DNA of 64,000 nucleotides from Odiellus spinosus (Eukaryota; Arthropoda; Arachnida; Opiliones; Phalangiidae). This document shows positions 1 through 64,000 of this stretch, piece after piece. Position 1 is the first letter of the stretch. Each line of letters opens with the position of its first letter. A program made the translations under genes and the position numbers. The DNA lies in NCBI GenBank assembly GCA_963920705.1, contig OY987228.1, positions 18,608,565 through 18,672,564 of the forward strand, read 5' to 3'. The notes beneath the pieces were generated by a model. It saw only the letters and a program-made list of their open reading frames with translations, had not been told where the DNA came from and did not search any database.

Positions 1-583
1 AGGAAACCGCCCATTTCCCCCAGCATAACGGGGAAAGAATCACAATTTTCGCTATTAAAACTTAACATAGAACACGACCATTTGGGTTACATGTAAGAAG
101 AAAGCTACAAAAACAGCTGTTATACAAATTTGGGGAGAAGATATTTACTTCGAGCCATATTGTTTAAGAACAATTTGAATCCAAGTTCTACTTTTATCGC
201 CATAAGGTTTTAAATTGCGTATTCGTCCGCTACAGATTCTCGAAATTGTACCAAACTGTGATTGAACCAAAGTACAATCCATTCAACTTTCATAAAATAA
301 CAATACTGAAAAGCCGTAGAGAGAATATATTTTACATAGAAACTATCTCGACACGTTACTCCCAGTATTACTCCTTCCTCTAACATCCCTTCGCTATCAT
401 CTCCAAGTTGAATTGATATATAACATATAATTTTTAACTCTGTAGTGCTGCATATACAAAAACCGAACTGTCACTCACAGTCAAAAAAACTTTTCATTCT
501 CCTCTATTACTAACATCACAAGTAACATATAAAGACAAGTGTAACACCTTGGATGGATAATAAAAGCTTTCGCTTTCATAATA

Positions 584-828
584 TGACACTCTAGCCTTCA
601 GGAAGAGTGGAAGACATTCGATTTCGGCTCTCAAAACCACTCGTGAGGGAAAGGGGGGTTTCACGACTTCCTGTAAAAGTGTTACGGGTTACGGTTAACG
701 CGGCGCGTGCGCGAGTTTTTAGCCAATCAGGATTCGTGAAAAAAAAAAGTGTTTCCCTTTAATCCGGATGATTCCACATTATAACACTACGCGCATTGGA
801 TTTTGTACGCGATTTTAAGAGAGTGTCA
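584..828. mobile_element. Possible TA-flanked MITE
   Basis: TGACACTCT at 584-592 and its inverse AGAGTGTCA at 820-828 are both flanked by TA (582-583, 829-830), the target of Tc1/mariner elements; the symmetry extends to 13 bases at 580-592/820-832. The interior is locally rich in G+C (GCGGCGCGTGCGCG near 700) and holds a CCAAT motif near 723. The inverted repeat is short, so chance is possible. Confidence 0.45.
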
Positions 829-832
829 TATT

Positions 833-2459
833 CTGACACATATCTTTATCTCTTATTGATTTTCTGACAAAATATTGACGTCAATGACTATCATCAACAT
901 GTAGTTTTACCTATGTACGTATAAATTGAAGTTTTCAAAATTATCTTAGAAAAAAGATAAATGGCGGCTCGAATGGTTTCGTAAAATAAACGTTTTCGTT
1001 CAATTCAAATACTTATGGTTCTTGATACTTATGGTAATATTGAAAGAAATGAAAAAATTCAAAACATACGTCCATCTAGGCGCATGATCGGAGGAGGGAG
1101 ATTTATCATCGAAGTATTATTAAACTTAAAAAATATTGTATGGTGAAAAATTACACTCTCTTTTGACTGCTATTTGGAGTGTAAACGGTCGAGGGGGAAA
1201 TAAAAATTCTTACGTATGAAAAAGCTGACAAAGCGGTGGCTGGTGGCTAGCTTTTCATTCCAGCTCGTTGGCTCGCGAGCCGAAGATTCCCCAATTTTTC
1301 CCGCGGTTTAATCCTAGCCGAGCATCCATCCTCGGATAAAATGGAGAGAGAGAGAGAGATATAGAAAGAGGGAGAGAGAGAGAGAGTCGAAAAGGAGAGT
1401 AGAGTGAGAGCCGCGTATTACACGCTTTTAACAAGGGCCTCTTCGTGTCGTTAGATTTTAGCGCTCGCGCCGCAGCGAGGCCTAACTTGTACTTGGTCGT
1501 GTCAAGAGCTCACCCATGAAATATGGAAAGTTATTACGACCCGCGGAAGCACAGTCCCGTTAGATGAAGCATCGGGTTCCTTTGTCCCGACGACGTATTA
1601 CGCGTTTCGCCTCTCCTCCCATCCCATTCAAGGATTACTAAGCGAAAGAACGAGATGTAGAACGCGTGTTAAATTAAAAAGCGAAAGCGTAATAAAATAA
1701 TCCCTCCCTTCTGTATAGTTTTCATATAGGCTTAGGAAAACGACATTTTTATATCAATATTAGCTTTCGCGAGGAAAAGTTTGGAGGAAATTTTTCAAAG
1801 CTATATCTCCTGTTTTTATTATTAAAGTCCTTAAACGGATACTTAAACGATAGTATTTTATATTTCCACCTAATCACTTTTTTCACTTGAGATCTGAATT
1901 TTTACAGTTTAAACTTTTGGAAAATGTCGAATTAAATGTCTTAACAATCACGCCTAGAAAAAATTATTTAATCTGAAGCTTTTAATCGCCACGTACGCCG
2001 AGATTCTTCTAGTTATTAATTTAAACACCTTGACTGGGCATAGAATAAATGTCAAATTTTTATGAAATTTCTACGTAACCCTTGGTAGTTTCTATAAGTA
2101 ACTTGTATACAAGGGTTAAATAGTAGTTGTTTAATAGTACGAGTTGTAAATTCGGAATGAAATACGGAATAATTGAACTTAATTTAGATTCTCATAGCGT
2201 TATTTTCTGGTTTCCTAAACGTAAGAATAAAACGTACACTCTATATAAGTAAAGCAGGACTAGCCCCTGTACGATGGCTGACGTTACGCGCGCCGCTGCA
2301 AAACGGTTGGAACACATCTACAGGCGGTGGTTTGAAGGAATGTACGGAAAAATAAATAGGCCAAAAATTCATTTAGTCGTAAACGAATCTATAACCTTAG
2401 TGCAATTAATTCAACCCCCGTCCTCTTTAACCCAAAATTCAAAGGGTATATATGTATGG
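833..2459. other. Intergenic, AT-rich; no gene seen
   Basis: AT-rich DNA with a (GA)n tract. A TATATAAG motif lies near 2243, about 30 bases before an ATG at 2274 that opens 64 codons. The spacing would leave almost no 5' UTR and the peptide has no recognisable domain, so it is not called as a gene. Confidence 0.5.
1341..1388 (+). repeat. (GA)n microsatellite
   Basis: Purine-rich GAGAGA steps interrupted by ATATAGAAAGAGG. A shorter GA run occurs at 18055-18070. Confidence 0.75.
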
Positions 2460-3900
2460 GAAACATAAGGTTCTCGAGGAGCTTTGCGTCGATATATTAG
2501 ACCACTTTCGGGTATACTTTCGGGCAGATATTATAGAGAGCGCGCGGCGGCCCTCGTTATGGAATTAAACCAATATTCGCTCGAGCAAACAAAAGCCAAC
2601 AAGGAGGAAGCCCCTTCGGCGAACATAAAATCCCCCGACCCGCGACCCACCCTCGCTCAATCTCCCCGCAGGACGTATAAAGTCCGTCGTGCAGCGGGAG
2701 TAAAGAGAGAACGGAATGATGGGAGAAGGATGGAATCAGCGGGGAGGGGGCGGTAAAGATCCTTCGTATATAAGCGCGGATCTTCGACAAATTGCCGGCG
2801 ATATTAATATGCCACAAATTCATCCCTTCTTCCCCCCTCTAGTATCCCCCACTACGCTATACCCTTCAGTCTTCCGAGCCATAAGAGAAACACAGTCGTC
2901 GTCGTAGTCCGGGGCGGCGGTGGCATCAGCCTCCCGTTTTGATCTCCGAGCACAAAAGGAACCCATTTTATATCAAAAGCGCTCTCCCTTCTCCTTCCCA
3001 CTTCGCCCATTCCCCCTCCGGTTAAAATAGATGGTAGAAAGAGGGGAAAGGGACTTTCATACAGCTTCTGCCTGAAATTTAGCGCGAATCGCGTTGCCCA
3101 AGCTGCCGTGAATAACGCGGCTGTCCCGCGGAGCGTCCCAACATCGTCCGGCAGAACCAGAAGTATCTTCTGGCAAAGGGAGGGAATTGGGCGGGGGAGA
3201 GTAGAAATGGAAACTGCGCGTAAGACGCTAGAGGATGAGTTTCTTCTCCCCCCCCACTCGCCCCGCTTTTCAATGGTGGCTAGCTTCGCCGCAGAGCTTC
3301 CTTTTACTCGGACGACTGGCTGCGGTAAACAACCAAAGTGTAATGGATGACGTGGAAAGACGAGACGAGAGATGGTCCTAGTGACGGTGGAAAGGGAAGG
3401 AAGAGTCCTAAAGGACTGGTTAAGTCGAAAGCGCGATACTACCCTGACGAATATCGCTAGGGCTAGTAGGATCAGTCACCGAGTTAGGTTGACCAATATC
3501 CGAAAAGGATGAGAAAGAAAGAAAGAAAGAAAGGGGAAGCGAAAGATGGCTATCGCGACTCTTCGGAGTGCGAGTAATGGGGAAGAAAAGGGGCCGGAGA
3601 GGGTCGAACCAGCGGAGGAATGGTTCCTGCCGCCGAGTCGAGTGTGCGCTGCCACACTTAAAGCCGCGAGACAACGGCGCCGTTTCTACGATATAAAATT
3701 CTTCGAAAAGAAAAAGAAAAGGCTCCCTCAAAAGGACGATTCGATCCTCCTCTTCCTTCATTCCCAGTATTCTCCCCTTTATGTCCTAAAATTCCCCCAC
3801 TCGGAATAACCCCGGCTTCTTTATTGCCTAAGAGCGAAAGAGAAAAGTCCGAACCAGTGGGGTTATTAAGCTATTTGCCTCAGGCACCCGTAGCACCCTC
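2460..3900. other. G+C-richer island with overlapping open frames on both strands
   Basis: Composition is clearly richer in G, C and CpG than the surroundings, and open frames of 60-113 codons occur on both strands because stops are scarce. None shows a domain or a convincing splice context. It could be a promoter/first-exon region of an unrecognised gene. Confidence 0.4.
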
Positions 3901-5532
3901 ACACCCCCGCCTAGTAGCTTTTATACCGTCAGTCCAAAGAGTCCAAAAGTCTTCTATTCCATAAAAAGGGAAGTCTTAGAAAAATAATCATTTTGGAAAT
4001 ACGACGTCGAAGCGCGCGTCTAACCCGACCCAAACGCTAAAGCGTCGACTTCCTTTTAGCTCTTTCCATAAGATCAAAACTCGTAAATTTTTGATCCGCC
4101 AAGAACCCAGACGACTATAACTATAAAGAAAATCGAAATGGAAGGTGTGGTCTATACACGACGACAGTTTAGGGGTCCGAAAAAAGATTTAATCTTCATA
4201 CTTTTTGTCTATGTAGTATAAAATTGCGTATTACTCCGCTTTAGTATCGACAGTTCTATCATTTCAGGCTGGTACGCGGTATAGACTTTATCCCACTCTG
4301 TGTCGTACGGGGGCAGACATATGCTCTCTCACAGACGCCATTTTCTTTCACTCGCAGCTTCTAGTGCAGTGCACGATTCCTCCATTCCCAAACCTGTTTT
4401 CCATCCACCCACTTTTGACGCGGAATGCAGTCAATACTTTATAGCTTGTTTACCAGAATGAAAGAAGAGAAGAAAAAATCACACTGCCTCTTTTAGAGAA
4501 AAAGCTTTTAAAATAATGAAAACTTAAACGCAAATATTTGAAGCGACGAAGAAACAGAAACCTTTTCAAATAAAGGAGCTCGCCTATATATCGAAAGACA
4601 AAATATAATAAAGCTAGGATTAAATATTATAGGTTCAAAAGAGCAAACAAATGGCGTTAGGCTTAGAACAATTTTGGGGTAAGCCTTTAAAATAATATTC
4701 GACCATTTATGTAATCTAATCACGAAGCTCTCGTAAAAATAACACGAGACTCGGTTAAATCGACGAGCAAACAATAAAAAAAACCGGACCAACTTATACG
4801 AATTAGAAAGAGATTCGCTATTATTCACCCCAATTCGATATTAAAGGCAGTGTTACGTTAAAAAAACTAACGGATCTTTTTGAAATTGGTATATATCGTT
4901 ACGAAAAACATTTACCTATATATATAACACCAACGCACGAAAGGTATATAAACGAAATATGAACAACCTCGAAAGATACTAATATTGATTGTCCAAAGGT
5001 CAAAATATAGAAGAATTGGATTTCTATTCACCCGTGGTTGACCATATCGAGAGCGTATTTGGTTAGCCACGAAATTACGTATAATGGATTACACCTTTCG
5101 AATCGCGAAAGGGAGAGAAAAATATAGGTTTCGTGTAAAAAATATATATGAAAATAAAAAGGCATTAAGCCGCGTGGCGCGGATCTCATCCCCTAAGATT
5201 AAATCCTGGGTTATAACGCGGTTTCGCGCGGTTTTATTCAGGGAGGAGACGGTCAACACCGGAGTCCGGCAATCACCCCCAAGAAGCGGTAAGGCCATAA
5301 ATTACGGCTCGAGACTTACGACACGCTCTCCTGTTGAGTATATAGGTTTCGTAATGGGGGAATATCCCTCGTGCCCCCTCGATATCGCTCCGAGAATACA
5401 AAAAAGGCTATATATCCAGATCATAGGACCCCTATGACTTTTATATTGATTTCAACGAGAGAGGCGAGCTACTGCAAATGCGAAAAAATTAAAATGTATC
5501 AAACATTTCGGTGATATAAAAATGGGTCAATA

Positions 5533-5912
5533 GTTAAAATCATGGGATTTTTCATGAACTCCAAATAGAAATTGAAGAGCATCTTCGGAAAGAAACGATT
5601 CAAAATATATATACATATGTCATAGAACAAAATTACAGCCATCCACAGTAAAAATACATATTTTACATAATCGTAGTAATACGATCGCGTGGCTATTGTA
5701 GAGCCTACAGTTGCTTCTCGAGTGATAAGGTCATTTCGCGCGGTCTTTTTCGTAAAAGTACTTAATTCCGAAACTGTTAATTACGTCCCAGAAATAAACT
5801 ACTTCATATATCGAAAGAAAATAATCCTCTTCAATCCCAGAGGTATAAAATTTTAAATAGAACGATAAAACTAAAAGTATAATTCATAGGGATTTTAACC
5901 TGTCTCCTTTAC
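5533..5912 (+). mobile_element. Family C repeat, copy 1
   Basis: Shares long stretches with the copies at 14.5, 18.6, 23.9 and 57.8 kb: TTTTTCATGAACTC near the left end, GATTCAAAATATATAT, a centre with CACGTG/GCGTGGCTATT and GAGCCTACAGTTG, then GCGCGGTCTTTTTCGTAAAA, and a right part with CCCAGAGGTATAAAA. The left end is slightly rearranged and the right end reads CTGTCTCCTTTA. It holds the empty version of the family A copy 2 insertion site at 5613-5619. Confidence 0.65.
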
Positions 5913-6148
5913 TGACCTACAAATATAATTTTAGCAAAATTCTTTACCCAGTTAAAGGCATTTCTGATGTTCCCTGATTTTAAAATAAAATAATCTTATA
6001 TAGAAAAATTTACAATGATCACCAGCTCGCCTAGAGGAACCCACAAATCGTTTGGCGTTGGAATAATAAGAGCCACTCGACACAAAAATCGGGCGCGTGT
6101 TTCGTAGGGTTTAGCGCGGTTGCCTTTGCTTGTTTGAACTGTCAAGCC

Positions 6149-6172
6149 AAAAAAAAAAAAAAAAAAAAAAAA
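6149..6172 (+). repeat. Poly(A) run, 24 bases
   Basis: A run of 24 A within AT-rich intergenic DNA. The short open frame across it is an artefact of lysine codons. Confidence 0.8.
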
Positions 6173-6501
6173 CCTACACTTTTGAAGGCGCCTGTTGCAA
6201 AAAATAAAAAAAAGGAGAAAATAGATCTCTCACACGCAAACTTTTCGACACCCCGACATAACGCGTTTATTTTGAAAAATCTATACTTTATCCGATTACG
6301 TTTCGAGAATAAAAAGCCATTTAGGAATTAATTTCAAAGTATCATGATAGTTTCCTCAATACCTAAGGCCCGTTTAAATTTTTTTCTTTTCAATTCTCTA
6401 CTGACGCAACCAAAATATAAAAATCAATTTTAAGGTGCAGTGTTTGCTTTTCTATTATATTCATAGCATTAAAATATTGACCGTTCTGAATTGTAGAAAT
6501 T

Positions 6502-6762
6502 CAAGGTTCATACAAACCTAAAAAAAAAAAACAGGAAATATCTGAGAATTTGATGGCCAAAAATCAGGTTTGAATGTTGACAAAAACGATTAAAAATGTG
6601 GCATATCAGGGTAAGTTGTGCAAGTACAAGTACTTGATCATAGACTTCAAGGACATCAAATCAGTATGACCTCAATGCAGTTAAATGTCTACTTTTAATT
6701 TGGTGCAACCTGGATCAGGGAAAAACTTGGAAAAGCGTTTCCCTGAGAATATATGAACCCTG
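6502..6762. mobile_element. hAT-like MITE, copy 1
   Basis: The left end CAAGGTTCATACAAACC and right end TATATGAACCCTG form imperfect inverted termini of the CAGGGTTC type used by many hAT elements. Inside are blocks with CAGGAAATAT and TTTCCCTGA. The flanking 8 bases (TAGAAATT, AGAATATT) are only roughly similar. No coding capacity is seen. Confidence 0.5.
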
Positions 6763-8508
6763 AGAATATTTCAGAATATAAAAATATCGAGAATTTTAAA
6801 TATTTTAAAAATCAATATAGGCAACTGATTGAAGGCTCGAAACGTCTCAAAATAAGTTGCATATCAGATTATTTCCAGAAATATTGGTTCATTAAGATTC
6901 TGTTCAAAAAACCACGACCCTATTTTCTAATTTCGTTCTAAATATTTTATCAAAATTAAAATATAAATGAGTTTGATTTTGATCAAAATGGAATTTCGTA
7001 ACTTATGAAATTGAGCTCTCTGATGTGAAAATGATTTTAACAATCAAAATTACCTTTTTGACACCATTATTGTGTTATAACCCATGTCAAAATCTAATTA
7101 TTTTGGATAATTTCTCACAACGTTTTAATTTAGGTCTATTCTCATTTTGAGAAATTTTATCAAAATTAAAATTCAATAACAATGTCCCTGGCTCATAAAA
7201 TTCAAGTATTCGAAAAGCCCAGAAAATGAAAATAACATTCCTCTCGCTTGTCTACGAACCTCCCAAAGATTTTGTAGACAACTAAGGGTAGAAAACACAA
7301 GGAACGATATGGTTCGCACCATTTGTCTTCTGTTCTCCCTGTTGGCGCGTTTCATGCCCGCGACCTACTTAACATCAGACAATTAGGCGCCTCGCGTATA
7401 CCAAAAAGCAGACCTCATTCCGAGAAAGCGAGCGTCAGACATTCCACCCTACTAAACGTATAGAAACGTAAACGGGAGGAGTGCAATAGGGGCCATTTAT
7501 ATTTAGACTTTCAAAATGAGATAGAAAAACTCCAAATATAAGATTTTACAAATCTCTATCGATAACGTCGATTAGAGTAGATTGAATAATCCGATAGATA
7601 GAAAGAGGGTCAAAGTGCGGGAGCGGAGGTGGTCCTCTCTTCGTCACTTTTACCGTTTGAAGCGAAATATCCACTTTGAGCCAACTCATTCGCGTTAAAA
7701 GAGGGAATAGAGGGCAGAACATTCTTCAAAAAGGCACAGTAAAGATTCGCGTAGGCAGATATGAGAGCCATACTTGAAACACTAATTAAATATTCCTCAT
7801 TATTTAAATATCTAATCGGTTAGACAGCTAGATTAAACCTATACTAGTGTCATTGACTTTTAAATCAAATGTCTGTATAAGCGAAGCTTTAAAAATAGAC
7901 TTTGGAACTTTACCCTGGTTTAAAATATCCATACTATTCAACTAGTCTTTACACACGGACTTTTACACTTTCCACGTGTTTCAAACGGTATATAGACGAT
8001 GACGCAAAAAAAAATGGAGGAACTAAGCTCGTTACACTGCCTGAATTCGTCTCGTGTATAGAGAACTAGTATAGCGGAGACCGGCGTCATTGAAGATACC
8101 TCCTCCCCTCTGCGCCCTCTTTACAGTTTGGGCTTTTTTTAGGTGGAAACCTAAAGGGGGCCCTTATAGTTCCCTTAAAAGGCTCTATATTGGATAAAGG
8201 GGGCCCCCCATTTTGTCACGGTGACTATACGACAAACGAATTCCGCGCATAACCCAGTTCTCCCTTATAGTAGCGTTAATCACGGCGGAGTAGGGCTAAA
8301 CCGCGTTAGAATAGAGCGTGACTGATTTCTCGTTATTTGTTCCCGTAAAAACATTTGTTTAAAAAGATTGTACATGGGGTTGCGGGAGGGAAAAAGGGTC
8401 CCTAGTTAAAATATTACGGTGGCTATGATTTAGATACAAAAATACGAGATTTGAACAGAGGAACTCGGATACAGCTAATATTGATCCATGTAATTGGTGA
8501 ATAATAAG

Positions 8509-8742
8509 TGGACAATACAACTATCTTAATCGATAAAGATAAATGACAAAACTTGGCGCTCAGAAGCGACCTCTAACGGCAAATAGTGGCAAAAGTAGTA
8601 ACTAACCAAACCTCGTGCGTGACTGCTATGGATAAATAATAGACAGAAACACACGTGGTTTTGATAGTTCCAACTTTTGGCACAATTTACCGTTAGAGGA
8701 CGCTTATGAACTAAAGGTTTTGTTATTAAAATAGTCCTAGAT
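8509..8742. mobile_element. Family D palindromic MITE, copy 2 (eroded ends)
   Basis: Same order of blocks as the 45.7-kb copy: TGGACA, ATCTTAATCGATAAAGATAA, GACAAAAC, CTAACGGC, GACTGCTATGGATAAA, CGTTAGAGGACGC, TTTTGTTATT. The terminal GGACAC and GTGTCC have accumulated changes, so this copy is older. Confidence 0.65.
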
Positions 8743-10063
8743 CCAACAAAGTGCCCCGATTAAGTTCGAGGGAAACTCTACTCTTGAATTCGTTGTACAC
8801 CAGAGTTCACCGAGTTTAACTTTGACCGCGGATTGAGTTCAAACTCTCGTGAACTCTCGAGTACAGCTTTGGTATAGCGCAAGAAGTTCAAAAGTTTTGA
8901 ACATCCGAGTTACTTAGTGTCTGCCCCTTAAGTAAATTAAATTACACGCACAATTAAATATTAATAAATTATACAGAAGGACCCACAAAAAACAGCAACC
9001 CCTTTTCAGATAAAATTTTAAATCGAAAAGTCAAAAGGCGCAACGGGTTCCATACTAAGATACAACCACAGGAAGGAGTAGGCCCATATGTAATTAAAAA
9101 GTTCTCAGCTCGAAATTCCAAGAATACTGATATCATCGTTAAGCTATAGGGAATGATCAGTTTATAATTTCGATGAATTTCCTGTAATTTTGCGCTACTA
9201 TTTGAAGAGAAATCGATATGGTAAAACTTATACGATTCGGTACTATACGCAAAGCCATTATTTCCTACAAAATGCTTCGTTTATAATTACAGGAGCAATA
9301 AGGGTTTCGGGGTTCAACCAAACTCTATTCAAAATGGAAAACAATGTACCCGGGCAACTTTGATCAAGTCAAATATAAATCCCCGTCCTTCGCAGTTACT
9401 TCCCCTATTTCTTTAGTTCTTTTCGGAAATCGGAGCTCCGGCGCTGATTTATCCCAGCGGGAAAGGCGGAAGAAAGATGGCGGGAATCGGAATCATGGCC
9501 GCGCGCGATTGAAAGAGAAGCTTTTCATATATGTTCAAAACCATTCTAAGATTTCATCAAATATAGACCCAAGATTCTTCTATTTCAATCGTCCCTTTTT
9601 CTATACGGATTGATGCTAACTTACATCCAAGTTCAATGAAACTTCGTGGGATCGTGGAAGGAAGTTGAAAACGGGGGGGAATAGGAAGATATCAGACATC
9701 AGATCCGAAATGCGGGCTCGCTTGGCTGAAGACCACCGCCGCGACCAAGGCCCGGGGAAGAATTGCTAGCTTAACGTCTAGATCTAAAGGATCTAAAAAT
9801 AAAATCCACCCCTGGTCAGTTGTTTATGCCCGGGATTAAAGAGATATAGTAGCCTGGATCGAGGATGAAACTAACTAATAAAGCGAGGAGATGTGGTTCG
9901 CTTACGCGGGAAAGAAAGCGTCTCGAATTAATCGACTTATACAAACATAAGCGTTCGTAGCGCGGTTACCCAACTTATAAGATTTAAGTTAAGAAGGCGA
10001 GACGCGAGCGCGAAATCAACTTTAACCTAATGATCCAATTTCGATCTAGCCTATTTTTTTTTC

Positions 10064-10334
10064 TCAAGGTCAAGATTATTTGAACCACAATTACATGGGA
10101 AGCGGGACGAATCTAAAGAGAGACAGATATTGTTATTTTCCCATGTAATAAACATTTGTTTGAAAGTTAAAGTCGAAATAAACCGTGACTGAATATAAAA
10201 ACAGATTGTAAACTTGTTTTTTTTTTGTCAAAATTCAAAATTTCACTATTCCAAGGTCAAGATTAAATACGGGGGTATCCAAAGAAAAACATATTGTTAT
10301 TTTCCCACGCAATAAACATTTGTCTGAAAGTTAA
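10064..10334 (+). repeat. Direct repeat dimer
   Basis: Two diverged units in the same orientation, 10064-10170 and 10251-10334. Each opens CAAGGTCAAGATTA and closes ATATTGTTATTTTCCCA, AATAAACATTTGT, TGAAAGTTAA. A stretch of about 80 bases with a T-run separates them. Their nature is unknown. Confidence 0.65.
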
Positions 10335-10394
10335 TGGCCTAGCATTACTTCTGCCTGTCTAGAAGTGTGAAATTTTTAATATGATTTTTCCAAT

Positions 10395-10455
10395 AATATG
10401 AAAAAACTAATAATTTAATTCATATGCCTTCGAAAAAAATGGTGACAGTCTCACT
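10395..10455. repeat. Family C right-end fragment
   Basis: The sequence ends GGTGACAGTCTCACT and is followed by TTAA (10456-10459). It is the inverse of the family C left terminus AGTGARRCTGTCA found after TTAA at 14486 and 22317. Only about 60 bases are recognisable. Confidence 0.55.
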
Positions 10456-10706
10456 TTAAATCTCAAATACATTCAATTCCTTTAAACGATATAGATTCAA
10501 GTATCGCGATTTTCAACTGATTAACGAGAGTTTTTGTCTAATTAATCAACAATGGCCAAAAGGCATAACTAAAGTATAATTAGGTTACGTTAGTTTTTCA
10601 AACTCAATTAATTTCCATCGAACATTTGAAAGTCGATCACTAGGACCCAAATCTCAATAAACGCCATTATTTTCAGTATTTCTATGATTAGATAATTCTG
10701 TATCAT

Positions 10707-11048
10707 CAGAAGCCGATGAAACCCTCCTTTGAAGTCTACTACTCTAATGTTCCATATAGCGCTCCTCTCTGTATGGGTAAAATTCACAATTTTACGAGTT
10801 AGAAGGGTTCCTACTTCATCCCCCCCCCCGGTCTACGGAAAATTGGAAATTCTCTCTCTCCACAAACGACGACGTTTTTTTGGACGAACTCCAAGGCTGC
10901 TAGAGATATTCGCTCGACGAGCTCCCGCTCCGAAAACATCTACCGTTAGGAGGTGTACGAATCGCGCCTTTTGAGAATAACCCATACAGAGAGGGGTAGA
11001 CAAGACCCGGGAGTAATAGACTTCAAAGGAGGGTTTCATCGGCTTCTG
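10707..11048 (+). mobile_element. Family A inverted-repeat element, copy 1
   Basis: A 342-bp non-autonomous DNA transposon. Both ends carry CAGAAGCCGATGAAACCCTC as the outer part of a ~38-bp terminal inverted repeat (TIR) with one mismatch. Inside, a second shared block, CTCTCTGTATGGGT, occurs in inverted orientation near each end. It is flanked by an exact 7-bp duplication, GTATCAT, at 10700-10706 and 11049-11055. It encodes no protein; the short open frames inside follow the inverted repeats. This copy has a longer C run near 10822 than its siblings. Confidence 0.95.
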
Positions 11049-12110
11049 GTATCATTTACAGAATTTGCTCGAATTCCAAAAACACAATACCACTCATAAA
11101 AAACGTCACACGTACACAAAATCTACTAGGTCAAAACATCTTACCTACCGGCTTAAAAACAGTCAAGGAACGTGTAAACATACAGATTGGGAGCTAAAAA
11201 AACAAACGTCTAGATGGATTCGAATTGTTAGAGTAAATATCGAGTGTGTGTCAGGGTTATAAGGTTTGTAAAAAAAAATCCAGTAGCATTATTGTAACGC
11301 GAAGGAAGCGGTGTCCATCAATGCCTTTAGGGCTGGTCAAAAGAAGAGAGGTCATATATCGGCGACAATAAAAGGAAATGGAACTTTCCACCGCCCGAGG
11401 TTGTCTACGAATCAAACGAAGCGCTTAATATAATATAAGGGTACACGCGTCAGGATCAGAGGGGGACAACTCCGCGAAATAACGAGGCTTAGCTCTACAA
11501 TTGTTATTCGGACACTCATCCATGAGTACGGAAAATGGTCAAATTGACACCGTAACAAGAGGGAGAGCAAGAAATGATAAAGAATAGCGTGTGTCCCTTG
11601 TCGTCGTACGTTTTTTTAGCAATCTTATATATGTAACAAGAAATCCCAGTGTTTTTCTATATTTTGGTCTTAAGTGCATGAATTAAATTTTGCATCTTTG
11701 GACAGCGGCGTTTTTAAAATGTAACACTAACGATCTAGACTGAAGGGCCTCGGGACGTCTCGTAAAAAACCTTTTCCCTTCAATACATTGTCGTTTTGTC
11801 TATATAAATATATATATCGTCACTCATATTTGCAATTTCACAGAATACCACCGAGATAATTAGAACAAAATTATGCAGAAATGACATGTACGTGTGTTTA
11901 TGAACCGTAAAAGCGAGAAAAAGTTTAATAATCTTTGCGTAACGTCATTATTTAAACCGTACAAAAATAGCGTGAATAATCGCGCCTATATTATATGACT
12001 AGATGATGAGTTCATCAACAGGAAACCGTATAAAGGAAAAATCCGAAATTGAAATGATAGGCCTTTTTAATTATTAATAGACAGCAAAGAGCCAAGGGGG
12101 AAAGAAAGCC

Positions 12111-12183
12111 TGACGTCATGAAACCCCTTACTGGGAGAGCGCTTGTAAGGGCGAATACTCTAACTCTCTCACTAAGGGGATGA
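12111..12183. other. Near-perfect hairpin next to a TGACGTCA motif
   Basis: CCCCTTACTGGGAGAG (12124-12139) pairs with CTCTCTCACTAAGGGG (12164-12179): 15 of 16 positions pair if one G-T is allowed, around a 24-base loop. Flanking GTCA and TGAC can extend the stem. A palindromic TGACGTCA (CRE-like) lies just before it at 12111-12118. It could be a structured RNA, a regulatory site or a small relic inverted repeat. Confidence 0.4.
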
Positions 12184-12875
12184 CACCGAGGTCAGAGGTA
12201 GAAACCTATGACGTGTCAATGTTTCCCTTGCTGACTCTCTATACTAAACATTTAGAAATGTATTTTCAAATACCAAAAAGTGTGACAAAAAAAAATACGC
12301 CGATATTTGAAATAGTCCTTCATTTTTAGTTTGGAGTTTTACTTTAAAATTGACTCAATTAAAATTCTTCGTTTGGCGAAAATCGTTTCCGAACGTATCG
12401 AGGAAATAATGATGATCATCATTCATACACGTAAAACCCAACCTATGATTATATCCGAAAAATTGCGCGACCGTATCATTTTGACGTAAGCCTAATTGAA
12501 CTCATATAAGACAGAAGTACGCGTAAGAAATAAATAAAAAAAATACAATCACTAAGATAAGTGGTCTTGATTAATGAACGTCATGCCAAGGAATATTTCT
12601 GTCGAAAACAATGCAAACTTTTGATAAGTCCATTAAAAGGGCGACCAACTTTTTTCTTTCCGGGAAGAAAATCATTTTTATACGAGGGCTTAACTATAGG
12701 ATTCGTAATTTTAAACAGTTTACTATCAATCCATTAGTGATCGTTCGTCGATTTTTGATTTATAATTTCATCGCGTAGAAACGCGTTGACGAGAAAGAAC
12801 AAGTATCGTAAAATTGTGCCAAGAATTCATTATGAACCCGATTCAGTCATTTAATTTAAACGAATTTTTAGTTAA

Positions 12876-13604
12876 AGGGAAAATGCAACCTAAGTGATTT
12901 TTTTTATCGATTCCTTACCGTTTAAATAGGCCTAATCCATGGATTAATCAACCTCACAGGGATAATTCACTCTGGTACGATTTGCTATACTAGTAGTTGA
13001 AGATGTTCGTTTCAAACATGCCTGCCAGACATTTTATCCGGCCCCTCAATTTTAACCCCTTACCGATACAAATCCGGAAGTAATCCATGCATGAGAGCAT
13101 CGTCTGCTTTTAGAGTTTTTTTCCCCTTCAATATTTCACCCCGTGTATCGGAAGCTAGAAACTTCCGGTGTAGACAATTTTTGTCACCAAGGTGCGATTC
13201 GAACAATCATTTTACCAGAGTGAATTATCCCTGCGAGGTTGATTAATCCATGCCTAATCCAACGGTAAAAACATTTACAAACAATTTATTAAACTAGAAA
13301 TAAATTTAAAACTTACCATCAAAATAGGCTTAGCTGGATTCATGGATATATCCTGAGCTGCTGGTATAAGGACTAGGACCAATGGAGATCCTGCATCCCC
13401 CGTATAAGACCCATCTATTGGTAGCTCTAGTCCTTAAATGGAGAGTTCAGGTGATCTCCATGAATCCAGCTAAGCCTATTTTTATGGTAAGTTTTAAACT
13501 TATTTCTAGTTTAATATTTGTTTTTAATATTTGTTTTTAATTTTTTAAATAGTGGATTAGGCCTATTTAAACGATAAATAATTGATTAAAAATCACTTGT
13601 TTAA
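12876..13604. mobile_element. Family B palindromic element, copy 1 (interrupted)
   Basis: The left end is TTAA (12872-12875) followed by AGGGAAAATGCAAC, then an arm containing GTGATTTT and ATCGATTCCTTA. The same arm returns inverted at about 13549-13598. The centre holds a second palindrome at about 13313-13500, built on AAAATAGGCTTAGCTGGATT and its inverse. The element resembles copy 2 at 59193-59624 throughout, except that a 313-bp element is inserted at 12939-13251. The right outer end is eroded, so its boundary is approximate. No coding capacity is visible. Confidence 0.75.
12939..13251. mobile_element. Element M1: 313-bp nested transposon with 9-bp target duplication
   Basis: The 39-bp inverted ends begin ATGGATTAATCAACCTC (12939-12977 and 13213-13251) and differ at one position. 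The exact 9-bp direct repeat GCCTAATCC flanks it (12930-12938 and 13252-13260). Removing the element and one repeat restores the order seen in the second family B copy, where GTCTAATCC at 59251-59259 runs straight into AACATT. A 9-bp duplication fits the Mutator-like superfamily (8-11 bp), but termini alone do not prove it. No transposase is encoded. Confidence 0.88.
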
Positions 13605-14485
13605 ATTACTCAACATAAACTAGCAGTATTGCGCGTAGTGCTAATATATATATATATTCTCGTCTATGAAGAAGAGCTGAACTATCCTTCGTCGCAAAAA
13701 GGCGCGAAACAAATAGAGAAAGGGCGTTAACTAGCTATATACTTTAATAAATTAGCCAGGAGAGGCGCTTTGGTACTTGAACTTGTTACTAAGGCTTGAA
13801 TTCAGCCAAAATAAATATAAGGTCCTAAGCGAAAACTTTAGGAAAGTAACGTATTTTATTGGTTTAGACCAATATTTAGTAAAATTAAACTTTATTAAAA
13901 CAAATGGTGATCTAACCCGCACTTCATCATCCCTTTAAAAGAAAGAAATGTTTCGGATATAACTTGCCCTTTAAGTTCTTAGCAATTACTAGAGAATAGA
14001 GTCCATCATTATTTCTAAACCATCAACAAGATAAGCCATCAATAATATGTATTTGTGCTGGGAAATATTATATATTGAAGGCCAATATTAAAATTCAAAG
14101 TCTGACTGTGGAACGAATGATGTTTACATACGTAGCTATTTAACAACTGGAAAATAAGCCTAATTCTTTTTTCTTATTTGGTTGGTTTCGCTCGCGTGAT
14201 TGGATTTCAAACGTATAGCGTGTATAATAATAAGAGAAGGCTTATGAAGGGTCTCCTCAGAATATTACAAAGACTGTCGAGTATATGGATTCACGTACAC
14301 GGTACAAAAGATATTGCTCTGATAAGGGGTCGAAAGGGGTATAATATAATAAAATATAATATAATAAAGAATCGTTTGATATCAATTGAAGTTTAACGAA
14401 ATCTGACAAGTGTGAACTTACAACACCCGTGTAATATAAATGGGCTGGTGGGATGGTACCATCATAGGTACTACCACCTTTTTAA

Positions 14486-15125
14486 AGTGAGACTGTCACG
14501 ACATTTTCATGAACTCTAAATTGAAATTGAGTAAAATTTTCGGAAAGATCGTTAAAAAACGATTCAAAATATATATATATATACATATGCAGAAGCCGAT
14601 GAAACCCTCCTTTGAAGTCTATTACTCCCGGGTCTTGTCTACCCCTCTCTGTATGGGTTAGTTTCAAAAAGCGCGATTCGTTCGCCTCCTAACGGTAGAT
14701 ATTTTCGGAGCGGGAGTTCGTCGAGCGAATATCTCTAGCAGCCTTGGAGTTCATCAAAAAAACGTCGTCGTTTGTGGAGAGAGATAATTTCCAATTTTGC
14801 GTAGACAGGGGGTATGAAGTAGGACCCCTCCGATCTCGTAAAATTGGGAATTTTACCCATACAGAGAGGAGCGCTATATGGAACATTAGAGTAGTAGACT
14901 TCAAAGGAGGGTTTCATCGGCTTCTGACATATGTCAGAGAAAAATTACCGAGACAATAAAAAGAACATAATCGAAATTATTAAAATTCAAATTTCCCGCA
15001 ATAAAACGTCATCACTTCGGTCACGTGGCTATTCTATTGAGCCTACAGTTGATACTCGTGCGTTCTAGCACGTGATTAAGTCGCTTTCGCGCGGTCTTTT
15101 TCGTAAAAGTACTTCAGAAAGTCCT
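14486..15125 (+). mobile_element. Family C repeat, copy 3, carrying family A copy 2
   Basis: The left end AGTGAGACTGTCA follows TTAA (14482-14485). The body matches copy 1 through TTTTCATGAACTC, the AT-rich tract, GTGGCTATTCTATTGAGCC and GCGCGGTCTTTTTCGTAAAA. It is interrupted by family A copy 2 at 14590-14926. The right boundary is indistinct after about 15125. Confidence 0.65.
14590..14926 (-). mobile_element. Family A inverted-repeat element, copy 2
   Basis: A 337-bp copy in the opposite orientation to copy 1, with the same 38-bp ends. The flanking 7-bp duplication ACATATG is exact (14583-14589 and 14927-14933). It is inserted inside a family C repeat. The uninterrupted target survives in another family C copy at 5613-5619, where the sequence on both sides of ACATATG continues as expected for the empty site. 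Confidence 0.95.
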
Positions 15126-16366
15126 ACCTTTCGTTACAGAATAATAAAATGGCTTAAACGAAATTCATTTTGCTACATGTCATCTTTAAGAAAATATTTG
15201 CACAATTATAGCCTAGCTTCTATTTTCGAAATTAAATAGGATCTCATAATACCCTTTTTTTCCTTTTTTAAGATAATTAATCCTAACGTAATCCCCATTA
15301 CCTGCACTTAGGAAAATACTTAAATATTTCTGAAGATTAAAAGTAAAAATATTAAAAAAAACCGTCATCTAAATAGGATAGTATATGCTGTTATAGAAGA
15401 CGAAGTATGAAGCCTGGATACCAAGGGTTTACCATAAAGCCATCATTATTGTCTGAAACATTCTACACGACGATGAATAGTTAAAAACAGGGTGGATGGC
15501 AGCTAGGTCGGATGCGACGCCACGAGGGGTGCCTCGATTCCCGCAGTATAAAAGATGCTATAGAGGGATGAGGGTAGGGGAATCTTCCCCCTATATCCCA
15601 TCTTTTCCCCTAAACGGGGGGATCTGTATAATAGAAGAGCGTGGAGGAGAATCAATACAACGGTTGCAAGGGGGGGGGGGGTTCGATTACGAAACTCTGA
15701 TGGTTTTGACCTCGTGGTGTATGACCCGGCGACAAGAGGCATCTTTTATATTCCTCCTCAATTTCCCCGAATAACCCAAGAGGAAATTTTTTTTTTATTT
15801 AAAAAATAAAATATATATTGAACTTGGAAACTTTATCCCCAAAAAGAGATGGAAAAGATTAAAGCCACAGTCGTTTCTTATCCGTCGTATTTATAGATAT
15901 TTCTAGGGCGATCGTGTCACAGCCGTCAAAGACTCAAAGTCAAAACCAATTCGATTTAGAAATTGTAGTCATAGTATAAGAAGTCATAGTACCAAGTAGA
16001 ACTACTGGAAATTGAGGATCATTAGTAGGCAAGCCGAGTTCGCCATTTAATGTCACGTGGCGCGAACTTTCTCGCTGTTAATTGACCCAATAAGAGCGTC
16101 ATTATACGGCTTCATTATCTTTTCCCTTTCTCTCTACTCCTGGGCCATTATTTATTTAACTGAAACGCGATGTTTTTAAAGGGAGCCTGAACGTAATACG
16201 CGATAACTTCATTTTTAGATTTCTTAGACCTTAAATTATGATATTCAATAAGAAAAGTTAATCTAAAATTGATAAAAAATGGTATTTAAATAAGCCCTTG
16301 ACAACCATTTTGAATAAGAAGATGCGAGCCAATCAAACCTCGTCTGTTTAGTCCGCTATTATAATA

Positions 16367-16393
16367 TCATATATATATATATATATATATATA
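16367..16393. repeat. (AT)n microsatellite
   Basis: About 13 AT steps; self-complementary. No TIR-bearing element boundary is visible at its ends. Confidence 0.8.
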
Positions 16394-16727
16394 CAAGTAA
16401 CTATTGTCCGCCACGGACACCGTAGCGCCATCTAAATTCGAGTAAACCATTTACTTTTTAGTAGTAGAAATCTGATTGGCTGGCATTCCCTTTTTTACAT
16501 GGAACAAATGGTGGAAGATTTGAATACGTCGAGGGAGAAGTAAAACGCTGATTTAAAACTTAATTCTGACGTTAATTAAGGGGAAAGTACATTTTTTTAT
16601 CACTGTATTGCTGTTTAATCAACCAAAAAAGGTTTTTAATTTTTACTTCAGGTTCCCTTTAATACTGCCTATATAATTCCAGCTTTTTACAAGCAACAAA
16701 AAACGCGTTTCTCGATCACGTATTTAA

Positions 16728-16974
16728 TACCCAACTGTTTATCTTCGTCGAGTTTCGTTTCCACTGTCTTTTTTGTTCCATAATTAATAAATAACTAGTC
16801 CCGAATGCTATGCTCTCTGTAATATGGTGTATATATATTAACTGATATATTTTATACGTTGTTAAATATATTTAAAATACTGATTTCAATCGTAGGCATT
16901 AACCAAACTGTTTTATCATTCTCAAGTTTCGTTTCCGCTCTCTTTTTTTGTCCCATAATTAATAAATAATTAGT
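16728..16974 (+). repeat. Direct repeat pair
   Basis: Two ~70-bp units (16728-16797 and 16902-16974) share CAAGTTTCGTTTCC or CGAGTTTCGTTTCC, a T-run, and CATAATTAATAAATAA, TAGT. The AT-rich spacer of about 105 bases is not shared. Confidence 0.6.
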
Positions 16975-18556
16975 AATGTTTACCAAAAATCTATTGAAAT
17001 TTATCAAATAAAGTTTTTACGGATATTTTTCCTATAACTTTGGAGTACTGTAAGTAGAACTATTTTACAGGAGTACAAGGTATGGAAATCTATTTAATTC
17101 TAAGCCATTTAAGTGTGCTTGGGGGCTAGAAACAATAATACAGGTATATACCGATCAATTTCAATATCAAATGCGCTTATTGGACACTCGACGTAATAAA
17201 GCGCGTAAGACCGATTAAATAAAAGTTTAGGTCACCATATTAAAGGTAAATGGAAAGGTACAAAACCCGAGTCACGTCCGGCGTTCGCGGGTTTTACTAG
17301 TAAAAAGAAAAAGAGCGGAATATTACAGCTCCAGTGGTTTTATGATAATTACCTTATCCAATATAATTACCGGGCTATAGCGAAAAAAAAATGTCCCCGA
17401 GCGAAAGTGGATACCCAAGTTCTCTTTAAACAAATATATACAGCCGGGTATACTGTTATTACGTAGTAATCCGGTTGAAATTGATTCCTACGTATAAGAA
17501 CGTGAGAGTGACGCTTTATGTGACCCGAGACATATTTCTTCCCGCTCCAAAAGGTTCGCTTTCCCCTGGTCTCGAGCGGGGTACGGAGCGGCTCTCTTCT
17601 AGGGGTTCAGGGGTAGTTTTTACGTTTAGTCCTCGACCTCTTATAAGAAGGAGAGCTACGGTCGGATCAAGGGGATCCAGGCGAGCGTAAAAAGGCCTTC
17701 TATCCCCTCTCTCCATCTAGACTAAAGAGTAAGGATCTAGAAAGGCCCCCACCAGGAGTTTTCGACCGTCAGTGAAGCATCGAAGCGTCAAACACGATAC
17801 CCCCCATTCCCGAACGCGCGCGTACACACACAATTCTCCCACAAAAATCCCCCTGTATAAAACTAAACCAGTTTCATCTCCAGAACAGAAAGATCTCGCA
17901 AATTCAATTAAGCTAGTTACGGCCGATTGTTTGAGAACGTATTTTTTCCCTTTTCTTTCGAAGCGTGTGGGAAAATGGGATAAACTGTATAGAGAGCTAT
18001 AAGCGCGAGATCTAGAGCTGCCTGTTACAAATAAAAAAATCCTCATTTCGTATTAGAGAGAGAGAGAGATGGAGAGAGGAGAGGAGAAGACCAAGAGGGT
18101 GGACACCCGAAATCCCTACAGCCCCTTTTAAAAAATATCGCTAGGCTTTTCCGTAAAGCATCTATATCGCGCTGCGGTTGTGTCGAGAGCGGTTGGAATT
18201 GCACCAATTTCGATGGAAGGGCCATTTGCGGGCGGCGTTCCTAGTGGAAATGAATCGAGCTGTTATGCCTAAATAGTCTCCCGTGAATCATTCCCCGCGG
18301 TTTTTTATATATACAACGATAAAAAAGATATCCCTACATTTAATCACCCGAAGTATTATAGATTTGTAAAAGAATTTTGCTTTAAAGGGAGGATGTGACG
18401 CCGTATTCTTAAACCGCGTTCCATGCTTTGCATTGTTAATCGACCATTAAATAAAACCCCTCTTAAAAATACCTCAACACCGAGAAATAAAGCGGGTTTT
18501 TTTGGTACTTAATCTGTTATTCTTAATCCATTTGTTTAAAAAAAGGTTTTATTTAA

Positions 18557-18880
18557 AGTGATTCTGTCATGGAATGTTCGTTGGTAAGCCCAAATTACGA
18601 GAGAAGCCCCGAGAAAAAAAGCCTTTGAAGTGAGGCTTTCAAGGATTTTTCATGAACTCTAAATAGAAACTGAGTAGTATTTTCGGAATGATTGTTAAAA
18701 AACATGACATACGTCATAAAAACATTTACAACAACAGTAAAAAACACGTTTTATAATCGCTATTTTCCAAATTTTTTAAAATAAATAAATCCCGGCAATA
18801 CTACGTCATCACAATTGAATTTCTGGCATTATGCACGTGATAAGGTCGCTTCCACCATAACGTTCTCAATAAAGTTTAAT
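18557..18880 (+). mobile_element. Family C repeat, copy 4
   Basis: TTAA (18553-18556) is followed by AGTGATTCTGTCA. A second left-end-like block, AAGTGAGGCTTTCA, at about 18629 leads into TTTTTCATGAACTC and the family C body. The tail contains CACGTGATAAGGTCGCTT. The doubled left end suggests either one copy inserted into another or an internal duplication. Confidence 0.55.
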
Positions 18881-19370
18881 ATTTGGTTTAAACAAATTAA
18901 TAGAAGTTTGATTTTAAATATTTAATTTCAACCTCCCTTTAAAATAAAATCTCACGAGTTCAAAAAAGTTCAAGTAAGGAAAGGGTTATTACCAAAATCA
19001 CCGAAGAAATCCGATTGTTTTTTATATATTTTGATTTTTTTAAGTCAACGAACTACCAGGATTTTGGTAATCTATATACATTGACTCTATAAAGAAAGCC
19101 TATTAAAATTTTAATGGCTAAGCATTAAAGTACCACGCCTAAATCAGGTTGGTTTAAAATTGCTGGGCCATTTAAAGAGAGCGAGCGAAGGGGATGGTTC
19201 GGAATTTTTCCCTTCATCTAGATCGCACCCCGTACCTATATAATACACCCATCGGATGATTGTTTTAAAATAAAAAAAAGTCCTGGCTAAAATACCACCC
19301 AGGAAGACAGTCGGGGATCAAAACCCTTAGTGCTATCCAATTTTTACGACAGCGAATAAGGTCATAAAGC

Positions 19371-20275
19371 TTAATATTATAAAAAAAATTATTATCCCAA
19401 ACCGAGAAATTAGCCATTCCTAATAATTAAATGGAAACTAGGAGCTACAAATAGAACAACTTTTGATTTTATTTTCGGAATCACCATGCTAAGAAACGTA
19501 TTTGTGAATTTTTTCGCAATTTTTAGACACGTTTTTAGTGTTTAAAATAATTTCTAAAGTTTGGTAAAAATTTGGAAAAAGGTGAATATAAAATCGGACC
19601 AATCATATTATTTCAGCCTTCAACAGGGCTTTTAATGTTCGGCGTTTGATATCCAAGGTCTTAGACATCAAACACTGGCCTATTCTTTAAATGTTTCGAC
19701 ATTACAAGCGCTGTCAGAAGCCGATGAAACCCTCCTTTGAAGTCTACTACTCTAATGTTCCATATAGCGCTCCTCTCTGTATGGGTAAAATTCCCAATTT
19801 TACGAGATCGGAGGGGTCCTACTTCATACCCCCCTGTCTACGAAAAATTGGAAATTCTCTCTCTCCACAAACGACGACGTTTGGTTGACGAACTCCAAGG
19901 CTGCTAGAGATATTCGCTCGACGAACTCCCGCTCCGAAAATATCTACCGTTAGGAGGCGTACGAATCGCGCTTTTTGAAACTAACCCATACAGAGAGGGG
20001 TAGACAAGACCAGGGAGTCATAGACTTCAAAGGAGGGTTTCATCGGCTTCTGGCGCTGTTGAAGGCAGAAATAATATGATTGGTCCGAATTTATTATTAC
20101 TTTTTTCCAAATCAATTTAAACATAAAAAAAGTGTTTAAAAATTGTTTTAAAAAATTCTCGATTACGTTTTTTGGCATGGTGATTCCGAAAAAAAAGCTG
20201 CTCCAAGTTTTCCTTTAATATTATATATAAAAAAAAATATCCCAAACCGAGAAATTAGCCATTCCTAGTAATTAA
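19371..20275. mobile_element. Family F palindromic element flanked by ~60-bp direct repeats
   Basis: Two arms of about 160-200 bp are inverted copies of each other. They start TTCGGAATCACCATGC (about 19479) and end with GATTGGTCCG and CCTTCAACAG blocks around the centre, where family A copy 3 is inserted. Outside the arms lie near-identical direct repeats of about 60 bp, 19371-19430 and 20215-20275, both containing ATCCCAAACCGAGAAATTAG. Direct repeats of that length are far too long for ordinary target duplications. No coding capacity is visible. Confidence 0.7.
19715..20052 (+). mobile_element. Family A inverted-repeat element, copy 3
   Basis: A 338-bp copy, same orientation as copy 1. The exact 7-bp duplication GCGCTGT flanks it (19708-19714 and 20053-20059). 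It sits in the centre of a larger palindromic family F element. The unoccupied target GCGCTGT, followed by TGAA as here, is present in the other family F copy at 41698-41704. Confidence 0.95.
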
Positions 20276-20610
20276 GAAAAGATATACCCCCTCAATAAGG
20301 AACTAGTAAAAAATAATGAGTACAGACTTAATAATTACATTTTAGCGTTAACGAGGCCTGTTTTCCAAGTATAGCTTTTAAAAATAACACTCCTACATTT
20401 TCCATAAAATTAAAATATAAATAAATTAATAAATATAATCGTTTCGTAATTATCTCATCAAAATGTCGAGGAAAAGAAAATTTGACATTTGGCCTCCCTT
20501 CGTATAAATAAAACGAAACCAGAGCCCCCAAAAAATCTCCTAATAACAGGCAAATCTCAATAATTTAATCAAAATAGATTGAGGGATGGGAGGGTAGGTT
20601 AGACGGGTAA

Positions 20611-20611
<1 letters not shown>

Positions 20612-20651
<40 letters not shown>
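20612..20651 (+). repeat. Poly(A) run, 40 bases
   Basis: An uninterrupted run of 40 A. No retroposed gene or SINE body is recognisable on its 5' side, so it is recorded as simple sequence. Its length may be affected by sequencing. Confidence 0.85.
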
Positions 20652-20655
<4 letters not shown>

Positions 20656-22316
20656 TTCTGGTTCTACTCATAATTCTGTCTCTTTATTTACAAACAACGC
20701 GCCCCTTCTTGATATCCCCCTCATAAGCTGAAGAGGCGGATATTGTAGGGACATCTTATAAGGGGTCGTTTATTAAAATGATTTGCGGGGAAAATAAGAT
20801 AGTCTTGTTCAAGAGAAGATTGAATGGACTACTTTTTTTCCTATTGAATTTAAAACTGTGTATTCATCCGCCTTAATTTACATTACGTTCCAAACTTTCT
20901 AGACTAGTAGTATAATAATAATAATATATTTAATTTCGTAGAATATACCTTTATATTTAAATTAATTATCTTAAGTAGAATATCAAATTGTTTAATTTAA
21001 ATTTTTGGGTATTTGATATTATTATTTTGAATTTTTTACATCCCATTTAATTTAAACTTCGATTATTTAACTCTAACATTTCCTTGAAATTGGCTTCTCT
21101 GTTAGGCTTAAGTTAAAAGGAAAACTGAATACTGAATAATAATAAAAAAAAAATTAAATGCCACAAAATTGTACTGAAGTTAACCTAATCTCATCGAATG
21201 TATAGGTAAGTCTAGAAAACTCCATATTAATTTTTCATAATTGTATCCTTATCCTCTTATTGATGTCATTATTATAATTTCTTACTTCTTCGAAGCATAA
21301 ATCTATGACACGGTAGTCAATATTTCAAATTACGTAAGAACGAAGGTGATTCTTCAAAAGATTAACTTCAATTTGAATTTTACTAAGAAACAAGTTCCTC
21401 TACCGAAGCTTCCTACGCTCCAAAAGTTCAAATAGATTTTAACTACCATAAATATTTTTCCAAATGAACTTGAGATATACAATTTAATTATAAAATTAAT
21501 TTTTATAATTTTAATTTACAATTCCTTTAATATTCTCGGGAATGCGCGACCCCTCTAACGCGGGATCAGTACAGACTCTACAAGAGGAGACGGAGACGAT
21601 GTGGGCCAAAAGCCGAAAGGCTAGAAATAGGTCTTGGCGAGGGCGGAAGATTCGAAACGCAATTTATTTCGTTAAAGCTTTTTTTTTTGGTGGATGGGGG
21701 GGCTCTTTCGTTCGCGGCCTCCCTAATGTAATTAGAGCGAACATTTTCACGGGGCATTTTCCTTCATCGAGCTTATTAGTCTTTTACCCCGCGTGACAAT
21801 TATTTACTAAGAACGGCGCCGAGACGCCGTTTTAAGATTTTTTTTGCGAGCTACAAACCCTAAGAGATCCGCAACTTGAAAAATCACTTTTGCCACGAGG
21901 GAATCAACAAGCAGATATAGCGGATGATCTTTCCAAAACCAACAGTCTTTACTACTATCCTCCCTAAGTACTAATTATAATACTGACACCTGACAAACTT
22001 CCAGCATATCATAAAAGTACCCCCCATCACCCAATCCTCCTATCCTCCAGAGAAAACCGACACTAAGCAGATACCAGAAGAAAAAAAAAAAAAAAAGATG
22101 TATCTATATTACGTAAACTTTAGGATTTTTGGAAGAGAATTTAGGGGTTTTAGAATGTCAAATACTTATTTCAAAGCTTATTCGCATGCGCTGTATGAAA
22201 ATAGACCAACGACAAGTCACAAGGTCGATTAAATCATGATTAAAAAGCTTTTGATTAGAAATAATTAACGTATTGCCTTCAACAGTAAATTGAATATTAT
22301 TTTTTGATTCGATTAA

Positions 22317-22392
22317 AGTGAAGCTGTCATAATTTTTTTTTAAAAGACAAATTATAATAGCGTCATACTATTAAAAAACCTATAGGTTGAAG
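22317..22392 (+). repeat. Family C left end, interrupted by family A copy 4
   Basis: TTAA (22313-22316) is followed by AGTGAAGCTGTCA and a T-run, the family C left terminus. The body is hard to follow past the family A insertion at 22393. A matching right end occurs at about 24221-24234, so the two may be ends of one heavily interrupted element. Confidence 0.5.
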
Positions 22393-22730
22393 CAGAAGCC
22401 GATGAAACCCTCCTTTGAAGTCTACTACTCCAATGTTCCATATGGCGCTCCTCTCTGTATGGGTAAAATTCCCAATTTTACGAGTTAGAAGGGGTCCTAC
22501 TTCATCCCCCCCTGTCTACGCAAAATTGGAAATTCTCTCTCTCCACAAACGACGACGTTTTTGGACGAACTCCAAGGCTGCTAGAGATATTCGCTCGACG
22601 AACTCCCGCTCCGAAAACATCTACCGTTAGGAGGCGTACGGATCGCGCCTTTTTGAGAATAACCCATACAGAGAGGGGTAGACAAGATCCGGGAGTAATA
22701 GACTTCAAAGGAGGGTTTCATCGGCTTCTG
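22393..22730 (+). mobile_element. Family A inverted-repeat element, copy 4
   Basis: A 338-bp copy, same orientation as copy 1, flanked by the exact 7-bp duplication GTTGAAG (22386-22392 and 22731-22737). It lies 76 bases inside a family C left end (22317) and only 242 bases from copy 5, which is in the opposite orientation. Confidence 0.95.
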
Positions 22731-22972
22731 GTTGAAGCGATTTTATATAGCTTCAAAATTAAAATGTAAGGCTGTCGCCTTTTTTTAATGTATATGAAAT
22801 ATATTTTTAGTTTTATCACACTATTAACAAGCTATATTCAAAATTTTATACCTCTGGTTTGACGCGTTCGAAAGAAACTTAAAAATGAAATATATAGGTA
22901 ATTTTTTTTTTCAGAATTTATTTTCCCCAAGTATATAATCTTGACTGATGTCTTCGGGTTTATACTTTCAAG

Positions 22973-23309
22973 CAGAAGCCGATGAAACCCTCCTTTGAAG
23001 TCTATTACTCCCGGGTCTTGTCTACCCCTCTCTGTATGGGTTATTCTCAAAAGGCGCGATTCGTACGCTTCCTAACGGTAGATGTTTTCGGAGCGGGAGC
23101 TCGTCGAGCGAATATCTCTAGCAGCCTTGGAGTTCGTCCAAAAAACGTCGTCGTTGGTGGAGAGAGAGAATTTCCAATTTGCCGTAGACAGGGGGGATGA
23201 AATAGGACCCCTTCTAACTCGTAAAATTGGGAATTTTACCCATACAGAGAGGAGCGCTATATGGAACATTGGAGTAGTAAACTTCAAAGGAGGGTTTCAT
23301 CGGCTTTTG
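22973..23309 (-). mobile_element. Family A inverted-repeat element, copy 5
   Basis: A 337-bp copy in the opposite orientation to copy 4, flanked by the exact 7-bp duplication TTTCAAG (22966-22972 and 23310-23316). Its right terminus reads CTTTTG instead of CTTCTG, a single change in the outermost six bases of the inverted repeat. Confidence 0.94.
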
Positions 23310-23924
23310 TTTCAAGTGAAACCGCAAGAAATTATCAAAAAGCCTAGCTACAATAAATAAAATTTGATTTTGGAGTACATCCAGATACCGGTATCGAAAC
23401 TAAAGGCGATAAACTTCAAAAGAATCGTAGCCGCTAAAATAAAATTATATTTAGTTTTAATTGTTTAGTCGCATTAAATAACCGATTGGACCATTATTTA
23501 TCGACGATATTAGAAATATTTGGCTTCTTATAATAAATTTCAGGATGGAAATATGGAAAATATCAAGATTTGCAGGAGTATAAAAAAGCAATCCATCATA
23601 AATTAGATAAAATCTAATAACGATATCATTAAATTAATTTATCATTTTTGTTAAATTATACAGTTTTCTTTTATAATATTTATATAAATATTAAATAAAT
23701 CTGATATACGGTAATTTTGGAATATATATTGAAACTGAGGTTCCTAAATTAAATTTAATTAAAAACGGTATGAAATATAAAATAACATAACTAAAACTGT
23801 CATATTAAATTAAATATAATGTATCGGTGCATCTAATAATTTATATCATTTCAAAAAAAAAAAAAAAAAATTAATATCTTATATTAATATATTCAAAATA
23901 TATATTATATTATATTTATAGAAA

Positions 23925-24234
23925 ACTTTACCGGTATAAGTAAAAATAAATATTTTGTAATCACCATTTTCGAAATTTTTCAAATAAAAATTTCCTGCAA
24001 TACTACGTCATCATTTAACTATTGTAGAGTCTACAGTTGATTCTCGCCCGTTCTGGTACGTGATTTGACCTATAAATTTTTGACATTTTCATTTTGAATT
24101 TTCTTAAAAAGGCTTCAACCCAGAGGTATAAAATTAGGAATTTGGCGTTTTAATAATATGATAGAACTAAAATTATAATCCCATAGGCATTCGAAAATTA
24201 AAAATAATAAAAAAAAATCGGTGACATCTTCACT
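23925..24234 (+). repeat. Family C right half
   Basis: Contains the family C centre (CCTGCAATACTACGTCATCA, GAGTCTACAGTTGATTCTCG), then CCCAGAGGTATAAAATTAGG, and ends GGTGACATCTTCACT. The bases beyond are TTTT instead of TTAA. Confidence 0.55.
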
Positions 24235-24239
24235 TTTCA

Positions 24240-26261
24240 GTGCGAACAAAACTACATACAATATTAGACTATATCAAATTTCGTAAACATTTTTTTTCTT
24301 AAAAACGTCTTTCCAGATTCAATTCCCTCGACAATTAGTCGTAGAATATTTACTCGCCACTCATTATTAATCAAGAGGCGCTGGTACTAAGCTCTCGTCT
24401 CGAGGGTCTCTTAAATTCTCGAATAAAAAAATTTTGGGGGAAATTCCTTACCTAACATATCGGGTTTAATATAAAAACCTCGAATAGTCGTAAATGCGAA
24501 CGTGGTTGTTAGGCCTAACCCCTAAAAGGCCCCCAAAAAATTCTTATTTAGTAGGAAGAACTGATAGGCGAGTTACGAAAAGAAGAAGATGAAGAAAAAA
24601 TTGTCAGGATTTTATATTAGAAGGGACGGGGATCAGTGACAACGAGACAGAGTAAATAATAACCTTTCTTGACCCTTGAAAAATGTTGTCAACTAAATCT
24701 CGACGCTGTTTAATTTAAAGAGTTTATACTTGACTTAATCATAATATTAGGCTTCAAATCTTAACACGTATAAATTGTGCTCAAATAAAAATAATACTCT
24801 ACCATGGATTCTAATTTCTAGAAAATTCTAATACTTATTTTTATTTTATTTTAGTGCATGTATATATTATACCGAAATACTAAAATATAAACCTTATATC
24901 AACTATAACCTCCGCTAGCCTCGAGATAAAGTCACCATTAACGTCTCTATACTCGTATACAAGAATTGTTAGCACAAACTGCTTTCTTTCATACGGTGTG
25001 TAACATTGCGTATCATTCCGCCTTATGTTTTCCCATGACATCAACTCCCCCTCAACAGAAGTATATCAAAAGCTTGAACCGCGTTTTAAAAGAGTTTTGT
25101 TTGCCAATGAACGACGAAACTTTTCACCTTGGTCTTCGTACACCGTCAGAATTTACTAGTTAGGGATCCTCCACTAAGCATTTATAGATAAAATATATTA
25201 CGTGGACATACTAAGACTAATACGTTTTACGTTCGACCATGTATATCATTGTTTATTGGTTAGCGCTATAGTTGAGACTTAAAAGCGTTGTAGAATAACG
25301 TAATAATACATCCGAAGACAAACTGGGGTGGACCACCCCTTAAGGGGGACTTTTCCCCAACCCATGACCCCCCCCTCTTTAATCAGATGTTTGTTTGAAG
25401 GAAAAGAAGAATGCGAAAGCGCGGCCTGCTTTGGTGGATACCCGATGGAGAACGCTAGTGTTTGAGCAAGAATGGGAGAGTGCCGAAAGGGGCTAAAATG
25501 ACAGTCACTCCTTGAAAACGCGGTGCTGGTAGATAAACGCCTAGTGTTGCTTTTCAAACTCGGTCGCTTGATTGCCCTGGGGTGAACTGCTAATTCAGTT
25601 TGCGTCGCAACGCGCCAAGCTTTCCAAAAGTTCCCGTGTTTTAGTTTGCGCAGTTTGGCAAAAGAATGAACTGGCGGAAGGGGGAAAGGTTAGAGAGTGA
25701 CGAAACCTTGCTAAAGCTATAGGTTCCGTATACCGTATAAAAAGCCTTTCGGAACAACGGATCGAAGAGCCGAAGACGATGAAATTTTCCAACCACGTAA
25801 CGAGGGGGCCCAAAACGAACGAAGGGCCGCTAAAACAAACTTTCCGTTTCGGAATTGGTAACAATCCTCCGCGCCTAAAGCGAGACTAGCGCCACCGTTG
25901 GCGTGGTTAATTCTTTGGGTAAAGTTAATCACCTAAGGCGGAAGAAAAGCCAAGGATGAAGAGAACAAGCGGGACGAAAAAAAAAAAAAAGATTCTATCG
26001 GATAAAAAAAGATAGAAGTCGCCGAGAGAAATTGGGTTCGCGCTGAGGAAAGGAAAATTCTATACGAAAGATAATCAAATTACGATATTAAACTGGTGCC
26101 TAGGCTTCGCACTCCAATTTTACGCTATACTAGTACATTCTAGAGTACATACGTTGGCGCAAAAAACGCAATAACACAAACCTTATCTCAAGTAGACTAA
26201 ATTCAGAAAAATCTATACCTATACCATATTTCCAGAAGCTGATAAGATTAAACTGCAGTTT
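24240..26261. other. Region upstream of the BTB-kelch gene; nothing definite
   Basis: AT-rich to about 25.2 kb, then a G+C-richer segment at about 25.28-25.95 kb with open frames on both strands and no domain. If the BTB-kelch gene has a non-coding first exon, this segment is the natural place to look for it. A 15-base GCGTAT..CCGCC motif at about 25005 belongs to a dispersed repeat. Confidence 0.4.
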
Positions 26262-26325
26262 TGCGTATAATTCTTTTTATATTATTTTTTGTTATCGCGT
26301 ATTTCGAACGATGTGTTAATTGTAG
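26262..26325 (+). promoter_or_regulatory. Possible 3' splice site just upstream of the BTB-kelch ATG
   Basis: A T-rich tract at about 26270-26292 is followed by TGTAG immediately before the ATG at 26326. That matches a 3' splice acceptor layout and would put a 5'-UTR intron, or a trans-splice site, directly against the start codon. Nothing else upstream identifies a promoter or first exon. This is inference from composition only. Confidence 0.3.
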
Positions 26326-28056
26326 ATGTTATCCTCTAACAAACGGCTCAGAGATTTTTCACCAGTGCATTTAGAAAATGTAATTATAGAGCAGAATTTA
26401 TTTAAAATGTTGGCGAGTCAGGCTATTATGAGAGAATTCATGTTAGATAGATCGAAGAAAGTATTCACCGACGGAATTCTTAGAGTTGAAGGCCAAACTT
26501 ACGACGTTCATAAACTCTTACTGAAAATTTCGAGCCCGTATTTCGTCAAATTGTTCGAAAGCCCTTTAACGGAAGGGCACGATGTAGAACTGAAAGGGGT
26601 GAGTAAAGAAGCCTTCGAGATGATACTAGATTTTTTATACGGAAAGGAATTGGACATAAACGTCGATAACATCGAGGAATTGCTCGTCGCGTCAGACATG
26701 TTTTGCGTCGATCTACTATTCGAAAAATGTCTATTTTACTTCGAAACTCACTGGCGTGAAATTGAGGACGTGTCAACAGTGTACCAATTAGCGGATCATT
26801 TCAAACTAGAGAAAGTCGTACACCAGGTCCTGGTCAAGTTTACCAACGAATACTTGGCGACATTTCCCCTAGGAAAAGACATTTCGGAAGTATCTTACGA
26901 TATAATACGAGCTACTCTAGAAAGCGAGTTTCGGGTTCAAATCACGGAAGAAGAATATTTGATGGAGATTATATGGGAATGGTTACTGCACAATCCGCGA
27001 AACCGCTTAGAACACGCGGAATTTTTGCTTTCGAGGGTAAAACCGGAATGCGTAGCCCCAACGGCGATGGAAAATCGCTTACTTCTGATACAAGATTTAT
27101 TCAAAGACGCTGAAGACGGCCAAGTCACGAGTCAAAGAGTGGTGGATATCCTCCGGAGAAAGTTAACCATAAAAAAGGCTCGAATGACCCAACTGAGAAT
27201 CGCTTTTCGCGTCGCGGACTTCGGTGAACACGACGTGCAAATCGTAGACTCTTTAAACTGGAAGGTTGACCGATTTCTTATAAACTTCAAGATTCAAGAA
27301 ATATTACTGGTAAACGACGTAGTGTACCTTTTCGGAAACAAAAAAGTCTCGACGTACGACTTTCGCTCGCAAATCGTCACTCCTATACTAGAATTGAAAA
27401 ACAGTAAGTTCCGATTCGGAGTAACCGTCAGTTTGGGTTCCCTGTACTTGATTGGTGGAATCGAACAATTGAAGCCTAACCAAGTAACTTCGTTCATCTA
27501 TCAATACGATCGGAAGTTCCAACAATGGTTACCCAGAGTGGGACACGAATCGGGCACATTTTCCTTGTGTTCGCCTTCGATATTGGAAAATGACGGTACT
27601 ATTTATATAGTCGGTGGCGAAAGCAAGGACGGGATACCCATGAAAAAATGCTACAGGTACACCACCACTAGCCAAACATTTTCGAGCTACGACACGACGC
27701 TTTACGTTAAAAAACCTAAATTGGCCGTTAAAGATAATACCCTGTTTATGTTTTCGACCGAAAAGGGTGCCTCACCCGGCTTGCAAAGACTTCATCTTCA
27801 TAGTCAAAGTAAAAACCCCCTTCCCTTAAGCAAAGTTAATTTTCGTTTAAGTTGCGCCGTTCTGGATGTTCTGGCAATCGCGGAGGGAATAGTAGTGGCG
27901 TTTCGGGACGACTCTGAACCCCAAGACGTTTATTTATGCTTGTACCACCCGGAAGAAGATTATCTGGAAACGTTGGGTTACGCGCGCGGTTCTGACCCAA
28001 TATTTAAAGACGACTTATTCGGTAATAATTATAAAGTGTTTTTAAAGCAATTTTAA
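26326..28056 (+). CDS. BTB-BACK-kelch protein, single exon
   Basis: The 576-residue open frame starts at an ATG directly preceded by an in-frame TAG, so it cannot extend upstream without splicing. Residues about 40-140 form a BTB/POZ domain: DGILRVEGQTYDVHKLLL at 49-66, then SSPYFVKLF, matching the family pattern of D-h-x-h-x-V-x-G and H-K-x-h-L. A BACK domain follows at about 145-250, with a W-rich stretch EIIWEWLLHN at 214-223. The C-terminal half (about 320-540) is a degraded kelch region. Only two GG doublets are clear, LIGGIEQL near 375-382 and IVGGESK near 428-434, although kelch propellers usually have five or six blades. Family members typically act as substrate adaptors for Cullin-3 ubiquitin ligases or bind actin; the substrate here cannot be inferred. 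The length is normal for the family. The frame is uninterrupted and is the only confident host gene in the window. Confidence 0.9.
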   Translation: MLSSNKRLRDFSPVHLENVIIEQNLFKMLASQAIMREFMLDRSKKVFTDGILRVEGQTYDVHKLLLKISSPYFVKLFESPLTEGHDVELKGVSKEAFEMILDFLYGKELDINVDNIEELLVASDMFCVDLLFEKCLFYFETHWREIEDVSTVYQLADHFKLEKVVHQVLVKFTNEYLATFPLGKDISEVSYDIIRATLESEFRVQITEEEYLMEIIWEWLLHNPRNRLEHAEFLLSRVKPECVAPTAMENRLLLIQDLFKDAEDGQVTSQRVVDILRRKLTIKKARMTQLRIAFRVADFGEHDVQIVDSLNWKVDRFLINFKIQEILLVNDVVYLFGNKKVSTYDFRSQIVTPILELKNSKFRFGVTVSLGSLYLIGGIEQLKPNQVTSFIYQYDRKFQQWLPRVGHESGTFSLCSPSILENDGTIYIVGGESKDGIPMKKCYRYTTTSQTFSSYDTTLYVKKPKLAVKDNTLFMFSTEKGASPGLQRLHLHSQSKNPLPLSKVNFRLSCAVLDVLAIAEGIVVAFRDDSEPQDVYLCLYHPEEDYLETLGYARGSDPIFKDDLFGNNYKVFLKQF

Positions 28057-28109
28057 CTTCTAAAGACTTCTATTTAATTTATGTTTATGTACGTTATAAA
28101 GCTATAGAA

Positions 28110-28115
28110 AATAAA
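28110..28115 (+). terminator. Polyadenylation signal AATAAA of the BTB-kelch gene
   Basis: A canonical AATAAA lies 54 bases after the stop codon at 28054-28056, in an AT-rich stretch followed by a T-rich segment. It would give a very short 3' UTR of about 70-80 bases. No genomic A-tract follows it, which argues against the gene being a recent processed retrocopy. Confidence 0.6.
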
Positions 28116-28139
28116 ATACGTTTTTATACAATGATTCGG

Positions 28140-31100
28140 TTCAATATTAGGGTGGAGAATTAATCCGGGAATATTTTTCGAAGTTAGCGAACAAATAAGC
28201 TCGAAACTTCTTGAGTGCGATTTCGCGTGTAGCCGTTTATTCGCGCCACTCGTCGTTAATCAAATTGATTAAATTACCAACGTAGAGAGCTTGGAAGCCT
28301 AAGCGACTAAAGGAGACGGCTGGACAAAAACCTAAACAGGATCGAACGACGGTTCTCATTCTCTTAACGAGTTTTTGCTTTCTACAAAATACAATTTAAA
28401 AAAATAAATCTAGCGCATTGCGAAACTGCGAATACACGAAGGAGTAAATTAAGCCCCATATCGGAGAGGAAAAAAAAAAGCGATAAGTTTTTGTTTTTTA
28501 GTTACGCGAAAACTTGTTTTGAGTCACTGTCGCGTTCTTAGTACTGTCCGTCGCAACCCCCACTGTCAAAGACAAGGATGCTTACGCGAAAATATCAGAG
28601 AGAGATTGATTACTATCTAAATTTCCCTACAAGATAGTTTATAACTACGGAGCCTGGGAGGTTTCTCCGCGGAGTAATAATAAATAGAGAAACAGAAGTA
28701 AAATCACGGAGAAATAATAAAGTGAGAGCCAGACGCTAAATTATGGATTAGGGCTAATAACAGGAGAGCTAGACGTCATTGATACAAATTGGCCGCGGTA
28801 TTAAGATCGCCGTCTAATTAGAGCGAAAAGCTCAACGCGAAAACCCCTCAAGCCCAAAAATTTAACGTGAAAATATTCTTTCGTCATGGATTTAATTTAC
28901 AACTTCGGCCGCGAAAACAAGTCGTCTCGTCGCGTAACTACCGCGGCCAGACGACCATCTTGTTTCTCTTCTATGAGAATACACTTTTAATATTTCATGG
29001 TAGGGTGATAACGGCGTCTCGCGTTAAAATTCTAAAAGAAGAGAACGTTACGGTTCGTGGAAGAGAAAATGTTAAAAACAGTTGACACAACGCCTAAAAA
29101 TCACAAAGGTAAACACGGACAATTCGAAAAATACGCGTTAAGGCCAATGTTGTCAAACACGCCAAAACAACGGGTATTCTCATTACCGGCGTCTAAAACG
29201 CTAAATGTTGGTCGAGCTTGGAAAAGAAATAAGGGCAAATGCGTATTGGTCACGCCATATCTCAATTTGAAAAAACAGCGCCGGACTTGACGCTTTAAGT
29301 CCATCACCCGGCGGCGCGTGATCATATACGTAGAAACTTTGCTCCGGTCGAATTAGCCAGCGTATATATATATAAAAACTGTTGATTACCGACTATAGAG
29401 ATTTCCCCCTTTTACAACATGCCCCACGCACGCGCTCAGTTACGATTTCGCGTTTCTCTGGCCAAATCCAGCGGACACTGGTCATTTATCGGGTTTTTGG
29501 GGAAGGGGTAGAACCAGGCCGTATACGCGTGCCGAAGCTCGATAACTTAAAAGAGGAACAATCAATGGAAAAGCTTTCGGACGCATCTCCGGTCCGAAAA
29601 GAAAGGGGTCGAATAAAATGGAGAGGGGGGTAGGATTCGGCGAGTGGTCAGCGAACTTTAACTACGCATTAAGGGCGCGGGAAGAGGCATAAATCAAACG
29701 GGTTAGCGGCGACTCACTCCCGAGTGCCGGACATTGTCCAGAGCTCGAAAAAAAAACAGGAGATGGAGCAGGGTATATATATATATACGTATAAAAGTGT
29801 AGAAAATCAGGGCGATAGACCAGGGTACGAGAGGTCATCGCTGGTTAAAAGGGAAACGGCCGCTGTCACGCTATCCCACTGACCATTTCTGGTAGCCAAT
29901 GTGGTGTATAAAGCTTGGGTTTTTGGACTCACCATTGTCCGGAGAGGATCTATCGCCGGGGCGGTGGCTATTGTCCATCTCCTGTCCACCGTGACGAAAC
30001 GCCGACGCCGACGACGCGACACGACGCTCTTCGATAAACGAGTCATAAACTTGATTAGAGAGACCGGCTCCTCTCGTCATCGTCTTTTCCTAGAAATAAA
30101 ATAAAAGCGACGTTTTATAGCGTTATTTCTCATGTAGCGCCGTTAATCGATTTTAGGCTTAGCAGCCAGTAAAGTCAAATTCTGGTTTTGAGTTGGGAAT
30201 ATTTAACCTAGAGTTTCCTTATCATTTACCGATAATTTAATCTCACGACATAAATATGAAACATTATCACTGTAGTGTAAATAATGGAAATGGTGCGTGA
30301 CAACTTTTCTTTCCCAGATAAAGATGCATGTTCGCCTGTATATAAATTGTAAGACATGATTTTCGCACTGAGAATCTAAATGTAACTTTGGAAGAAAATA
30401 TTTTCCCCAATTCAATGAATTTATCTCATCAATTTGTGAGGTATTTCGTGCGCTATCTTTTGAAATAGCGCGTATAACCACTGGACTTTTTGGAAAACAC
30501 CTTTTGCTGCTTGATAAGGCGAAGCTTATCACATTTCTCGCCAAAATGGTCGATTCCAAAATAAACCAGAAAAGATAAGATCCCTTATATAAAAGTAATC
30601 AAATAAAATAACCTATAATTTTTGTACGCGATGTTAAGTCAAGATTTAGAAGCACATTAAGCTCGTGTTGATAAAATTAAGTCTAAAAATTATGTAACCT
30701 TAACTAAATATTCACAAATAAACAAATCAAATTAAAAAATTAAGTATTTGATTCAGCGTGTACAAGTTTATCAACCAAGAATATAGTCAGACTCAGTTAA
30801 GTTTCCTTCAAGATATTTTTATATTTCATTGAAAACACGGTTTTTTATAAATTAAGGGTTAATGTGCGACACCATTTGAAATGGGATTGTGAAAATGCGT
30901 CGTCAAAGCAAAAAGCTGGTATAAACATTTGTAACATCTAACGGATATTATAACCATATAATCCGAAATTTGGTTAGATAAAAAGCACCTTAAAAATATA
31001 TCATATTCTGCAAGTTCTTCATCTTAAATTTACCACTGAAAGCGGTACAATAAAGTTTAAATTTCCTCACGAACGAATCGCGTCATTCTCTAATACCTGA

Positions 31101-34100
31101 TATTAACCACGTGAAACACTTCTTACATCATCCCTAATGGTCAACTATAGAAATTGGCCTACTGTGAGAGTGGAAATAAACGCTATAAAGAAAGGGAACA
31201 GAGGGGGTTATTGGCCAAGGGAACAGTGTCACGCTAACGACAGGGACCAGCGCCGAGAGGAATGGCGTTTGGCGTGTACCTCGTGACCTGGACTCACTTT
31301 GTTTCGGCCTTCCATTATACCGACGGACATTCCAGGCGCAGCCTTAATTGTTTTTATCGGAGCGGCTAAATTCGGTTTCCCCTTTAACTCGTTCCCTCTA
31401 CCATCATCTCATCCTTTTAGGGCGATTGCGCGGAGAGAAGATAGAAAGAGGAACGGAAAGTAGATTACGAAAAGGGGAAAAAAAGGGTTAGGGGATGATT
31501 GAAAACGTAAGCGAGGGAGAGATTCCCCCGTCTAATGGTTCCTTTATAAATGGCCATCGTCCAAAGCGCCCTAATCATACAACTTCCCCAATTACGGTGG
31601 ACGTAACGCGAAAGTGTCACACTTACGAAATATAGACTTGTTTTTATAGAAATAGAAAATATTTTCTCATTAGTAAAATTTCCCGTTATTTGTCAGCTAG
31701 GAAACGTAAAAATACAGAATAAAATTTTTGGGGAAATCTAGCAAGATTTCGTTTTGCGTGCTGACAAGTTCTTTGATAAGCAGGGTTTGATTAAGTTTTA
31801 TAATCTTAATCTCTAGAATGCCTACTTTGCGATAACATATCACGCGATTTTATCAAGAGGAGTTCGAAGACAAAAAATATGGTCACTTAAAGAAGGATCA
31901 TATTCGCTTTTCATTATGGCGTAGACATTCGGGATTATGAGTAGGTCTATTTTTTTTAATAATTTCTGGACTTTTTCTCACTATGTATTTGGTGACGACA
32001 CACCCTTTTCGAGTGGCTCATAGAATTTTATTATTAATTACAAAATAATCTAGGGGATGTTTAATTTCAAATGGTGTAATCGGTTTATACATAGAAAAGT
32101 AACGGCCATTTTAAGATAGGGGTCATTTTTCAATTTTCACTTATTTTGTATCTCGTGGCGAGACATCCTTTTCGAGCGGCTCCTGATAATTTTACTTTTT
32201 TAAAACAATCTAATGAATGCGTACATTCTTATTAGGTAATCAGATTTTGTCTCAGAAGAGTTTGTAGAGAAAAGTTAAGGTTATTTTAGAATAAAAGTAT
32301 TTTTTGGTTATTTCCGCGTTAATTACCAGAGTAAATTACCGAGTTAGAACTCTGCACCAAACCTAAGCGAACTTTCTTTTCCAGCTAAAAAAGCCCGAAA
32401 ATAATCTTTAAGAATGAGGTCCTTTTAGGCTGTAGAGTTGATCACTTTTGAAGTAATATGATTTAAAGTTTCATTCGAAGTTTTAAAACGATTAACCACT
32501 AACCGAATTTCGTGGTTGTCCATTCAATAAGCCTCACTTTGAAAGGGTGAATGCGAAATTTTGCGGGGTAATATTGACTAGTGACCTTTCCCTGTTCAAA
32601 GGGATTTATAAGCGTACGGAGGAAAGGGTGGGTGCGAGTGACGGGTAAAATCTCGCCAAGGGACCTTCGAATCTTTAGGAAATTGATTTAGGGCGGAGGA
32701 GGAAAGGTGCATTACGCGGAGATCGACTAACTAGAACATGATGAACGAGGAAATAATAGTTTCCTAGAGAGAGAGTCACTGGCCACGCCGTATATCGTGG
32801 AGAACAAGGGAGGTAGCCAAATGAGAAAGGGATTATACTGGCAGGTGGTCCGCGAAAACTTTCAACGCTGTCCACCAGGCGGCGAAATTTAATTAACTGG
32901 GTACTCCTTGCTGGGCAGGAAATGGAAATGGAAAAGAAAGTGGGAAAGATTGGAAATTGCGTGAATACGTAATAAAGTAAAGACAATTTATTGTTAACAC
33001 AAAAACACTACGGCCAGACTATCAGGGCTGCACCGTGAAAGTCAAACAAGGTGGGCAAAACAGTTAAAATAGATTTTGGTAGTGATAGGCAACCTTACTT
33101 AAAAATTTAACCTTAAGATATTAGCACCATTTATTTTCCAGTATTGGTAAAGCCTTAAGTGATGGAACCTTTTTGGGAACCAAAATAAACTCGGCCAAAG
33201 ATGAAAACAAACAAATTGTTTGATCTTTTCCATAAGAACTGATACATAAACTATAGATGCAAGTACTGCTACGAGATATTATATATAGGTTTACATTTAT
33301 ACCAGCCAGCCGTTATTCCTTACAAGGAGAGATCCGAAACCCTACAGTTCCTCCGGTTAAAGAGGAGTTTAATGGAATATAATTGACGACCTCTAATCGT
33401 GGCGCGGTCCATTTGCTTCTATCAACTATGTCGGGAAATGGTTTAAATATTGTAATTGATGGGGCGAGCCGCCGCGACCCAAAAGTTTTGTTTACGTTCG
33501 ACGACTCCAAAGTATTTTTCTCCATCAACACCTTGTGGCTTTTCCCGCCATCGGCCTCACCACCTCTCCCCTCCTCATCTCCGCCCGTCATCCAGATCTT
33601 AATTTTATCCCAGTTAAAAATAATCACAATACCGTATAGCACCTCGAGTTACGTCTTTCGATCCGAATTTCGTTTAGTCTGTGGAGACCGTACTGGCACC
33701 ACCGACCCTTCCCTTAACAGTTTTAATCTTTTCTGAAAGGAGGGAGGGGGGTGTCTTATACGCCGTAATGACTCTTATTCCGAAGACATTTATTTAGTAA
33801 ACGCTTATGTATTCCCTGTATGGCTATGTATAAACTAAAACGTGATGGATAACCCCGCGGCCCAAGCCAGAAACTTTGACGCCGTCGTTTTTCCCACACG
33901 AGCAACCAGAGGGAGATCGTCTCTCTCTAATAAGAAATTAGTTGGCTTTCCCCCTCCTAATCGCGTAAACATCGGCGTTCCATTACTGAAAATCGAGCAA
34001 ATCGGCGCCCAGATTCCCACGACTCGTAAAACGTACCGTTATAAATACAATAGAAAGTCTTATGCCACTGAAAAACCTAAAAATTAGGCAACAATAACGA

Positions 34101-36300
34101 AAAGAAACCAAGAACTGATGGGAGTTTCGTCCGATTCACGTGGGAGATTGGATATTAGTCCGAGACAAAAAGAACGCCAAAAACAAGAGCACCGAGGGGA
34201 TTCGAGGGAAAAAGGGGGTCATAATCGCGGCCAATCTGCAGTGGCGGCGACAGATAATCGAGTCTGGAAAAATGACAATCCCTCGAAAGAATGGTCTCTA
34301 TTTTTCCTCTCGTATATAAAAAGGGAAACGCGGCCGCGTGGGTGACCGGAAGTCGACTCGGTTCCTTCGTGGTTTCGGCTTCAGATCACTGACCACAGTT
34401 AGTCCCGCGGCAAAAAAGAGAAAAATAGTGATGGGAAAAAAAGGAGAGTTACGGAAATTCGTAAGAGGGGTAAGTCCGCAGAAACGACGGAGGAAAAAGA
34501 GAATGATAAGACGACCAACTACGAGGATAATATTACTCTAAGGATAATCTCTTCCTTCCCTTCTCCAAAGTTATAGTTTAGTTAAGCCTAAAAACGGGTC
34601 AGCCCTCGAGACGCCCGGTAAAACCATCTTTCATTTTAGAGTTTTATACTACCATATTGTTTTTCCGCAATTCAACGATTAATTCGGTCAACAATACCCG
34701 AAAACATTATCGAGGGCAAAGAATTTCATTCCGAGTTTTCTATTTGGTAGAAGGTAGGACCATTTTTGAATCCGACCTCTCGTCCAGAGAGCGTCCTTCA
34801 ATATTCATACTGCACTCTTAGCTTGGAACGAATATTGTACGTGTACATAGACTCATTGTCTCCGACCAAAAGGGTGGACACCCAGAGAGGATCGCGAAGA
34901 TCTTTAACCGTGAGCTTTTGGTTACGAATCTGGGAAGACAAGACGATTGTCCGCCCCTTCCGTTATAGAAAACCAGGAATACAACTTGGCTATGGGAAAA
35001 GTGATCAGCGCTCTTTCCATCCCGCGCTGATGATATTTTACCTTCCCCGAGTTTTCGCCCTTCTTAATAAAAGGGTTCCCGGGTTAAACCTTCCCCGTTG
35101 AACGTTGAACCAGGGAATGGGGCGAAAAGAGAGAACAAACAATGGGTTGTCAATGCCCCTCGAGTTAGTGGCAACCAAAACACGCCGAAGATTCCACCCT
35201 CTACCGCCCCGTATGGCTTCGGCGTTAGTCCGAGCGAGGGTATAAAGAAAAAGTCAATAATGGTCTCTCGAATTCGATCAAGATTTATTGGGTGGACATA
35301 GAAAAGAGCTGGGGGGAGGGAGAATCTCGTTGAAAACGTCTTCCGATAGAGAATGAGAAGCTAGTGGAAGCGTGCGGGAAGGGGGGGGGGATACGGGAGG
35401 GTCCCGCCAAATTTCCACAGTCGTAATGTTGAATGGTCACGTCAAGACTTTCTCTTTCCTAAATATCTCTTCTTGTAGTAAATTCTCCCCTTTTCGCTGA
35501 ATTATTCATGTCGTAACGCCGGCGCGTTCTTTACCTAAGAATCTATACGAATACGTTTGTGTATAAGTATATAAGAAGAAAAAGACCAAGAGAGCACTTC
35601 GCATATATTACTCATATCAGACCCTACTTCCCTTCGAAATAATCCTCAATCTCCCAGCCTTGTTTCCCAAAAAAAAAAAAGAAATCGCCATGTGTGGCAT
35701 TTTACTTTTGCGGGGAAAATAGAGTTGAATAGCAATAGCAGTTTATGATATTTTACCACAGGACCAATATTCAGTTAGAGGTATAAAAGTGCCATTAGAT
35801 TGTTTCGAAAATATTAAATTTATAATTCGGGAAATATAAATTTATAACATCGTAAAAATATGAATTTTTCTCTATAACCATTGCGTGGAATTATTACGTA
35901 TTCACGAGCGAATAAAATGGAATGTAAGTATTTAAATATTTTAGTAGCGTACAAACGCGTCTTAATTGCTCGAATTAAAATTATGTCCATCGGGGTTTTT
36001 TAAAAGGGGGTATGGCGTACCGCCCACTAAATTAAAGATTCTAATTAACCTATTTCTGGAAAATACTAAAAGAAACACTCGTATTTTCAAGAAAACTAGA
36101 AAAGCCCCCTTGGGTTTTTAGCAAAGTTTACGTTAAGTGTCTTTTATAAATAATTGTAAAGAAATAATTTATGCAAATGATTCTAATGAACCAGCGTAAA
36201 CTTGGAATTTGTAACAGCTTATACTAAAGCCAAGGGCTACCGTATTGTTTTATAATATATGCTGGAATTTTTTTTAAGTAGTCATAATGATAGTGTATTT
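28140..36300. other. Intergenic region with two G+C-richer islands; no gene supported
   Basis: Islands lie at about 28.86-30.1 kb and 33.38-35.45 kb. Both carry open frames on both strands (for example 33313-33642 minus and 33383-33736 plus, which overlap) but no domain or motif that selects one. The DNA at 30.1-33.3 kb is AT-rich and appears unique. Exons may be hidden here. Confidence 0.4.
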
Positions 36301-36304
36301 GAGA

Positions 36305-36305
<1 letters not shown>

Positions 36306-36338
<33 letters not shown>
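36306..36338 (+). repeat. Poly(A) run, 33 bases
   Basis: An uninterrupted A run; a T run of about 18 follows at 36377-36394. The pair could form an A/T hairpin. No retroposed body is seen beside it. Confidence 0.85.
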
Positions 36339-36341
<3 letters not shown>

Positions 36342-36699
36342 TTTTAAAAGATTTTCCTTACTACCCAAATTTTGATTTTTTTTTTTTTTTTTTTGGGGAT
36401 AATTAGCACCCCGATAGATGTATTAATATTATAATTAAATATAATATCTAATAACTAATCTTATGTCATAATTTCTTAAATGACTGTTTATTGGTTTAAT
36501 AAAAATCTGGGGAGGGAATAATCACTAATTCAGGCCTCCCACTCCCAGCCATTTCCAAAAATAAAATATAGGAATAGTATAAGATTAATGTCTTAGTATT
36601 ATGGGAGTTTTATAGGATCAAAAGCGTGGAATAATAAGATTTTATAGGATCCTATTTTTGAATTATATCGGTTTCTTAATGGTTTCGAATTGGAGATCT

Positions 36700-36882
36700 A
36701 GAGGTATAACTTTTGCAAAACAGATTTCCCTGAAATTTCACGGTTTTTCCACGAATATTTCCCTGACATCATTTACAGGTCCAAAACCACCAATTATATT
36801 AAGATAAACCAAGAGAGATAGTCCCAAACTACCCACTTTTTTCCCTGAGATTTCCAGCTTTTCTAGGTTTGTACCAACTCTG
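36700..36882. mobile_element. hAT-like MITE, copy 2
   Basis: The left part AGAGGTATAACTTTTGC leads into TTTCCCTGAAATTTC. The right part is TTTCCCTGAGATTTCC followed by TAGGTTTGTACCAACTCTGG, an inverse CAGAGTTGGTACAAACC end. It shares the CCACGAATATTTCCCTGA block with the fragment at 37.8 kb. Confidence 0.5.
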
Positions 36883-37773
36883 GCAATATAGTTAAAATAT
36901 CAATGTACTGTATAATCAACGACCTTGAGTCATAAAGTGATCCCTATGACGCGTTGATATTTTCCACTCAATGCTATGATTGAAGGTATATCGTGTATAA
37001 AGTAAACATAAAGAGATCCCGTAGAAAAACACGCTTGAAAGTTGATTGCCGTGGAGATTATTTTAAAATGAGCCTTACCTAGTTAAGGACCACCTTAAAA
37101 TAGCTTATTTAAAAATTATACAGCCTAAGACAGGGGCCTGCCGTGACAATATACTAATTTTAGGCCAGATTATCATTTTGGTTTAACTTAGACTAATAAT
37201 ATTAATAATAAACATTTTGGTACAAATACCAACAATAAAAAAATATATTTCACAGATGTATAATTAGGCAAACTCACCAATTAGATGTGTAAGTTAAATA
37301 ATCCATCGAATTTTGCACATCGCGATAACGCCCGCACAATCCGGTAATATAGGTGATCCCCTACTAGGCCACTCTGACTACGCCGAGGTTTAGCGTAATG
37401 ACGATGTAAAAACCGTTTTTAACTATTAAACTCGCGATACTCACGGCAATTTTCGATCAAATTAGATAATATATAACCTAAATTAACTATCACCGATAAA
37501 TTTGAATGATTAACTTGAAATATTTCGACAGGTTTAGTGGAAATAATCTCCGCTCAACGCGTCCCTTTACACTTGATACGTGAATGGCCTCGTTGAATCC
37601 AGGAGAATTCCAACGCTAGGCCTACGACGCGTTAAAAAAGTATGTACTTCTTGGAGAGCCATTTAAAATTACAAACTAACGAATATATTTCGTATTATTC
37701 TAGCCTGATAATAAATGATAAAAAAAGTATAATTATATTACTAATAACAGGAAATCATACTTAAATAAATAAT

Positions 37774-37858
37774 CAGGGTTCGTACAACTTTTGCGAAACA
37801 GAGTTCTAGGTTTTCCACGAATATTTCCCTGAAATTTCCAGGCCCAAGACCACCGAGT
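37774..37858 (+). repeat. hAT-like left-end fragment
   Basis: CAGGGTTCGTACAACTTTTG followed by CCACGAATATTTCCCTGAAA, TTTCCAGGCCCAAGACCACC. It matches copy 2 at 36.7 kb, but the right end is missing. Confidence 0.5.
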
Positions 37859-37859
37859 A

Positions 37860-40800
37860 GGGCGAGTAGAGTATATATAATAGATTGGAGTAGAAATGTT
37901 TAGCGCGTTCGGAACAATAAACCGGAGCAACCAGCGAGATTTTTTACCCGTGGCAACTGTATTTGTTTATAGTTTTAAATTTAATTTGACAAAAACTTTG
38001 AAAATGTAGGAATTAAAGGATAAATTTTGAAAAAATAGGATATTTTAGGATCATCTTGAAAATATAGGATATTATACGAATTATAGGATCATTGGGAGCC
38101 CCACTACTTAAAATTTAATTTCTATCTCTTATCCATACAGTGGCGTAACTTAATTTTACAACCGCCTTTTTACATCATTGTCTCCGTAACTTCGAACGTA
38201 AATCAGAATTCAAGCGAAACCATCCTCTCTGAAGACCCACATTTTCATTCATATTGCGGTGAAAGGAGGTTTCATTGCAAAATAAGATCTCGGTATTTAG
38301 TGTAATGGGGAGAAAACAGGGCGAAAATTCGTATGAAAAAAAATTTGTTAAATTGGTATAAGCGGTTTCCCTCCGCTAAAAACACATTACCACGTCACGA
38401 CGGTACCCGCTATCTAGGCGGGTAATTTCGTGGCATAACTCATGTCTGACCACGAAACAGCTTGGGGAGAAAGAAAGAAAGATCATAAATCAAAGAAGAA
38501 AATTGGTCTATGTGTATAATGCAAGTGTTAAGAGTTTTTAGCAGGCCAGCTCCATACCTGGATCATAGGTGTATTTAAGCGATGATGGGGGACGAATGGG
38601 AAGGGGGTTTCCTCAGATTGGCTTCCAAGAAAAAGAAGAAATTGACTGTAGTTAGAATCATTTTGAAGGTTCAATAAATATAAAACTACGTTTCAACTAC
38701 GGTATTTAATTTCTTATAGAGGTAAAGTGGGACCTATATAGAGTTTTCTTGTCGAATTTTCAAACTGGTTACGAATCTAGCAGTGGGGAATAGAAAGAAT
38801 GAATGATGGGTAAAAATTGACATATTATTTGCTCTATCTATATAGAGAGATAGTACTATGTTATTAGCCTATCTGAACCCTTTTAAAGGGAAAACAAACT
38901 CTCAGTCTCTTCCGTATCACGCGGTACACTAGTATTTGCATTCTGCTTATAATAATTAATTTGGAGTATTGGTATATAGACAATGTTGGTAATACACTGA
39001 ATATCTACACGGAGGTCTAGCTTGAGTGGAAAGACCTATAATTTTTGGCCTTGTGTAAATAAATATATTGATATGGACTATATGTATAGTTACTATTTTT
39101 TTTAACTGAGGTATGGACATCCGGTTACAAGCCTAAAAGCACTATATCCTTCGTGACTTTGAACCTTATTTTAATAGAGACGTACTGCTGCAAATTCAAC
39201 GGAGGTTTGCAACATCGTCTGCTCCAAAGGAAATTCGTTCCAATGATTTTCTACCCAATACATATATGGACCCCTTTAAAATTGGGAATAAAACCAACGT
39301 TGTGAAGATTTCAACAAGTAGTCACTTGCAAAAAGCACTCTTGAAAGTGGATGTGACAAAGGGAAGATGACAAAGAATGAACATCATTACATTCAGGAGT
39401 TTTTCAAAAGTGCAGCTTCTATGTGTTTACCCATCTTGTTATTTTGGTTTTATTGGAAATGGTTGCGAAACCGTGAAAAATTGATAGTATATCTTTTATC
39501 CTACCAAATGAAAAGATAACTTAGAAAAGATCTTGGGCGATTATCATCAAACCGAAAAATAAGAAATGGTAATGTAACAATATGAATTACTTTATTTCAA
39601 CTACGAAGGATGTTAGAGATAACAATCTTGGAATATATATCTCCAAAGCGGAAAAAAATATTGAAAGATTGGTATATATATATTATTTTTGGATATACTT
39701 CTATCTAAGAGTCCATCAACCTGGAGCCAAGAAAAATTTCATAGAACACGATCAGATATTTCTTACTCGAACAAATATCTCCAAATCTCTTTTTCAGTAT
39801 GTAAAAAAAGAAAAGAAAAAATAAGTAGGAGAGAATTTACCAATCAGTGGCGTCATCTCATGGCTCGAGAATAAAAACGGGTCTGCCACCCTAATTTGGT
39901 AGAGATCGAGGTATTTCCATATATAAGTATAAAAGAAGGGCCAAAACCCCTCCTACGAGACCACCCTGCCTTCGCCAGCTCTACGTCTTTATATTGAGAT
40001 ACCAATTACCCTGGCGTTTTGGGTTACGGTGAACCCTAGTCACTTTCACCTTACAGGCTAGTCCTTAAGACTTATTATACACGGGTAGTAACTAGATAAC
40101 CTTCGTAACCATGGTCGCGAGTCAGGTTGGGCTGGAACTTCGTGAAAGATTGAAAAAAAAAAAAAAAAAAGAAAGAAAAAAATCTCGTCTAGTCTTCGCG
40201 TTCCGTAACTCCAGGTTCGTATACTTCGAAGAACGAAACGCATTAAGAACGTTTTTATAGACAAGTTGATGAGAGCTTGGGCCTAACGTGTAATTTGTGC
40301 CTTTTGGGGAACGAAGCCAATAATGGTTGGTAAAAAACCCTGCGGGCCATTTGTACTCCCTCCCATTTACGTTAGGTATACCAGTCTCAGTTGACTACCT
40401 CAAAAAAACCTACCATTAGAACAAAACCATAAAGGAAGGTGAAAAAGCGAATTAAGCGATTTTTGTTTGAAATTTGTTAAGAACATAGAGTCTGAGACAA
40501 ACATTTCGCGTTATTCGTATGAAATACAGCTAAGCCTAACTATCGACCACTATCACGGAAGTGTTTAGCCACTTGGTTAAGCCTAACTGTCGACCGCTAA
40601 GCCGCGAGGGGTGGTTAACTTCACATAATCGGTGTACAAACCTGTAGCTTTGACTGTAGTAAAGTGCTTACATAACTGAGTACATATTTATCATTTCATA
40701 ATCACGGAAGTGCTTATCCACTTAACTAAGCCTAACTGTCGAATACTTAATTAGATTCCTCACTATATTTAAATAGAAGGGACATTTCGTTTCTAAAATA

Positions 40801-41400
40801 TTTATTTTAAAAATATTTTTCCATCCTCCGTTTAAAATGTAACTTAAACGTAAGAGCAAACTCTAGTAAACGCGGTAGTATTATATACGTACGCCTCGCT
40901 GGCAACGCGCGCAACCTGACAGGTTTTTACAAGACGATAAAAAATGACCATAGCACCCCTCCTCTCATGGCGTAACTATTATATTCCCTCGTGGCTATTC
41001 CATCCAAATTATTTCCAAAAATTTATTTATTTTTTTATTTGAAATTTTATAAAATACGCTCGCGATAGTAAATTTAAGAGGGAGATGATTATGCTTACGA
41101 AAAGCGTTTAGTTTTGGGCTGTAGTTTTTTGACGTTGTTTAGGTGTCCAAAATTTATTTGTCAATAGGAACACCAACCGCGTTCATCCTGAAGCGGATAT
41201 ACATGCAAATGCCACGATACAATATACAGGATCGTATGCTTATCAATGGATTTCCATTGAATTCGTTTTAAATATAAAACCTACGAGTTTAACAACATAT
41301 TAGCATACGCTTGTTGATTTGCATAAAGAGTCAAAAAAGAAGACCTAAAACATTTTTTGGAGATTTTGAGAATTTTTTACTAATATGGGTTAAGTATGAA
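37860..41400. other. Intergenic, AT-rich; no gene seen
   Basis: Apart from the short direct repeats at 40.5-40.7 kb and an A run at about 40153, I see no repeat family member or coding signal. Confidence 0.4.
40531..40745 (+). repeat. Direct repeats of TAAGCCTAACTGTCGA
   Basis: TAAGCCTAACTATCGAC, ATCACGGAAGTGTTTAGCCA and TAAGCCTAACTGTCGAC occur at 40531-40597. The ATCACGGAAGTGCTTATCCA plus TAAGCCTAACTGTCGA order recurs at 40701-40743. This is a short local duplication. Confidence 0.6.
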
Positions 41401-41409
41401 TGTAAAGCT

Positions 41410-41540
41410 ACGGTCACACTAGCATTTCTTAATCGGTTGTTGGAACCGAATCGGTATGAAACTGGTTCCCGAAGCAGTTTCGAGAAATCGAATCAAATCG
41501 ATTCCAGAAAAGACGATTTCCCGTTCACACGACTCTAGAG
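41410..41540 (+). repeat. Family E repeat, copy 1
   Basis: Contains ACGGTCACACTAG, ATTTCTTAATCGGTTGTTGG, ATGAAACTGGTTCCCGAAGC and CGAATCAAATCGATT, then CCGTTCACACGA. The same series occurs at 57.5 kb. Many internal ATCGATT-like steps make it self-complementary. It carries no gene. Confidence 0.6.
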
Positions 41541-41624
41541 AAACGTTTTGAAACTATTTAAATCGATTCCAAGGCCTAGTATGAGAACGGGTTAAGTGTA
41601 AAATCGAAGCAATCGGATCGCCTT

Positions 41625-41800
41625 CAACAGTTCCCAATATATTCTGACTGCATCGGTCTCGCCATCTAGTGACGTTTTAAGAAACTCAATCGCAATAGCG
41701 CTGTTGAATCCTGAATTGATATGATTGGACCGAATCTACAATAAGTTTAAATTAAATCTTCATTATGCCAGAAAACAGCTAAATATTTTTGATTGAAATT
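41625..41800. repeat. Family F central fragment (empty site for family A copy 3)
   Basis: CCTTCAACAG at about 41631 and GCGCTGTTGAA at 41698 reproduce the centre of the family F palindrome, followed by TATGATTGGACCGAAT. The GCGCTGT at 41698-41704 is the unoccupied form of the family A copy 3 target. The loop contains GCCATCTAGTGACG. Confidence 0.65.
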
Positions 41801-42878
41801 TTATATAAACACAGAAATTTCAAGAGGTTTAAAGTAAAAATATTTCTCTGGTCTTCTCCCTTTAAGAAGATTACGTGCAGAAGGGTATAATTTTATGCGG
41901 CATACGTAATATACGTTTAATAAACATACGCGAGACCTCGTGAACTTTTCTCCAATGACTCCGGGGTGGCCCGAGTATAGGAATTCGACGAGGCGTCCAA
42001 CACATTTAGGTAAGCTGCAAGCACGCCTTTTGGGCTATAAAAATGTGAACGCGTAAAGATGGCCAGGGGTATTGCAAAATAGAAGGTTCATGGAGGGTGG
42101 GGAGAAACTTAAATATTATATACCTACTAAGTTGAATCACGTTTTTCTAGAGATATTTCGCCCGGGGCACCCCAATTTTTAGTGAATGAATTTTTTTTTT
42201 CTTCTTCTTCTACTCGTTTTTTTCCTCGAGAGGCGTATATTTATTCTTCGTTAAAGGTACGGCTGGACGAGTACTCAACAGAGCTTTTTGCATTCAAGAA
42301 GATTTTTAGTTGATAGGGTTAGGAGGGAAGCGATATTATACCCCCTAACTTTTCCATGGTCGAAAGTGATTAACAAAGTTGAATAAGAGTTACCTTCTCG
42401 AATAATTTACAAGCGTATATACTTTTAAGATACAAGAGGGGGTTTGTTATATATCTTTTTCAGGTAGATAGTTTTTTTTTCACGAAGGGAGCACTTATCG
42501 GGGAGAGAGGGCACAAAAATGAGATATGAGAAATTAATTTGAAATAAGAAGCATGAAAAAAAAGAGATAATGATACTCAATCTACCCTTTATGTTTTTCA
42601 AACGAAAAGAAATGAACGGATATAAAGCGTGACCAATTTTAATTATATCTATACGTCAAATCAGGAGTTAATTACAACCGGAGTAACCAGGTTCGGACAA
42701 ACATGACAACGCCCCTAGCGAGTTACGGAGGAAACACGCCTAGAAACTCAGTAGATTGGATACGATAGTTACCATTGACCAAAAAGAAGTCCTTCGCGCG
42801 AAAGGGGATGTATACATATTTGTGGACTGTGGACATGGAGGCCCTTATAGTGGCAAACGAACTATTTAGGTGAGGATC

Positions 42879-43007
42879 TTACCCTATTCTGATTTAACCG
42901 AGGTTGATATAGCCTTCTCAGTTCAATAAGCCTCGGTAAACTGTGATTAAACCACGGTTAAATCCGATTAAACCGGCTAGTTAAGCCTCGTCTGAAAAGG
43001 GTATTAG
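42879..43007. mobile_element. Small TA-flanked MITE rich in TTAAACC
   Basis: TACCCTATTCTGA at the left and TCTGAAAAGGGTA at the right are near-perfect inverses ending in TA. The interior repeats GATTTAACC/GATTAAACC motifs. At about 125 bp it is consistent with a Tc1/mariner-type MITE. Confidence 0.45.
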
Positions 43008-43009
43008 CG

Positions 43010-45700
43010 TGTAATTATCATTAACCAGTTGGTTTAAACCGATTTTAACCACTAAGAAAAAGCGATGGTTAAAATCAATCTTTATTTTGGTTTTGTAAAA
43101 GTTTATTTTTAAAGCGTGTTATCATTTATTTGGAATCCAGTAAGTTTTTTGCTTTATGGTTGAAATATCTGTCAATTTGCATTTAGTATGTACAATCTAC
43201 CTCAGGGAACAGCTAATTTAAAAAGTTTCCCACACTCTTTCGCTGAGAAAGGGGAAGGAATTGGTCCGCTTAACTTTCGGTCAAGATTAATTAAAAGTCA
43301 ACTCCAATACTAGTTTACTTCTGAACGAATTAGCTCTTGTTCAAATTAATTATAGGAGTATTGACATTGTAACGTTGAAGTTATTTCTAAGGATCTTGGA
43401 ATTATGGGACCTAAAGCCAATTGGAAAACAATTTAGCCCCTTCCAATGACGTTTCCTTAAAGCTTCGTTATATTTGTACCTCGCTTTAAAATTATTATGT
43501 TATCCAATTTTCGGTAAGTCATAGCTGTTGTGCTCGCGTAAACCGTTGTATGTAATATTGAGACGCAAACGACGCTTCCATTTGCTTATTTTGGTAGCCA
43601 GCGGCTTAATATCAAAATAAACACCGTATTTAGATCTTCGAAATGAGATCAGTGTCCTTAAAGATTTAGGGCGTTATTTCCAAATAGCATAAAATCTTAA
43701 TTCTTATACTCAATAATTAAAAATTAATCGAACGCCGGGCGGCACCATCAGCAAAAACATTAAGGGATAATTAGTTTGAATTTCTAAACCAATTTAAAGC
43801 GAGACTTTGCGAAATATATATAGGGGCGACAAACTGTTCCATATTTTATGGCAATATTTCAAAGACCACCCGGCCAATTATACTATTAAGAAACTAAACA
43901 TAATCTCTAATTAATACATTCATCTAAATGAAGAGCAAACCCATCGCATTCGGAACACAAAACTTGAAATTTCCCAAAGATATACGTCTACTGGAAGATG
44001 CCCAAAGATGCGGAACTCTGGAGCCAAGCCTAGTCTATTAGCCAACCCAAAATAACCGCTGTTACATAGCCTAGGTCTGCCGAAAATCCCTAATTCAAAT
44101 TAAGTGGGCACGTTAATGTTTATCCTCGGAATATAAATATGTACTTGCGGTTTCGCAGGCGGAAAAACATTTTTTTTTTCACTTAGTGAAAATTATCCTA
44201 AAAATCTGGTATATAAAATACTAAAAATCTGCGACTCTTTACTATAAACTTTGGGTCATAAACGTGTCTGTAAAAAAATTGGTAATGAAGGGGTAGGAGG
44301 GAGGGAGGCGTGGTCAAAATTGGCAAACCAAGATAGCTATGATTATAAAATGGGTATCCGAACATTTATCATAGAGATAGCGCTTAAAAAAAAATCTCTC
44401 TGAGAAAAAGATCCATCATAGGAAAATTTGTCTTCACGCAAAAACGCGAAGAATACGAGAGTAACACGCGAATCTTCGATCGAGAAATTTTTCCCTTTCC
44501 ACGCACTGAACTATAGGTAACTCCTTATCGATATCACTTTACCTATATTAAAAATCTTTTCGCTTTAGAACCCCCCCCCCCCCTCACCATCCACTCTCCT
44601 TCCGTTAACTTACACACTACGAGCCTAAATCTAATCCGAAATAAATACTTAAAGAAGCTTTTAAAGTATTCAAAACTTTATATTCACGACCGATATTGCT
44701 CGCTCTATTTGCCAATCAATAAATAAATAAAGGAATATACAGTATTCGTTTTGGAAATGAGATCAAAAAACCGTAAAGGGAACCCTTTCTTCGAATAAAA
44801 AGACGACACTAAACGAAATCAGATTAGAAATCGAGGTGCACGAGTATATCAAGTTTTGTAAAAAAAAAAAACAAATGGCTTATATAGTTTCGATTCGGTT
44901 CAGTCCCGCTTCTCCTAAGATGAACGACAACGATACATGTAGATTCGCTCCCATTACGACCGACTGTATATATTTCGACACGACGGTCGTAAAAACTGGA
45001 ATTCGTTCGATTCAAAAACTAAATCGTTTTATAGATGTCAAGATGTACGGATTAGAAAAGGCGATTTTGGGTGTAAACGGTTATGTAAATGCGGTGGGCT
45101 CGCAGATCAGTCGTAAAGATGTGAAACCGAACCAAAACTTATTGGACCGAGGGAAAACTAAACAACAGATTGGAGTGGGAATATATATTCCGGTCAAAAA
45201 AAGGATAATGGGCCTTAAACTAGCCAGTATAACAATAAAAACCGTCGAGATGACGCATTAAGTGGTTCAATATATGTCCGAGACATTACAACGTATACCG
45301 CGTGTGTCTATAAATCTTTTAGATATTTCTGCGCGATTAAAGTCTCCCAAAAGACCCCTTTATGAGACAAGCGACCAGTCTCGGGAGTTTGTAGTTGGTC
45401 AAAGCTTATTTCTAGGGGTATAAAAGCCGAAAATCTCCCCATTGAATCTCTAAATACGACCAAATTAGACTTGTCAACTGACCTTCCATTCCATCCCCCA
45501 ATAACCCACATATATATTAAACGATATGAATGATGGCTTTATTTCTTCGTCTTAAAATGGCGTGGTGGACGCAGACGCCTGCCTTTTCCGGAAACGGGTA
45601 ACGAAGCGATATAGGGAGGAAACTTAAAAAAACTAAAAAACAAGTGGGTTTGGCTAAATTAAAAAGTATTGGGATGTTAGAAATATGATTACATATAGGA
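43010..45700. other. Intergenic; one unrecognised open frame at 44836-45261
   Basis: AT-rich, with a run of C at 44570-44582. The 141-codon open frame at 44836 begins with GTG and crosses an A run encoding lysines; it shows no family resemblance and is probably chance. Confidence 0.35.
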
Positions 45701-45707
45701 TTATTAA

Positions 45708-45950
45708 CAATGGACACTTATCTTAACAGATAAAGATAAATTACAAAACAATTAGCCTCGTCTAACGTCCAACAGCGGCAAAATTAGTAAGCAATAAAAC
45801 AATGTGCGTGGTTGCTATGGATAAAGAAGAGAAGCACACGCGCATGTGTGGTTTGTTAACTACTTTTTCCCGCACTATTTGTCGTTAGAGGACGCTCTTG
45901 AACACCAGGTTTTGTTATTTATATTTATCTTTTAAGATAGGTGTCCATTG
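45708..45950. mobile_element. Family D palindromic MITE, copy 1
   Basis: A 243-bp element. Both ends carry CAATGGACAC followed by YTATCTTAA, and the inverted arms stay similar for about 70 bases (GATAAAKATAAAT, ACAAAAC, GTCCTCTAACG-like blocks). The interior has GTTGCTATGGATAAAG. No clear target duplication was found. It is related to the more degraded copy at 8.5 kb. Confidence 0.7.
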
Positions 45951-47913
45951 CAAATATTAACTACAAATAACTATTTTAAACAGGAGCCTATTGTCGGCCA
46001 TTTGAAGTATTTATATCGCAAAAAACGTCGAATTATTTCATACGAAGTCCCTACCTTTCCGCTATTCAGGGTCAACGCGATAGACTTTGATACTCAACCT
46101 TACCACGACCCAAAAAGGATTAATATTCCTAAAGAAAAAAAACTCCTTCCATTAAAAAAGGGAATGATTTTCCTTTTATAGCGGCGGTGGCTTGTACTAA
46201 ACCAGAATAGCGTAAGCGATTCCAGACGCATTAAAAAGAAGAGAGAAAGACATTTTCGTTCCGTACTTAGTCGGGGTATCCTTCCTTCGGATCTCAATTT
46301 CCGTAAGAACCGCGAACTTTTCCCGGAGACCCGAACGACATCTTAACTTGAACTCAACGATACGTAACGTTCCCATTAGTCTCCTAACTTACTACTCGGT
46401 AGCTGGATAGATTGGGGGTCTCGGTGGCGAGTTTCCGCCGTCTCTAACGCGGAATAAATACGACGGTTGGTCGTCTCCTCCCACTCATTGCAGCGAGGAC
46501 GTAAAAAAGTTTGTAATACGGATTGCTTTTAACGTCGTCCGCAAACTACGGTAAATTTGCCTTTATCTATGGGCGCAACACGAAGAATTTTTCACTATAC
46601 CATTTCTGTGTACTTTCCCTCGCTTCCTTTGGTGGCATAGTTTTCGTAATGGAGCCACACTCTTCGCTACACTCTCTCCTATATCCCTCTCTCACTCTAT
46701 AGATCCGCTTCGGAAAGGTCTTTTCACCGTAACTAAAAAGGGAACCCGCCATGATATTCAAATATTTTGAATATAAAGAGCTATATGAAAGGCATAGCTA
46801 CGTTAAAACATGAAAGGAGTTCTTCTTGACGCTGCTGAAGTAACACGCGTCTATGTACGAGATTAAAGTAGAAAGATATTCAATAAGTTATTGTAAAATA
46901 TTGACTTAAACCGAGAAAAAATCGTTTGAACAATGATATCTCAGAGATCTGGTTATACAATGAATATTGTTATCGTATATTTTCAAAATTTTGAACATCT
47001 AGATGAAGAAAACATGATAATAATCCCAAGAGAACCAACAAAGATGGTATCACGTCACGCTTCTTACGCGTGTAGACGAAAAGTGAACAATAGAATTAAA
47101 TTAAATCAAGTCACGCTTCGATTTAGAGGAGCTAATTGGCGTAATTGGAAAAACTGGGTTGGATTAATCGCTTATTTCAAAATATACGCTTCTTTTTCTC
47201 TTGAACTCGAGTTAGCTAGCTATAAAAATCAAGCGAATGGAATAATTTAACTTCGTATGAAGTGTCAAATAGACGAGGTTTTGCCCCTTTGGCTTAAAAT
47301 AATTAGTCCAATCAATACAGTTCTGTGTGGAAAATGATACAACGTATACGATCATTTGAATAAGGTTATTACGTCGGTTAGAACACTTCTTGAGCCGACA
47401 ACTGGTTCTCTATACTGATTGCTCATCGTGGGACGGAATAAGGAGGTAGCTCGGTGTTAAATTAATGCGGTATTGGGGTTGAAACTGGTGCAAAAAGCTG
47501 TTGAGGGAGAAAATATACGAGAAACTTATACCGGATAGTTATATGAAATGGCGATTTTAGCATGACAATAAAGTGGCGGGGTGTCTCGGCGTACAAAAGG
47601 GGGATGATCACTGAGATTCCGGTTCCGCCGAAAAAAAGAGAATAACTACGAGAAGAAAATGGTGGATTATTTCCGTCTCACAGTAGGGGACCTCCTTCTA
47701 TAACCCCTCAACTTGGAACACGCGGGATAATATCCCCATCGACTGCGCCCTTTTAAATAAGAGATCTTTTAAAAGCAAAATTCTACCATGAAAAATCCCG
47801 CCGCTAGGTTGTGATTAATATCAAAAGTTTATAACATATTCCAAGTAAGCTAGTCTTGTTTTTAATTGATTCATGGTTTTAAAATATTACGAAGTTTAAA
47901 TTTAAAGGCAACT

Positions 47914-47962
47914 TGGATCTAAAAAAAAATATGTTCGGAATCACCATGCCAATTCATATAAA
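47914..47962. repeat. Family F end fragment
   Basis: CAACTTGGATCT, an A-run and TTCGGAATCACCATGCCAA match the outer arm of the family F element at 19.4-20.2 kb. The rest of the element is not recognisable here. Confidence 0.5.
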
Positions 47963-50129
47963 GACACGCGCATACAGTTCGTACAACAAATTTATCTTGA
48001 GGAGGAGACGTTTCCAGACAACGTGGTTCATTATGAATCCGTTACTTACAACTCTGAACGAGTAGCGTTTTAATGGTAGAAGTGAAAACTAGGGAACCTT
48101 AAATATTAAATATTAGGCTTAGGACCAACGCATTGACTAAGCTATAAACGCAGTTTGTCGGTATATTACGCGTCAAAGTTGATTTTACTCCAACGTTTTG
48201 TGTTGGTTTAAGCTACGAAATTTGGAATTTTAGTCCAGGAAGGAGATGGGGTAACGTTTAACTTTGTCGGCACTTGTAAAAAAAATATATATTAATTAAG
48301 GGCGCAAAATCCCATTAGCGTTAAAGCCGGTCATGTTTACCCAAAAGTCTCGCTGTTTAATTTAATATCGTTAAAGGTTTTTAAACAAACATATATATAG
48401 AATTGCGCTGCCGCTTTTGTACTTTTTCTATACGCACTCCATCTCTCTTTTCTAAATGATAAAATCCTTTTCATTAACGACCATGCAGAGAAGAAACCGA
48501 GTCACCAAAGCAACTACAAAATAGAAATAATTTCCTCTCTGACCTGATCCGTTCATTGGTTTAGAAATATTAGAGACAAACGCGGACTAGAAATAGACAG
48601 AAGGTATAATAGTTCATTGTCCGTATTTCTCTATCCCTGCCTTTCACTGTATTGGTTCTAAGCCAGTATTTCTAGACTTACTATATAGGAAATTGTTCTA
48701 AAAAGCCTTTTCATTAGTGTTATACTTTTTAACGTGCATTTTATGCTTTATGTTTTTGCTGTATATGTCTGTCAGGAACTCTACCACTTATAAAACGTAT
48801 TTATAGCCTACAGAATCGAGGCAAAATATATAGTTATTTCTTCTACAAATATTAATTTGAGAATCAAAACTGTAGAAATAAGTTATCATAATTTAAAGTA
48901 ATATTTTACAACGTTTAGAATTGGCATAACATTAAATGTGCCCACAGTTTTGGAAATAATACAATTAAGCGAATAGTTTTATTAAAATATATTTAAGTTT
49001 AATTTATTTTATTTAATATTTAAATGATGACTCCTTTAATTTATTATAGCTAATTTTCCCACTAAAATATTATTTTTTTTTCGCCGGCGGAAAAGGTTTT
49101 ATGAAACTCATCAAAAATTTCAGTTTAATTTAAAGTTAATTAAAAAAATTGCAATTTGACCATGCTAAATTTATCTTTATTTTAATATTGTAAAAAAAAA
49201 TATAATCGAGTTTTAGGACGCTCTTTGATTAGATGAAAAGCATGGACAAATTATACCATTACCAACGACGAAATTTTTGTTAATTAACCAAAAATGACCG
49301 AGAAACATTTTGTGTATGTTAATCAAATTTTAGGCGTATTTTTACACCTCTAATCTATTAAAAAAAGGTTCCTCGTATAGTATATAAGAGTATACTTGTT
49401 TTTTTATTCTTCTAATATTCCAGCAGCCATATACGAAAGAAAAGAAACTTTTCCAATAATATTGCCACAGAATTTGTCGAGCTAATAATTAGGAACGTAA
49501 GGGAACAAAAGAAAAAGTACACAATCCCGCGGCTAGATTGTGGATAATAGCCAGGATTAGCGTGCAAAGGTTCAATTAGGGATGAGAGTCCGAATGACAC
49601 GCTCTAATCGTGGGAGAACGGCGTTTAGGGTTCTCGTAAATTCGCGAGTTCAGCTGTAAAAACAACGGTGTTCTAAAAAAAAAAAACGCGGGAAGAACGC
49701 TGTTTAATCACGAAATAATAATACCGCGCGAGTTTGAAGCCGCATACACTATAGCTAGCGTGATATATATACGTAGCCACGCGTCAGGCAAACACATGCA
49801 ACCTCGACATTTCCCTAGGTCGTCGTAAATTCCAATTTTAAAGTCGAAACCTTTCTTTATATCATTAGGGAGGAGAAAAAGCTGACATAATTCGCCGGGT
49901 TTCGAAACGCGAGCGTGATCCTAATGAGTTTAAAACGGACCGACAAATAGGTTTACCGCTTAAGAAAGACATTAAAAACGCCATGGCCAGGGCGAGTTAA
50001 AACTGTTTGTCCAGCTTCGTAATGATGGTGAAAAGTCAGGCACCTTCGTATCCCCATAGGTGTTTCGGTTAGGTGGAGGGAAGGTATAGTATGTGACATA
50101 AGTTACGCAATTATTAATGAACAATATAT

Positions 50130-50420
50130 TTAAACGTGTCTTTCAACATGGTAACATTTCCATTTTTATATCGATCCATTCCATAAAAATGGTGGAGATA
50201 AGTATAACCAAATCTTCTAATTTGGTTAAAAATGGTAGAAATTGGAAAATTAAAACAATTTGTTCAAATAGACCAAATGAAATAACTTGAATTCAACAAA
50301 TGTGGACCAAATGCATTTCAAATTTTAGTCCATTTTTGTGGAATTTAGGTCATTTAATTCCATTTTGGACCGTTTTTGACCAAATGAGAAGATTTTGCCT
50401 CATTTAAAGTTGATTTCTTT
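50130..50420 (+). repeat. Repeat rich in GGACCAAATG motifs
   Basis: A series of CCAAAT/CATTTTGG steps (GGACCAAATGCATTT, ATTCCATTTTGGACC, GACCAAATGAG) gives the segment self-complementarity. Part of it (AAATAGAC, AATAACT, GAATTCAACAAA) is shared with 59.9 kb. Confidence 0.5.
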
Positions 50421-53400
50421 GTTTTTTTCTATGCGAACACATTGAAATGAAGAGCAATTACGACGTAACGCGCGTGTAAAAACAACCCTGAGAATTTTTC
50501 AATTCTTGAATATGAAATTCATTTGTCTAACGCGAGATCTATTTGACGAGGCCCTAATTGAGTTAGGTTGCTTGTCTGCTTTAATTACTCATGCAGAGAA
50601 CTAAATAATGAAACATACAATTGGGCTATATACTGTACAGAGGTCAGATTTTATCCCCCACCGTATTAACACAATATTATTTGGAAAATCATTCAGTCCT
50701 TGCACGATGATTTCATTAAAAAAATTCGATTCTCTTTTGTAAAATCCAATGTTTCATAAATTAATTTTTGTTCACAGTAATCATATGCGCCTTTAAAAAT
50801 GTTTCAACGGTAGAACTTCGGTGTTCAGGGGAAAAATAATTAGTAGGGGTAGACTGTTAATGATTTTCTAATATTTTTAACGCATTCTTCTTATTGGTCG
50901 TGCCACTATAAGGACTATACCATCAGCTTGAAAAATTGTATAGTTCTTCGGATTTAAATTCAGAGATTTTAATTTCATTTTAAAAATAAACTATTTTACT
51001 TTTTGTTTTAATTAGTTTCGTGTTTTAATAGAAAAATCTGTTCCTTCAATCAATTGAAATCTTAACCGTAGTCTTTGATTTCAATAAGGGCTCTTTAATT
51101 AATTGGATAGATATATTTAATTATATTCAGTTATTACGCGTTTGCTTAAACTCACAAACACTTAATCCGAAAATATATATTTTTTAAATATGAATAACAG
51201 CGGATAATGGTTATCGGATTCCGAGCTCTAATTTCAATATCCTCTTTTCAATCATGACGAGATAATTTGGCGAAATTGGAAATTCGAATTGATACAGATT
51301 GATAGAAATAATATTAGGTACTAATTAACACCCATTAATTTAATATCAATCACTTGACGCGTGTTGTCACTTATTGACTGGTTCTTACGTTATCTGATGG
51401 ATGTACCAAAAACTAAGGGAATATGTCCGAGAGTTCGATGGCGTCTTTCGAGTATTTTTTGAACAAGAAAATTTGAAGAAAACTAGAATTCCTGGTTGGC
51501 TTTGTCTTTCAAAAGTTATAATGACGGACGACCGAACGAGACAAGAATCTTTGTTAAAGGCATCGGGTATAGGGTGAGTTATAGTGGGTTGGTTTAAATT
51601 CGGACGGGGGTAGGGGGGAGAGAGAGGGAAGGCATACCTAGTCTCGTCGTCACCATCTCCAGCAGAGACGCCTTTCTTAACGTTTTTAGCGATTCTTCAA
51701 GCTCGACCTTGTATACGGCAAGGTCAGAAAACTGAGACGAAAAATTGAAAAGCCCGAAGAATTAAAAGAAAAAAAAGGTATCCTCCCAAATATCCCTCCC
51801 CCTGTCAAGGTACCTATCAAAATAAAACGGTGGATATCGCCAAACACAAAGGTATAACCCCCATTCCCTCTTCAATATATCGTCAAGGGAACTGGTAGTC
51901 TCATTTGGACTATAGATGGCCCCATTTACTACAATTATTCCATGATAGGGTGTCCGTCAAATTAATGCTTTCGAAATTAGGGCCGGGTAAATTATTTAGG
52001 TACCATAATAATTTCAGTCTATTTACAATAGAAATTGCATATATATACACGATTAAAATATAATTTAAAACTCATTAGAGTGTTAAACCTTTAAAAAAAA
52101 TCTTTGATGAATAATAATTTTTTTAACCTAAAAGTTTTTTTTTAAAGAAATGTAAATTTTCTTCAATACGCCATTGAATTTACGCAATAGTATACTCTTT
52201 TATTTTTAAAGGATAGGTCTCATAAAAATTGGGGTATAATGAGATGATAAAAATTCCCATCAAACAAGAGAAACAAGCGGATATATAAATGGATTTGATA
52301 TAAGCTTCTCTTGGAAAAGTATAATTAACCTTAAAAAAATGTTGATTTAAAACGGAACTTAATTCCTTTGCACAGAATTTGTTTAATTAATTTAATTAAC
52401 TATTTATCGGAACCACGAAATAACAGTTTCGTTAATTAATTTTAATAATATTATAAGTTCCCACTGATAGGTTGATTTCATACGCTATATCTTTTAAGTT
52501 TACTGACGTCACCTTAACAACTTTGGCATCATGCTCCTATACCTATATAACAGTCGCCTAACTTTTGATAGAAAGTGTTGGTTAGCGGTTGGTTAGCCAA
52601 TCAATCGCGTTTGACGTCACTACACGTAGATAAAACTAATTCCGACTTACACGAGAAACAAAAAATGGTTTTCTGTCTCGTATTGACCCCAAAAATAGAT
52701 ATTCACGAGGCATGCCCTTTAAGAATGTCGTGTACCATATATAAATGGCAAAAAAATTATTTGGGATTATTCTATTTGTAAGGAGATTTTTTTCGCCCTT
52801 TTTCGAATAAACCGGAGTAAAGATTACACGCGCGTGGTGCCTCATTCATTCTTCATGATTAGAAAGATTAGGTATTTTCTATACCCGACAAAATAAAATA
52901 AAAAATAAAAATACAAGGTACTAGGGTATCTAAAAAAGTTTAAATTTATACAATACGATATTAAAAAAAAAAAAAAAAAAATCATCTTGTCCCAGCGAAA
53001 ATATGACTTTTAAATCAACTTTTTATAATGGTCTTAAATAAAATAAAGCGAAGGCCGATCGTATATACTTTTGTTGGTTTAAGCCTCCCCTGATTTAAGT
53101 TTAAGAATGGAATCCGTTGATATTTGGTTCCACGTCCGTCCGAATAGGAAGTTTTTATCGGTTTTTATTTATTTTTTTAATCAAGGTAGACAACGCGACT
53201 ATATCGCGTGAACCAAATTTGTTAGCTTATACGTATATGGCACCGCTTTACGATCGCTGTCGTATTCGTTTCTTCAATAGTCGTAAAATGAGGCGGTAGG
53301 TCAATCCGTGGCGACGTCATTAAGACTATGGACGCCAGTAACGCGAAAACCGTAGGCCCCTTCACTCTACTCCAAAGACGATAAAATAAAAACTCGACGA

Positions 53401-54103
53401 GAAACAAAACCGCAAAATTTACACATTGACTTGTAAATAAAAATGGACTTCCCTCGAATATCTAAATGGACGAATTATGCGATGTTTACGCAGACCGGCG
53501 TTAAGAAAAACTTAAATTTAAATAAGTACAAGACCTAATAAATATTACATCTACACCGAAACTTTCTCTTACGCGAGGACATATCGTAAAAATAAAGACA
53601 ATCTGTAGGTGTACCCGAGAATACCAGTAAGATTTGAAATACGTGAAAACAAGATGAGTACGACATCGTACAACAGCCAAGTGACTGAGCCTATAACTGT
53701 ATTTCATCTCTATGTTTCTGCCTGGACAATCTAATCATACTAATTTTGTCTACTGACACAAATAACGCGACTAGCTCACTTGGTAAAGCGAATAAGGGGT
53801 TTAGTAACATCTTTTTTGACAGGTAGGTGCGTTGTAACAATTATCTGGTACTTAACCAGCCCGGAACTAGTTAGCTATGTCATTATAAATATATTAAGAG
53901 ACAACCTTTATCTCAAACGCTCGAAGTAAATCACAGAAATAAAACGTATATAAATTTATACTTTCAGATGATTATTAAGGTGAAATGAATGTTATATAAA
54001 TTGGATTGCCATAAGGGGATAGCAGCTAGCTTCCTACTTTGGCTTTAGACCAAATCTCTTATAATTTCCGATGTTTATTACCAAATATCAGTAATATAAA
54101 TAC

Positions 54104-54716
54104 GGTTTATAGCCAGTAGCGCAGTTTCCCAAAAGCGCAGTTCCTAAAAGCGCAATTTCAAAAGCGCAGTTTCCCAAAAGCGCAGTTCCCAATAGCGCAG
54201 TTCCCAAAAGCGCAGTTCCCAAAAGCGCAGTTCCCAAAAGCGCAGTTCTCCAAATCATTTCTCAACCAGAGACGTCCACGAAATACTCGTATACTTGACC
54301 CTAATACCTTGAACATAAGACAAAATCTTTCATTGTTAATTTTTAAGTTAATTTTAAATCTCTTTTTAAAAGAGTTCGATATATAATGTCGAAAATCATA
54401 ATCTCGAATGACAGATTAAATAGCCTAACCTACACTATCGTAATCTAACCTAACCTTACCTATGCTACTTAACCTTACCTAAAATATTTTTGTAAATTTT
54501 TAGCATTAGACGTCCAAAAACTGAGCCCGCAATTATAAGAAAATGAGCTTATACGAAAAAACCCTTTTGGAAATGCGCAAATGAGAACTGCTCTTTTGGC
54601 AACCGCGCTTTTGGGAAACTGCTTTTTTGGCAAAACTGCGCTTTTGAGAAACCGCTCTTATGGGAGTGCGCAAATGGGAACTGCTCTTTTGGCAACTGCG
54701 GTTATGGCTACATACC
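54104..54716. mobile_element. Foldback-type element with tandem-repeat arms
   Basis: Imperfect terminal inverted repeats begin GGTTTATAGCCA on the left and GGTATGTAGCCA on the inverted right; 16 of the first 21 positions agree. Directly inside, the left arm (54117-54246) is a tandem array of about nine units of a 15-bp sequence, GCGCAGTTCCCAAAA. The right arm (about 54567-54705) is a more diverged inverted array of the same unit. The middle, about 320 bases, is AT-rich with no gene. The exact 8-bp direct repeat ATAAATAC flanks the whole (54096-54103 and 54717-54724). This matches foldback transposon architecture; 8 bp is the hAT length and within the Mutator range. Confidence 0.78.
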
Positions 54717-55406
54717 ATAAATACTGTCAACATGAATCATTACAAATAATTTTTACGTTCCCGCTTCGTTGGTTCAGATGGTATAAACGAAAAACTGCCT
54801 GGTTTAAAGGATTTAAAACTACAAATCGAAAGCTATATAGGAATGGGAACCACCCTTCGGTTACTTAAAGCAATGAGGATTATTTAGATAGGAATTGAAT
54901 GCGGATTACGTCTGTTCCTGGGAAGCTGATGAATAAAGAGAAATTTTTAAGGCGGTATTTTACCGTCGTTTATACCAATATAGACGCTATCATTCTAGCC
55001 CTAATCTTCATTCATCGGCTTCTCCGCGAACGATTTACAGGTATAGGGGTGTTTTCACCGGCTGAAAGGATCGGAATAACTTTAACCCTGAAGGGGTGGT
55101 CTTGGTCCGCGTGGTTTTACAAAGGGGGTCTCTTTCATTCCACGAGTGGGTGTAAGAATGGGGTTCATTGAGTAGGCCGAGCACGGCGGTGGTTTTGTCG
55201 CGGAATAGACAAGCGGAAGATGAAGGGTCGCTTGTCCTCGATGGCAAGACTTCACCCAAGTTCAGCAAACTTTTAATACGACTGGCGACATCCAGACTCG
55301 TGCCCGAGATATTCCAGCGTCCCGACACAAAACTGGCCCTTGTGAGCTATCGCTAAATACCTCCCGCGCCGAGAAGCGAGCCGCCTTTAGTTCGGATAAA
55401 CTTTAT

Positions 55407-55430
55407 AAGAAGAAGAAGAAGAAGAAGAAG
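55407..55430 (+). repeat. (GAA)n microsatellite
   Basis: Eight AAG/GAA units in tandem inside a G+C-richer island. Confidence 0.85.
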
Positions 55431-56110
55431 CGAAAAAAAGACGCGCTTTTTCTTCTTGTCTTTGATCCGAACCGCCCTTCATTATTTCGCCGACAATATC
55501 GCCTAAGATGTCGATTTTTATCGGCTTTGTTACTTGATGGCTCCGAGAAAAATCTCTAAACCTCAAGCTCCTTTTTTTTCGCTCGAAGAAAACCGCCGCG
55601 CGGGTTACGATGATACCACGCGTGACGGGAGGCTCTCGACATTGGTGGTTTTCAAGAATCTTTAATATTTTTCACTACGAAACTATCGCGAGATACGAGG
55701 CCGGAACTCGGCGTACTTAAACCACCTTTTTAAAACTTTCGTCCTGCCTTTCTCCGTAGTATCATCTCGAGATTACGCGAAGCGTAAATTTTGGAAGCCA
55801 AAGAAAAAGTTGAAGACAAAAAAAATTCTTCAAAGGACAGGCGTCGCGTCCGTCGTTTGTTTGGGCAGTGACGTTACGTCTTAGCGACAGAAGCAGCGTG
55901 GCATGATAGGGCCTTTATTTTTTCCACGATCGACACAGAGAGAAAGCCGATTTCTAACGCGCGGGACCAAATAAAAAATAGTTTTCAAGGCGTTCAAGGC
56001 CTCGTGTCTTAAATCTACGAAAGTGATAACAGAGACTCGGATTAAAATTACCAGCCGCACATACTCCCGGTTCGATAAGAAGTAAAGGGGCGAAATGTAA
56101 AAGAAAAATT

Positions 56111-56132
56111 AAAAAAAAAAAAAAAAAAAAAA
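56111..56132 (+). repeat. Poly(A) run, 22 bases
   Basis: A run of 22 A between two moderately G+C-rich segments. No neighbouring element is identifiable. Confidence 0.8.
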
Positions 56133-57491
56133 TTTCTTTCATCTAGTTGCGACATTGATAATCGTTCAATCGGAATAAAACCGTATAAGGGGACTCGAGT
56201 ATAAGGGATTGAAAACGGCACTCCGAACGAAGCCAGCTATTTAAGAACAGCGGCGAGAAGCCAAACGAAAAAGGACCCCCAACCATGAAAATGTCTACGA
56301 TTACTCGACGATCGTCTATCTTTTTCATAAGGTTCGTCACCTCGACTAAGACTAACCATACATCCCATGTATTAAATTACGAGGCCATAGGGTATTTAAT
56401 ACACAAAATATTCAATATAAGGAACCCTGATAATGAAGAATTTCGCTCGAAGAGCTTTCAATAATAAATTATCGCGTGTCCATTTAAATTTTAAAAGATG
56501 ACGGTTAATTTTAACCGAGAGTGATAGATATTTGCTCTGCTATTTCAAATTATATATTAACCCTAAAACATTATGGCCGAATTTCGTAACATTATAATTA
56601 TGTTTTTATGCACATTTTAACTGTCTAGATCAATTAAAACTAATTGTATAATAAATTATAAATAAAAATGAATAATTCCTTCGACGAGGGTAGTTAAAAA
56701 ACTTTTTCGTGGATAATGGAAATTCTTTTAAATACGGTAATAATAATAGACGCGGCTACAAACTAATTTTGTAAGGGGTGTATAATTTATCAAAGTTTGC
56801 AAACAAGAATTACGCAATATATGCTTAATTATAATCGAAGACCCGCTTGCCAATCGCGAGAGAAAATTAATTTCAGACACTATATGACATTCGTTTTAAT
56901 GAGGCTACAAGTATTAGTGAATTCCACATCGACTTGGCAGCCAGGTTTACTTTATTATTATTTAAACAAATCGTAGATATAACGTAGAGTCTAGCTTCGT
57001 TACGAGCTGCCATTTCGAAATGAAATCAACTATATTTAGGGTATATCCAAGAAATTGCCTTTCGCTTTATTTTTTTATTTTTAATCCCAGAGGAATTCTG
57101 GTCATTTTATCTAATGAAATGACGCATATTTTATATACTTTTTTTTTGGGCTTATATCACTTCAAAGTCAAGCGTACGTTACAACGAGTTCGGGAAGCCA
57201 ATATTTACAATTCCCAACACTCCAGAAGCGTTTTTGTCACCGTCAAAACGAAACTAATAGGGGAAACGCGTCGAATTTAGGCGTACGATGCATGTTCGTA
57301 ATTTCGATATCGCGCGCGAGCGTCTAAATCCCTCAAGAATTCCGAGCCAAAGTCGAGCCGTATATATACCGTGGCTTTTGTTTCTACCGTTAAAGCGCTC
57401 TCGATCGATAAAGAGCTAAAACCTAGGACTAAGCCACTGTAGAGACAAAAGCCAGGTTCACACAGACACAAAAAAAATCGCTTCAACTCAC

Positions 57492-57745
57492 TTTAGATAC
57501 GGTCACACTAGAATTTCTTAATCGATTTGAAACGGTAAAATCAAACCGATGTTCAAATCGCCAGAAATCGTTTTAAGCGTCACGTGTTCACGAATTATCT
57601 TTATAAATCGATTTATCGTAGCTTCATCTATCGGTTGTTGAAACCAGCCGAATCGGTACGAAACTGGTTCCCGAAGCAGTTTCGAAAAATCGAATCAAAT
57701 CGATTTCGAGAAAAGAAGGTAACCTGTTTACACGATTCCAATTAG
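57492..57745 (+). repeat. Family E repeat, copy 2
   Basis: Starts ACGGTCACACTAGAATTTC and ends CCTGTTTACACGATTCC, sharing TACGAAACTGGTTCCCGAAG and CGAATCAAATCGATT with copy 1, but with an extra ~120 bases internally. A further GTTCACACTAGAAAC lies at about 57800, so this may be part of a larger array. Confidence 0.6.
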
Positions 57746-57824
57746 GCCTAGCTTTTCTTTTATATAATTGTAAAGTTACATTCATATTAGATATAAGTCG
57801 TGTTCACACTAGAAACTTTGAAGC

Positions 57825-58015
57825 CGTTTTTAATCCAAATGGAAATCGAGTAGCATTTTCGGAAAATTCGTTAAAAACGATTCAAATATATGTAAATATA
57901 CATACGAATAAATTACCGCAACAGTAAAAAAACATATTTTAGAATTACGTCATCACTATGTTAGTTATATTTTACCGTTGAGCCACAGTTACGCCAGCTT
58001 TTAGGTCGTGTTTTC
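57825..58015 (+). repeat. Family C internal fragment
   Basis: Matches the left-centre of family C: AATCGAGTAGCATTTTCGG, GTTAAAAACGATTCAAATAT, then ACGTCATCACT and GAGCCACAGTT. Neither terminus is intact. It directly follows a family E block. Confidence 0.5.
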
Positions 58016-58711
58016 AGTAGTGAGAATCTATAGCTTTAACCCTCAAGTGCGTGTAAACTCTGCTTAAGTCTCGCGAGTTCAAACATAGCCCCAAAAAACC
58101 CCCCAGGCGCCAATTTCCGCCCTTCAACACGATTTTAATTCAAAACCTAAAGTTGACCGCAAGTTTCGCAACCGCCGTACTCGGTACCAACCATCACCTA
58201 GCTTTTCAATGACATTTAAAAAAAAAAAATAAAAATAAAAAATCTAAAAGTAAATTTCGGACAGGCGATTTTCAAAACACGAAGTCAGGGTGGATATAAT
58301 TATACTGAACTATTTTTATCATTACGAGTATTAATATAGCGTATTCATCCGCACCAACTTTCGTCATTTTGCAAACTGCGCTTTAACAATACTAATATAA
58401 TAGCTTTGGGAAAAATATTGGCAAGTGACAAAACGAAGGAATATTAGTGGCTGCAGTATAAAATCAAAGCAAAGTTTTAACATAATTCATATCGTGAAAA
58501 TGGGAAGGTTTTCTAGTTTGATTTAAAGGTGGTTTTAGTAAGCGGGAGATGTCATTTGCAGGCGAGATATTATTCAAAGCCATTAATGGGTGCGTAACCG
58601 TCACCTGTTTAAAATATAATAAGAATACAAACAATACTCTGGGCGATAGCTTTTAACGTATTTTTTTATCTATAAAATAAAATAACAAAAGTGCTAGGAA
58701 CCAATTGATAC

Positions 58712-59048
58712 CAGAAGCCGATGAAACCCTCCTTTGAAGTCTACTACTCCAATGTTCCATATAGCGCTCCTCTCTGTATGGGTAAAATTCCCAATTTTAC
58801 GAGATCGGAGGGGTCCTACTTCATGCCCCCTGTCTACGGAAAATTGGAAATTCTCTCTCTCCACAAACGACGACGTTTTTTGGACGAACTCCAAGGCTGC
58901 TAGAGATATTCGCTCGACGAGCTCCCGCTCCGAAAACATCTACCGTTAGGAGGCGTACGAATCGCGCCTTTTGAGAATAACCCATACAGAGAGGGGTAGA
59001 CAAGACCCGGGAGTAATAGACTTCAAAGGAGGGTTTCATCGGCTTCTG
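58712..59048 (+). mobile_element. Family A inverted-repeat element, copy 6
   Basis: A 337-bp copy, same orientation as copy 1, flanked by the exact 7-bp duplication TTGATAC (58705-58711 and 59049-59055). It is more than 35 kb from the main cluster yet nearly identical to it, which suggests recent spread of the family. Confidence 0.95.
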
Positions 59049-59192
59049 TTGATACTGATGGATAATGGAACTTTAATTTAAATCTGTAAATTAGATGATT
59101 TATAAAAAACTACTCTGATATAGAATTAATTATTTCCAACAAATTGCATTCTTTCATTGCATTTAAAATCAAAATCATTACGTAACGCGTAA

Positions 59193-59624
59193 AGAGATAG
59201 TGCAACGTAACAACAAGTGATTTTTTATCGATTCCTTATCGGTTAAATAGGTCTAATCCAACATTAAAAAAAAATTATAAACAAATATTAAACAAAAAAT
59301 AAATTTAAAACTTACCATCAAAATAGGCTTAGCTGGATTCATGGAGATATTCTTTAACTTCCCGTATAAGGACTAGCGACCAATGAATGACATTGATCAT
59401 GGAGATCCTGCATTCCCCAGATAAGAGACATTGATCGATGGCATTGATCCCTTGTCTTTATATGGGAAGTTAAGGTGAATCCGGCTAAGCCTATTTTCTG
59501 GTTATATTTAAATTTATTTATTGTTTAATATTGGTATTTGAAGGTTTTACTGGTTGATTAGACTTATTTAATCGATAAGGAATCGATAAAAAAAAATCAC
59601 TCGCTTTTAAGTTGCACTCTCCCT
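59193..59624. mobile_element. Family B palindromic element, copy 2
   Basis: An uninterrupted 432-bp copy. The right end reads GTTGCACTCTCCCT followed by TTAA (59625-59628). The left end reads GTAA then AGAGATAGTGCAAC, so one base of the presumed TTAA duplication has changed. It has the same inner palindrome as copy 1, at about 59311-59505. TTAA target sites are typical of piggyBac and Kolobok transposons; which applies here cannot be decided from the ends. Confidence 0.78.
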
Positions 59625-59839
59625 TTAAAAGGCAAATATAAAATTTTAACTTAATTCGGAAATTAAAGTAGAGACGCAACCTAACTCGATTCCGGCCTGG
59701 TTCAAATTGATCTCGCGCCAAGCTCAAAAATATAAAATCTTCAGAAATTGAAAAAATTACCGAGGTGGTTTTTATACGCGTGTGACGTCATAGCTGCTTT
59801 TAATTCCATTGTGTTCCCATACAATAATGAAAGAAATTG

Positions 59840-59954
59840 GCTTAAACCCAATGAGGAAAAATCACCTAAATTGGAAATTTTCAACTACATTCGACTTGCA
59901 AATAGACAAATTTAAAATAACTAGAATTCAACAAAATTGAATTAAATTCAAAAT

Positions 59955-59987
<33 letters not shown>

Positions 59988-60060
59988 TTTTAATCTATTG
60001 AACGGTCGAATTAGGTTGTAAACTTGTAATTTGGATCATTTCTGACCATTGGGTAAGCGC
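59840..60060 (+). repeat. Repeat related to 50.1-50.4 kb, with long T-run
   Basis: AAATAGACAAATTTAAAATA, AGAATTCAACAAAATTGAAT and ATTCAAAATGC parallel the 50-kb repeat. A run of 28 T follows at 59957-59984. Confidence 0.5.
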
Positions 60061-60138
60061 CGTAAGCCCGATTCGTCATAGCAAATAAAACCATTTACAA
60101 ATACATTTTTTTTTTGCTACTGGTAGTCGGCTTTTCCG

Positions 60139-63100
60139 TGAATGAATGAATGAATGGTTTATTTCCTTCCATATAAATGGTCCCTTTTGTATCAGGGAGG
60201 AGTAAAACTCGCAAGGAGTGTAAAATAGACGATACAATGTTAACTAAAGTGAACAGTAAATGGTACTGAGAGCTAAGTTAGAGCAAAGTTAATACGCGTC
60301 GAGTCGTAGGCGACCCCACTGTTGAAGAACGTTTTTTGTGGTGTTCACGAGGTCCCAATCGAACGCCTCTATACCAGTTAGCCCCAAGCAACTTAGGAGC
60401 GTGTCCGCGGTGTTGTGCAGGGATTTTCCCGCGCGCCACTGGGTAAGAGCTGGGCAGATCAGTACCACGTGGGGGATGTCTTCTACTTGCGCCGCGCATA
60501 GGGGACATTCTGGTTCCGCCCCAAAGACATCTGCCAGCCGGCTCGCGGTGGGGAGGGCTCCCGTCCTCGCGAGGAAAAATAGGTGGCTCTTTCGATCGTT
60601 GTTATAGAAAGATTCTACTGCCGGTTTCGGTTTGATGGAATAGTCACTCAGGCTGGTATGTCGTTGTAGTTCTTTCCTCCACCCCTCCTGGGTTCGAAGG
60701 GTGACTGCTTTATCAACCGCACTCAGCCAGTCCCGGAGGTTTGAAACCTCAGCTCGCGATACCGCCGACCCGAATTTCCGATCAAGGTAGGTGGATCTCA
60801 TGGCCCATTTGGTTCTCAGGCCCGTGTGACGAATATACGTGTAAACCAGGAAGGCAACACGCGACTGTTCCATGAACCGAAGACGGCCCATGTATCGCAA
60901 CTTGCTTTTTGCCTCGCGTTCCAGAAAGCTCGACCACGCTAACTCCCCTTTAATCGCCGCGTTCGCAGTGAGGAAATTACCACCGACCGCTAATTTACCC
61001 ACAGAGTTCTGGGCTTGTTCTAGAGCTCGGAGAGTGCTATTTGTGATACAGGCGACCTCATTTCCATAGGTGAGGCAAGGAACCGCCACCGTTTTCCACA
61101 GGGTTCGGGTCACTTTGTATGTGTCGTAGGAGTGGGTTCCCTTGTGTTTGATCGCCCCCACCAGGGTTGTCGCTTTTTTACGGATATTCTCCTCGTGGAG
61201 AGCAAGGTAGGCACTGTCGGTTGTGATCGTGAAACCAAGGTATATGACGGAGGAAACTACGGCTATTCGTTGTCCCTGTATCGCGAACTCCGGCAGAGTG
61301 GTTAAGTCAATATCACTAGGTGGTAGGATGGCGCATTTCGATGCGTTAAACTCCAGTCCGTAGTCGGTCGCGAAGTCGCCACAGATATCAAGGAGCGATT
61401 GTAGTTCCATCGCTGACGCGGCTGCATTAAATATGTCGTCCGCGAAAAACAGTCCCGGAATTTTTCCGTCTATATGGTCGTATGAAGGGTGTTTTAAGTG
61501 AAAACCCAAATTTGACGCCATAAGTCGTGTTTCTAGCGGTTGGAGGTAAAGGGCAAACAGTAAGGGCGACAGTGGACACCCCTGTTTTAGTCCCACATTG
61601 CTTGGGATAAACTCTGTGTCTGTCGTGCCTAGCCAAAACCGGTAGGCAACTTTGGAGTAAAGTTCCTTGATGTGGTGGACGAAGTCTAGTGGGATCCCCA
61701 GTGAGGTCAGCGTTTCCCACAGTTTTTCCCGACACACCGAGTCGTAAGCCTTGCTGAGGTCAAGGAATGCGAGAAAGAGGGGTCGTTGCTCAAGTCTGGC
61801 AATGTCGAGTAGTTGTGTCAATACGAACAGATTATCGGAGGCTCGTCTGTCCCTGCGGAAACCGTTTTGTAGTTCTCCGAGTGAGCCGTGGGTGGACGTA
61901 AAGCTCTCAAGGCGGATCTTTAAAATACTCATATACAACTTACTAATGCATTGGGATAGCGCGATTGGGCGATAAGAGTCTAGAGTTTTTGGGTCCTTTT
62001 TACCCCCTTTGAAGAGGAGTTTGACTTCAGTTAGGTTCCACGCGTGGGGAACGGTGTTATGGGATAAGACTTTATTGAAAATACCACATATCTCCTCACA
62101 CGCCGCGGTGCTCAGGCCCTTGAGCAATTCATTTGTCACTGTGTCTTCCCCTGCCGCTTTACCTGAGGGAAGGGCCCGCAACACTTGTTCGAATTCCGCC
62201 ATAGAAATTTCCGACATGAGCTCACTGCGCAGTTCCGGAATAGGCGGAGGTGGGAGGGTCAACGGGACATCCTGGTGTCTGGAGGTAAAGTGCGACTCCG
62301 TGTCTGACACAAAGCGGGTGATCAGTCCACGGATTTGCTGTGGGTCAGTGTGGCACTGACCATCCTGGGTCTGTAACTCCGGCGGCGGTGAGGGTTTCTG
62401 TGGATCCCGGAAAAGGGACCAAAACTGTTTGCTGGAGTTTTTTCCGGCGCTTTTTATTTTTTTCTCTGTTTCTCGATTTACAGTATTAATCTTTGCCGAC
62501 ACCAAGGTGGCCACCTTCCTTTTGGCCAATAAGAATTTCTCCCATGCATTCTTCAAATTGGGGTCATCGGTCTTGGCTCCTTTTGCCATGCGCCTGTACG
62601 TTTTATTTGCCATTTTACGGTCGCGTATCGCCAGCTTCACCTCCGGGTCAAACCAGCGTTTCAACTTTCTGACCCTGCCCCTGGTGTCGGGAAGCCGTAG
62701 AGTAGCCTCCGCCGCTGTTTGTACAGCGTATTGGAATGTGTCGTATGTTATATCCTCCAGGGGTCGGAGTTGTTCATCCACCGCTAGCTTATACGCGTTC
62801 AGTTTATCCTCATCATCAGTGCACCAACGGGATCTGGAGCGGACAGGGTCCGGGGACCGTGAATGGCGAGGAGCATTTACTAGGAAGCGGGATAGAATAG
62901 CATTGTGGTCGCTGCCTATACTATAAAGCCCATCCTCGTCAACCACCATATCCAACAAGAGGCGGGAAAATTGTCCGTTCAGCAAAACGTAGTCTATTGT
63001 TGATGATTGCCCACGGGCCGACCAAGTGATTTTGCCGGAACACTTCTCAGATAGGTTGCCAATTTGGAGGCCATGGTCGTTAGTGAATGTTTTGAGGATC

Positions 63101-63483
63101 CGCCCATTTCGATCCTCCCGGTTGTCCCTTTCCACGATATGGGCGTTAAGATCCCCAAAGATACCGACGGGTGTTTTACCATTTGGGTTTAGCGCATGGA
63201 GGTCTTTGGAGAGGCAGTGGACAATCGCCTGGTTCCACTCAGGGTTTTCTGGTTCGGTAGCGAGATATACCACAGCTATTAGGAATTTCTTTCGCCCCAC
63301 CGTTAGTTGCATCCAGCAGTGTTCAAAACAGTCAAGCAAAGGAAGGCAAGATACTTCCGGCGTCGAGATGACGCCGATGCCACCACCTTTCTTATCTGAC
63401 AGACGTCTATTCAGGCCGTGCCATTTGTAGCCATCCGATAAGTCCGGATATTGCAGGTCTGAAGCTACACAGATCCAACATTT
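60139..63483 (-). mobile_element. 5'-truncated non-LTR retrotransposon (LINE) with tetranucleotide tail
   Basis: On the minus strand the element reads endonuclease, reverse transcriptase, C-terminal CCHC motif, stop (60289-60291), then a ~130-base 3' UTR. An AATAAA (60158-60163) is followed by a tail of CATT repeats, four TGAA units on the plus strand at 60139-60154. Tails of short tandem units after the polyadenylation signal are typical of several APE-type LINE clades. The 5' end is missing: the frame opens inside the endonuclease domain, and beyond 63483 the sequence turns into AT-rich unique DNA. 5' truncation is the usual result of incomplete reverse transcription. I found no convincing target-site duplication. 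The clade is undecided within the CR1/Jockey/I-like APE elements. Confidence 0.88.
60289..63483 (-). CDS. LINE ORF2: APE endonuclease (partial), reverse transcriptase, CCHC motif
   Basis: The frame is open from just inside a stop at 63484-63486 down to TAA at 60289-60291, about 1,064 codons with no interruption. Numbering from the Leu codon at 63337-63339, the endonuclease shows FGDLNAHI (61-68), TIDYVLL (114-120) and SDH (143-145). Upstream of that Leu, 47 codons still encode endonuclease sequence including KKGGGIGV, but the N-terminal catalytic Asn and Glu motifs are absent. Reverse transcriptase motifs run in order: SYRPIALS (455-462), LQNGFRRDR (490-498), motif A FLDLSKAYD (525-533), motif B GLKQGCPLSPLL (583-594), motif C FFADD (631-635), and YLGFTI (700-705). 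A C-terminal zinc motif C-x2-C-x8-H-x4-C lies at 945-962. The intact frame suggests a recent insertion. The product would lack a complete endonuclease, and no start codon is credible. Confidence 0.9.
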   Translation of the reverse strand, partial: KCWICVASDLQYPDLSDGYKWHGLNRRLSDKKGGGIGVISTPEVSCLPLLDCFEHCWMQLTVGRKKFLIAVVYLATEPENPEWNQAIVHCLSKDLHALNPNGKTPVGIFGDLNAHIVERDNREDRNGRILKTFTNDHGLQIGNLSEKCSGKITWSARGQSSTIDYVLLNGQFSRLLLDMVVDEDGLYSIGSDHNAILSRFLVNAPRHSRSPDPVRSRSRWCTDDEDKLNAYKLAVDEQLRPLEDITYDTFQYAVQTAAEATLRLPDTRGRVRKLKRWFDPEVKLAIRDRKMANKTYRRMAKGAKTDDPNLKNAWEKFLLAKRKVATLVSAKINTVNRETEKKIKSAGKNSSKQFWSLFRDPQKPSPPPELQTQDGQCHTDPQQIRGLITRFVSDTESHFTSRHQDVPLTLPPPPIPELRSELMSEISMAEFEQVLRALPSGKAAGEDTVTNELLKGLSTAACEEICGIFNKVLSHNTVPHAWNLTEVKLLFKGGKKDPKTLDSYRPIALSQCISKLYMSILKIRLESFTSTHGSLGELQNGFRRDRRASDNLFVLTQLLDIARLEQRPLFLAFLDLSKAYDSVCREKLWETLTSLGIPLDFVHHIKELYSKVAYRFWLGTTDTEFIPSNVGLKQGCPLSPLLFALYLQPLETRLMASNLGFHLKHPSYDHIDGKIPGLFFADDIFNAAASAMELQSLLDICGDFATDYGLEFNASKCAILPPSDIDLTTLPEFAIQGQRIAVVSSVIYLGFTITTDSAYLALHEENIRKKATTLVGAIKHKGTHSYDTYKVTRTLWKTVAVPCLTYGNEVACITNSTLRALEQAQNSVGKLAVGGNFLTANAAIKGELAWSSFLEREAKSKLRYMGRLRFMEQSRVAFLVYTYIRHTGLRTKWAMRSTYLDRKFGSAVSRAEVSNLRDWLSAVDKAVTLRTQEGWRKELQRHTSLSDYSIKPKPAVESFYNNDRKSHLFFLARTGALPTASRLADVFGAEPECPLCAAQVEDIPHVVLICPALTQWRAGKSLHNTADTLLSCLGLTGIEAFDWDLVNTTKNVLQQWGRLRLDAY

Positions 63484-63663
63484 TTACAGGGGCCCATTGA
63501 ATTTACATTATGATGGTTCACCCTTAAAGGTGGCTTAGCCCAAAATTTTCGTTTCAGTGTATAATTGTTTAAAATTATGAAATTTACTGTGGGAAATTTT
63601 AATTTTAAAAATTTGATTTTAAAATATTATTTTTTATTGTCGCTTAAATTTCTTCTATGATAT

Positions 63664-64000
63664 TAGAAGCCGATGAAACCCTCATTTGAAGTCTATTACT
63701 CCCGGGTCTTGTCTACCCCTCTCTGTATGGGTTATTCTCAAAAGGCGCGATTCGTACGCCTCCTAACGGTAGATGTTTTCGGAGCGGGAGCTCGTCGAGC
63801 GAATATCTCTAGCAGCCTTGGAGTTCGTCCAAAAAACGTCGTCGTTTGTGGAGAGAGAGAATTTCCAATTTTCCGTAGACAGGGGGCATGAAGTAGGACC
63901 CCTCCGATCTCGTAAAATTGGGAATTTTACCCATACAGAGAGGAGCGCTATATGGAACATTGGAGTATAGTAGACTTCAAAGGAGGGTTTCATCGGCTTC
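63664..64000 (-). mobile_element. Family A inverted-repeat element, copy 7, cut by window end
   Basis: The sequence matches the orientation of copies 2 and 5 to within the last two bases of the element, then the window stops. The left terminus reads TAGAAG rather than CAGAAG. The 7 bases to its left are ATGATAT (63657-63663). If the family rule holds, the next bases outside the window should be TG, or a one-base variant, followed by ATGATAT. Confidence 0.9.

Follow-up and report, generated by a model that had tools for sequence, protein, structure and literature searches.

Short inverted-repeat elements with 7-bp target-site duplications in Odiellus spinosus: a probable MITE family of the P superfamily

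Introduction

The described systems closest to the elements reported here belong to the P superfamily. The P element of Drosophila melanogaster has 31-bp terminal inverted repeats (TIRs) and 11-bp subterminal inverted repeats and encodes a transposase with THAP, RNase H, and GTP-binding domains, which cleaves 17 nt inside the 31-bp repeats and leaves a donor break open to repair by end joining (PMC7776569). In Anopheles gambiae, P elements and P-MITEs have 8-bp target-site duplications (TSDs) and TIRs of 27 to 31 bp (PMC1562414). Galileo, a member of the P superfamily in Drosophila, leaves 7-bp TSDs with the consensus GTAGTAC, GTANTAC, or GTATTAC and is reported to have a 15-bp palindromic target motif, AANGT...ACNTT; three 8-bp exceptions are recorded in D. 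willistoni (PMC4168063, PMC2775673).

We analyzed a 64,000-nt stretch of DNA (the window) together with the genome from which it comes. A first-pass annotation of the window had described a family of ~340-bp elements with 7-bp TSDs, had read this length as a property of the transposase, and had proposed an uncommon or undescribed superfamily, taking P elements to leave duplications near 8 bp.

Results

Copies in the window

The window contains the following elements, with the repeats of copy 6 given as the example of their anatomy.

10707..11048, forward strand: MITE copy 1, 342 bp, TSD GTATCAT
14590..14926, reverse strand: MITE copy 2, inverted relative to copy 1, 337 bp, TSD ACATATG
19715..20052, forward strand: MITE copy 3, 338 bp, TSD GCGCTGT
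22393..22730, forward strand: MITE copy 4, 338 bp, TSD GTTGAAG
22973..23309, reverse strand: MITE copy 5, inverted, 337 bp, TSD TTTCAAG, right end with one altered base (CTTTTG)
58712..59048, forward strand: MITE copy 6, 337 bp, TSD TTGATAC
63664..64000, running on 2 bp beyond the window, reverse strand: MITE copy 7, inverted, with a TAGAAG end, TSD ATGATAT
58712..58743, forward strand: left 32-bp TIR of copy 6 (38 bp with one mismatch)
59017..59048, reverse strand: right 32-bp TIR of copy 6
58769..58783, forward strand: left 15-bp subterminal inverted repeat of copy 6, CCTCTCTGTATGGGT
58980..58994, reverse strand: right 15-bp subterminal inverted repeat of copy 6

All six copies of the first-pass annotation were recovered at the starts and with the 7-bp repeats that it had given, and they are real; its count of complete copies overlooked the seventh, at 63664. 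Copies 1 to 6 each have an exact 7-bp TSD, and an 8-bp repeat is present at those ends in none of the six. Copy 4 (22393) is the sole one of the six to allow an alternative 9-bp repeat, GGTTGAAGC, if its ends are drawn one base shorter. Apparent 6-bp pairs (AGCGCT, GAGCTC, and CGTACG) proved to be palindromes within pairs of MITE copies.

With at most three mismatches allowed, the window holds 13 occurrences of the 28-bp MITE end, compared to none in 100 shuffles. Four of the six copies have a TIR of 32 bp, which extends to 38 bp if one mismatch is accepted; more changes have accumulated in the copies at 19715 and 22973. The 15-bp inverted repeat of the copy at 58712 lies 58 and 55 bp inside its two ends. 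Self-folding of this copy is well above that of shuffled sequences (z = −11.4; 0 of 100 shuffles). Copy 6 has a twin elsewhere in the genome, at G000:C12:15698399, that is identical across the 335 bases compared.

Duplication length across the genome

The genome (443 Mb in 286 contigs) was searched with 335 bp of the copy at 58712 as the DNA query; 40 of 371 candidates were scored, and the counts are lower bounds. Among the matches listed, the genomic copies are 96 to 100% identical to the query. We compiled 44 distinct copies with readable flanks, drawn from the window and the retrieved loci, accepting at most 4 mismatches in the 28 bases of the ends and lengths of 200 to 420 bp. This sample consists of the best DNA matches plus chosen variants and is thus nonrandom and biased; the thresholds excluded L030 and L036, the latter having an exact 7-bp TSD.

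An exact 7-bp TSD flanks 31 of the 44 copies, an exact 8-bp TSD none, and an exact 12-bp repeat one (L022), which counts against a P assignment. Of the 12 copies without an exact repeat, 4 (L012, L014, L027, and L029) match at six of seven bases and 8 show no match, these 8 including one copy that lies in tandem (L013) and one that sits inside a composite (L038). With 31 exact 7-bp and no exact 8-bp duplications, the 7-bp length is a genuine property of the MITE family and its transposase, and the target is therefore cut with a 7-bp stagger. The earlier reading of 7 bp as a transposase property was thus borne out, and tabulation over the 44 copies shows that 8-bp duplications are not the rule among them.

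Insertion target preference

Target composition was analyzed at 32 insertion sites, one of them from an extra copy, L087. T occupies position −2 (the third base before the TSD) at 24 of 32 sites and TSD position 2 at 25, and A occupies TSD position 6 at 24 and position 10 (the third base after the TSD) at 26, with binomial probabilities of 2e-8 to 1e-6 against window composition. The TSDs match GTANTAC at a mean of 3.06 of 6 letters, compared to 1.62 for 7-mers of the window and a maximum of 2.23 in 2000 random sets. Single TSDs are no more palindromic than their columns alone would make them, the observed value being reached in 9577 of 10000 column shuffles, which counts against the P reading.

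A T at position 2 and an A at the last position but one are also a habit of hAT TSDs, and hAT ends often begin with CAG, as the MITE ends do. The MITE could be a hAT element leaving 7 rather than 8 bp; nevertheless, none of the 44 copies has an exact 8-bp TSD, and both the 15-bp subterminal repeat and the 7-bp TSDs of local P elements favor P. We regard a hAT origin as very unlikely.

P elements of this genome

A profile search of the genome contigs with PF21787, the P-type RNase H domain, gave at least 150 matches above the cutoff among 386 candidates, while none of 14 control genomes run alongside was positive. Six P loci (L062 to L067) were sampled with 8 kb around each, and a second scan for element ends permitted flanking repeats of 4 to 10 bp. 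Both ends were located in four elements.

L062:2106-7775: P element, TIR of 38 bp, exact TSD GTCTGTC
L063:1810-5586: P element, TIR of 31 bp, exact TSD TTTGAAG
L065:1641-6221: P element, TIR of 35 bp, exact TSD GTTTATA
L067:1936-7253: P element, TIR of 35 bp with one mismatch, exact TSD GTAGAAT

All four have an exact 7-bp TSD, so this length is habitual for the local P elements that we sampled. In the 8-kb stretches of L064 and L066, no pair of TIR and TSD was found, L066 showing a single weak 6-bp pair in which two bases mismatch. All six loci contain long open reading frames (ORFs) in which PF21787 is accompanied by the GTP-binding domain PF21788, and THAP domains are present in L062 and L063. 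Against the Drosophila P transposase of known structure (6p5a), the L063 ORF gives an E value of 3.3e-21, and D230, D303, and E531 of 6p5a, which we take to be its catalytic residues, align with D, D, and E of the ORF when counted in the alignment. A subterminal repeat of 16 bp is found in L063; the other three elements have none of 12 bp or longer. The terminal bases of the four elements (CATAGA, CGGTGC, CGTTGC, and CTTGGA) differ from the CAGAAG of the MITE, which counts against the P assignment.

Search for a transposase-bearing partner

Five end-pattern searches that avoided the MITE interior returned 315 (100 listed), 43, 143 (100 listed), 32, and 27 places, from which 15 odd ones were fetched (L059 to L061, L068 to L071, L072 to L077, L087, and L088). 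Some were MITE copies and others copies that are truncated or interrupted; the rest were a 266-bp relative (L060) and very small remnants. The first-pass annotation had suggested a search for longer elements that share these ends and encode a transposase; the 15 places yielded no longer element with two MITE ends and none with CAGAAGCCG ends that bears a transposase, which counts against the P reading. MITE ends were also sought in 14 of the at least 150 P loci, eight of them sampled by 5' windows (L078 to L085), and no partner was found there. The start CAGAAGACAC in L078, at the expected end site, was rejected as a chance match, there being no matching right end in the next 2.2 kb beyond L039.

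That no transposase with MITE ends was found at the 15 fetched places and 14 P loci is what would be expected of a rare or undescribed superfamily, or of a Mutator- or Dada-like element, and a 7-bp TSD alone is insufficient to separate the MITE from Dada. All structural features tested nevertheless fit P, and 7-bp TSDs are published for Galileo of the P superfamily (PMC2775673, PMC4168063). With these and the local 7-bp P elements, the undescribed superfamily proposed earlier becomes unnecessary and we give this alternative very little credence; its premise that P leaves duplications near 8 bp falls with the same two observations. More generally, 7-bp duplications need not signal a new superfamily, as the stagger in the P superfamily is 7 or 8 bp and is 7 bp in the P elements sampled here.

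Short end-only remnants

Tiny elements consisting of two ends were met among the odd end-search matches (L059, L061, L071, and L088) and led us to count end pairs by spacing. CAGAAGCCG and its reverse complement, both 9-base ends exact, enclose a total of 18 to 48 bp at 40 places (32 distinct sequences), 49 to 79 bp at one, and 80 to 110 bp at none. The remnants cluster in size at 31 to 38 bp; two 50-bp remnants with altered right ends (L059 and L071:101-150) were met separately and lie outside the 40. Such a sharp upper size is the prediction of a cut inside the terminal repeats, while random internal deletions would rise in number with size.

In 23 of the 40 remnants, 17 nt or fewer match an end on both sides, although in three of these (C3:14958036, C5:11958958, and C7:1663165) a point change merely halts the comparison. 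One or both sides exceed 17 nt in the remaining 17, reaching 24 nt and once 38 nt, which counts against a cut at exactly 17 nt. Among the five remnants whose flanks were viewed, L061 being the only one that belongs to the 40, an exact 7-bp repeat is present at L088 (GTATAAG) and at L071:31-62 (ATATATC, within an AT repeat), L059 and L061 match at six of seven bases, and L071:101-150 has no repeat.

Between the ends of 20 of the 40 remnants lie 1 to 15 extra bases supplied by neither end, a feature that recurs in two further end types (B and C, below), for which the comparison was limited to 20 bases; some remnants are instead joined at 2-nt overlaps. These overlaps, together with folding far above that of shuffled sequences (z = −11.4), could indicate that the remnants are deletions by replication slippage through a 340-bp palindrome rather than excision scars. 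The extra bases, in types B and C as well, fit end joining, and we consider slippage rather doubtful; it would touch the scar argument only. The reading of the remnants as excision scars also speaks against a hAT origin: the remnants retain 9 to 24 nt of both ends, whereas hAT scars consist of a few bases at the junction.

Related end types

The remnants reveal two further end types, CAGAAGCCGATAGATACTAT (B) and CAGAAGCCGATGGAAACTAT (C). Family B elements are 638, 946, and 1,056 to 1,060 bp long, as exemplified by the following.

C263:51878-52933: family B element, 1,056 bp, perfect 37-bp TIR, TSD CTAATAT

Repbase assigns nonautonomous elements to one superfamily when their TSDs are equally long and their first 11 bases match (PMC4455052), and family B and the MITE agree in both respects. 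For P coding capacity, the 691 bases plus flanks that were viewed in family B gave two short peptides without a Pfam match and no convincing match to the sampled P loci. The CAGAAGCCGAT-ended families (the MITE, the 1,056-bp B, and C) could conceivably form a separate P-like lineage with a fixed 7-bp stagger, its transposase lost or so far unseen, in which dozens of scars record an inside cut at 17 to ~24 nt; we put this forward only tentatively.

Discussion

Classification and proposed mechanism

We conclude that the elements are very probably P-superfamily MITEs, moved by the P-type transposase of another element with a 7-bp stagger and a putative ~17-nt inside cut that would leave scars. 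Their anatomy is P-like, with a TIR of about 31 bp that begins with C (here 32 bp) and a subterminal inverted repeat (15 bp), and TSDs in the P range of 7 to 8 bp, as in the local P elements, are carried by 31 of 44 MITE copies and 4 of 4 P elements. Since no partner with CAGAAGCCG ends and a transposase turned up at the 15 places and 14 P loci, P membership is argued from the TSD length, the target, the anatomy, the scars, and the 7-bp P elements, each observed directly in this genome, while the moving transposase and its 17-nt cut are inferred from them. The family is most likely a new, nonautonomous one within a known superfamily (P).

We predict the following. A P-type transposase encoded by another element would bind the MITE ends and cleave precisely at the 3' transposon ends, with the other strand cut ~17 nt inside each terminal repeat. 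Staggered insertion into a target of the T..T...A..A type would then produce the 7-bp duplication, and template-free joining of the donor breaks would leave scars made of the outer 9 to 24 nt from both ends. If the scars are confirmed, the long inside cut of P-type transposases could be read from an ordinary assembly, beyond the Drosophila P element.

Comparison with known systems

The P element of D. melanogaster resembles the MITE in its 31-bp TIR and subterminal repeats, compared to 32 bp and 15 bp here, and a staggered donor cut like its own at 17 nt may lie behind the MITE scars; unlike the MITE, it has an 8-bp TSD, and its 11-bp subterminal repeats lie farther from the ends (PMC7776569). 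The P-MITEs of A. gambiae are likewise short MITEs with short TIRs that are moved by P transposases, but their TSDs are 8 bp and their masters are identified, in contrast to the 7 bp and the master not found here, a difference that counts against the assignment (PMC1562414).

Galileo shares with the MITE the 7-bp TSD, an AT-rich GTANTAC target, and copies that are mostly nonautonomous (PMC4168063, PMC2775673). The TIRs of Galileo are long and internally repetitive, whereas those of the MITE measure 32 to 38 bp. The outer target motif of Galileo, AANGT/ACNTT, also differs, as MITE sites favor T rather than A at −2, which counts against the P assignment. Within the duplication itself, the MITE TSDs resemble the GTANTAC consensus of Galileo, with which the preferred T at position 2 and A at position 6 agree.

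Possibly recent P-element copies

The P-element copies at four loci of this genome (L049, L050, L051, and L053) are sited at different chromosomal positions and share 99.9% identity, and those at L055 and L057, also at separate chromosomal positions, are 100% identical over 3,432 bp. Such near-identity across chromosomal places suggests either very recent P-element activity or recent segmental copying.

Other elements and open reading frames

The following features were found in the window and in L060, a further locus of the same genome (coordinates on its reverse complement).

Window 12939-13251: 313-bp stretch carrying a 17-bp inverted repeat (ATGGATTAATCAACCTCAC...) and flanked by the 9-bp repeat GCCTAATCC
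Window 26326-28056 (+): single-exon BTB-BACK-Kelch ORF, 576 aa
Window 60289-63483 (-): ORF of a non-LTR retrotransposon, 1064 aa, encoding endonuclease and reverse transcriptase domains
L060 101-366: 266-bp diverged relative of the MITE, TSD TTTTGAG
L060 4167-4483: 317-bp element, ends CAGAAATAGATGAACCG, 7-bp TSD GTATAGG (read by eye)

The 313-bp stretch may be another small transposon, and the 317-bp element belongs to a further small family marked by CAGAA ends and a 7-bp TSD. The retrotransposon ORF lies next to the seventh MITE copy, at the window end. At another locus, L076, a MITE copy is interrupted by an insertion containing AACCTAACCTAACCTAA; this sequence gives a hint of the host group, since it resembles TTAGG, the telomere repeat of arthropods.
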